Program-made: the position numbers and the translations under genes
The notes under the pieces: generated by a model
Database searches by the model: none
What the model was told of the DNA's origin: nothing
Seen by the model: only the letters and a program-made list of their open reading frames with translations
In this document: one piece after another, positions 1 through 40,547 of the stretch
Layout: every line of letters begins with the position of its first letter
Position numbering within the stretch: position 1 is the first letter of the stretch
Assembly (NCBI GenBank): GCA_029941865.1
Contig: JAPYTO010000032.1
Location: 1 to 40,547 of the forward strand
Direction of reading: 5' to 3'
Origin: Fuerstiella sp.
GTDB taxonomy: Bacteria; Planctomycetota; Planctomycetia; Planctomycetales; Planctomycetaceae
DNA: 40,547 nucleotides

Positions 1-801
1 ATCGGCTCCCGTGGTCCCCTCACGCTGGCTCCCTCTTTCGCCGCCACTCACAAATTCGCGAGCGACCTGCTCGGAGTCGCCAATGTGCTCGCACACAGCC
101 GAAATCTCTTCTTCTGTCACGTAATCCGTCAGGCCGTCGGTGGCCAGCACCAGGCAATCTCCGCTTCGAATTGTGAAAGACACAACATCAGCCGGGTCTC
201 TGTCCGGCCATGCTCCAAGATATTTGTAAAGCACGTTTCGGTATTGGTGAGTTGCTGCTTCTTCGGGCGACAGCAGTCCAGCATTGACCAGTCCGGCAGT
301 CATTGTGTGGTCCGAAGTCAACCGCTGTATCACACCATCACGGACCAGGCAGGCTCGGCTGTCGCCGATGCTGGCAAGGTAAAGATCTTCATCAATAACG
401 ACCGCAGCGATCGCCGTCGTTCCCATCCTGCATTGTCTCCAACTACACTGTCGCTCAGATATGATTGCGCTGTTGGCCGTTCTCATGGCCGCCAGAAGCT
501 GAACTCGGATTTGCTCTTTCCGGTCCACCAGAAACGCGAACTGAGATCTGGCGGAGAATTCATTGGCCTGAACAAGCTGGCCGATTTCTTCATCAAGAAT
601 GTCACAGGCCATGCGGCTTGCCACTTCACCGCCTGCCGAACCTCCAATGCCATCCGCTATGACGAAGTACTGCTGATGAGAATCAATGACACAGCAGTCC
701 TCGTTTCGTTCGCGACTGGTCCCCCGAACGGACCCTCCGCCGGCCCGAACGAAAAGTGATTCGGCGAGCTCCGGAACTGGAAAATCTGAAACACTCGACA
801 T
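1..801 (-). CDS. PP2C-family serine/threonine protein phosphatase (partial, C-terminus cut by window edge)
   Basis: Translating the minus strand from the ATG at 801 gives 267 codons without a stop, running off the left edge. The PP2C (PPM) motifs appear in order: RNEDC near residue 30, ADGIGGSAGGE near 45-55, a GTT motif, a GDSRACLV block, LTSDH, and LATDGL near 230. The visible part ends where the terminal metal-binding DN motif would start. These proteins are Mg/Mn-dependent phosphoserine/threonine phosphatases, in bacteria often paired with Hanks-type kinases or sigma-factor switches. No membrane segment is visible, so it is probably cytoplasmic. The start is supported by a GGAGGG ribosome site about 6 nt upstream. 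The substrate is unknown and no kinase lies in the window. The family call is secure. Confidence 0.9.
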   Translation of the reverse strand, partial: MSSVSDFPVPELAESLFVRAGGGSVRGTSRERNEDCCVIDSHQQYFVIADGIGGSAGGEVASRMACDILDEEIGQLVQANEFSARSQFAFLVDRKEQIRVQLLAAMRTANSAIISERQCSWRQCRMGTTAIAAVVIDEDLYLASIGDSRACLVRDGVIQRLTSDHTMTAGLVNAGLLSPEEAATHQYRNVLYKYLGAWPDRDPADVVSFTIRSGDCLVLATDGLTDYVTEEEISAVCEHIGDSEQVAREFVSGGERGSQREGTTGAD

Positions 802-929
802 GTCTCGCCCTCCGTTTTATGAGAATCCAGCTTACGGCTGTCAATTAGACACAGGTTTCGTTCCGTCTATTCAGGCAAGCAAACCTGCTGGCAGGTGCTC
901 CGGATGCCTGCCGGAACGTTAACACGATA

Positions 930-957
930 ATAATACCCTTAAGTCCTCTTAACGCAA
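930..957 (-). promoter_or_regulatory. Candidate sigma-70 promoter for the PP2C gene with dyad in the spacer
   Basis: On the minus strand TTGCGT (957-952) and TATTAT (935-930) are separated by 16 bases. Between them lies a perfect inverted repeat, TTAAG-N4-CTTAA (939-952), a plausible operator. The leader to the ATG at 801 would be about 120 nt. Based on consensus matching only. Confidence 0.3.
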
Positions 958-1059
958 GTGGCCATGCCGAAACTCTGTGTTATCTCCGGATAAACGCGGC
1001 GAATGGGAGTGAGTATCACTCCTGTGGTGGCGTTACGGAAATCAATCGGATGTAAAGGT

Positions 1060-1097
1060 CCATAACTCTTGATTTGTGTGGTCGACTCCCGTACTAT
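1060..1097 (+). promoter_or_regulatory. Candidate sigma-70 promoter for the PSCyt/DUF1501 pair
   Basis: TTGATT (1069-1074) and TACTAT (1092-1097) are separated by 17 bases, each matching consensus at four of six positions. The 9-mer CCATAACTC (1060-1068) directly abuts the -35 element. The same 9-mer occurs in the promoter regions of the hemerythrin gene and the HTTM unit, so it may be a shared regulator half-site. The leader to the ATG at 1250 would be about 145 nt. Confidence 0.33.
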
Positions 1098-1249
1098 AAG
1101 CCGATCGAGAGCCTCAGCGAATTGGTCGAATCCATCTGAGCGTTGGGATGTCCTTTTTTTTGAGACGCTTATCTCTCTGCCCCCCCTCTGCCAGTTGCCT
1201 GCATGCCGGCGACCGGCATCTCCCACCCAGGACATGCAACGAGTTCAGC

Positions 1250-3886
1250 ATGAAGATTCTTTCTCATTGCTATCTGGCTGCGCTGATTCCGGTCCTGAGT
1301 ACGGCGCCGCTGTGTGCCGAGGAGCCGGCAGCGAAGAACGTTCAAACGGCCGCGGACAACACCGGTACGACTCTGTTTGAAGAGAAGATCCTGCCAGCGC
1401 TGAAGGAGCATTGTTATGCGTGTCACTCGAAGGCTGCTGAGACCACTGAGGGCGGACTGGAACTTGATTCACCGCTGGGGTTGATGCGCGGTGGCGATTC
1501 CGGCCCGATGTTCAAGGCTCACGAAACAGAGGAGAATCATCTGCTACAGATGCTGAGGCACCACGACGACGTGTCCGCAATGCCCCCCGAAGAAAAGCTA
1601 CCTGCCGAAATCATCGCTGCCTTTGAGCAATGGATTCGCCTTGGGGCACCAGATTCGCGCGAAGACAGCGGGCCTACCGCGAAAGAACAGCGTCTTGGCA
1701 GGGCGAAGCAGCATTGGGCGTTTCAACCGCCTAAGGTCACTGCACTGCCGGTCGTTAAGAATAACGCGTGGGCTCACGACAAAATGATTGACACCTTTGT
1801 CCTGGCGGCGATCGAGGCGGAAGGCATGAAGCCGGTGGGTGATGCGAATCGGCAGACATTGATTCGTCGCCTGTATTTCGATCTTGTGGGGTTGCCTCCT
1901 GCACCCCAGGACGTGGATAGATTTGTCCCCGACCAGGCTTCCGACGCCGTGGAAAAACTCGTGGATCGTCTGCTGAATTCGCCTCAGTTCGGAGAACGCT
2001 GGGGACGACACTGGCTGGATGTTGTTCGATTCGCTGAATCCAGCGGCATGGAATTCAACTTCACGTATCCACACGCATGGCCGTTCCGAAACTACGTGTT
2101 TGATGCCTTCAATGCCGACAAACCCTTCGACGAGTTTCTCCGAGAACAGATTGCGGGCGATCTGTTGCCAAACGAAGGAAAGCAATCGCCTGCTTTGGTC
2201 GAGGCTCGGCAGATTGCAACAAGTGTCCTGGCATTCGGACCGAAACGGCACAATTCGTCGGGCACAGAATTTCAGATGGATATCGCTGACGACCAGATCA
2301 ACGTTGTCTTCAAATCCACGCTGGCAATGACGGTATCCTGTGCACGGTGCCACGACCACAAATTCGATCCGATCCCCACAACAGACTATTACGGTCTGGC
2401 GGGCATTTTTCTCAGCACCGAACCGCTGTACGGAACGATCAAGCAGAAGTACAGCAATACGCCGACCGATCTGTTGCCCATTGGCGAAAATGCTCAGGCG
2501 AAACATGAGGCGATTAAGAAGTACGACGCAGAACTGGCCGTGGCCGAGAAACTGCTGACGGCCAAACGCGAAGAGTTGAAGAAAGCGAGAGACGCCCAGG
2601 AAGTGGCCGCCAAAGAAAAAACCAGCGCAGACAAACTGCTGGCCGCGGTCACAGCACGTCAGGACGCTACTGAAGCCAGTTCAGCAGATACGACTGGACA
2701 AGACGCACGCAGCGAACTCGACAGGGCCGTGGCAAAACTGACGGCATCCACGACTGCCGTTGCGACACTGAAGGCGGAGTTCCGGAAGGTGGAAGGTGCG
2801 GTTGCGAAACTCAGGAAGAACACTCTGCCTCGTCCTCACTATGCGATGAGCGTTCGTGATCGAGCTAAACCCGCGGACACGAAACTGGCCATTCGTGGCG
2901 ATTTTCGGAATCGCGGCGACGTTGTTCCACGTGGTTTTCTGAGCGCCGTGAACGTGCCGGATGCCGCAACGATTGACCTGACGAGCAGCGGGCGACTGCA
3001 GCTGGCGAATTGGATTGCCAGTCCGGAAAACCCATTAACGGCCCGGGTGATGGTGAATCGTATCTGGCACCATCTGTTCGGTCGTGGCATTGTCTCCACC
3101 GTCGACAACTTTGGCGTCATTGGCAAACCGCCGACTCATCCGAAACTACTGGATATGCTCGCGTTGCGCTTCGTTGATGACGGTTGGTCAGTCAAACGAA
3201 TGGTGCGTGCCATTGTGCTGAGTCGAGCCTACCAGTTGAGCAGCCACGCCAGCGAACAGAATATGGCCATCGATCCTGATAATCGACTGCTGTGGCGAAC
3301 GACGCCCCGTCGACTTGAAGCCGAGACTATTCGCGATGCTATTCTGACAGTCAGCGGACAGCTTAATCTGCAGAGGCCGGAAGGGTCCACTGTCACCGGT
3401 CTGGGAGACAAACTGGTGCGCAGCATCGCTCCGGAAAAAATTCAACCCGCCAGCAATCATCGCAGCGTGTATCTGCCGGTCGTCCGTGACTACGTACCTG
3501 AACTGTTTGATCTGTTTGACTTCCCGTCGCCCAGTCTTGTGAGCGGACATCGTGCCGTCACCAACGTGCCGTCGCAATCGCTCTATCTACGCAACTCAGC
3601 GTTTGTTGCCGACCAGGCAAATCTGGCGGCCGCACGTCTGCTGGCGTCGGCGGAAGCAACCGACGACACACAGCGAGCAGCATTGGCCATGCGTTGGGCC
3701 CTGGGACGGACACCATCTGGTATCGAACGCGATGCGGCCTTGCAACTGGTCAACGCAGTCCGACAGGAGGAAGCGGATTCGAAAGAGAAGGTACAGGCCG
3801 TGCCGGACCGTGCTGCATGGTCCGCGTGGTTCCTGACACTGTTTACCACAGCTGAGTTTCGATATTTGGCGGACATTGACATATAG
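1250..3886 (+). CDS. Secreted planctomycete cytochrome c protein with PSCyt1, DUF1549 and DUF1553 domains
   Basis: I place the start at the ATG at 1250 (878 aa) because it begins a clear signal peptide (hydrophobic stretch ending near CAEE). The longer frame from 1148 would bury it. Residues about 40-140 form a PSCyt1 cytochrome c domain with heme motif CYACH (C55, C58, H59). Residues about 170-390 match DUF1549, including a CARCHDHKFDP motif that is itself a second CxxCH. A charged, Ala/Lys/Glu-rich likely coiled-coil stretch occupies about 420-530. DUF1553 follows (about 580-850, with NRIWHHLFGRG). These large exported proteins are strongly expanded in Planctomycetes and are nearly always next to a DUF1501 gene, as here. 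Their biochemical role is not firmly established; links to polysaccharide use or extracytoplasmic electron transfer have been suggested. The family assignment is certain, the function is not. Confidence 0.88.
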   Translation: MKILSHCYLAALIPVLSTAPLCAEEPAAKNVQTAADNTGTTLFEEKILPALKEHCYACHSKAAETTEGGLELDSPLGLMRGGDSGPMFKAHETEENHLLQMLRHHDDVSAMPPEEKLPAEIIAAFEQWIRLGAPDSREDSGPTAKEQRLGRAKQHWAFQPPKVTALPVVKNNAWAHDKMIDTFVLAAIEAEGMKPVGDANRQTLIRRLYFDLVGLPPAPQDVDRFVPDQASDAVEKLVDRLLNSPQFGERWGRHWLDVVRFAESSGMEFNFTYPHAWPFRNYVFDAFNADKPFDEFLREQIAGDLLPNEGKQSPALVEARQIATSVLAFGPKRHNSSGTEFQMDIADDQINVVFKSTLAMTVSCARCHDHKFDPIPTTDYYGLAGIFLSTEPLYGTIKQKYSNTPTDLLPIGENAQAKHEAIKKYDAELAVAEKLLTAKREELKKARDAQEVAAKEKTSADKLLAAVTARQDATEASSADTTGQDARSELDRAVAKLTASTTAVATLKAEFRKVEGAVAKLRKNTLPRPHYAMSVRDRAKPADTKLAIRGDFRNRGDVVPRGFLSAVNVPDAATIDLTSSGRLQLANWIASPENPLTARVMVNRIWHHLFGRGIVSTVDNFGVIGKPPTHPKLLDMLALRFVDDGWSVKRMVRAIVLSRAYQLSSHASEQNMAIDPDNRLLWRTTPRRLEAETIRDAILTVSGQLNLQRPEGSTVTGLGDKLVRSIAPEKIQPASNHRSVYLPVVRDYVPELFDLFDFPSPSLVSGHRAVTNVPSQSLYLRNSAFVADQANLAAARLLASAEATDDTQRAALAMRWALGRTPSGIERDAALQLVNAVRQEEADSKEKVQAVPDRAAWSAWFLTLFTTAEFRYLADIDI

Positions 3887-3922
3887 AGCGGCGCACCTGC
3901 GTCCCCCGTAGTTCGGAGCACA

Positions 3923-5305
3923 ATGACCATGAAAAACATGTCAGCAAATCCAACGGTTTCCCGTCGCGGATGGCTGCAGGCAGCATCCTGCGGTCTGGGA
4001 GCACTCACGGTCAATGGCCTCGCTCCGAGTCGAGCATCTGCCGGTCTCCTCTCTCCGCGAGGTCCTCACTTCACGGGCAAAGCCAAACGTGTCATCTTTT
4101 TGTTCATGGCTGGAGGACCGTCGCAGTTTGAGTCCTTTGACTACAAGCCTATGCTGAAGAAAGCCGGCGGCAAAAAGGGCATGAAGAAGGGAACGCTGCT
4201 TGCACCTCAGGCCAACTTCGCCCGACACGGCGAAAGCGGGATGTGGATCTCCGACGCGTTTCCGCATCTGGCCAAACAGGCTGATCAACTGTGCATGCTC
4301 AATGCCATGTCCGGACCCAGTCGCGCACATCCAATTGCCGTGCCGATGCTGCACACAGGCGAATTTCAGTTCGTACGACCGTCGTTTGGGTCGTGGGTGC
4401 TGTATGGGCTGGGAAGCGAGAATCAGGACCTGCCTGGGTTCTTTACCATCAAGCCGACTCGCACGTTCGGCGGCCCAGCCAACTACGGCAGCGCTTTCCT
4501 GCCCAGCACCTTTCAGGCCACTCGCCTGGGGTGGGAAGGCCAGGCCGTCAAGAATGCCGGGATCAGCAACCTGACTTCCCATCACGGCCTGAGTCGCGAT
4601 TCTGCCAGCAGGTCCCTGAAACTGGCCCAGTTGATGAATCAGCGATTACTGAGCCAGACCGAAGACGTCCGCGGCGCCATCGATTCGCTGGAACTAAGCG
4701 ATCGCATGCAGTCGGCCGTTCCCAGAGTGCTCGACATCAGTGGCGAATCGAAAGAGACTCTTGCCGCATACGGTGTCGGCGCGGGACGGACAGACGATTT
4801 CGGTCGACAATGCCTGTTGGCACGACGGTTGGTCGAATCCGGCGTAAGGTTTGTGGAAGTCAGTTGCAACGGCTGGGATCACCACAGCAATCTCGACAAA
4901 TTCAAAAGCAAAGCGGAAGAAATCGATCAGCCCATCGCGGCGTTGCTTGCCGACCTGCAGCAACGAGGCCTGCTGGACGATACGCTTGTCCTATGGACGG
5001 GTGAATTCGGTCGCACGCCGGAGACCCAGGTACTGGAGGGTGAGGAGAAGATTGGGCGCGACCACAACGCCGAAGGCTACACCGCCTGGCTGGCCGGTGG
5101 AGGCGTTCGCGGAGGACTGACTCACGGCACAACAGACGAACTGGGCTACGCTGCCACCGACGGCAACGTCCATCTTCACGACCTGCATGCAACGATGCTG
5201 CACCTGCTGGGGTTCGATCACACCAAACTGGTCTATCGCTACGGCGGCCGCGACTTCCGCCTCACGAACATACACGGGGATGTCGTGCCCGAAATATTTG
5301 CGTAG
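3923..5305 (+). CDS. Tat-exported DUF1501 protein
   Basis: This 460-aa protein has an N-terminal Tat-type signal (SRRGWLQAA near residue 13, then a hydrophobic stretch to an ASAG-like cleavage region). DUF1501 belongs to the alkaline phosphatase/sulfatase-like superfamily. Visible elements are FLFMAGGPSQFESFD near 60, GWDHHSN near 315, WTGEFGRTPE near 355 and GRDHNAEGYTAWLAGGG near 375, which resemble metal-site positions of that fold. It follows the PSCyt gene after 36 bases and the two are surely co-transcribed, the usual planctomycete pairing. A GGAG ribosome site precedes the ATG; an in-frame ATG two codons later is an alternative. Substrate and activity are unknown. Confidence 0.87.
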   Translation: MTMKNMSANPTVSRRGWLQAASCGLGALTVNGLAPSRASAGLLSPRGPHFTGKAKRVIFLFMAGGPSQFESFDYKPMLKKAGGKKGMKKGTLLAPQANFARHGESGMWISDAFPHLAKQADQLCMLNAMSGPSRAHPIAVPMLHTGEFQFVRPSFGSWVLYGLGSENQDLPGFFTIKPTRTFGGPANYGSAFLPSTFQATRLGWEGQAVKNAGISNLTSHHGLSRDSASRSLKLAQLMNQRLLSQTEDVRGAIDSLELSDRMQSAVPRVLDISGESKETLAAYGVGAGRTDDFGRQCLLARRLVESGVRFVEVSCNGWDHHSNLDKFKSKAEEIDQPIAALLADLQQRGLLDDTLVLWTGEFGRTPETQVLEGEEKIGRDHNAEGYTAWLAGGGVRGGLTHGTTDELGYAATDGNVHLHDLHATMLHLLGFDHTKLVYRYGGRDFRLTNIHGDVVPEIFA

Positions 5306-5387
5306 ACGACACCTGCGGATTTGACCTACGCATCGTCACGGTGAGCGCGTGGCAGGATTCTGAGCGTGTGAGTGCCAGACAATCTGT

Positions 5388-6029
5388 TCACTTAGCCAAC
5401 AGATGGCCGTCATCGTCCAGGTTAATGCGCCCCCCTTTCGCAAGATCCCTGTGATTGACGGTCGTTGGTGCCGAGAGCGTACACTGTTTCAGGCGTTGGT
5501 TTTCGTGCAGCTGAATACTGTTAAAAAGGTCACCTTTGCAGGGGATGTCCTGTACGACGACGTTGTTCGGGGCAAAGAACTCTTTCAGGCTGCCACTCGG
5601 ATAGAACACCACCACGGCTCCCATGATCCCTCCGCCCGTTCCCCGACATTTGTGTTTCTGAATCGTCTGGTTCGCGGGAAACCTGCAACTCGCCAGCTGC
5701 CCGTCGCGGTCAAATGACACCCACGTATCGGTGGGAACCTTGATGCCATTGACCGTTGCGTCTTCAGCCGTCAGCCCACCCGAAACACTTCCGTCTTCAC
5801 GCCGATGCAGCCACCCTTTGTAAATCAGGTCGTCCACTTCGACCTGCTCAGCGAGGTGTCCGATCGAATACGTGACACCGGCCTCAGTTCTACTCTTCTC
5901 AAACCGTATTCGTTTGTACTCGATCCCGTCCACAGTCTGCTGATATTGCCATGAATGGAACCCGCCATTCGCGAGGAACCATGCGGCGAAGGCAAACAGC
6001 AGGATTGCCACGATTGAAATTGTTTTCAT
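5388..6029 (-). CDS. Secreted or membrane-anchored protein of unknown function with MORN-like repeats
   Basis: Starting at the ATG at 6029 gives 213 aa that open with a hydrophobic segment (MKTISIVAILLF, residues 1-22), either signal peptide or anchor. The frame continues upstream to 6140, but that part lacks coding character. The C-terminal half has about four spaced units of the form aromatic/aliphatic-x-F/L-x-x-x-G/Q-x-L followed by a polar stretch: WVSFDRDGQLASC, VVFYPSGSLKEFF, SIQLHENQRLKQC, RINLDDDGHLLA. This resembles MORN/YwqK-type beta-hairpin repeats. Three of the units carry a cysteine. It converges with the DUF1501 gene and no partner is apparent. I do not recognise a named family and assign no function. 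Confidence 0.6.
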   Translation of the reverse strand: MKTISIVAILLFAFAAWFLANGGFHSWQYQQTVDGIEYKRIRFEKSRTEAGVTYSIGHLAEQVEVDDLIYKGWLHRREDGSVSGGLTAEDATVNGIKVPTDTWVSFDRDGQLASCRFPANQTIQKHKCRGTGGGIMGAVVVFYPSGSLKEFFAPNNVVVQDIPCKGDLFNSIQLHENQRLKQCTLSAPTTVNHRDLAKGGRINLDDDGHLLAK

Positions 6030-6620
6030 GGGAGTTCTCACTTTGGCGAAGCAGACATACAGATCAGGCCACTGCGAACCGCATGCCAGAACGGATGCCG
6101 ACGTCTTGGGGCGGCAAACCGCCGAACAAGCAGTCCGCACACGACACTACGTGCAGCCGGTCGACTGCAGGCCCTTGCGCAGCAGCGGAGCAGATCACTG
6201 CACGCATGACCGTCTGGTGTAATGCTGGAAACCAGCCACAGAGCTGCCATGTGCGGAGCTCATCGTCATTGTCTGTTGACTGGATTGAGCGTCCTGGCAG
6301 ACAGTCGCGACTGGTACAGCCTTGTCCCGGTTGACTTAGAAGCCCCGACGCTGGAACACGTTCGTCCGGGCGTGGCGTACGGGTCAACGAGCCTTCACGT
6401 TCTGTGTGAGATCAGCGACTGCAAAGAATGAAGCAGAACAGAAGGTGCTCGCGATCCTCAGCGGTGCCATTCTGAGCCCTTGAAGTTCCACGTCGTGAGG
6501 CGCCGCAATATTCCCGGTGGTCGCGAATCGATGTCGACTGGCTTGAAACCGGATTCACGTCGACTGAGATCCCTCGATGCCAGCATCAGATTGCCTGGTT
6601 CCGGGAACAAGGTCGCCCAA
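6030..6620. other. Gene-poor intergenic stretch
   Basis: These 591 bases lie between the start of the MORN-like gene and the end of the hemerythrin gene, both on the minus strand. The open frames here are short, have no recognisable family and lack good ribosome sites. I see no RNA gene, no U-tract terminator and no convincing promoter. A short palindrome, GTTCC-G-GGAAC, lies near 6598-6608, too tight to form a hairpin. It may hold the promoter of the gene starting at 6029 or a decayed gene. Confidence 0.5.
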
Positions 6621-7064
6621 CTAATCTCCCGTCCCGATTTCAGTGAACCAGGCTTCCTGCATAAGTGCGGTCTCGCGATGCTCGTGAGTACGGCAGGCTG
6701 CGACGAACTCCTCAAGCTCCTTACGCAGTCTTGCGAACCCCTCGTCAACGTCAGCGGTCGTCGAAAGCTGGTCGTCGAGATATTCCAGACGGGCCAGTAG
6801 CTCATCATGCTCGGTTTCGAGTGTCTGTGCCAGACGACTTAACCGGGGGGCCATTTCAACGATCTCTTCGAAATAGCCTCCCTGCTCTTCGTGGTCGAAA
6901 TGACACTTCAATATGACGGCAAGCTCAGAGAAACGCATGCGTAGAACCGGTACTCTTACCAATTCGCCACCAAGAAAAGCGTCAAATGCGGCGTACTGCC
7001 GTTCAAGTTTCTGATGTTCAGAGTTGATCTCCTGAAACACGTCAACCGTGACTTTCGTGGTCAT
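6621..7064 (-). CDS. Hemerythrin-like (HHE cation-binding) protein
   Basis: This 147-aa soluble protein matches the four-helix hemerythrin/HHE fold. Candidate di-iron ligands are H17, H55 with E59/E60 (in HFDHEE), H86 with E90 (EHDEL) and the HEHRE motif near 127-131. Hemerythrin-domain proteins bind O2 or NO or act in iron and redox homeostasis. Single-domain bacterial forms are often induced by nitrosative or oxidative stress. The start is supported by an AGGAG site 8 nt upstream. The upstream region carries a strong promoter with an operator-like dyad, so it is probably its own transcription unit. It lies downstream of an RIC-type gene that also has a hemerythrin domain, which fits a shared NO/iron role. 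The ligand (O2, NO or iron storage) cannot be told from sequence. Confidence 0.85.
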   Translation of the reverse strand: MTTKVTVDVFQEINSEHQKLERQYAAFDAFLGGELVRVPVLRMRFSELAVILKCHFDHEEQGGYFEEIVEMAPRLSRLAQTLETEHDELLARLEYLDDQLSTTADVDEGFARLRKELEEFVAACRTHEHRETALMQEAWFTEIGTGD

Positions 7065-7538
7065 GACTGGTCTCCTGCAAGAGGCGGGCTGTACCTGGAA
7101 CGGTGCAGCGGAGGGAAGGTTTCTGAAGATCCACAGAGTTATGGATCGTCATATCCATATTATGAGCCAGGAGACAGTGTTATGTCAATGTTTATCGTGA
7201 AACGAGGTCTGCGACGTGCCATGCATCGCAGACAAATCTGCTGAACGCAGCCATGCAAAAACTGAGGCACATTTGGGCAATGTCACGTTTACACGAACAG
7301 TTTTGCACACCCCAATGCCTAATGATTTGGTGAGGCTTTCCGTCCGGTGCATCGAAGGGGCATGACATTCTGAATTCGATCCAGCTGAGTGACCATCGCA
7401 GCAACTGATTCCAGCAGGCCGACACGCGCTGGCGCATCAGGAGCATAATAGCCACCGGCAGAACGGTCGGATGACCAACGCCCCTCAGCCGTTCTCGTCA
7501 ACGGATGTTTACGTATGAAATATCCGTCAGGATTCGTT
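7065..7538. other. Intergenic region upstream of the hemerythrin gene
   Basis: These 474 bases contain the hemerythrin promoter and dyad (7140-7188, listed separately) and no convincing gene. A small stem-loop, GCAGA-N4-TCTGC (7228-7241), without a following T-run may be a remnant terminator between the RIC and hemerythrin genes. Confidence 0.5.
7136..7188 (-). promoter_or_regulatory. Strong sigma-70-like promoter of the hemerythrin gene with perfect operator-like dyad
   Basis: On the minus strand TTGACA (7188-7183, perfect -35) and CATAAT (7164-7159, five of six) are separated by 18 bases. Immediately downstream, at the expected transcription start, lies the inverted repeat TATGGAT-N6-ATCCATA (7140-7159). 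It extends into GAGTTATGGAT on the plus strand (7136-7146). A dyad over the start site is the usual layout for repression. The same ATCCATAACTC 11-mer recurs at 19287-19297. The leader to the ATG at 7064 is about 85-90 nt. Confidence 0.55.
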
Positions 7539-8267
7539 TCACGCGTTGGAACCGATCCTGGCCGCATTCAACTGCTCAGCCCGTGGAAACAGGATGCTGT
7601 TCTCTTTGTGGATATGCCGGTGCAGATCACGTTCCAGATTCTGCAGACCATCAAGCATTGTGCGCCATGTGTTGCAGGCATCGACGGGCACCAGAAAATC
7701 CTGTGTCAGTTCCCTAATGCGTTTTAACGCATTTCCTGCGTTATCGTGTTCGTGTTCCATCATGCGAATCGGGTTGGCGACTGTGCCGAATGGAAATCGC
7801 GGACAGTCCATGGATTGTTCCAGAAGCCGAATGGCCGGAAACAGAATATTCTCCTCCTTCATCATGTGCGGCTCCAACTCCGATCGCAATTCGGCAAATA
7901 CCGTCCGCACATCGTGTAACTCGGGATGCACGGAATCATGCACGTCTGCAACCTTTCTCACCAGTTGCGTCAGACGCGGCAACTCGGTTTTCAGAAAGGC
8001 GTGATGAGTGACTTCGATGTGATCGCACAATTCTTTGAGCGGCATCTCCCTGCAGTCCGGTTGTGATTCGTCGCCACGCTGGTCGATGGCATCGTTCAGC
8101 CGTGCGGCGAGCGAGTCGGTATCGAGGTCTTTCGCTTCGCAGACGTCTGCCAGCGACTGGTTGCCGCCGCAACAATAGTCAATCTGTAAGTCTTCGAATA
8201 CGCGTGCCGTCTCTGGATGCTCCGCCACCCAGTCGCCGACGGTTCGTATTTTATCAATCATGGGCAT
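7539..8267 (-). CDS. ric: Iron-sulfur cluster repair di-iron protein (RIC/YtfE/ScdA type)
   Basis: This 242-aa protein has the two-part RIC architecture. An N-terminal ScdA_N (DUF542) domain carries the diagnostic DYCCGGNQSL motif (C32, C33). A C-terminal hemerythrin domain has candidate ligands H88/H89, H110, H134, E138, H161/H163 and the HRHIHKEN segment near 216-222. RIC proteins restore iron-sulfur clusters damaged by nitric oxide or peroxide; a role in NO chemistry has also been proposed for YtfE. The family is normally about 220-250 aa. I chose the ATG at 8267, preceded by AAGGA at 6 nt, over an upstream TTG. It starts 14 nt after the VWA gene on the same strand and is almost certainly co-transcribed with it from the sigma-54-like element near 10440. 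Its presence near a nitrate reductase fits defence against NO. Confidence 0.9.
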   Translation of the reverse strand: MPMIDKIRTVGDWVAEHPETARVFEDLQIDYCCGGNQSLADVCEAKDLDTDSLAARLNDAIDQRGDESQPDCREMPLKELCDHIEVTHHAFLKTELPRLTQLVRKVADVHDSVHPELHDVRTVFAELRSELEPHMMKEENILFPAIRLLEQSMDCPRFPFGTVANPIRMMEHEHDNAGNALKRIRELTQDFLVPVDACNTWRTMLDGLQNLERDLHRHIHKENSILFPRAEQLNAARIGSNA

Positions 8268-8281
8268 GGTGTTTCCTTCAG

Positions 8282-10402
8282 TCAAAGTTTTGGAATCCTG
8301 GTTTTCTTTTTCCCGCCCGCTTCTGCATCTCGGGCCTGTTCTTCTTCCTTTTTCTTCGTCTTGTCCAGCTGGAATCGTTCAAACTTACGTTTGGCTTCCT
8401 TTTGCTTATCGGTCAGTTCTTCCCACGGCTTCCTGTCCCAGGGCAGCTTCTCGCCTGCGGGCGGGATCATAAACGTTTCCTGCCATTCGAAGTCGACGGC
8501 GGCGGCGAGTTCCAGCCGCGCCAGAGCTGACCATGGAGTCCCGGGATGTTCCGCCTCAACACGCTGCAGATACTCTCGGGCGACCACGAGGTCATCCTGA
8601 TCCACGTTGATAAAATTTGGACTTCGGCCACTCTGTGAGGTCTCCACCACTGGTTCGGCACCCGTCCTCGGCATATCACGCAGCGACGAGCCTTCGAGTC
8701 CCGCCAGTTCCCAGGCGTTGGTCGTGCCGTCTCGGCAGACCTTTGGCTTCGTGTACATCTGGTTGAGCAACTGTATCGTGTTGTTAAGCCGTGCACGGTT
8801 GGCCAGCAGTCGTCCCATCAGCAGGTCATAGTGTGCTCGCCAGCGTTGTGAGTCCTCCTGTTCACGTGCCTTTTCGGCGGACTGCAGCTCCTCGATCCCG
8901 CTGTCCAGAAACTGCGAAATCTTCATTAACGTCTTCTGGTCGTCGCGAATATCGAACTGAATGCCGGATGCAAGAAACCTCGTCCTCGGCTGCTTCCAGG
9001 TCGCTTTTCGGCTGGCATCGGTGGCCGTCAGCACGGCCTGCCGAGCAGGATTCCGGCGAACGAGTTTCATGTATTCGGTGGTTGAAACGTAATCCGGACT
9101 GTGGTCCAGCATTGTGGAGAAATCGATGTCAGTATCAGACACATTTCTGTCCTGATGCAGAAAGTAGATGCCGCCGCTTTCGCGTGTGATGTGAGCGAGG
9201 CCATAAGAGCCGAAGCCAGACGGCAGAGCTGTGTTTCGCAGCGATTCATTCCAGGTCGGCAGAGTCGGATGCTCGAATCGAATCGATTCGGGACCACGCT
9301 CAACTGGCAGGCGATGCACTTCCTTTGTCTCCGGGTCGGTCCATGGCACTTTGACTTCGTGCCGACCGAACGGAGCCATGGGTCCCATGACAAATACCGG
9401 CATATCATTGCGTTTTACCTGCTGCAGCGCATCTTCCAGCATCTCAAAATCATTGCCACATTCATCGGTCAGCACAACAATCATGACTTCGTAGCCCTTG
9501 CGAGCAATTGCGCGGTGATCGAGAGCCGTGGCGTGGATGGCGGTGAATACGTTCTCAACACCCGATTCATCTACTGGAATCTCCCGCACGGCCTGCTGAA
9601 TCAGTTTTCGATCGGCCGTTGGTTCCTCGGTCATCGCAACGGTCTGCTGACCGAATGCGGCAACGCTGGTCAGCAAGCGATCTTCATGATCTTCCGCCAG
9701 CTGATCCAGCTCTTTGTAGACGCGTTCGAATCTGCTGATTACGTCTTCACGCCGCGTGCGCTGACTCTCGGAAGCATCCATCAGCCACACGACGACCACT
9801 TTCGTATCGCGCAGGCGGTGAACAATTTCCATCGTGATGCGGTCCACCGAGCCCACATCACCTTCGGTTCGCACGACCGCACCCTGGATACCTTCAATGA
9901 TCTCCGTCAAATCGATGTCGTCTTCACTGAACGCGAGCGGTTCGGGCGGTACTTGGTCCTCGACAAGCGGTGTGAGCTGTTTCTCCTGAATCCGGCGACT
10001 TGTTGCGGTCTCGGCCACAGTGATTGCAGTTGGCGTGACGGGCGCGTCCGGATCGACCTGCCAGACGTCCAGTTCCTGAGTCAGATCCTGCAGCAACAGC
10101 TTCTCGTCGAGATCGTCGGCGATCGTCGCAGTGACAAGTTCCGGCAGTTCAAAGTCGATGGTCAGATAAATCGCAGAACATGCCAGCAGAAGGGCGGCAT
10201 GCACGGCTAACGAAACCACGCACGCAGGAAGGTGCTTAAGCACTCGCAGTCCGTCAAACTGCCGTCCTTCACCGCCGGCATGATCGTGCTGACGTAATGG
10301 CCACAAGGAATGCGTCACCGATTCAGGTGCCTGATCCTGTCTTCGCAACACATCATCCTCCATCGCTGGCAGGATTGAGACATGTTGATGTGTGGCGACC
10401 AT
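8282..10402 (-). CDS. Membrane-anchored von Willebrand factor A (VWA) domain protein
   Basis: From the ATG at 10402 the protein is 706 aa. One hydrophobic segment lies at about 55-80. The VWA domain (about 200-360) has the MIDAS motif DASES (D209, S211, S213) and a later LTDECGND. A Glu/Lys-rich tail ends in KKK clusters. The frame is open to 10684, but starts above about 10430 would fall upstream of or inside the sigma-54-like promoter at 10433-10449. An AAGG site sits about 8 nt before the chosen ATG; an ATG at 10363 is the alternative. VWA domains with intact MIDAS bind partners via a divalent metal, and in NO metabolism a VWA protein (NorD) helps mature NO reductase. This protein does not look like NorD and its partner is unknown. 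The RIC gene follows after 14 nt. Confidence 0.75.
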   Translation of the reverse strand: MVATHQHVSILPAMEDDVLRRQDQAPESVTHSLWPLRQHDHAGGEGRQFDGLRVLKHLPACVVSLAVHAALLLACSAIYLTIDFELPELVTATIADDLDEKLLLQDLTQELDVWQVDPDAPVTPTAITVAETATSRRIQEKQLTPLVEDQVPPEPLAFSEDDIDLTEIIEGIQGAVVRTEGDVGSVDRITMEIVHRLRDTKVVVVWLMDASESQRTRREDVISRFERVYKELDQLAEDHEDRLLTSVAAFGQQTVAMTEEPTADRKLIQQAVREIPVDESGVENVFTAIHATALDHRAIARKGYEVMIVVLTDECGNDFEMLEDALQQVKRNDMPVFVMGPMAPFGRHEVKVPWTDPETKEVHRLPVERGPESIRFEHPTLPTWNESLRNTALPSGFGSYGLAHITRESGGIYFLHQDRNVSDTDIDFSTMLDHSPDYVSTTEYMKLVRRNPARQAVLTATDASRKATWKQPRTRFLASGIQFDIRDDQKTLMKISQFLDSGIEELQSAEKAREQEDSQRWRAHYDLLMGRLLANRARLNNTIQLLNQMYTKPKVCRDGTTNAWELAGLEGSSLRDMPRTGAEPVVETSQSGRSPNFINVDQDDLVVAREYLQRVEAEHPGTPWSALARLELAAAVDFEWQETFMIPPAGEKLPWDRKPWEELTDKQKEAKRKFERFQLDKTKKKEEEQARDAEAGGKKKTRIPKL

Positions 10403-10432
10403 GTGAAAGACCTTATCGTTTTGAGTCTGCAA

Positions 10433-10449
10433 GAGCACAAACTGTGCCA
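10433..10449 (-). promoter_or_regulatory. Sigma-54-like (-24/-12) promoter of the VWA-ric unit
   Basis: The minus strand reads TGGCACAGTTTGTGC, with GG at 10448-10447 and GC at 10436-10435, exactly 10 bases apart. It agrees closely with the consensus TGGCACG-N4-TTGCW. The predicted start near 10424 leaves about a 22-nt leader before the ATG at 10402. The same bases also form a short inverted repeat, GCACA-N3-TGTGC, so a conventional operator is an alternative reading. Confidence 0.55.
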
Positions 10450-10641
10450 TCATCCCAATCCAGGTCTCTGGTGTTGGCAGTTCACGAAATTGGATAGGAG
10501 GGTGACCGCGGACGCGCCACAAATGCAACGGCCAACCGGAGTTGATGCCACCGTGATACCAGGGCAGGTCGCTCGAAAGAACATTTCCACACCGGAGAAC
10601 CACCTGTGTGCGAAAACGCGCATTAAGCCACATGCGAATCC

Positions 10642-10668
10642 GCACGCTTGCGCGCACGCGTGCACATG
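10642..10668. promoter_or_regulatory. Palindrome-rich putative enhancer-binding-protein site
   Basis: The patch has GCACGC (10642-10647) inverted as GCGTGC (10658-10663), the perfect palindrome GCACGCGTGC (10654-10663) and GTGCACATG (10660-10668). The last 9-mer also begins the NtrC-like site upstream of the nar unit (21817-21825). It lies about 100 bp before the rightward and about 200 bp before the leftward sigma-54-like element, typical enhancer distances. Confidence 0.35.
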
Positions 10669-10757
10669 TAGCTGGTCCGGTCACATCGCCACGAAGTGGT
10701 CTACAGGACCAGGTAATCGATTGCGTCTAACAGCCGGTCGCATCAGCGAAGTACCGT

Positions 10758-10775
10758 CTGGCACACTTTGTGCAA
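10758..10775 (+). promoter_or_regulatory. Sigma-54-like (-24/-12) promoter of the DUF1800 operon
   Basis: CTGGCACACTTTGTGCAA has GG at 10760-10761 and GC at 10772-10773, ten bases apart, and matches YTGGCACR-N4-TTGCA at nearly every position. A start near 10785 leaves about a 43-nt leader to the ATG at 10828. As at the divergent element, the bases also form GCACA-N3-TGTGC. Confidence 0.6.
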
Positions 10776-10827
10776 CTCTGTCGGCAGTCAGCGGGTTCAA
10801 CCTTGTTTCTGATTGCGGAGGCTTGTT

Positions 10828-12552
10828 ATGCGAGATCAGTCGTGCCGTCGATTCCTCAGGCTGGTTGTGGTGACCGGATTGTCCGTCGTACCGCTCGCAG
10901 GGATCTTTCTTCAGGACAGCTCAGGCGACGATGCCGAGGCAACCACAAGGTTTGGGCGTGAAGCACGCGAGGGAACACTGACGCTCAACCGCGATCCTGA
11001 CGCTCCACTGACTGAGCGAGAAAGGGTCCATCATGTACTCAGCCGTTTTACGTTTGGTGCAACGCCTGGTCTGATTGATCACGTCCAGAAGATCGGACTG
11101 GAAGAATGGTTCGACGCTCAGCTGAAGGGCGAGGCCGACAACCTGCTGTCCCAGCTGGCAAAGCTGGACACACTGACGATGACCAATCAGGAAATCGTGC
11201 AGAAATACAATCCCGGCGTGCCGCCCGAACTCTCGCTGGCCAAACGCCTGACACCGGAGCAGCGTCGCAAACGATCCGAGATCCTCAGGGCTCGCTATGT
11301 TCCACGGGATCAACTCAAGGAAGCAGTTGTGCTGGCATCTGTCCTTGGCAGTAATCAGGTCAAAGAGACGACGGCCGATTTCTGGAGGAATCATTTCAGC
11401 ATCGACGTCAGCAAAGGAGCGGTCCGCTATTACGCGACAACCTGGGAACGGGACGTCATCCGTGGTGAAACACTGGGCACATTTTCAGCCATGCTCAACA
11501 GGTCTGCGCGACATCCGGCGATGCTGGTCTTTCTGGATAACTTCATTTCACGAGCACCGACGAACAATGAACTAACGGCAGCGGCACAACAGGCGATGGC
11601 TCAAACGCGAGACTACGCGACGGTGATGGACGCCATCGACATCGCAAGAATGAAGGGACTGAATGAGAATTATGCTCGCGAAGTCATGGAACTGCACACG
11701 CTGGGCGTCGACAACTACTACACCCAGGACGACGTCATCGCTCTGGCCGAAGCGCTCACCGGCTGGACGGTTCAGCAGAACCCCAACAGGCCCATCGAGT
11801 TTGAATTCAAGCCGAAAATGCACGCGAGTGCAGCGCGGCAGATTCTGAAGTTCCGCATTCCGGCCAACCAGCGAAACGGACAGGCTGAAGCCCAGCTTGT
11901 GCTGGACCGACTGGTGAAACACGCCGGAACGGCTGACTTCATCGCTTACAAGTTGTGTCGTCACTTCGTCAACGATCGCCCTTCGCCGAAGATGGTCGAA
12001 CGAGTCGCCAAAGCGTTTCGGCGGAAAACAGATCTCCCCACGACGTACCGGGCGATCTTCGAGGACAAAGAGTTCTTTGAGCCCGCCAACTATCAATCGA
12101 AATTCAAACGTCCCTCAGAGTTCATCGTCAGTGCACTGCGGCTCACCGAAGCGGAAATCGTGTCGACGGACGGTATTCAGGCGGCACTGCTGTCGCTGAA
12201 TGAACCGCTGTATCAATGCGAAGATCCAACCGGCTACTACGATCAGGCCGACGTCTGGCGCGATCCTGGTGTCATGGCGTCACGCTGGCAGTTCAGTCTG
12301 GGGCTGGGCATGGGCTGGGTCCGTGGCGTGAAGATTCCGGATTCGTTCTGGGAGGGAATGGAGCCCAACAATCCGCTGCAGTGGAAGGAATTCCTGGCCA
12401 GGAAAATTCTGCCGATGGGCCACAGCAGACAAACCGACGAGGCCCTGGAGAAGGTCCTCGCGAAATACGCGCGGTTCAATCCGAATCCCGAACAACTGGG
12501 GCGCTATATTGTGGGAATCCTGCTGGGATCTCCGGAATTTCAGCGACAGTAA
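10828..12552 (+). CDS. Secreted DUF1800 protein
   Basis: The ATG at 10828 follows a GGAGG ribosome site at 8 nt and gives 574 aa; the frame extends five codons further to a TTG. Residues 1-30 form a signal peptide. DUF1800 features are RFTFGATPGL near 55, the DFWRNHF segment near 180 and the hallmark NENYAREVMELHTLGVD-type block near 275-290. DUF1800 proteins are exported, of unknown chemistry, and typically adjacent to a DUF1501 gene, which follows here after 50 nt. It heads a five-gene operon ending with a DoxX-like protein. A sigma-54-like element precedes it. Family assignment is firm, function unknown. Confidence 0.88.
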   Translation: MRDQSCRRFLRLVVVTGLSVVPLAGIFLQDSSGDDAEATTRFGREAREGTLTLNRDPDAPLTERERVHHVLSRFTFGATPGLIDHVQKIGLEEWFDAQLKGEADNLLSQLAKLDTLTMTNQEIVQKYNPGVPPELSLAKRLTPEQRRKRSEILRARYVPRDQLKEAVVLASVLGSNQVKETTADFWRNHFSIDVSKGAVRYYATTWERDVIRGETLGTFSAMLNRSARHPAMLVFLDNFISRAPTNNELTAAAQQAMAQTRDYATVMDAIDIARMKGLNENYAREVMELHTLGVDNYYTQDDVIALAEALTGWTVQQNPNRPIEFEFKPKMHASAARQILKFRIPANQRNGQAEAQLVLDRLVKHAGTADFIAYKLCRHFVNDRPSPKMVERVAKAFRRKTDLPTTYRAIFEDKEFFEPANYQSKFKRPSEFIVSALRLTEAEIVSTDGIQAALLSLNEPLYQCEDPTGYYDQADVWRDPGVMASRWQFSLGLGMGWVRGVKIPDSFWEGMEPNNPLQWKEFLARKILPMGHSRQTDEALEKVLAKYARFNPNPEQLGRYIVGILLGSPEFQRQ

Positions 12553-12602
12553 ATCGTCAATCGAATTTGTGTCAATTTGTTTCAACATCGTGGGAGCAGA
12601 AG

Positions 12603-13931
12603 ATGAAACGTCGTGAATTTCTGAAAACCACAAGTGCTGGTGCTGCGGTCGCTTCGGCAGGACTGATCGGGCCGCAGTTAGTGGCTCAGCAACGCTCGCC
12701 GATTGGGTTGATTCCTAATCCTGTTCTGGTGATGGTCTATCTGCGGGGAGGCCACGATCAGTTAAACACATTCGTGCCACACAGTGACAGGACGTATTAC
12801 AAAATCCGTCCGACCATTGCCATTCCAAAGCCGGACGTGATTCAGCTGGACAGCCGCTGGGGGCTTCATCCGGCGATGGAACCACTCAAGCGCTTCTACG
12901 ATGAGGGTCGCTTTGCCGCCGTGATCAACAGTGGATCACCGCACCCGACTCGAAGCCATTTTGACGCTCAGGACTTCATGGAATTCGCTGCGCCGGGCAA
13001 CCGTTCGATCCGCGACGGATGGCTGAACCGCTACCTGTTTGCGACAAAGAATCCGCGTGGCGAGGATCCGGAACAGATCCGCGCGATCGCGTTGCAGGAA
13101 CGACTGCCGCGGTCGATGCGCGGCAGTTATCCGGCAGTAGCCGTTCCGCCCAACCTGCGCGAAATTGATGAAGTTCTGGACCTGTTTGAGGATTTCTATC
13201 GCGGCGGTGATCCCGATCGATTGCGCACGACCATCGATGCGGCTCAAAAACCTGCTGGTGCCGCAGCCGCTGCGGGGATCAGTGTCGATCCGGTGATGGC
13301 GTCCGGTACGCAGACCATTCAGTATCTGAGGCGACTGCGGCAGCTTCTGTACGGTGACGTCAAGCCGACCTACGGCAGCAGCAGAGCGGACAGCTTCGAA
13401 GGCGGCACGTTTCAGGAGTATCCCGGAGGTTGGTTTGCGAGTCGGCTAAAGGCAGCAGCTCGCATCATCAAAGCGGATGTCGGCCTGCAGGTCGTGGGCA
13501 CGGACATCAACGGTTGGGACCATCACATCGGTCTGGGGTCCGTCGACGGAACACTCAACCGGATGCTTGAATTCGTCTCAACGTCACTCGCCGCGTTCAT
13601 GGACGACCTGGGTCCGGAACTCGATCGCACGCTCATTCTCGTTTCCACCGAATTCGGTCGGGTCTGCGGTGAAAACGGAAACGATGGAAGTGATCACGGT
13701 CATGGGGGTGCCACATGGTTGCTGGGTGGTCGTGTCAAAGGTGGGCGTATCTACGGCAAGTGGACAGGGCTGGAACCCAGCGAGCTGAATCAGAAACGCG
13801 ATCTGAAAGTGACGACTGACTTCCGCGAAATCTACGCAGACGTGCTGCGTCAGCACATGGGCTTTGACCTGCCGAAAGGCTTCTTCCCGGACTACACACC
13901 ATTGGAGAAGGGACTCGGGATTTTCGGATAA
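12603..13931 (+). CDS. Tat-exported DUF1501 protein (second copy)
   Basis: The true start is the ATG at 12603 (442 aa), preceded by GGGAG at 7 nt and opening with a Tat signal (KRREFLKTT). The frame is open to 12216, but that part overlaps the DUF1800 gene and is out-of-frame noise. DUF1501 features include VMVYLRGGHDQLN near 45, GWDHHIG near 302, STEFGRV near 345 and a DHGHGGATWLLGG block near 360. It lacks close similarity to the first DUF1501 protein beyond the family motifs. Its partner is DUF1800 rather than PSCyt/DUF1549. The downstream gene begins 15 nt after its stop. The substrate is unknown. Confidence 0.88.
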   Translation: MKRREFLKTTSAGAAVASAGLIGPQLVAQQRSPIGLIPNPVLVMVYLRGGHDQLNTFVPHSDRTYYKIRPTIAIPKPDVIQLDSRWGLHPAMEPLKRFYDEGRFAAVINSGSPHPTRSHFDAQDFMEFAAPGNRSIRDGWLNRYLFATKNPRGEDPEQIRAIALQERLPRSMRGSYPAVAVPPNLREIDEVLDLFEDFYRGGDPDRLRTTIDAAQKPAGAAAAAGISVDPVMASGTQTIQYLRRLRQLLYGDVKPTYGSSRADSFEGGTFQEYPGGWFASRLKAAARIIKADVGLQVVGTDINGWDHHIGLGSVDGTLNRMLEFVSTSLAAFMDDLGPELDRTLILVSTEFGRVCGENGNDGSDHGHGGATWLLGGRVKGGRIYGKWTGLEPSELNQKRDLKVTTDFREIYADVLRQHMGFDLPKGFFPDYTPLEKGLGIFG

Positions 13932-13946
13932 ATGAGAGATCCGGAC

Positions 13947-15848
13947 ATGAACACGACTTCACGGATACCACTGTTGTCGCTTTGCCTGGTGCTTGCACTG
14001 ATCTGCACTGGCACCAGCGCTGCCAGAGGCGGTGGAGAGCTGACGTCCGAGCACAGGAAAGAGCTGTCCAGCATACGCCGCGAGATGTCAAAGGTATCGT
14101 CGCTGATTCGTCGACGTAAACTTGACGAAGTCGAACGCATTCTCGATGACGTCGAAAGTCGACTCAGGCAGGTCGCGGACGAAGCAGACCTGTCTCCGGG
14201 CGACAGACTGTTGGCGTCTGTGACGAATCTTCTGGTTCGTCAACGACACGGTCTCGCACTTAGACGCAACCCGAAGAAGTATCTTGAGGAACAGAATACC
14301 GTCAGCTTCGTGAAACACGTCGCCCCGATTCTGAAGGCCCGCTGTGTCGAATGTCATGCTGACGACCCGAGTGGCAAGCTGAAACTCGATACATTCGCTG
14401 GTATGAAAAAGGGGGGAAAGACCGGTCCGCTGCTTGTCATGGGCAACGCCAATCGCAGCCTGATCATGTACCGCCTGGCAGCTTCCGAACAGCATCGCAT
14501 GCCGCTGAAGGAATCGCCACTGTCTCCCAACGAGCTTTCCCTGTTGGCACTGTGGATCAACCAGGGCGCGAAGTTCGATGGCGCAAATGAAGAACACGAC
14601 CTGGACGAACTGCTGGACCCCAGACACGTCGCGCCACCGAAGGAATTTCCAAAACCGACCGGCGGAGAGACCGTTTCGTTCAGGAACGACATCGCACCAT
14701 TCATGGCAGCGCATTGCCTGAGATGCCATCAGGGAAAAATGCCGTCCGGCCAGCTGTTGCTGGTCGACTTCGAATCCATCATGCAGGGTGGGCGGCACGG
14801 TCGCATTCTGATCCCCGGCAATCCGGATGAAAGTCTGATGTATCAGTTGATGGCAAGCTACGACGAAGCGAACCGTATGCCGCTGGAAGGAAAGGTTACC
14901 AAAAAGAATTTCGAAGATTTGGGAACGTGGATTCGTGAGGGAGCCAGGTACGACGGCGGAAATTCGCGTCTGCACCTGCGAGCCCTCAACCCGGCGGACT
15001 CTGAAATGCGAGCAGCCGAACTGGCCACGTTGACAGCAGAACAGTTCCGGCAGTTTCGAGAGACTCGCAGCACGGGGCAGTGGAAGAAAGTCTTTCCCGA
15101 CGTTGAACCAAAATCAGTGACGTCGACCGGGATTCAGTTGTATGGCAACGTTTCGACGGGAAGGTTGACCGAAGTGCAGGAGTGGTCGGACACGCATTTG
15201 GAAACACTTCGCGAACTGTTCGCTCTGAATCAGAATCAACCATTGTGGCGCGGGGGACTGTCTGTATTCGTCTTCGGGGGTCGAGGCGAATTCGAGACCT
15301 TCAATCAACAGATCGCGCTGCGGCGTGTCTTTACCGAAAACCATGGCACGACACTGGTTTCTTCCACATTCGAAGACGCGCTTGTGATCCTGCACGATAC
15401 GGGCGACAGATCCGACGGGACCGCTCCGACGCTGGAATTCAGCCTTGTCGAGCAGTTGACCTCTGCGTATCTGGCCACGATCGACGCAACCTATCCGGAA
15501 TGGGTTGTAGAGGGACTCGGTCCGGCACTGGCGGCACGTCAGGTTGATGACAAGGACAAGTATGCCGACAGCTTTCGCGGAGCGGTTGTGGAATCGCTGA
15601 GAAAATTGGAAAAGCCAGCGGACGTGTTTCACGACGGAGTGTTCTTTTCGTCCGAACAGGCTCGCCCCGTAGCCGTAACCGTGACGCAGTTCCTGCTGAA
15701 GCGAGGACGCGTTCGGAATTTTGCAAAACTGATGACGGCGCTGCAGGCTGGCGGGGATATCGACAATTCCATTCGGATCGTGTACGGGGCCGACCCGGAC
15801 GTGATTGCTCGAGCTTACTTTTCCGATCTGAAAATTCGCAGGAGATAA
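13947..15848 (+). CDS. Exported protein with two planctomycete-type cytochrome c domains and a degenerate peptidase-like C-terminus
   Basis: The chosen start (13947, 633 aa) opens with a signal peptide ending near GTSA; an ATG at 13932 adds five residues and directly abuts the upstream stop. Residues about 30-80 are charged and helical. Two PSCyt1-type heme domains follow: CVECH (C133, C136, H137) and CLRCH (C257, C260, H261), each with the downstream RMP methionine typical of the sixth ligand. The C-terminal half (about 370-590) resembles gluzincin/DUF1570-like metallopeptidases: VFVFGGRGEFETF near 440 and PEWVVEGL near 517-524. However, the position expected for HExxH reads EQLTS (502-506), so zinc binding and catalysis are probably lost. 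It sits between DUF1501 and a cytochrome peroxidase gene. The heme domains are certain, the peptidase relation tentative. Confidence 0.72.
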   Translation: MNTTSRIPLLSLCLVLALICTGTSAARGGGELTSEHRKELSSIRREMSKVSSLIRRRKLDEVERILDDVESRLRQVADEADLSPGDRLLASVTNLLVRQRHGLALRRNPKKYLEEQNTVSFVKHVAPILKARCVECHADDPSGKLKLDTFAGMKKGGKTGPLLVMGNANRSLIMYRLAASEQHRMPLKESPLSPNELSLLALWINQGAKFDGANEEHDLDELLDPRHVAPPKEFPKPTGGETVSFRNDIAPFMAAHCLRCHQGKMPSGQLLLVDFESIMQGGRHGRILIPGNPDESLMYQLMASYDEANRMPLEGKVTKKNFEDLGTWIREGARYDGGNSRLHLRALNPADSEMRAAELATLTAEQFRQFRETRSTGQWKKVFPDVEPKSVTSTGIQLYGNVSTGRLTEVQEWSDTHLETLRELFALNQNQPLWRGGLSVFVFGGRGEFETFNQQIALRRVFTENHGTTLVSSTFEDALVILHDTGDRSDGTAPTLEFSLVEQLTSAYLATIDATYPEWVVEGLGPALAARQVDDKDKYADSFRGAVVESLRKLEKPADVFHDGVFFSSEQARPVAVTVTQFLLKRGRVRNFAKLMTALQAGGDIDNSIRIVYGADPDVIARAYFSDLKIRRR

Positions 15849-15849
15849 T

Positions 15850-17274
15850 GTGAAGCAGTTTGTCCTGCTATTCATCTGGCTGGCCGCCCTGTTGATCGCA
15901 TGGCGTTCAGGAGCGTGGTCGCCATCTGATTCGGACTCATCTGAATCCGCCGAAATGTCAACGCATGACCGCATGTTCCACATGCATCGGCCTCTGCACG
16001 ACGGCGGCAAAGTCGGCATGTCGGGGCAGTATCACCTGGAACTGGTCAGCCACGCCGACGGCAATCATCGGCTGTGGATTTCCAATGCGTTTCGGCAGGA
16101 AATGGATCCGGCCGGGTTTTCCGGAACACTGACAGTGCAGACTTCGGCTGGATCAGCAGTCCCCGTGCATTTCAATCGCGTCGGACGCACAAAGGAGCTG
16201 ACAGCGAACACAGAACGGTTGCAGGGTCAGACGTGGCTGGTCGTGGATGGTTCGCTGGGCAACGGAACCAGATTTCAGAACATGAAATTCTTCTGGGACT
16301 ACGACGCCGATTCCGGACTTTTGGTGCCGTCGCTGGGGCTCGACACGATGGTGCCGCTGCCTGTGGACAATACGCCGACCGCCGCCAGGGTGAGTCTCGG
16401 AAAAGACCTGTTCTTCGATCAGCTATTGAGTACTGATGGTTCAACATCCTGTGCCTCCTGTCATCGTCCCGAATATGCCTTCGCAGAGCCGGACACTGTC
16501 TCTCATGGTGTTGGCGGCCGACCTGGCAAACGCAACACGCCCAGCGTGCTGAACACCGCCTACTACCCTGTATTGCTGTGGGACGGCAGACACACATCGC
16601 TCGAATCCCAGGCTCTCGCCCCGTTGTTGCACCCCGATGAAATGGCCAACGAAGATGAAGCATCGCTGGTGGAAAGACTGGAACAAAAGTACGGCCAGCG
16701 AACGCAGGACACGATGGGGGAGCCATTGTCGATTACGTCGATCGCGAAAGCGCTGGCGTGTTATCAACGGACGCTGTTTTCCGGAGATTCCGACTTCGAT
16801 CGCTTTGAAGCCGGCCAGCGGGAGGCCATTGGCGAAGCGGCGCGGCGTGGTCGAACACTTTTCTTCGGCTCAACGGGCTGCGGCAATTGTCATGTTCCGC
16901 CGCTGTTCACAGATTTCGAATTTCACAATCTGGGCGCCGGCTGGCGAGGCACTGGCGACGACGATCTCGGTCGGTTCGTCGTTACCGGTGAACAACACGA
17001 CATCGGAGCGTTTCGAACACCATCGTTGCGAGACGTGGCACGTACAGCGCCCTACATGCACGATGGCAGCATCGGCACACTTCGTGAGGTTGTTGAATTC
17101 TACAATCGTGGCGGAAAGGCCAATGAAAATCGCGATGGACTGATCGCGTCGCTGGGACTGTCTTCAGCCGAAATCGACGACCTGGTGGCATTCCTGAAAA
17201 CACTCAATGGTCGCGAAAACGCATCCTCGCAGTGGTCGGCACCAGCAGAAGCAAACGGAGGTTCTGATCTATGA
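15850..17274 (+). CDS. Diheme cytochrome c peroxidase / MauG-family protein with extra N-terminal domain
   Basis: This 474-aa protein starts with GTG at 15850, supported by AGGAG at 6 nt; an ATG overlapping it hits a stop at once. Residues 1-20 are a signal peptide or anchor. Residues about 40-170 form an additional beta-rich domain not part of the standard enzyme. The peroxidase module has two heme motifs, CASCH (C201, C204, H205) and CGNCH (C344, C347, H348). It also shows family signatures GKDLFFDQLLS, RNTPSVLNTAYYPVLLWDGR and FRTPSLRDVARTAPYMHDGS. Members reduce H2O2 with electrons from small cytochromes or oxidise protein side chains (MauG) in the periplasm. Its last four bases overlap the DoxX-like gene. 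Whether it is a true peroxidase is open. Confidence 0.85.
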   Translation: MKQFVLLFIWLAALLIAWRSGAWSPSDSDSSESAEMSTHDRMFHMHRPLHDGGKVGMSGQYHLELVSHADGNHRLWISNAFRQEMDPAGFSGTLTVQTSAGSAVPVHFNRVGRTKELTANTERLQGQTWLVVDGSLGNGTRFQNMKFFWDYDADSGLLVPSLGLDTMVPLPVDNTPTAARVSLGKDLFFDQLLSTDGSTSCASCHRPEYAFAEPDTVSHGVGGRPGKRNTPSVLNTAYYPVLLWDGRHTSLESQALAPLLHPDEMANEDEASLVERLEQKYGQRTQDTMGEPLSITSIAKALACYQRTLFSGDSDFDRFEAGQREAIGEAARRGRTLFFGSTGCGNCHVPPLFTDFEFHNLGAGWRGTGDDDLGRFVVTGEQHDIGAFRTPSLRDVARTAPYMHDGSIGTLREVVEFYNRGGKANENRDGLIASLGLSSAEIDDLVAFLKTLNGRENASSQWSAPAEANGGSDL

Positions 17275-18284
17275 TGAATCCCTTCGACATGCTTCCGGCT
17301 TTATTCGCGCATGTGTCGTACGTCGTCGATCCGGAAAAGCTGCGCGCGTTGTCAGGGCGGGACTGGCCGTTTCTGTTCTCACCGCTTTCTGATCCTTTGT
17401 ACGTAACGCTGATTGTTGTGACCATCGTCGTGACCGTCGCCGTGATTGCGGGCTGCCAGCTATTGCCGGGCCCACAAACGTTCTGCCGATCAATCCACGA
17501 TCGACTACTGACGTATTCGTCCTTCGTACCCATGATTCTGCGGACAGCACTGGGCGTGGCGTTAATTGTCGCAGGGACAAAAAGTGCCATCTTCCTGCCC
17601 TATGTTCCCGGCGACGCGGTGGGAACACTGGAAGTCGTACTCGGTTTCTGCGTGCTGGTGGGATTCATGGTGCGGCCATGCGGACTCGTCGCGCTGGGCG
17701 TCTATTTCTACGGTCTGTCTACCAGTCAGTATCTGCTGGGAACGCTGGAATCAGCCGCCGCCGCTCTGCTGATTGCAGCCCACGGGCCTGACCGCCCCAG
17801 CACGGACGACGTACTGAACGTCGACGTTCTGGGGGCAGGTCTGGAACCGTTGTGGAAACAGCTGCGAGACAACAGCGGCGTCGTTTTGAGGCTGGCGATG
17901 GGATGCACAATGATCTGGCTGGCGGTGACAGAAAAGGCGTTCAATCCTCGGGTTTCGGAGGCCGTTGTCATCGATTTCGAACTGGAATCCGTCGTTCCGG
18001 TCAGTACGGCGATGTGGGTGTTTTCCGTGGGCGTGATCGAACTTGCCGTGGGCCTTGTGCTGGTGCTTGGTTTCTTCACACGGACATTTTCGTTCATCGC
18101 GTTTGTCGTGCTGACGTTGTCATTCTTCTATTTCAAGGAAGAAGTCGCTGGCCACGTCACGTTCTTCGGCACGTTAATGATTCTGATGATCACTGGTGCC
18201 GGGCGAGCAAGCCTGGACGCGTTGATTGCTCGCAAGACCCGGGGCGTTGTTGGAACCGCCTGCCCATATGGAATGGAATCGTGA
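17271..18284 (+). CDS. Polytopic membrane protein with two DoxX-like modules
   Basis: This 337-aa protein overlaps the peroxidase stop by four bases (ATGA) and so is translationally coupled. After a first transmembrane segment near 45-65, two similar four-helix blocks follow. The first is about 85-185 (MILRTALGVALIVAGTKS, then VLGFCVLVGFMVRP), the second about 208-320 (VVLRLAMGCTMIWLAVTEK, then VGLVLVLGFFTRT). The repeat layout points to an internal duplication of a DoxX-type module. DoxX-family proteins are small integral membrane proteins; DoxD/DoxA of Acidianus form thiosulfate:quinone oxidoreductase, while MhqP/DoxX-like proteins are of unclear function. It closes the DUF1800 operon and may be its membrane and quinone contact, which is inference. 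Confidence 0.7.
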   Translation: MMNPFDMLPALFAHVSYVVDPEKLRALSGRDWPFLFSPLSDPLYVTLIVVTIVVTVAVIAGCQLLPGPQTFCRSIHDRLLTYSSFVPMILRTALGVALIVAGTKSAIFLPYVPGDAVGTLEVVLGFCVLVGFMVRPCGLVALGVYFYGLSTSQYLLGTLESAAAALLIAAHGPDRPSTDDVLNVDVLGAGLEPLWKQLRDNSGVVLRLAMGCTMIWLAVTEKAFNPRVSEAVVIDFELESVVPVSTAMWVFSVGVIELAVGLVLVLGFFTRTFSFIAFVVLTLSFFYFKEEVAGHVTFFGTLMILMITGAGRASLDALIARKTRGVVGTACPYGMES

Positions 18285-18525
18285 CCGGGAAGACATGTGG
18301 GCCAATGCCATGACTCATTCTCCATCGCCAACACGTCGACGAAAGCCAGCCGTTCCGACTGCCTGGCCTGTCACACCAAAGCCGCTGGATTTGTCATCAG
18401 CGTCAACGCTCGACAACGGAATCGAAGTCACCAGTACCCGGACGGTCCCGAAAATCAACTCGTGTGATGCTGGAAACGCATGGTGTCTTCACCACGGCCC
18501 TTCCAGGCGTTCAGAAATAAAACAC
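18285..18525. other. Convergent intergenic region between the DoxX-like and Rrf2 genes
   Basis: This stretch of 241 bases has no convincing gene; the open plus-strand frame here continues antisense into the Rrf2 gene and has no family features. A hairpin TGGTG-N4-CACCA (18481-18494) lies between the converging genes and could be a weak terminator, though no T-run follows. Confidence 0.4.
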
Positions 18526-19020
18526 CTACCGCTTTTTTTTCTTCGCCTTCTGTTTCGTTTTCTTTTTCCTGCCGCCCGTACCCAGCGACACGAGCTTCTT
18601 TTCTTCGCACAGCGGAGTGACACTTCCAGGCTGAGACAGCATTTCTGCAAGAGTCGTTTCGCGAAAAATGGTTTCAGTAGCCTCCAGAGCCTCGTCGAGT
18701 CGCCTGTGCAACGGACATAAGTTCGTTCCGTGCGACTGAATCCTCAACGGGCATTCGTGAATGCGCTTAATGGGTTCTACAACGTCAACGACATCCAGGA
18801 TGGTGAAGTCTTCCGGCTCTTTCGTCAGCACAAAGCCACCGTGCAGACCACGCTGGGAATGGACCAGCCCGCTCCGGACCAGCCCCTGCATCAGTTTGGA
18901 AAGGTACGGCAGCGGAACCTGAGTGATTTCAGATATCTTCTTTGCCGTACACGGTTGCCCTTCGTGCTGTGCGATGGTGGCGATCGCTCGGAGGGCATAT
19001 TCAACAGTTTGTGAGATCAT
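18526..19020 (-). CDS. Rrf2-family transcriptional regulator
   Basis: The ATG at 19020 gives 164 aa starting MISQTVEYAL, the classic Rrf2 N-terminus; the frame upstream to 19188 has no coding character. The winged-helix domain spans about 1-80 with the LPYLSKLMQGL recognition region and the RGLHGGF wing. The effector segment has C90 and C102 (HEC...NLCPLH) instead of the three cysteines of NsrR, IscR or RirA; H88 and H105 are nearby possible ligands. The protein ends with a very basic tail (about 150-164). Rrf2 regulators sense NO, iron-sulfur status, iron or redox state. Its position among RIC, hemerythrin and nitrate reductase genes suggests NO or redox sensing, but NsrR identity is not shown. 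The ribosome site is weak. Confidence 0.85.
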   Translation of the reverse strand: MISQTVEYALRAIATIAQHEGQPCTAKKISEITQVPLPYLSKLMQGLVRSGLVHSQRGLHGGFVLTKEPEDFTILDVVDVVEPIKRIHECPLRIQSHGTNLCPLHRRLDEALEATETIFRETTLAEMLSQPGSVTPLCEEKKLVSLGTGGRKKKTKQKAKKKKR

Positions 19021-19336
19021 GGGCGACTGATCCGGGTATCCGATTCTGAGAACGACATTTTTCTTACACCGCAGTTTAGGGTCTTCAAGTCCTGAACGGC
19101 AAGTGTGTTGCTGTTTGCCGGCAGTCAGCAACATATTGCCGCGCAGTTTCATATTCGCAGCCCCTGCCGCGACACGTGTGACCGGCAATTTCTACCGGAA
19201 ATGGCAAGAGCTCTCAGCAATTGGTCAGACGAACGGTTACTTTCATCCCAACTCGTCTCGCCACGAAAGTATCTTAAGACAACTATATCCATAACTCGCT
19301 ATTATGCGGTGAAAACGATTCGGCAAGGAGGCCGAG
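19021..19336. other. Divergent intergenic region between the Rrf2 gene and the HTTM unit
   Basis: No gene is convincing in these 316 bases; the short plus-strand frames starting near 19103 have no family features. On the minus strand TTGAAG and TAAGAA about 16 bases apart near 19065-19095 are a weak candidate promoter for the Rrf2 gene. The rightward promoter is listed separately. Confidence 0.4.
19276..19305 (+). promoter_or_regulatory. Candidate promoter of the HTTM unit carrying the ATCCATAACTC element
   Basis: AAGACA (19276-19281) and TATTAT (19300-19305, five of six) are 18 bases apart. ATCCATAACTC (19287-19297) fills the spacer and is identical to the hemerythrin operator half-site. 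ATATCCATA (19285-19293) is also shared with the other arm there. A spacer position fits repression, for example by the adjacent Rrf2 protein, but this is untested. Confidence 0.38.
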
Positions 19337-20035
19337 ATGACATTCAGAAATTCTGAACCTGATGCCCCGCAGAGTTCTCAAACAGGCGTCTCGCTGCAAC
19401 TGGACGGAAATCCACCCGCACCGCGCCGTATGCGGGTGAAACATCTGCGGCGGTGGATGACGCATGCTGTCATCGTTGTTTATCTGAGCTGGCTGGGTCA
19501 CGGCGTCTTCTGCCACGCACTGCAGTACCGAGTGTCTGCACATCCGTTGATGTACTTCACAGTGTGGGACATGTTCTGCGGCTGGTCCGGCTGGTCGTAT
19601 CGCACGCACGTGGTCGCGGAAGGGGAAAGCGGAAAATTCTATGAGCTGACGCCGACTCCGTGGGGCGAATATCACGCTTACGGAAACCTGAGTCGTGAGC
19701 ATTACGATAACTTCGCCAATCACTCCCGCCAAATCGGATTCAATTGCCTGAAGCAGACGGCACATGAACCGATGACACGGGTGTATGTGATTGGGGAAAC
19801 CTGGTCCAAGAAATTCAATCTGCCGGATCCGTTGTGGCAGCGAATTCACGACGAACCCAAACAGTCGAAAACTTACTTCAACGTGAATGCCGTCTATCAG
19901 TCTGACGGTACGCTTCTGTCTCTTCGACCTTCGTTCCGCGAGAGTCATCAGGCGTCATGGCTGGCGGCCAGCCTGCAGGGACAAAAGGGACAAGGCAGAC
20001 AGCAGATGCTGCTCGGAAGCACGTTTGAGAATTGA
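19337..20035 (+). CDS. Single-pass membrane protein of unknown function, partner of an HTTM protein
   Basis: This 232-aa protein starts at an ATG with a near-perfect AAGGAGG site at about 6 nt. A basic stretch (RRMRVKHLRRW, about 30-40) precedes one membrane segment (about 42-62), so the long C-terminal part is probably extracytoplasmic. That part has many Trp and Tyr residues (MYFTVWDMFCGWSGWSYRT near 72-90, then TPTPWGEY) and two cysteines. No conserved domain is recognised. It lies 15 nt upstream of the HTTM gene, so the two proteins probably act together. A role as a substrate-specific or accessory subunit is only a guess. Confidence 0.65.
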   Translation: MTFRNSEPDAPQSSQTGVSLQLDGNPPAPRRMRVKHLRRWMTHAVIVVYLSWLGHGVFCHALQYRVSAHPLMYFTVWDMFCGWSGWSYRTHVVAEGESGKFYELTPTPWGEYHAYGNLSREHYDNFANHSRQIGFNCLKQTAHEPMTRVYVIGETWSKKFNLPDPLWQRIHDEPKQSKTYFNVNAVYQSDGTLLSLRPSFRESHQASWLAASLQGQKGQGRQQMLLGSTFEN

Positions 20036-20050
20036 CACGAGGAGACGCAC

Positions 20051-21595
20051 ATGGACGCTCAGGCCGTTAACCAATCCTCCGTTTCCTTCGTTAGTTCCGT
20101 CCGCCGGTTCTTCTATACGGAAGAACTTCCATATGGCCTGGCCATCATCCGGATCGGTCTGCCGCTGATCCTGCTGTGCGTCGTGATTCCTCGCTGGAGC
20201 CATGCACGAGAATTCTATTCCACTGACGGTGCGACGGCTCCGATGGCTCTGAACTATGGCATGCAGGACTTTCTGCCTGAACCTTCCGGGACGGTTGCAG
20301 TCGCGATGATGACAGGCCTGATTTTTTGCCTGGTCGCCAGCAGCATCGGATGGCATACGCGTATCGCCCTGGCCGGATCGTGGGGACTGTATACCTACCT
20401 GAACATGCTCGATTACCTCAGCACACTGACAAAATACTCGGTAATCTCCTCACATGTGCTGCTGTTGCTGCTGCTGTCTAACTGCGGTGCAATCTGGTCT
20501 GTTGATCGCCTGAGGTCACGCAGCAGAAATGATTCTCGCGGCGAAAACCCGAGCGGCGGTCGATCGTCACGAGCCGCCGCGTGGCCCCGACGACTGATTC
20601 AGCTGTTCATCGGTATCGTATACTTTGGAGCGGCATTCACGAAGATGCACATCGTCGGCTTCCTGAGCGGCGATCAAATCCGGTTTTGGCTGCTGACGAA
20701 CATGAATGGTCCAAAGCCGCTGGGCGAGTGGCTGGCCATGTACCCGGAACTGATCATCACGATGTCGCATGTCGCGTTGATCTGGCAGGTCCTGTTCCTC
20801 TTTCTGTGCTGGCGAGGTCGTATGCGCGGTGTCATGCTGGTCGTTGGTGGACTGTTTCATCTGTCAACGATCTGGCTGCTCGGTCTTGCCATATTCCCGC
20901 CGATCATGTTGTTGACCTATTTTGCATGGCTGCACGAAACAGATGTGAGGCGGATTCAGTTCCATTTTCGGTCTCTTGTGACCGGGACGAATCGAAACGG
21001 GTTCGGTTCTGCTGCTGAACGGATTCATGCATTAAGCAGACGATTGCGTGGGTTCGCGCCAAAGATTCCGCTTCCGTCTGCGTTGCTGTTCAGTCTGGGA
21101 CTGGTGGCGTCTGTGGCCGCCGGCCTGGAAATTGAATATCACATGGACCCATATGGGCACCGTCGTCCGGCAGGACCATACGCGCTGCAGCCAATACCAG
21201 AAACACGTGTGTCAGAATTGTTTGCCAAGCCTGATCGCATGCGTGACGAGGACAAGTTCTTTGCCCTGGAGATGGGAACAGAGACGCTGGGCGGAGTTGT
21301 AGTGCATCGACGTGACACGTACGAACCAGGCAGTCAGGTAATCGCGCAATGTGCTCTGGTTCCGCCGCACGAAGACATGTGGGTGGAATGTCGTCTCTCG
21401 GATTCGTACGGCCGCCAGTTGCACGTATTTGGTCAGGCTGTGACTCGTGACATGTTGAGAGTCAACTTCACGTTTCAACTGCCGCACGACCTTGAATCCG
21501 GGGATTATCGTTTGACGATACGGTGCAACAGCAATGACATGTTGTCGCGAAACATACGGGTGGACAGTCCGACATCGGTGGTACTCAGCAACTGA
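20051..21595 (+). CDS. HTTM (vitamin K-dependent carboxylase-like) membrane protein
   Basis: This 514-aa protein has an AGGAG ribosome site 7 nt before its ATG. The membrane part (about 25-310) has the HTTM arrangement: an opening FFYTEELPYGLAIIRIGLP segment, several hydrophobic helices, and a YFGAAFTKMHIVGFLSGDQIR-like region near 195-215. HTTM is the domain shared with vertebrate gamma-glutamyl carboxylase; bacterial members are mostly uncharacterised. After a further membrane segment (about 345-360) comes an extracytoplasmic, probably beta-sandwich tail (about 370-514). It forms a two-gene unit with the preceding membrane protein. I cannot say whether it keeps carboxylase activity; many bacterial homologues are thought not to. 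Confidence 0.75.
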   Translation: MDAQAVNQSSVSFVSSVRRFFYTEELPYGLAIIRIGLPLILLCVVIPRWSHAREFYSTDGATAPMALNYGMQDFLPEPSGTVAVAMMTGLIFCLVASSIGWHTRIALAGSWGLYTYLNMLDYLSTLTKYSVISSHVLLLLLLSNCGAIWSVDRLRSRSRNDSRGENPSGGRSSRAAAWPRRLIQLFIGIVYFGAAFTKMHIVGFLSGDQIRFWLLTNMNGPKPLGEWLAMYPELIITMSHVALIWQVLFLFLCWRGRMRGVMLVVGGLFHLSTIWLLGLAIFPPIMLLTYFAWLHETDVRRIQFHFRSLVTGTNRNGFGSAAERIHALSRRLRGFAPKIPLPSALLFSLGLVASVAAGLEIEYHMDPYGHRRPAGPYALQPIPETRVSELFAKPDRMRDEDKFFALEMGTETLGGVVVHRRDTYEPGSQVIAQCALVPPHEDMWVECRLSDSYGRQLHVFGQAVTRDMLRVNFTFQLPHDLESGDYRLTIRCNSNDMLSRNIRVDSPTSVVLSN

Positions 21596-21708
21596 ACAAA
21601 GCCGCGACTGTCCTCGCATGGCGGAAAACAAGGTGTCTGTCAGTGACGGCCCGCGTCTCAGTCTCGCCCCACACCGCCCCTCGCATGTGGTAGCTGAATT
21701 CTGCGCCT

Positions 21709-21726
21709 GTTGACTCCAGTGTCAAC
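21709..21726. promoter_or_regulatory. Perfect 18-bp inverted repeat upstream of the nar-act unit
   Basis: GTTGAC and GTCAAC are perfect inverted arms with a 6-base spacer. No T-run follows, so it is not a typical terminator for the HTTM unit. It may be a regulator site about 270 bp upstream of the sigma-54-like promoter. Confidence 0.3.
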
Positions 21727-21816
21727 TCCTCGCTCCGGAGTATTCGCCTGTTCATCGGTGGCATCTGTGTCGCCGCAACGCGGACGAGATGTGCAAAGTG
21801 TGCGTAACGTGCGGCA

Positions 21817-21835
21817 GTGCACATGAGTTGTGCAC
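21817..21835. promoter_or_regulatory. NtrC-like enhancer site upstream of the nar-act unit
   Basis: GTGCACATGAGTTGTGCAC is a perfect inverted repeat (6-N7-6). Its core TGCAC-N7-GTGCA has the exact geometry of the NtrC consensus TGCACC-N5-GGTGCA. It lies about 146 bp upstream of the -24 element, a normal enhancer distance. Degenerate copies precede it (GTGCA at 21791, GTGCG near 21799). The binding protein is unknown and no NtrC-type gene lies in the window. Confidence 0.45.
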
Positions 21836-21944
21836 ACTCGTATCACCGGCCTTCCGTCCAGTGCGTAAGAAATCCTGCTCCGTGGCAGCAGTATCCTGAC
21901 CTTCAAATTCCCATAGCAATAGGCCTCGCAAATTAAAGATAACC

Positions 21945-21958
21945 GGACAGGCTTGTCC
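21945..21958. promoter_or_regulatory. Short inverted repeat near the nar-act promoter
   Basis: GGACA-N4-TGTCC is perfect and lies 23 bases before the sigma-54-like -24 region, in the gap where a bending protein or a repressor could bind. Weak evidence. Confidence 0.22.
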
Positions 21959-21980
21959 TATTCGTTGGAACCGTTGAGTT

Positions 21981-21997
21981 TTGGTACGCATGTTGCC
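21981..21997 (+). promoter_or_regulatory. Sigma-54-like (-24/-12) promoter of the nar-act unit
   Basis: TTGGTACGCATGTTGCC compares with YTGGCACG-N4-TTGCW: GG and GC are exactly ten bases apart and only the C of GGCAC and the last base differ. The predicted start near 22008 leaves about a 35-nt leader to the ATG at 22043. No better sigma-70 promoter is visible in the preceding 100 bases. Confidence 0.6.
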
Positions 21998-22042
21998 AAA
22001 CGTGCTGTCACAAAGGAACGATGACGGTCACTGGATAAAGAT

Positions 22043-23125
22043 ATGAATCCCGCAACGGAATCAAAGCGCGTGCCGCAGACCGAGCGACCTACAGGAATTG
22101 AACATTGGATCGGGCTGCCCGCGATAAAGAAGAAGAGACTGCAGATTACTGGCGTTGCTGCAGATGGGCAGAGCCGCAATGGATTTCGTGTGCTGGCGAC
22201 GCTGTTCGCTGCTCTTGTATCCACCACCGCATTCGCACAGGACACCCCGGACTACTATCGTGCCAACTGCATGAACTGCCACACAATCGGTGGTGGCCGG
22301 TTGACGGGGCCTGACCTGAAGGACGTCACGAAGCGTAAGGATGCCGAATGGCTGATCGGATTCATGCAGAATCCCAAAGCCGTCATCGACAGTGGGGATG
22401 CTTACGCCACGAAGATCACCGAAGCTTCTCGAGGCGTCGTCATGCCAACTCTTCCCGGGATGACTCGCTATCGTGCAGAGCAAATCCTGAAACTGATCGA
22501 AGCGGAATCGAAGCTGGAAAAATCACAGTTTCAGGGCATCAAGATCTCCAACAAGCCCTTTACTGACGCCGATCGAGCTGCCGGACGTGCCATTTTCACA
22601 GGGTCTCGCGGGTTGAAGAAGGGCGGAGCCGCCTGCAACGCCTGCCACAGTATTTACGACCTTCCTGCCCTGGGTGGCGGACATCTGGGGCCGGATCTGA
22701 CAAAGATCTATGAACGCCTCAAGGGACGAAAGTCGCTGAGCGCATGGCTGATGGCTCCGGCGACAGAAACCATGCAGCCCATTTTCAAAAATCGACCGCT
22801 GGAAGCGGATGAAATTCATGTGCTGGCGGCCTACTTCGAGGATGCCGCTAAGCACAGCGAGACAGATGCATCTGTTAATCGAATGGCGTTCTTACTGCTG
22901 GGGCTCGGACTGGCGACATCCGTCATTTTCCTGTTCGACCTTATCTGGAAATCTCGCTTCCATTCCGTGCGTCGCCCGCTGGTGGATTCGATCACCAACG
23001 CGATTCATCGGGGAACGCCGCAGCAGAACATCAAATCGGATTCAGGCGTACCGCCGATTTTATCAGCGACTCTGGTTGGCACAGAAGCCAGCAACGAACA
23101 CGAATCGGAACAAGGTGACCAATGA
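22043..23125 (+). CDS. narC: Membrane-anchored diheme cytochrome c, NarC-like first gene of the nar unit
   Basis: This 360-aa protein has an unusually long polar N-terminus before a signal-like hydrophobic segment (about 48-65, ending AFAQ). An in-frame GTG at 22190 would give a more usual signal peptide, but its ribosome site is no better. Heme motifs are CMNCH (C76, C79, H80) and CNACH (C198, C201, H202). A transmembrane anchor spans about 281-301, with a cytoplasmic tail of about 60 residues. In Thermus thermophilus a membrane-bound cytochrome c, NarC, is the first gene of narCGHJI and is needed for nitrate respiration; position and type match here. The stop overlaps narG by four bases. 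The name is by analogy of context. Confidence 0.72.
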
Positions 23126-26100
23126 GCATTATTCGCGACGCTATCGCGTGGATCCGCGACGAGATCAATCCCGAAGGCCGTCAGTGGGAAGAGTTTTACC
23201 GCAACCGCTGGACGCACGACAAAGTTGTTCGCAGCACGCACGGCGTCAACTGCACCGGCGGCTGCACGTGGAACATCCATGTCAAAGACGGCATCGTCAC
23301 CTGGGAAATGCAGGGACTGGATTATCCGCTTCTCGAAGACGGCATCCCACCTTACGAGCCGCGAGGCTGCCAGCGTGGGATTTCGTTCAGCTGGTATCTG
23401 TACAGTCCGCTGCGAGTAAAGTACCCGTACATTCGAGGTGTGTTGCTCGATCTATGGAAGCAGGCACGCGCGGATCATTCCGATCCGGCCGATGCATGGA
23501 AGAGTCTGGTTGAAGATCCGGAGAAACGTCGTCGTTGGCAGCGAGCTCGCGGTAAAGGCGGACTGCGACGGACGGACTGGGCCACGGCACTGGAGATCAT
23601 TTCGGCTTCGATGGTGCAGACCATCAAGAAGCATGGCCCCGATCGAATAGCCGGCTTCTCTCCGATTCCGGCCATGTCGATGATCAGCTATGCGTCGGGT
23701 GCCCGGCTGATGCAACTCATCGGTGGCATCTCGCTGTCGTTTTACGACTGGTACTGCGACCTGCCGCCCGCTTCTCCGGAAACCTGGGGAGAGCAGACGG
23801 ACGTTGCGGAAAGCGCAGACTGGTATCACGCCAAGATGCTGGTTTCGATGGGTGCCAACATCGGCATGACACGAACGCCGGACTGCCATTTTCTTGCGGA
23901 AGGGCGTCACAACGGCACCAAGTTGTGGGTGTTCTCGCCCGACTTCAATATGGTTGCCAAGTATGCCGACGAATGGGTGGCTGTGAATGCCGGTCAGGAC
24001 GGTGCGTGGTGGATGGCCGTCAATCACGTACTGCTGACTGAATTTCATCATCAGAAAAAGACGGACTACTTCCTTCAGTACGCGAAGAAATACACAGACT
24101 CCCCGTACCTTGTCGAAATCACAACAGACGCCAATGGCGTCATTCGACCGGGCCAGTTGCTGCGTGCGGGGCGACTGGACAAGTATGCCGCTGAGGAGAA
24201 CGGCGACTGGAAATTCCTGATGTGGGACGAGGCAGCCCACGAACCGCGGATGCCGATGGGCAGTTCCGGATTTCGCTGGGGCAAAGAACAGGGCAAGTGG
24301 AATCTGCTGCTGAAGGACGGCATGGATGGCAGCGACATTCAGCCGCAGTTGTCGTTCCTCGAAGACCACGACGATGTTATCGATGTCGAACTCGACGACT
24401 TTGGCGCAGGCAAGGCGTCACATCGCGGAGTGCCAATCAAAACCCTGAAGACAAAAGACGGCACAGAAGTTCACGTCACCACCATCTACGACCTGCTGAT
24501 GGCTCAGTACGGCGTAAACCGAGGGCTGTCCGGCGAGTACCCGGCTGACTATGACGATGAGAACGCTCCGTTCACGCCTGCGTGGAGCGAAAAGTACACA
24601 GGCATTAGCCGGGATGTACTGATCCGGTTTGCCAGAGAATGGGGCACGACGGCCGAACACACCAACGGCAAGTGTACCATCCTGATCGGTGCCGGCATCA
24701 ATCACTGGTATCACGCCAATCTGATGTATCGAGCCGGCATTCACGCGTTGATGTTCTGCGGCTGTGTTGGAGTCAACGGTGGCGGGCTGGCTCATTATGT
24801 GGGACAGGAAAAACTGGCACCGGCCGAGTCGTGGGCCTCGATCGCTATGGCGAAAGACTGGTTCCCGCCGTCACGTCTGCAGAATGCTCCCAGCTGGCAT
24901 TATGTCCACACGGATCAGTGGCGTTACGAAAAAGACTTCACCGACTATCACACAGTGCCTCAGAATCCGTTGGAAAACAGTACGGCTCATGGCCATACGA
25001 TGGACATGCAGGTGCGAGCGGTCCGACAGGGCTGGCTGCCCTTTTATCCGCAGTTTCCGGAAAACCCGATTGAAATCGTCAAAGAGGCTCGGGCCGCCGG
25101 TGCGGATTCAACGGAGGAGATCATTGCCTGGATCGTTGACCGGCTGAAGAAGAAGGAGATGAAATTCTCTGTCGAGGATCCGGACGCCGAAGAGAACTGG
25201 CCACGTGTCTGGTTCATCTGGCGCGGCAACGCGTTGATGGCCAGTGCAAAAGGGCACGAGTACTTTCTGCGACATTACCTTGGCACGCACGACAACGCGG
25301 TCGGCGAAGATCTGGCAGAGGGCTCGGTTAAAGAAGTGGAGTGGCACAAAACGGCTCCGCAGGGAAAGATGGATCTCGTTGTCGATCTCAACTTCCGCAT
25401 GGACACATCCGCCCTGTATTCGGACATTATTCTGCCGGCCGCGACGTGGTATGAAAAAGCGGACCTGAATTCGACGGACATGCACAGCTTCATCCATCCG
25501 CTGTCCAAAGCGGTCCCGCCGTGCTGGGAGTCCAAAAGCGACTGGGCAATTTTCAAAGAGATTGCGAAGAAGTTTTCCGAAGTTGCTGAACCGCACTTCC
25601 CCGAACCTGTGGAGGACCTGGTCGTCGCTCCGCTGGCTCATGATTCTGCGGCCGAGATTGCTCAGCCCAGCATGGATCAATGGATTCGTAGCGAAGGGGA
25701 AGCCATTCCCGGCAAGACCATGCCCAACTTCGCAATTGTCAAACGCGACTATAAGAACGTCTACAATCAGTATGTCTCATGGGGACCGATGGTTCGTAAG
25801 AACGGGCTGGGGGCTCACGGCACGAAGTATTCGATTCAGGAAGAATACGACGAATATATTGAGACTCACCGCACCGAAACGTGGGACGGCAACACCTACC
25901 CATCACTCAACCGAGACGTCGATGTGTGTGATGCGATTCTGCATTTTGCAACTGTCACAAACGGCGAATTGGCGTACCGGTCTTACAAGAACATGGAAGA
26001 ACGGACCGGACTACCACTGGCACAGTTTGCCAAAAAAAGTCGCAGCGTCCGCACATCTTACAAGGACATTCAAAGCCAGCCTCGGCGATTCATCAACAGC

Positions 26101-26784
26101 CCGATGTGGTCGGGATTGATCGAAAACGGTCGAACCTATTCCCCGTTTACCTACAACGTGGAAGGGATGGTTCCCTGGCGCACCCTGACCGGGCGGCAGT
26201 CGTTGTATCTGGACCATCCTGTGTACATCGACTTCGGCGAACATCTGCCGACCTACAAGCCAAAACCGCTGCCAACGCAGTATGCCGATCTGCAGTTCAC
26301 CGAAAACGGAGAAACCACAGGGCCGGTCATTATGCTCAACTTTCTGACTCCACACGGCAAGTGGCACATCCATTCCACGTATGGCGACAACCAGCGGATG
26401 ACCACACTTTCCCGAGGCATTTATCCGCTGTGGATGAATGACAAGGAAGCCGCGGCGATGGAGATTGCGGACAACGACTGGGTGGAAATATTCAATGATA
26501 ACGGAGTCGTCGTGACACGAGCCATCGTGAGCTCACGTATCCCGCCCGGCATATGCATGCAGTACCACGCGCCGGAACGAACTCACGGCATTCCGTTATC
26601 GCCGCTGCGAAAGAATCGCCGCGCTGGTGGGCATAACAGCCTGACTCGAACTCGACTGAAGCCGAACTTCATGATCGGCGGATACGGCCAGTTCACGTAT
26701 CACTTCAATTACTGGGGACCGGTCGGATGCAATCGCGACACACATCTGCTGGTCAGAAAACTGCCGGGCGAACCGGTGTATTAA
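23122..26784 (+). CDS. narG: Respiratory nitrate reductase, alpha (catalytic) subunit NarG
   Basis: This 1220-aa protein is close to the usual NarG length (E. coli about 1247). The FS0 iron-sulfur site is H40, C44, C48 and C83 ([12 protein letters not shown] ... RGCQRG). The segment [17 protein letters not shown] carries D213, the counterpart of the molybdenum ligand D222 of E. coli NarG. There is no twin-arginine signal, so the active site should face the cytoplasm. NarG reduces nitrate to nitrite at a Mo-bis-MGD cofactor with electrons from NarH. It begins within the stop of the cytochrome gene (ATGA overlap). Nitrobacter-type nitrite oxidoreductase belongs to the same branch, so the reverse reaction cannot be excluded from sequence, although NarK and NarI neighbours favour reduction. 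Confidence 0.96.
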
Positions 26785-26887
26785 AACGACAGTCAAAAGT
26801 AGACAGTCCTCAGTGGAATGCCAATCGACTGACAACTGACAACTGAAATCTCCCCACAACAAAAGTCACAAGCGGAGCGGAAACCGA
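26785..26887. repeat. narG-narH spacer with short tandem repeats
   Basis: This 103-base spacer is the longest gap in the nar-act unit. It contains ACTGACA repeated 2.7 times (26828-26846) and two copies of GACAGTC (26788-26794, 26802-26808), partly complementary to the tandem unit. No gene or promoter is evident. It could form an imperfect stem that affects relative expression of narG and narH. Confidence 0.5.
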
Positions 26888-28381
26888 ATGCAGGTTCGAT
26901 CACAGATTTCAATGGTGTTTCATCTCGATAAGTGCATCGGGTGTCACACCTGCAGCGTCGCCTGCAAGAACATATGGACGGACCGTAAAGGTGCGGAATA
27001 CATGTGGTGGAACAACGTCGAAACCAAGCCCGGCACCGGTTTCCCTACCAAGTGGGAAGATCAGGAGAAGTACAAAGGCGGCTTCGAAAAAAATGCCGCT
27101 GGTGAACTGGAAATCAAGTCCACCAGCAAAACGAAGATCGTCCCCAACATCTTCCACAATCCGCACATGCCCAGCATGGACGACTACTACGAACCCTGGA
27201 CCTACGACTATCAGAACCTGTTCAACGCGAAAGAAGGATCCGATCAGCCAACGGCCGAACCAATCTCCATGATCGATGGCAAAAAGATAGATGTGCAGTC
27301 GGGGCCCAACTGGGACGACGATCTGGGCGGTTCACCCATCTATGCAGAGAACGATCCGAATCTGGAGGGACTGACGGAAGAGCAGCGTCTGCAGCTCAGT
27401 TCTGTTGAGCGACTGGTGTTCTTCTATCTGCCTCGCATCTGCAATCACTGTCTGAATCCGTGCTGTGTGGCATCGTGTCCTTCCGGGGCACTCTACAAGC
27501 GGGGCGAAGACGGCATCGTGTTGATTGACCAGAAGAAGTGCCGAGCCTGGCGGTCCTGCGTCGCGGCATGTCCCTACAAAAAGACGTACTTCAACTGGTT
27601 CACTGGAAAAAGTGAAAAGTGCATCCTCTGTTTTCCGCGACTGGAAACCGGGCAGGCTCCGGCGTGCTTCCACTCGTGTGTTGGTCGTATTCGGTATCTG
27701 GGCGTCCTGCTGTATGACGCCGAAAAACTGGAGGAGGTTGCAAAACTGCCTGACGACGAACTGGTCGAGGGGCAGCGAGACATGATTCTTGATCCGCATG
27801 ATCCCGAAGTCATTGCGGAAGCAATGAAAAACGGCGTCTCTGAAGGAGTAATCGAAGCGGCTCAGAATTCTCCGGTCTACAAATTTGTCATTGAGTGGAA
27901 GATCGCTCTGCCGCCGCATATCGAGTTCCGTACGCTGCCAATGCTGTTCTACGTACCGCCGATGTCGCCCGTGCAGGCCAGCAAGGTGGAAGACACGATC
28001 ACTCACAACAGCGAGAACCTGTTTCACGACATCGACGATTCCCGAGTGCCAATGAAGTTCCTGGCCAACCTGTTCGGTGCCGGACACGAAGGCGTGGTCC
28101 GATATGCACTGGCCAAACAGAAGGCGGTGCGCTGGCATCGGCGAGCGGAAACGGTTGGCGACATCGACCGCGAAACAGCGGATCGCATGCTGCGTGAAGC
28201 CAACTGCACTCGTGAAGAGGCAGAGGCCATCTACAAGCTCACTGCGCTGTGTAAGTTCGAAGACCGTTTTGTCATTCCACCGATGCACCGCGAACAGGCC
28301 ATTGAAATGATGAAGGAACCACATGAACACCGCGAAGAAGTTGGTTTTGGCTTCGTGGGTGCGCCAAGGAGAGGCGTTTAG
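26888..28381 (+). CDS. narH: Respiratory nitrate reductase, beta (iron-sulfur) subunit NarH
   Basis: This 497-aa protein (E. coli 512) has four cysteine clusters for three [4Fe-4S] and one [3Fe-4S] centres: C16-x2-C19-x2-C22-x3-C26; CNHCLNPCC...SCP; CRAWRSCVAACP, in which Trp replaces the second Cys as in true NarH; and KCILCFPR ... CFHSCVGRIRYLG. It passes electrons from NarI haem to NarG on the cytoplasmic side. No signal peptide is present, as expected. A GCGGAA site precedes the ATG at about 6 nt. The Trp variant and the YFNW and GRIRYLGVLLYD segments distinguish it from the ferredoxin-like domain of ActB further downstream. Confidence 0.96.
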   Translation: MQVRSQISMVFHLDKCIGCHTCSVACKNIWTDRKGAEYMWWNNVETKPGTGFPTKWEDQEKYKGGFEKNAAGELEIKSTSKTKIVPNIFHNPHMPSMDDYYEPWTYDYQNLFNAKEGSDQPTAEPISMIDGKKIDVQSGPNWDDDLGGSPIYAENDPNLEGLTEEQRLQLSSVERLVFFYLPRICNHCLNPCCVASCPSGALYKRGEDGIVLIDQKKCRAWRSCVAACPYKKTYFNWFTGKSEKCILCFPRLETGQAPACFHSCVGRIRYLGVLLYDAEKLEEVAKLPDDELVEGQRDMILDPHDPEVIAEAMKNGVSEGVIEAAQNSPVYKFVIEWKIALPPHIEFRTLPMLFYVPPMSPVQASKVEDTITHNSENLFHDIDDSRVPMKFLANLFGAGHEGVVRYALAKQKAVRWHRRAETVGDIDRETADRMLREANCTREEAEAIYKLTALCKFEDRFVIPPMHREQAIEMMKEPHEHREEVGFGFVGAPRRGV

Positions 28382-28466
28382 AACGGAATCCCACTGAAGG
28401 TGCACTCCCCCGCCGGTTTCTGATGAGAAGAACATTGACTCCCGCGACCGGGAGAGTGCGTATCAA

Positions 28467-29315
28467 ATGGAAAAAAGTTTCCTGAGTGGCACCTCCGCTG
28501 CTCTGTTTGAGCTAACGCCTGAAGACGTAAACAAAATCGCTCCTGTTCGTGCGGGAGATGAACTTCCTGACATCTACTTTATCTGCGTCAGAGAGAACCT
28601 AATGGCTGGTCCCAGAACACTACGGTCCCTGAGCCGTCTGCTCGTCTATCCTGACGAACAAACGGTCGAAGCGGCGGAATTGCTGTACATCATTCTGCAG
28701 AACGAACTGCCGGAGGCTGCCAGGAAGATGTCCCGCTTCGGGGCGTACGTTGAACAGCATGAACTGTGGGAAGTCGAAGAAGCCTTCACGGGCACATTCG
28801 ACGTCAATCCCGCATGTGCGCTGGAAGTCGGCTGGCATCTGTTCGGAGAAGAGTACTCTCGCGGCCTGTTCATGGTGCGGATGCGTGAAGAACTCAGGAA
28901 GTACGATCTGGCAGAATCAAACGAACTGCCGGACCACATTACTCACGTGCTGGCCATCATTGGCGCCATGCCCGACGAAGAGGCCAAACGATTCGTCACC
29001 GCCTGTGTTTTGCCGGCCGTCAGAAAAATGCTGCACGCCTTTGAGGAAAACGACAGCCCGTATGGTGACGTCATTTCCTGCATGGCGTTGATTCTGCACC
29101 ACGTCTGGGGCGAAGGAGAACTACTCAGCGATGGCTCGGAATCCGAAAACTCCGACGACCGCACAAATTCCGATGGCGTCGACCTGTTGCACGCATTTCC
29201 CGTTGCGGACGTTGGCTGCGGTTCTGACGGCTGCGGAGTTGGTTGCGGCAGTTCAGAGCCCAAGAACCTCGTGCAACTCTCGACCAACATTCCTCCCAAA
29301 AGGAGTGAGCAATAA
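28467..29315 (+). CDS. narJ: Nitrate reductase maturation chaperone NarJ (TorD/NarJ family) with Cys-rich tail
   Basis: From the ATG at 28467 the protein is 282 aa. An in-frame ATG at 28602 (SD-like GAGAG) aligns better with known NarJ starts (SRLLVYPDE follows) and would give 237 aa, so the first 45 residues are doubtful. NarJ family features are LSRLLVYPD, the YVEQHELWEVEEAFTGTFDVNP segment in place of the usual YVDTFD motif, and a helical C-terminal part. It is a cytoplasmic chaperone that inserts Mo cofactor into NarG before docking to NarI. Beyond the core is an acidic linker and a glycine/cysteine tail with C251, C256 and C260 (VGCGSDGCGVGCGSS), not usual for NarJ and possibly metal-binding. 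Its stop overlaps narI by one base. Confidence 0.85.
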   Translation: MEKSFLSGTSAALFELTPEDVNKIAPVRAGDELPDIYFICVRENLMAGPRTLRSLSRLLVYPDEQTVEAAELLYIILQNELPEAARKMSRFGAYVEQHELWEVEEAFTGTFDVNPACALEVGWHLFGEEYSRGLFMVRMREELRKYDLAESNELPDHITHVLAIIGAMPDEEAKRFVTACVLPAVRKMLHAFEENDSPYGDVISCMALILHHVWGEGELLSDGSESENSDDRTNSDGVDLLHAFPVADVGCGSDGCGVGCGSSEPKNLVQLSTNIPPKRSEQ

Positions 29316-29995
29316 TGAGCGAAGGCATTCTGAATCAGTTTCTGTTCATTGCGCTGCCGTACGTCTGCCTGTTCACGTTCTTTCTGATGACGATCCATCG
29401 GTATCGGGCACAGTCGTTTTCGTATTCGAGTCTGTCGAGTCAGTTTCTGGAGAACAAGCATCACTTTTGGGCAGTCGTGCCGTTTCATTACGGCATTCTG
29501 GCGGTGACGGCGGGGCATCTGATCGCATTTCTGATCCCGTGCAGCATCCTCGCGTGGAATGGCCATCCGCTGAGACTCTACATCCTGGAAGTCTCAGCGC
29601 TCGCCTGTGGACTGCTGACACTGATTGGCCTGGTGGCGATCGTCATCCGTCGCGGCACAACCACTCGTATCCGAAAGGTCACATCGCCGACGGACTGGAT
29701 CCTGTTTGCAATGCTGCTGGTTCAGACGATCAGCGGTGTGGCCATCGCGATTCTTCACCCGTGGGGTTCGTCGTGGTTTGCCACCAACATGTCGCCGTAT
29801 CTGTGGTCTGTCTTCAAGCTGAACCCGGACATCAGCTACGTCGTGGCCATGCCGCACCTGGTCAAAACACACATCATCCTGGCATTTCTGACAATCGGCT
29901 TTTTCCCGTTCACTCGTCTGGTGCACCTTCTGGTCATTCCCAATCCCTATCTCTGGCGGAAGACACAGGTCGTCCGCTGGTACGGTCAAAAATGA
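29315..29995 (+). CDS. narI: Respiratory nitrate reductase, gamma (diheme cytochrome b) subunit NarI
   Basis: This 226-aa protein (E. coli 225) has five membrane helices. Histidines suitable as haem b ligands lie in helix 2 (FHYGIL and GHLIAF, about residues 52 and 62) and helix 5 (MPHLVKTH and FTRLVHLL, about 183-210), as in NarI. NarI oxidises quinol at the periplasmic side and sends electrons through two b haems to NarH. AGGAG precedes the ATG, which shares one base with the narJ stop. Its presence indicates a membrane-bound, quinone-linked, energy-conserving enzyme. Confidence 0.95.
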   Translation: MSEGILNQFLFIALPYVCLFTFFLMTIHRYRAQSFSYSSLSSQFLENKHHFWAVVPFHYGILAVTAGHLIAFLIPCSILAWNGHPLRLYILEVSALACGLLTLIGLVAIVIRRGTTTRIRKVTSPTDWILFAMLLVQTISGVAIAILHPWGSSWFATNMSPYLWSVFKLNPDISYVVAMPHLVKTHIILAFLTIGFFPFTRLVHLLVIPNPYLWRKTQVVRWYGQK

Positions 29996-30029
29996 AGCCT
30001 TGAACTGATCGGCAAAAGACGCGAATCCA

Positions 30030-31607
30030 ATGAGCAGCGACGGAGTAAACACAACCCCTGAACGGACACCGGTCGATACACGAACGGCGTGGTGGATTCT
30101 GGGCGTGAATACGTTTGCTTTCACGATTTGCTTCGCCGCCTGGATGATGTACGGCGTACTGGTCACCTGGCTGATCAACAACGGTCTATACGACTGGGGA
30201 CCTTCCGAGATCGGCTGGCTGATTGGCATTCCAGTGCTGACCGGCGCAGTTTTTCGACTGCCGCTTGGCATCGCTACCGACAAGTGGGGAGGCCGTATCG
30301 TTTACGGACTGTTGCTGCTGTTCTGCGCGGTTCCGATGTATCTCACCAGTTATTGCAACGGGTATTGGCAGTTTTTTGCAGCCGGACTTGGGTTTGGGTT
30401 ATGCGGAGCCAGCTTTGCCGTGGGAATTGCCTATACGTCAGTCTGGTTTCCTCAGCACCAGCAGGGAACGGCACTGGGAATCTTTGGAGCTGGCAATGCG
30501 GGTGCCGCTCTGACCAGTTTTGGAGCTCCCACCATTCTCAACTGGCTGACGAACGACGGCACCAACATCGACGCGTGGCGCACTCTGCCAAAGATCTATG
30601 CGGCGCTGCTGCTGACAACCGGCGTTGTTTTTATATTAACCACGAAAACTCGTCTTGCTCCGGGCAGTGCGGGCAAGAGTCTGGCACAACGGCTCGAACC
30701 ACTGCGACATATGCGAGTCTGGCGATTCGGGCTCTACTACTTCTTTGTGTTTGGCGGTTTCGTGGCATTGGCTCAATGGCTCGTGCCGTACTACGTCAAC
30801 GCATATTCCACGACGGTCGTCCTCGCGGGAGTCCTGGCAGCCTGCAACAGCCTGCCTTCCGGCATTATTCGAGCCGCAGGAGGCTGGATGTCTGACAGGC
30901 TCGGTGCGCGCACTGTGATGTACTGGGTGTTGGGTGCTTCGCTGATTTGCTGCATTCTGCTGATCGTCCCGCAAATGGACATTCGTTCACCGGGCAGCGG
31001 CATCATGGCGAAGGCTCCGGGCACAGTTATCAGCGTCACCGACGAAGAGATTGTCGTGGCAACGGCTGCCGGAAATCAACACACCTACACGCTTCTCAGG
31101 AAGAGCGCTGAACTTGTCAGCGACGATGAACGGAAGTCGCGCGTGCTTGTCCTGCCGCGTCAAATGTCCTGGCAGGAATCTGTTGTGGAAGTCGGGCAGA
31201 CCGTCGCTAACAAAGATTTGCTGGCGCGCGGAATTACGCAGATCTACTTTCAGGCCAACATCTGGATCTTCACGGTGCTGAGCATGATTATCGGCGCGGT
31301 CATGGGGATCGGCAAGGCAGCTGTTTACAAGCACATCCCTGACTACTTTCCCAACGATGTGGGCGTGGTCGGCGGAATCGTGGGAGTGCTCGGTGGCCTG
31401 GGCGGATTCGTCTGCCCGGTCATTTTTGGATACCTGTTGAAAGCCACCGGACTATGGACGTCCTGCTGGATGTTCTTCGCGGTTCTGGTGACCGTCTGCC
31501 TGGTCTGGATGCATCTGGTGATCCAGAAAATGCTGAAAACCGAAGCTCCGGAACTGTCGCGGCGGATTGAATCCTCAGAGGCAACAATCATCAGCGGTCA
31601 ACAATAA
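30030..31607 (+). CDS. narK1: NarK-type nitrate/nitrite transporter (MFS) with inserted periplasmic domain
   Basis: This 525-aa MFS protein of the nitrate/nitrite porter family has 12 predicted helices. R76 (FRLPLGI) and R281 (GIIRAAGGWMSDRLGAR) are near the conserved basic residues, and GLGFGLCGASFAVG with FGAGNAGAALTSFG is the family's glycine-rich signature. Unusual is a polar insert at about 316-408 between helices 9 and 10, predicted periplasmic: GTVISVTDEEIVVATAAG ... VEVGQTVANKDLLARG, with the look of a biotinyl/lipoyl-type beta-sandwich. Type 1 NarK are mostly nitrate/proton symporters. It follows narI after 34 nt in the same unit. The symbol is by context. Confidence 0.87.
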   Translation: MSSDGVNTTPERTPVDTRTAWWILGVNTFAFTICFAAWMMYGVLVTWLINNGLYDWGPSEIGWLIGIPVLTGAVFRLPLGIATDKWGGRIVYGLLLLFCAVPMYLTSYCNGYWQFFAAGLGFGLCGASFAVGIAYTSVWFPQHQQGTALGIFGAGNAGAALTSFGAPTILNWLTNDGTNIDAWRTLPKIYAALLLTTGVVFILTTKTRLAPGSAGKSLAQRLEPLRHMRVWRFGLYYFFVFGGFVALAQWLVPYYVNAYSTTVVLAGVLAACNSLPSGIIRAAGGWMSDRLGARTVMYWVLGASLICCILLIVPQMDIRSPGSGIMAKAPGTVISVTDEEIVVATAAGNQHTYTLLRKSAELVSDDERKSRVLVLPRQMSWQESVVEVGQTVANKDLLARGITQIYFQANIWIFTVLSMIIGAVMGIGKAAVYKHIPDYFPNDVGVVGGIVGVLGGLGGFVCPVIFGYLLKATGLWTSCWMFFAVLVTVCLVWMHLVIQKMLKTEAPELSRRIESSEATIISGQQ

Positions 31608-31631
31608 GCAGTACACGAACTGGGATGAGTC

Positions 31632-33224
31632 ATGGCAAACACGCCGGAATGCTGGAACACAGAAGACGAAGCCTTCTGGGAATCCGACGGCAAGCGGATC
31701 GCGAATCGAAACTTATGGGTTTCGATCCCGAATCTGTTGTGTGGGTTTTCCGTATGGCTGTACTGGGGCATGATCGTCAAGACCATGCAGAAATTGCACT
31801 TCGCGAACACAGATCTGTTCAACTTCACGTTCCGCAACGACGGTCAGCCATATGACGAAGCGGGTTATCGAGCACTCCTGTTCACCCTGCCCGCCGTTGC
31901 CGGACTGGCCGGCGCAACTTTACGAATTCCGAATTCGTTTATGATCGCCATTTGCGGCGGCCGCAACGTGAAGTTCATGACGACCGTGCTGCTGATCATC
32001 CCGGCCGCCCTGGCCGGATTCGCACTGCAGAATCCCAACACCTCATTTGGTGTGTTTATCACGCTGGCGGCTCTGTCGGGAGTGGGCGGAGGAGCGTTCG
32101 CTTCGAGCATGTCGAATATTTCGTTCTTCTTTCCCAAACGCATGCAGGGACTCGCGCTGGGATTGAATGCCGGACTTGGAAACACGGGCGTCAGCGTGAT
32201 GCAGTTTCTGATTCCCTGGGTCATCACGTTTGGCCTGTTCGGCGGCATCGGCGGTGATCCGCAGACGTTCATCGTGGATGGCGAAACGCAGAGCCTGTGG
32301 ATTCAGAACGCGGCACTGGTCTGGGTCCCCATTATGACGGTCCTTGTCATCATGACATGGATCTTCATGAATAATCTGCCACAGCACAAATGTGGTTCGG
32401 CTCCGGTTGCCATCGGAAAATATCTGTGGCTGCAGATGATTGGCTTCCTGGGAGCGGCCATCGGTGTTGGCATGCTGATCTTTGTGGAACTGCCCATCCC
32501 CGAACTGCTGAGAATCTTTCTCGTCCTGATTGTTGCCGTGGCGACCACAATGCTGGGCATGAAGTTCATGACTCCGAAAACGATACAGGAACCGCTTAAC
32601 AAACAGTTCGCAATCTTCAGCAATAAACACAACTGGGTGATGACGTGGCTGTACGTAATGACATTCGGATCGTTCATTGGATACGCGAACGCCTTTCCAA
32701 AGCTCATCGACGATATTTTCGTGACGCCGACCAACGGATTGGTGACGTCCCATTACATCTGGATCGGAGCATTTGTGGGAGCTCTGATTCGTCCGGTCGG
32801 TGGCTGGCTGTCGGACAAACTCGGCGGTGCCCGAGTCACTCAGTGGGACACATGGGTGATGGTGGCATCCACGATTCTGGCGGGATACCTGGTTTCACTG
32901 GCCGGAAAAACTGACAAGCCGGAACAGTACTTCATCCCGTTTCTGATCACGTTCATCGTGCTGTTTGCGACAACCGGCATCGGCAATGGTTCAACGTTCC
33001 GGATGATCCCGACCATCTTCTCAAAAGAACAGGCGGGCCCGGTGCTCGGCTGGACATCCGCCATCGCGGCATATGGTGCCTATCTGATTCCCAAGATTTT
33101 CGCCACGCAGATCAAAGCCGGCACGCCGGAATACGCCCTTTATGGATTCGCTGTTTACTACGCGAGTTGCCTTGTTGTGAACTGGTGGTTTTATGCCCGT
33201 AAGAACGCAGAAATTAAATGTTAG
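31632..33224 (+). CDS. narK2: NarK-type nitrate/nitrite transporter, second copy (antiporter-like)
   Basis: This 530-aa MFS protein has family signatures FTLPAVAGLAGATLRIPNSFM (the Arg corresponds to R89 of E. coli NarK), GVGGGAFASSMSNISFFFPK, ALGLNAGLGNTGVSVMQ, FGSFIGYANAFP and IRPVGGWLSDKLGG. It lacks the inserted domain of the preceding transporter and resembles NarK2/NarU nitrate-nitrite antiporters, which export nitrite in exchange for nitrate. Paired symporter and antiporter genes are known in Paracoccus (fused) and Thermus (narK, narT). The ribosome site before 31632 is weak. It ends 25 nt before actA, linking the nitrate and complex III blocks. Confidence 0.88.
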   Translation: MANTPECWNTEDEAFWESDGKRIANRNLWVSIPNLLCGFSVWLYWGMIVKTMQKLHFANTDLFNFTFRNDGQPYDEAGYRALLFTLPAVAGLAGATLRIPNSFMIAICGGRNVKFMTTVLLIIPAALAGFALQNPNTSFGVFITLAALSGVGGGAFASSMSNISFFFPKRMQGLALGLNAGLGNTGVSVMQFLIPWVITFGLFGGIGGDPQTFIVDGETQSLWIQNAALVWVPIMTVLVIMTWIFMNNLPQHKCGSAPVAIGKYLWLQMIGFLGAAIGVGMLIFVELPIPELLRIFLVLIVAVATTMLGMKFMTPKTIQEPLNKQFAIFSNKHNWVMTWLYVMTFGSFIGYANAFPKLIDDIFVTPTNGLVTSHYIWIGAFVGALIRPVGGWLSDKLGGARVTQWDTWVMVASTILAGYLVSLAGKTDKPEQYFIPFLITFIVLFATTGIGNGSTFRMIPTIFSKEQAGPVLGWTSAIAAYGAYLIPKIFATQIKAGTPEYALYGFAVYYASCLVVNWWFYARKNAEIKC

Positions 33225-33249
33225 GTAACGTTGACCCAAAGAGATCCTA

Positions 33250-33903
33250 ATGCGCCAAATCATTGTCACTATCGCATTGCTGATCGGGCTGTTTTTCAGC
33301 TTGATCGTGCTGGCGTCCGGCATGAGTGACTGGCGATTGCCCGACAATCAGCAGGGCTACTCGCCACCTCAGCCGATCAGTTACTCACACCGCCTGCATG
33401 CGGGAGAACTGGGTATCGACTGTCGCTTCTGTCACACCGCCGCAGCACACGGCCAGCACGCCGGAATCCCGTCGACCGACGTCTGCATGAAGTGTCACAA
33501 ATATGTGACCAGCTCCTTTGGCGCGCTGCAGGATGAACTTACGAAGGCGGACGAGGAAAAACGCAAGCCGAAAATGATTGTCTCAGACGAACTGCAGAAA
33601 CTGTACGACACTCTTGGTCTGGAAGATCCCAGGACACCCAACCCTGACGGCGATGCAAAGTCGATTCCGTGGGTGAAGATTCACAACCTGCCGGACTTTG
33701 TCAGCTTTGACCACAGTGCTCACGTAACAGCCGGCGTGGAATGCCAAAAGTGTCACGGGCCGGTGGAATCCATGGAACGGGTGCGGCAATTTGAATCGTT
33801 GTCGATGGGTTGGTGCATTAACTGCCACCGCGAATCGCCCGAAAAAGGAATCAACGGCCACGCCGTGAATGCGTCTTTGAACTGCTCGGTGTGCCACCAC
33901 TAA
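33250..33903 (+). CDS. actA: Alternative complex III subunit ActA, pentaheme cytochrome c
   Basis: This 217-aa protein has an N-terminal signal anchor (about 5-24) and five CxxCH motifs: CRFCH, CMKCH, CQKCH, CINCH and CSVCH. That is the number in ActA of Rhodothermus and Flavobacterium. Characteristic flanks are ISYSHRLHAGELGIDCRFCHTAA and FDHSAHV...ECQKCHGPVE. In ACIII this periplasmic subunit takes electrons from the iron-sulfur subunit and hands them towards ActE or soluble cytochromes. It starts 25 nt after the transporter gene and ends 10 nt before actB. It resembles cytochrome c7/triheme-type multiheme proteins generally, but the operon context settles the call. Confidence 0.93.
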   Translation: MRQIIVTIALLIGLFFSLIVLASGMSDWRLPDNQQGYSPPQPISYSHRLHAGELGIDCRFCHTAAAHGQHAGIPSTDVCMKCHKYVTSSFGALQDELTKADEEKRKPKMIVSDELQKLYDTLGLEDPRTPNPDGDAKSIPWVKIHNLPDFVSFDHSAHVTAGVECQKCHGPVESMERVRQFESLSMGWCINCHRESPEKGINGHAVNASLNCSVCHH

Positions 33904-33913
33904 ATCTGATAAA

Positions 33914-36900
33914 ATGAACAGCAAACCCACCAACCAGAACGAACTGAGCCATTTCGGCACCCGAAATTCCGTGCCCGTGGGCCCCATTCTGCAGGGCAAT
34001 GAGGCGTTAGGGATCAACCGTCGCCGGTTTCTCGAAGCGGCCGGATTCACGTTCACTTTAGCAGCGTTGAACGGATGCAGCCGTCCGGAAGCTGAGCTCG
34101 CGCTGCCGCTGGTCGATCAGCCGGAAGGCCTGATTCCCGGTCAGACGCAGTCGTATGCCTCTACCTGTGCAGGTTGTCCGGCGGCCTGCGGATTACTGGT
34201 GGGCGTCCGCGACGGACGTCCGCTGAAGATGGAAGGCATGCCCGAACATCCGTTGTCAAAGGGTGGGCTGTGTGCCGTTGGCCAGGCTCTGCCACTGGGA
34301 CTGTACGACAGTCATCGCCTGCAGTATCCGCTGCAACACGGCGAGCAGTCCGACTGGAAGAAATTGGATCAACAGATCAGACAAACGCTGGACAGTATTG
34401 CTGATTCCGATGGGGCCGTTCGATTTGTCACACCGACGATTACCAGCCCCACGCTGCAGGCATCCATCAATGGATTTCTCAAGCGATTCAAAGACGCTCG
34501 CCATATCACGTTTGATTCGGTCAGTTCATCGGCGATTCTCGACGCACACGAAAAGACGCATGGGTCGCGACTGCTGCCACACTACCTGCTGGACAAGGCG
34601 AAACTGATTGTATCATTCGGAGCCGATTTTCTGGGAACGTGGATCTCGCCTGTGGAATTCACGGCCGCTTGGCGAGTCGGTCGAGTGCCCACCGAAGAAC
34701 ATCCGGTGATGTCGTACCACGTGCATTTCGAAGGACAGATGTCGCTGACTGGCAGCAACGCCGATCGCCGATACAGAGTGGCTCCGGACGAATACGGGAC
34801 CGTCCTCAATCACCTGTATCTTCAGCTGGCCGAGCGGTCCGGGCAATCCCCGAATCGCGAAGGAGTTGCCGGTTCGCCTGTTCCTGAGGCCGACCTCTCG
34901 GCACTGGCAGACCGGCTGTGGGATGCTCGTGGAAAAAGCGTGATTCTTTGTGACAGTCAGGACGTTGCGGTTCAGGTGGTCGTGAACACCATCAATCATC
35001 TGCTGGGCAACTATGGTACGACACTCGATATCGCTCGCCCCAGTCGGCAACGGCAGGGCAACGACCGTCAGGTGCTGAAACTCATCGACGATCTGAATGC
35101 CGGCACGGTGTCCGCGTTGTTCGTTGCAGGTACGGACCTGACGCATAATCTTCCGGACCGCGACAAACTGGCGGAAGCCATCAGCAGGGTTCGGCTGGTC
35201 GTGAGCATGGCCGAGCGGGAAGACGATTTTGCATCGTTGGCTCACTTCGTCTGTCCCGATCAGCATCCACTCGAATCCTGGATGGATGCCGAGCCAATCA
35301 GCGGACTGGTCAGTCTCTCGCAACCCTTGCTCCAACCACTCGGCGAAACTCGGTCGATTCTGGAAAGCCTTGCCCGCTGGTCGGGCAGCGAAGATTCCGA
35401 GTACGACATTCTGCGATCGTCGTGGGAGAAGAACATCCTGCCGCGCGTCGATGCCGGGGCATTTCGTGAATTCTGGGACCAGGCGGTGCACGATGGCTTT
35501 GTCGACGTGAAGCCTGTGGAAACAACGGTCGGCGAATTCAAAACTGCCGCAGTAAGCCTGGCCCCCGGTGCAACGACAACCGGGGACTACTGCCTGACGC
35601 TCTATTCCCGCATCGGTTTAACCGACAGTCGTCACGCACACAACCCGTGGCTGCAGGAGCTGCCTGATCCAGTCACCAAAGTCACATGGGACATCTATGT
35701 CTGCCTTTCGCCGACGACAGCTGAGAAGCTCAAGCTGACCAATGGCGATGTCGTCCGCGTCAAAACGGGCGACGACGGATTGAGTATCGAACTGCCGGCG
35801 CTTGTTCAACGTGGTCAGCACGATCGAGTGATCTCAATCGCCCTGGGATACGGAGTCAAAGGCACCGATCGATTCGCCAACATCGGACCTCAGTGGTTCG
35901 AAGGTCGTCCCACGGTCGAAAAAGGAGAACTCGTCGGAAAAAACGCAGCTCCATTGATCATTAAGGGTGACGCCACTCTGCAATTTGTCCGCAGCGACGT
36001 TTCGATCAGCCCGACCGGGCAGCACCGTGAACTGGCGTCCACTCAGGAATATCACTCACTGGAAATCCCGCGCAACGTGGCCCCTCACGGTGCAGAAGTT
36101 CGAGACATCGTGCAGCTCACAACACTTCCTGCGTTCGCCAGGAATCCGGAATCCGGCAAGGCGGAGCTGCATTTTGATCCGGAAGTTCAGCTGTGGGCCG
36201 ACGATCACCCCCAGGAAAATCACAGCTGGGGCATGACGATCGACCTGAATATCTGCACGGGATGTTCAGCCTGTCTGGTCGCCTGCCAGTCAGAAAATAA
36301 TGTCCCCGTTGTGGGAAAAGATGAAGTGCGACGGCAGCGGGAAATGCACTGGCTGCGTATCGATCGTTACTACGCGGGCGACGATGACGACGTGCACGTG
36401 TCTCACCAGCCGATGATGTGCCAGCACTGCGATAATGCTCCGTGCGAAACCGTCTGTCCGGTGCTGGCGACTGTTCACAGCAACGAAGGTCTGAACGAAC
36501 AGGTCTACAACCGCTGCGTGGGAACACGGTACTGTGCCAACAACTGCCCGTACAAGGTGCGCCGATTCAACTGGTTTGAGTATCCGCACGAAGACTCAGT
36601 TTTGAACCTGGCACTTAACCCGGACGTTGCCGTGCGTTCGCGAGGCGTGATGGAAAAATGCTCGATGTGCGTACAACGCATCGAAGAAGCGAAGATCGAC
36701 GCCAAACGCCGAGGAGAACCGGTGGCCGATGGCGACATCAAAATGGCCTGCCAGCAGTCGTGTCCGGCGCAGGCCATCGTGTTCGGCGATTTGAACGACA
36801 CCGCCAGCAATGTTTACGCAGAGCAGGAAAACCCGCGCCGTTACGGTGTTCTGGAAGAATTCAATTTTCAGCAAAGCGTCTCTTACCTCCGCGTTGTGAG

Positions 36901-36946
36901 AAACCGGGACGATATTCAACAGGAGGATGGAGGTGAGCATGTCTGA
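33914..36946 (+). CDS. actB: Alternative complex III subunit ActB (molybdopterin-oxidoreductase-like plus ferredoxin-like fusion)
   Basis: This 1010-aa fusion has a Tat signal (N35-R-R-R-F-L) followed by a lipobox-like ALNGC (C55), so it is exported and possibly lipid-anchored. The N-terminal part (about 75-720) resembles the molybdoenzyme fold, with CAGCPAACG and [10 protein letters not shown] near 83-125. In ActB of studied complexes no Mo cofactor is bound. The C-terminal part (about 770-1000) is ferredoxin-like: [40 protein letters not shown], and [12 protein letters not shown] with [10 protein letters not shown]. These supply four clusters ([3Fe-4S] and three [4Fe-4S]). It mediates quinol-derived electron transfer to ActA. 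Ribosome site weak; stop overlaps actC by eight bases. Confidence 0.94.
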
Positions 36947-38378
36947 TTCGGACTCGTCACTCAGACCACCGCTCATCACAGGTGACAAAACACTTGGCGA
37001 TGTCACCCGTGATATCTGTGCGCCGATGGATCGCACTCCAACCAGCCTGTGGTATGCAGCGTTTTTTGTTTCACTGGCGGCTCTTATCATTGGCGTGGCG
37101 GCCGTGTGGTATCAGATCGCGACCGGCATCGGCACTTGGGGCCTGAACAAGACCGTGGGCTGGGCGTTCGACATCACGAACTTCGTGTTCTGGGTCGGAA
37201 TAGGTCACGCCGGCACTCTGATTTCGGCGGTGCTGTTTCTGTTCCGACAAAAATGGCGCACGGCAGTCAACCGATCAGCGGAAGCCATGACGCTGTTCGC
37301 GGTGATGTGTGCGGGAATCTTTCCGTTGATCCACATGGGGCGCCCGTGGCTGGCGTATTGGATGGGTCCGTACCCCAACACCCGAGGCTCGTTGTGGGTC
37401 AACTTTAAGTCGCCGCTGCTGTGGGACGTCTTTGCGATTTCCACCTATTTGGCGATTTCGGCAGTATTCTGGTACGTCGGTCTGATCCCGGACATGGCCA
37501 CCATTCGCGACCGCAGCAAACCTGGGCTGCGAAAACGTATCACATCGATTCTATCACTTGGCTGGGACGGGTCGGCACGCACATGGCATCGCTACGAAAC
37601 GGTATACATGCTGCTGGCCGGACTGGCCACTCCGTTGGTGTTTAGTGTCCATACGATCGTCAGCATGGACTTTGCCACGGCCGTAATCCCCGGCTGGCAC
37701 ACAACGATTTTTCCGCCGTACTTCGTCGCGGGAGCAATCTTCAGCGGCCTGGCGATGGTCACAACGCTGATGCTCATCGCTCGCAAAACGATGCGGCTGG
37801 AAGACTACATCACCGCGAAACACATCGAACGCATGTGTCTGCTGATGTTGTCCATGGGCTGCATCGTGGGGCTGGCCTATGCCACGGAATTCTTTATGGC
37901 AGCCTACAGCGGTAACGGTTACGAGCAGTTTGTGTTTCTCAACCGAGCACTCGGCCCGATGAGCTGGGCGTACTGGACTATGGTCACGTGCAACGTCATC
38001 GTCCCGCAAATACTGTGGTTTCCGAAGGTCCGAAAGTCCCTGCCAGCGGTGTTCGTGATCGTGATCCTGGTCAATGTCGGCATGTGGTTCGAACGTTTCG
38101 TGATTATCGTCACAAGTCTGCATCGTGACTTCCTGCCATCCAGTTGGGCGCATTACGTGCCGAGCACGATCGAGATCGCCACCTTGGTCGGCAGCTTTGG
38201 TCTGTTCTTCACCTGCTTCCTGCTGTTCTGTCGCATTGCTCCGGTGATCGCGATTGCCGAAATCAAAGGCGCCGGGCGGTTGAAGAAGTCTGACCTGTCG
38301 ATGACGACGTCCGAAGCACCGCAAACAATTCGTGCGCAGGCTGCCGTGCATGAGGCAGCGCTGACGGAGGCGCCGTAA
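36939..38378 (+). CDS. actC: Alternative complex III subunit ActC (NrfD/PsrC-like quinol-binding membrane protein)
   Basis: I choose the ATG at 36939 (479 aa) because GGAGGTGAGC gives it an excellent ribosome site; the ATG at 36927 lacks spacing from its AGGAGG. About ten membrane helices are predicted, with NrfD-type features such as [17 protein letters not shown] near 95, [10 protein letters not shown] near 130 and [16 protein letters not shown] near 245. ActC is one of two related membrane subunits (with ActF) of ACIII and carries the quinol site and a proposed proton path. It overlaps actB and precedes actD by 34 nt. Confidence 0.94.
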
Positions 38379-38412
38379 TGTCAATTGAACCATTCCTTCG
38401 AAAGGCCAACTC

Positions 38413-38946
38413 ATGAGTGCCCGAGTCCTGCTGGCCACGTTTGCCCACGAAGACGACCTGCTCGCCGCCACAACGGCAGTTCGTGAAAGCGGCCTGCGCA
38501 TTGTCGATGCCTTTACTCCTTACGCCGTCCATGGACTTGACCAAGCCATGGGGTTGAAGCCATCACGGCTGACGTGGGTGTGTTTCATCTGCGGTATGGC
38601 GGGCGCTCTGGGAATGCTTTGGTTTGAACACTGGACGGCATCCGTCGCATGGCCGATTGATGTCGGCGGCAAGCCATGGAACTCACTGCCTTCGGACGTT
38701 CCTGTTGCCTTCGAAGCCGCCGTCCTGCTGGCCGGGTTCGGTTCGGTGTTTGCATTGTTTGCCGTCAGTCGCCTGTTTCCCGGCAAGCAGTCCCACCCTA
38801 TCCGTCCGCGCATCACCGATGACCGGTTCGTCCTTGTCATTGACGAATCAGACGCCGCGCTTGACGTTCCGACCGTTCAGTTGATGCTCACGGAATTCAA
38901 CGTCGTCGAAACCGAAGAACAGGTCCGAAGCGGAGGACGATCATGA
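38413..38946 (+). CDS. actD: Alternative complex III subunit ActD (DUF3341)
   Basis: This 177-aa DUF3341 protein begins with a short soluble segment (LLATFAHEDDLLAATTAVRE) and has IVDAFTPYAVHGLDQAMGL, the hallmark of the family. Two membrane helices (about 54-72 and 96-117) and a small soluble end follow. ActD is a structural, peripheral membrane subunit of ACIII. Its last four bases overlap the actE start (ATGA), typical of this operon. Confidence 0.93.
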   Translation: MSARVLLATFAHEDDLLAATTAVRESGLRIVDAFTPYAVHGLDQAMGLKPSRLTWVCFICGMAGALGMLWFEHWTASVAWPIDVGGKPWNSLPSDVPVAFEAAVLLAGFGSVFALFAVSRLFPGKQSHPIRPRITDDRFVLVIDESDAALDVPTVQLMLTEFNVVETEEQVRSGGRS

Positions 38947-39752
38947 ACCTGACACGCATCAACGTCGTGCTGAGTGTGCTGCTGGCCATTGCGGCGACGC
39001 TGACCATCGCTATGGAGGTCGATCACACGCAACTGAACGTCGAATTCCTGCCGGACATGAAACGCTCACCCGCGTTCGACGCCTTCGCCGCGAACCCAGT
39101 GCTGCCCGGCGGTCGCACGCAGCAGGCACCAGTCCCCGGCTCAATCGCGCGAGGCGACCTGCCACTTTATTACTCAGCGACAAAAGAAGACGCCATCCGC
39201 GCCGGTGAAGAACTGCAGAATCCGTTCGCCGTTGCTGAAGCCATCAATCCGCCACCGGCCGCCGATGAAGCCGCACGGCCAGCCGATTCTGAACACACGA
39301 CGGCAGCGACCCCGCCACAGGACTCACCAACGGAAGCGTCTGCTACGCCACAGGCCAGACTCGATGCTTCCATCCAGCGCGGAGCACTCGTTTATGGCGT
39401 GTTCTGCGTGTCCTGCCATGGGGCGAGTGGTGCCGGGGATGGCCCGGTCACAAAACGCGGATTCCCCCCGCCGCCGCCTTTGCCCACAGGCAAGTCTGTG
39501 CTGATGAAGGACGGCCAGTTGTTCCACATTCTGACGTACGGGCAGGGCAGCATGTCGTCGATGGCCGCTCAACTGAAGCGAAACAGCCGCTGGGACGTCA
39601 TCGACTACGTCCGCAGTCTGCAGCAGGGAGCCGCACAGGCTGCGGCGCAGAACCCCGTCGCGGTGCCAGACACAGCAGGCGAACCGGCGGAGACTGGGGA
39701 GCCAGACGGGTCCACCATCAGCTCCGAGCCGATTAACGGAAGCAAACCATGA
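38943..39752 (+). CDS. actE: Alternative complex III subunit ActE, monoheme cytochrome c
   Basis: This 269-aa protein has an N-terminal signal or anchor (about 5-24), a Pro/Ala-rich linker (about 98-140) and one cytochrome c domain with CVSCH (near 156-160), GASGAGDGPVTKRGFPPPPP and a GQGSMSSM methionine-ligand region. ActE is the monoheme subunit of ACIII that passes electrons to a soluble carrier or an oxidase. The low-complexity linker and C-terminal tail (about 235-269) are longer than needed for the fold. Start and stop overlap neighbours by four bases each. Confidence 0.92.
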   Translation: MNLTRINVVLSVLLAIAATLTIAMEVDHTQLNVEFLPDMKRSPAFDAFAANPVLPGGRTQQAPVPGSIARGDLPLYYSATKEDAIRAGEELQNPFAVAEAINPPPAADEAARPADSEHTTAATPPQDSPTEASATPQARLDASIQRGALVYGVFCVSCHGASGAGDGPVTKRGFPPPPPLPTGKSVLMKDGQLFHILTYGQGSMSSMAAQLKRNSRWDVIDYVRSLQQGAAQAAAQNPVAVPDTAGEPAETGEPDGSTISSEPINGSKP

Positions 39753-40547
39753 AACTTAAACAACTCTCGGTCTCGCCGGATTTCAAACGCAAGCTCATGA
39801 TTGCTACGGGCGTCGGTGCTGCCGTTCTGGCGATCACAGCTGTGGTGTCTCCCGACCGGGCATGGGGCAACCTGTTCGTCGTGGCTTACTACCTGATTAC
39901 GCTGGGGCTGGGCGGGGCCCTGTTCATTGCTCTGACCACCGTCTGCGGCGCCGGCTGGAGCACTGCGTTTCGCCGCGTTCCGGAAGCGATGACCGGCCTG
40001 CTGCCTGTTGCTGGAGTCATCCTGCTGAGCGTGCTGGCCCTGCGATTGCCGCAATACGGCTGGCATCATCACGGTACAGGCGACGCGGGCACATTCTGGT
40101 TCAAGGAATTCTGGCTGCAACCGTCGTTCCTTGCCGCTCGCGCCGTTGGCTACATTGTGCTGTGGATTGCTTTCGCCAGACGCCTGGTCCGTAAATCGCG
40201 GACTCAGGATCAGCTGATGAACCCGCCCCCCGCCCCAGGCGTTCCAACGTCGATTGTGTTTCTGTTTGTGTTCGCGTTCACGATTTCACTGGCCGGCGTG
40301 GACTGGATCATGGCTCTGGAACCGATGTGGTTCAGCACCATGTGGGGCGTCTATCAGTTTTCCGGACTGATTATGGGAACGCTCGCCACCATCATCATCA
40401 GTTGCATCGTGCTGCGACGACTCGGTCCGCTGAGCGAAGTATTCCGAGACGAACACCTGCACGATCTTGGCAAATTGCTGCTTGGTTTCAGCTGTTTCTG
40501 GATGTACATCTGGTTCAGTCAATACATGCTGATCTGGTATGCGAACA
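39749..40547 (+). CDS. actF: Alternative complex III subunit ActF (partial, C-terminus cut by window edge)
   Basis: Reading from the ATG at 39749, which overlaps the actE stop by four bases, gives 266 codons without a stop before the right edge. At least six hydrophobic helices are visible, with features such as NLFVVAYYLITLGLGGALF near 41-59, RRVPEAMTGLLPV near 75, ISLAGVDWIMALEP near 180 and CFWMYIWFSQYMLIWYAN at the cut. This fits ActF, the second large NrfD-like membrane subunit of ACIII, normally about 400 aa or more. What follows beyond the window (cytochrome oxidase genes or further act genes) would help decide the role of the cluster. Confidence 0.9.
   Translation, partial: MKLKQLSVSPDFKRKLMIATGVGAAVLAITAVVSPDRAWGNLFVVAYYLITLGLGGALFIALTTVCGAGWSTAFRRVPEAMTGLLPVAGVILLSVLALRLPQYGWHHHGTGDAGTFWFKEFWLQPSFLAARAVGYIVLWIAFARRLVRKSRTQDQLMNPPPAPGVPTSIVFLFVFAFTISLAGVDWIMALEPMWFSTMWGVYQFSGLIMGTLATIIISCIVLRRLGPLSEVFRDEHLHDLGKLLLGFSCFWMYIWFSQYMLIWYAN

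Follow-up and report, generated by a model that had tools for sequence, protein, structure and literature searches.

Nitrate reductase genes joined to alternative complex III in a conserved gene unit suggest a dedicated role of the complex in nitrate respiration

Why should the genes of an alternative complex III (ACIII) follow directly on those of a respiratory nitrate reductase? ACIII has mostly been described in aerobic chains; one survey (PMC10100899) has the ActB family as known exclusively in aerobic respiration, and according to PMC9386147 the ACIII that donates electrons to periplasmic acceptors does not cluster with cox genes. The question is raised by the window analysed here, a stretch of 40 547 bases from Fuerstiella sp. 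that makes up one whole contig (C32). It carries 13 genes, all on the + strand, in the order cytochrome c, narGHJI, narK1, narK2 and actABCDE(F), named via Pfam, NCBIfam and PDB matches. Because the window is the whole contig, actF is incomplete and the sequence 3′ of it is invisible.

The unit opens with a NarC-like dihaem cytochrome c gene (22043..23125; Pfam Cytochrom_C, two CxxCH motifs, a hydrophobic stretch close to the C-terminus), whose start codon is uncertain because homology to the copies of the family begins at residues 45–51. It overlaps by 4 bases narG, the gene for the nitrate reductase alpha subunit (23122..26784; TIGR01580 at 1509.7 bits, cut-off 1084). After 103 bases comes narH (26888..28381; TIGR01660 at 660 bits, cut-off 524), followed by the chaperone gene narJ (28467..29315), which scores over the cut-off of PF02613 and, with 56.8 bits, slightly below that of TIGR00684 (59.35). 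Homology of narJ begins at residues 35–50, so that its start is uncertain and the narH–narJ gap of 85 bases may be larger. The gene for the b-haem quinol subunit, narI (29315..29995; over the TIGR00351 cut-off), overlaps narJ by 1 base. Two genes for nitrate/nitrite transporters (MFS_1) follow: narK1 (30030..31607), 34 bases past narI, with the NarK family as its best NCBIfam match (170 bits, below the cut-off of 311.7), and narK2 (31632..33224), 24 bases further on, which reaches 289 bits with the NarU and 265 bits with the NarK model, both below cut-off.

The act part begins with actA (33250..33903), encoding a pentahaem cytochrome c (five CxxCH motifs, Cytochrome_C7). Ten bases downstream lies actB (33914..36946), whose product, a fused MopB-like and Fe-S subunit, matches ACIII subunit B in PDB (6f0k, 6btm, 6lod and 8k9e; E <= 4.1e-158). 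It overlaps by 20 bases actC (36927..38378; 6btm_C at E 1e-190), the gene for the NrfD-like quinol and ion-path subunit. After 34 bases follows actD (38413..38946; PF11821 at 170 bits), the sole ActD gene found in the assembly, then actE for a monohaem cytochrome c (38943..39752; Cytochrome_CBB3, one CxxCH) and actF (39749..40547; 6f0k_F at E 1.9e-33), each overlapping its predecessor by 4 bases. The contig end cuts actF, which is complete in seven relatives at 385–395 aa.

The initial annotation had described a single strand with close gaps, and this stands; its ‘many’ four-base overlaps come down to three, the others measuring 1 and 20 bases. The gap of 25 bases that it gave between narK2 and actA agrees with the coordinates (33225..33249, between 33224 and 33250). 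Neither a promoter-like nor a terminator-like site is listed in this junction, where a promoter would have spoken against a continuous unit. The five promoter-like matches in 21500–40547 all lie on the opposite strand, 8.2 being expected by chance on both strands together. No FNR-like palindrome was found in six regions upstream of narC; TTGAC-like stretches were noticed by eye upstream of narC in five relatives. The layout suggests that the genes from the cytochrome c through nar and narK to act are a single gene unit.

The order actABCDEF with a fused ActB is that of ACIII. Five haem motifs are present in ActA in 21/21 copies examined, and one in ActE in all 16 copies found among the 21 loci. 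ActC of the window keeps 23/23 quinone-site and ion-path residues (residue list from PMC8076601), as does each of nine aligned nar-linked copies, the window included. With the quinol and ion-path residues intact, the complex is predicted to be a quinol:cytochrome c oxidoreductase. The families that ActA matches are of the c7/c3 kind, with QrcA staying under its cut-off and NrfA absent from the list, so that no NrfA-type catalytic cytochrome is seen in the unit. A reading as NrfA/NrfH does not fit, because ActB, ActC and ActF match ACIII structures and ActA is without a NrfA family.

The junction of the two gene groups recurs. In 12/12 genomes of the family found to have the nar–act unit, narK is followed by actA, with 10–72 bases up to the first homologous ActA codon. 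Among 148 genomes full-length NarI was found in nine, and 9/9 of these carry the nar-linked ACIII clade; seven further NarI matches, weak and partial (E 3e-10 to 6e-6, in long frames), were excluded from this count. NarI and ActD lie ∼8 kb apart on the same strand in seven of the nine; in G050 a contig end interrupts the unit, and in G027 its parts lie on different contigs. We also collected distant loci from the best 80 of at least 584 matches to the nar-linked ActC, a choice that favours the nar-linked clade. Within this selection nar adjoins act in 9/9 distant loci with enough upstream DNA, and the nar–act loci span five phyla. The spacing varies: in L110 actA follows narI after 3 bases, without an intervening narK, and ∼0.8 kb separates narK2 from actA in L108 (Neomarinimicrobiota). 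The gene context is out of view in L105, L107 and L109, which are too short for it, and L106 lacks sequence upstream of actB. Altogether 24 genomes carry the nar-linked ACIII clade, the adjacency being out of view in three (those behind L106, L107 and L109); most are drafts, and single gene absences among them therefore weigh little. A misjoin in the assembly, which the initial annotation had named as a possible undoing of its claim, is ruled out, since the junction recurs both in the 12 genomes of the family and at distant loci.

Other ACIII of the family and class mostly keeps other company. There are 91 other ActD matches (29 in the family, 62 in the rest of the class), of which 36 were examined, the 29 of the family and seven of the 62. 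By a hand count, with probes drawn from one of the coxA-positive loci, coxA lies close to ActD in 30 of the 36, and three of the six loci without it are on early-ending contigs, which bears out the expectation that ACIII is usually found near haem-copper oxidase genes. Past the nar-linked actF, where the initial annotation had proposed looking for cox genes, none was found in the relatives and distant loci with visible DNA: 0/7 family genomes with at least 2.3 kb 3′ of actF, and 0/10 distant loci (from the best 80 of at least 584 ActC matches) with at least 2.3 kb past it.

In a tree of ActB and ActC, the 25 rows of the nar-linked clade lie on one side of a branch with SH-aLRT support of 100. 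Of 34 other planctomycete-class rows aligned, 27 were kept (L065, L070, L092, L094, L095, L099 and L103 were dropped), four of them (L074, L091, L100 and L101) without coxA in view. The tree further holds 19 Bacteroidota rows, chosen from other loci among the best 80 of at least 584 ActC matches; cox genes are present in 16/19 and were not found at L143, L156 and L180, even though L156 and L180 have visible DNA past actF. Locus L153, at first grouped with the top matches, was placed on the Bacteroidota side. On these two subunits, the nar-linked ACIII is a supported group apart from other, mostly oxidase-linked, ACIII. A chance neighbourhood of two operons is ruled out by the 9/9 genomes in which NarI comes with this ACIII, and is rejected also because other ACIII is mostly oxidase-linked and the nar-linked subunits form one group.

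The nar part points to Thermus. NarG and NarH are 61% and 59% identical to the Thermus proteins, and in a NarG+NarH tree of 22 rows (six references, one on a long branch; six rows under half filled; no Nitrobacter-type sequence; one plasmid NarH in the 60–80% band left out) the 16 act-linked rows lie on one side with support of 100/100, Thermus being next. The product of the first gene and the Thermus cytochrome that occupies the same place in its operon are 27% identical over 215 aa. A NarC-like gene is present in every copy of the unit with a visible upstream end, six copies that all belong to one family, no distant locus extending upstream of narG; all six copies found among the 21 loci have two haem motifs. 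In NarI the four haem-ligand histidines are kept, and at the place of E. coli Lys86, near which the alignment is gapped, Arg stands in 17/17 act-linked copies and in Thermus, and Lys in 4/4 others. Lys86 is a residue that we take to belong to the quinol site; our search of the literature on it returned only PDB titles of a K86A mutant. Arg at this place may serve for quinol binding just like Lys. Since NarI also keeps the four haem ligands and, apart from a single Ala, Gly65, it is still likely that Nar oxidises quinol directly.

On balance, we favour reading the unit as a nitrate-respiration cassette, that is, a Thermus-type narC-GHJI-narK-narK operon with a complete, dedicated ACIII that probably feeds NarC. 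With nitrate and little oxygen, menaquinol would be oxidised by ACIII with movement of ions, and electrons would pass via ActB, ActA and ActE to a periplasmic c-type cytochrome. NarC would be the likeliest receiver, because it is the one other c-type cytochrome encoded in all six copies with a visible upstream end, and because the unit is not consistently accompanied by an NO-forming nitrite reductase or by NosZ; that ACIII probably feeds NarC is a step we infer. For Thermus, PMC7694296 reports a two-hybrid interaction between NarC and NarI and a need for NarC in NarG maturation; given that interaction, electrons could reach NarGHI via NarC, besides directly from quinol. Nitrate reductase would then take the place held by cytochrome oxidase in ACIII–oxidase units, and more charge would be moved per nitrate. 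More tentatively, ACIII, NarC and NarGHI might form one respiratory supercomplex, running from quinol through ACIII, NarC, NarI and NarG to nitrate, in a cassette that spread between phyla. If so, it would represent a cytochrome c-dependent nitrate respiration that outdoes the classical Nar loop in the charge moved per nitrate.

What of the initial annotation is supported is a conserved nar–act unit distinct from the oxidase-linked ACIII that is usual in the family; its ‘feeding later denitrification’ finds no support. The single ActD had raised the possibility that the genome has no complex III other than ACIII, which is ruled out by a cytochrome b of the bc family in 12/12 family genomes; with bc/b6-family cytochrome b in 23 of the 24 genomes with nar-linked ACIII, ‘replacement’ is too strong. 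Supply of later denitrification steps is very improbable: NirK above cut-off was found in 0/24 of these genomes and full-length NirS in none, while NosZ passes its cut-off in three of the 24 and in 0/12 of the family. PF02239 is over its low cut-off in 13/24, with partial matches only (the best at 43.6 bits over 148 of 368 positions), which we do not read as NirS. On the side of this reading are, besides the three NosZ genomes and these partial matches, long COX1 frames in some of the 24 genomes, presumably of quinol-NOR size, a label that comes from length only. ACIII has been linked to N2O reduction, which it feeds in some denitrifiers according to PMC9270275.

Two further uses of the electrons, and one reversal of their flow, have to be weighed. 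ACIII might feed a periplasmic octahaem (Hao/Onr) or NrfA nitrite reductase, the unit serving nitrate reduction to ammonium. This we consider unlikely, though it agrees with the NO-forming nitrite reductases not being found in the 24 genomes and with the link of ACIII to nitrite reduction in PMC5317091, which proposes the complex as donor of epsilonHao in Caldithrix. In L108 a porin-like gene and then a gene for a 486-aa multihaem cytochrome (PF13447) follow actF on the same strand, and this cytochrome, two genes past actF, is a possible receiver; by tblastn over the fetched loci, however, such a gene stands beside act in one locus only. Alternatively, ACIII could simply feed a cytochrome c oxidase encoded elsewhere, since a COX1-family gene is present in 24/24 genomes, the link to nar then reflecting co-regulation at low oxygen. 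The 30 of 36 other loci with coxA, the five instances with oxidase genes downstream in PMC10732223 and a cbb3-like cluster in the genome of the window, named partly by eye, speak for this. But no oxidase gene was found beside the nar-linked clade, and COX1 likely has a partner of its own: in 8/12 family genomes a high-scoring COX1 and a bc-family cytochrome b lie ∼10 kb apart on one contig. We judge the oxidase reading rather improbable. That cbb3 might be the sole oxidase of G000 was dropped: contig C84 reaches only to 26433, which is 1.4 kb beyond a cytochrome b gene, and relatives carry COX1 ∼10 kb further than cytochrome b, past the point where C84 ends. We give hardly any credence to a Nar that runs in reverse and oxidises nitrite, in which case NarC would hand the electrons on to an oxidase and a reversed ACIII would reduce quinone; Nitrobacter has, by PMC7694296, a very similar cluster acting as nitrite oxidoreductase via a NarC homologue, and against this the two narK genes and the 61% identity of NarG to Thermus NarG fit nitrate reduction.

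The favoured cassette with its own ACIII suggests, on sequence grounds, that the complex has a dedicated role in nitrate respiration, and a distinct group tied to NarGHI across five phyla would provide a concrete and widespread case of ACIII working without oxygen. How much energy nitrate respiration is estimated to yield in planctomycetes and other uncultured bacteria would change, and electron entry into NarGHI from a complex III via NarC becomes directly testable.

Compared with the oxidase-linked ACIII of 6F0K and 6BTM, the unit has subunits A–F in the same order, a fused ActB and 23/23 of the listed ActC residues; unlike them, it has nar upstream, no cox found downstream, and a separate place in the ActB+ActC tree. 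The narCGHJIKT operon of Thermus thermophilus (plasmid pAA3-7b) shares the succession of cytochrome c, narG, narH, a chaperone gene, narI and an MFS transporter, as well as a homologous NarC and the Arg at the NarI Lys86 place, whereas the Thermus region examined is without act genes and NarC is proposed there, in PMC7694296, as a stand-in for complex III. The plasmid ACIII cluster of Nitrobacter hamburgensis (L250) likewise puts act-type genes in a nitrogen-cycle organism, but its ActC is 41.6% identical and an SCO-family gene and cox genes follow it. Closest is the combination of Nar and a six-gene cluster in Oslofjord tunnel MAGs (PMC10732223), with the same kinds of genes in the same order in 13 instances; one of these MAGs, OFTM341, is our L111 and falls within the nar-linked ACIII group. 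Oxidase genes are reported downstream in five instances, in contrast to the loci examined here, where none was found. The arrangement is thus partly in print. Its authors found no described complex that matched the cluster and took it for a possible NrfAH-like nitrite reductase or else for a component of the respiratory chain. Here the cluster is recognised as ACIII, and seeing in it the dedicated ACIII of a nitrate-respiration cassette, not a possible nitrite reductase, would, if true, give a function to a cluster published under another reading.

All thirteen genes that the initial annotation had placed on one strand were found at their positions by Pfam, NCBIfam and PDB matches: the cytochrome c gene, narGHJI, narK1, narK2 and actABCDEF run on the plus strand from 22043 to the contig end, which truncates actF (the window is one whole contig of a draft genome of 8.04 Mb in 612 contigs). 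ActB, ActC and ActF match chains of the solved alternative complex III (ACIII) structures 6f0k, 6btm, 6lod and 8k9e; ActA carries five haem motifs, ActE one. A table in PMC8076601 lists 23 ActC residues for quinone binding and two ion half-channels, and all 23 are conserved in every one of the nine nar-linked ActC proteins that were aligned, the window's included. The act genes are thus predicted, from their sequences, to encode a genuine ACIII.

Upstream, the contig carries the planctomycete-type domains PSCyt1, PSCyt2 and PSD1; together with the three Planctomycetota loci in the ACIII group described below, they make it likely that the DNA comes from a planctomycete. A gene for the iron-sulfur cluster repair protein RIC (7542-8285, minus strand; TIGR03652 above cut-off) lies on the same contig and fits with exposure to nitrosative stress. 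At 15850-18284, a CCP_MauG dihaem peroxidase gene and a DoxX/DoxD-like membrane gene share a four-base overlap. Rrf2-type regulator genes occur near nar-act in the window (18529-19188, minus strand) and in loci L023, L032 and L097, that of L023 being divergent from narC. A gene for MobB (molybdopterin guanine dinucleotide synthesis) adjoins the unit in locus L026 (19525-19899, Pfam match), and MobB genes were identified by eye beside it in L023 (17479-18057), L028 (476-1180) and L032 (2791-3774).

The conserved nar-act arrangement is real. When narK or narI beside actA was sought across planctomycete genomes, as the initial annotation had proposed, the junction was seen to recur in 12 genomes of the 148-genome set. 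The narK2 gene was detected at E 1e-60 in 11 of the 148 genomes, the window's own counted, and in all 10 others actA comes next in the same orientation; an eleventh further genome (G085) has a divergent narK before actA. Across the 12 genomes, 10 to 72 bases separate the narK stop from the first codon with ActA homology. By eye, the 66- and 72-base gaps of L028 and L033, which are among the longer ones, contain an inverted repeat that lacks a T run and may act in RNA processing or stability. A search for NarI gave full-length matches in nine of the 148 genomes (a count that leaves out seven weaker partial matches in long frames), and all nine carry nar-linked ACIII. Three genomes (G021, G043 and G079) have the narK2-actA junction and no NarI match, their contigs starting or stopping at narK1 or within narK2. 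Neither narK2 nor NarI is present in the seven other Fuerstiella genomes, three of which have an oxidase-linked ACIII, so the distribution of the unit is patchy; we infer that it was gained by transfer.

A search of genome contigs with the ActC alignment extended the observation to other phyla. Among the best 80 loci of at least 584 matches, 13 join the window's ACIII clade (66-74% identity), and nar precedes act in the same orientation in all nine with sufficient upstream DNA: Neomarinimicrobiota, Bacteroidota (three), Acidobacteriota, Planctomycetota, one unclassified bacterium and two Myxococcota (labelled 'Deltaproteobacteria'). The narI-actA distance is 3 bases in L110, and narK2 is ∼0.8 kb from actA in L108. 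Three loci within the ACIII group (L105, L109 and L111) are from Planctomycetota MAGs. The 25 rows of the nar-linked clade grouped together in an ActC-only tree (SH-aLRT 91) and in an ActB+ActC tree (SH-aLRT 100). In the latter they stand apart from 19 rows of Bacteroidota (cox visible in 16) and from 27 further rows of the planctomycete class (coxA visible in 23); this tree was made by a quick method without bootstrap, with 22 rows of unusual composition and three at most half filled. In a NarG+NarH tree 16 act-linked loci fell together (support 100/100), nearest to Thermus, with five other references included. This grouping is evidence of linkage and does not imply that all NarG proteins of the clade have act beside them.

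Part of this arrangement is already in print under another reading. PMC10732223 describes, from subsea-tunnel MAGs, 13 instances in which Nar genes precede the same six kinds of genes. The cluster is said there to match no described complex and is suggested to be an NrfAH-like nitrite reductase or to have a respiratory role; oxidase genes lie downstream in five instances. Our locus L111 comes from one of these MAGs, OFTM341. A literature search, mostly without subscription papers, found no other report of the nar-ACIII linkage.

Elsewhere in the class, most of the ACIII loci inspected lie near an oxidase gene. ActD is present in 89 of the 148 genomes (102 matches), and 91 matches fall outside the nar-linked clade. 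We inspected 36 of these, all 29 from the family and seven of the 62 found elsewhere in the class, and saw coxA nearby in 30, with probes taken from L080, one of the 30. The same probes gave zero matches in the nar-linked loci. Among the six remaining loci, three are on early-ending contigs (L074, L086 and L091), and L099, L100 and L101 had no cox match. These last three, where neither nar nor cox was found near act, have a long frame across ActC and ActD (655-697 aa) and possibly represent a third ACIII context. The initial annotation had asked whether cox genes follow actF. The window's contig ends in actF; cox was not found past actF in the seven family genomes with visible DNA (G070, G036, G042, G022, G021, G027 and G050), nor, among the best 80 of at least 584 matches, in ten distant clade loci with at least 2.3 kb there.

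What, then, would the nar-linked ACIII feed? We searched 24 genomes of its clade, 12 from the family and 12 reached via distant loci (nar context out of view in three, behind L106, L107 and L109). The later steps of denitrification, as had been suggested, fared poorly: NirK was above cut-off in none of the 24 (weak matches in five), NosZ in three, and the low cut-off of PF02239 was exceeded in 13 by partial matches alone (best 43.6 bits), which we do not take as NirS. NO-forming denitrification is thus not the partner common to these genomes. COX1-family genes are present in all 24 genomes and a bc/b6-family cytochrome b in 23, the window's genome having one copy beside a Rieske gene. In eight of the 12 family genomes (G021, G022, G027, G042, G050, G070, G079 and G085) the contig with a high-scoring COX1 also encodes such a cytochrome b, ∼10 kb away, so the oxidase has a likely partner distinct from the nar-linked ACIII. 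The sole COX1-family match found in the window's draft genome (G000), at 38636-39877 of contig C20 (locus L034, 10535-12076, minus strand), has one in-frame stop and by eye resembles cbb3-type ccoN, with ccoO-like, cytochrome and globin-like genes adjacent; a hybrid cluster protein gene lies beside this cluster.

These partner results lead to a plausible working model in which the receivers of ACIII would be found among the unit's own products, namely Nar and NarC (the Thermus name for the first-gene dihaem cytochrome). A rival is that ACIII supplies the reduction of nitrite to ammonium, a role of ACIII proposed for Caldithrix in PMC5317091. It gains support from one locus, L108 of a Neomarinimicrobiota MAG, where an Alginate_exp porin-like gene and a PF13447 multihaem cytochrome gene come straight after actF (13882-16524). 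Alginate_exp genes also follow actF in L113 and L022.

On sequence grounds the nar portion of the unit can be assigned to the Thermus kind. The T. thermophilus plasmid pAA3-7b has the order c-type cytochrome, narG, narH, TorD-family chaperone, narI and MFS transporter; identity to the window is 61% for NarG and 59% for NarH, and the first-gene cytochromes are homologous (27% identity over 215 residues). All four haem-ligand histidines of NarI are conserved. In an alignment with gaps nearby, the position of E. coli NarI Lys86 is Arg in all 17 act-linked NarI proteins and also in Thermus, and Lys in four others. Lys86 presumably has a part in quinol binding; the Arg hints that quinol handling by act-linked NarI may differ. 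PMC7694296 describes NarC of Thermus as a dihaem cytochrome bound to the membrane, which interacts with NarI, is required for NarG maturation and may replace complex III in denitrification; nar operons of mesophiles are described there as having no NarC. Beside Thermus, the window's unit differs in bringing NarC and a true ACIII together in one unit.
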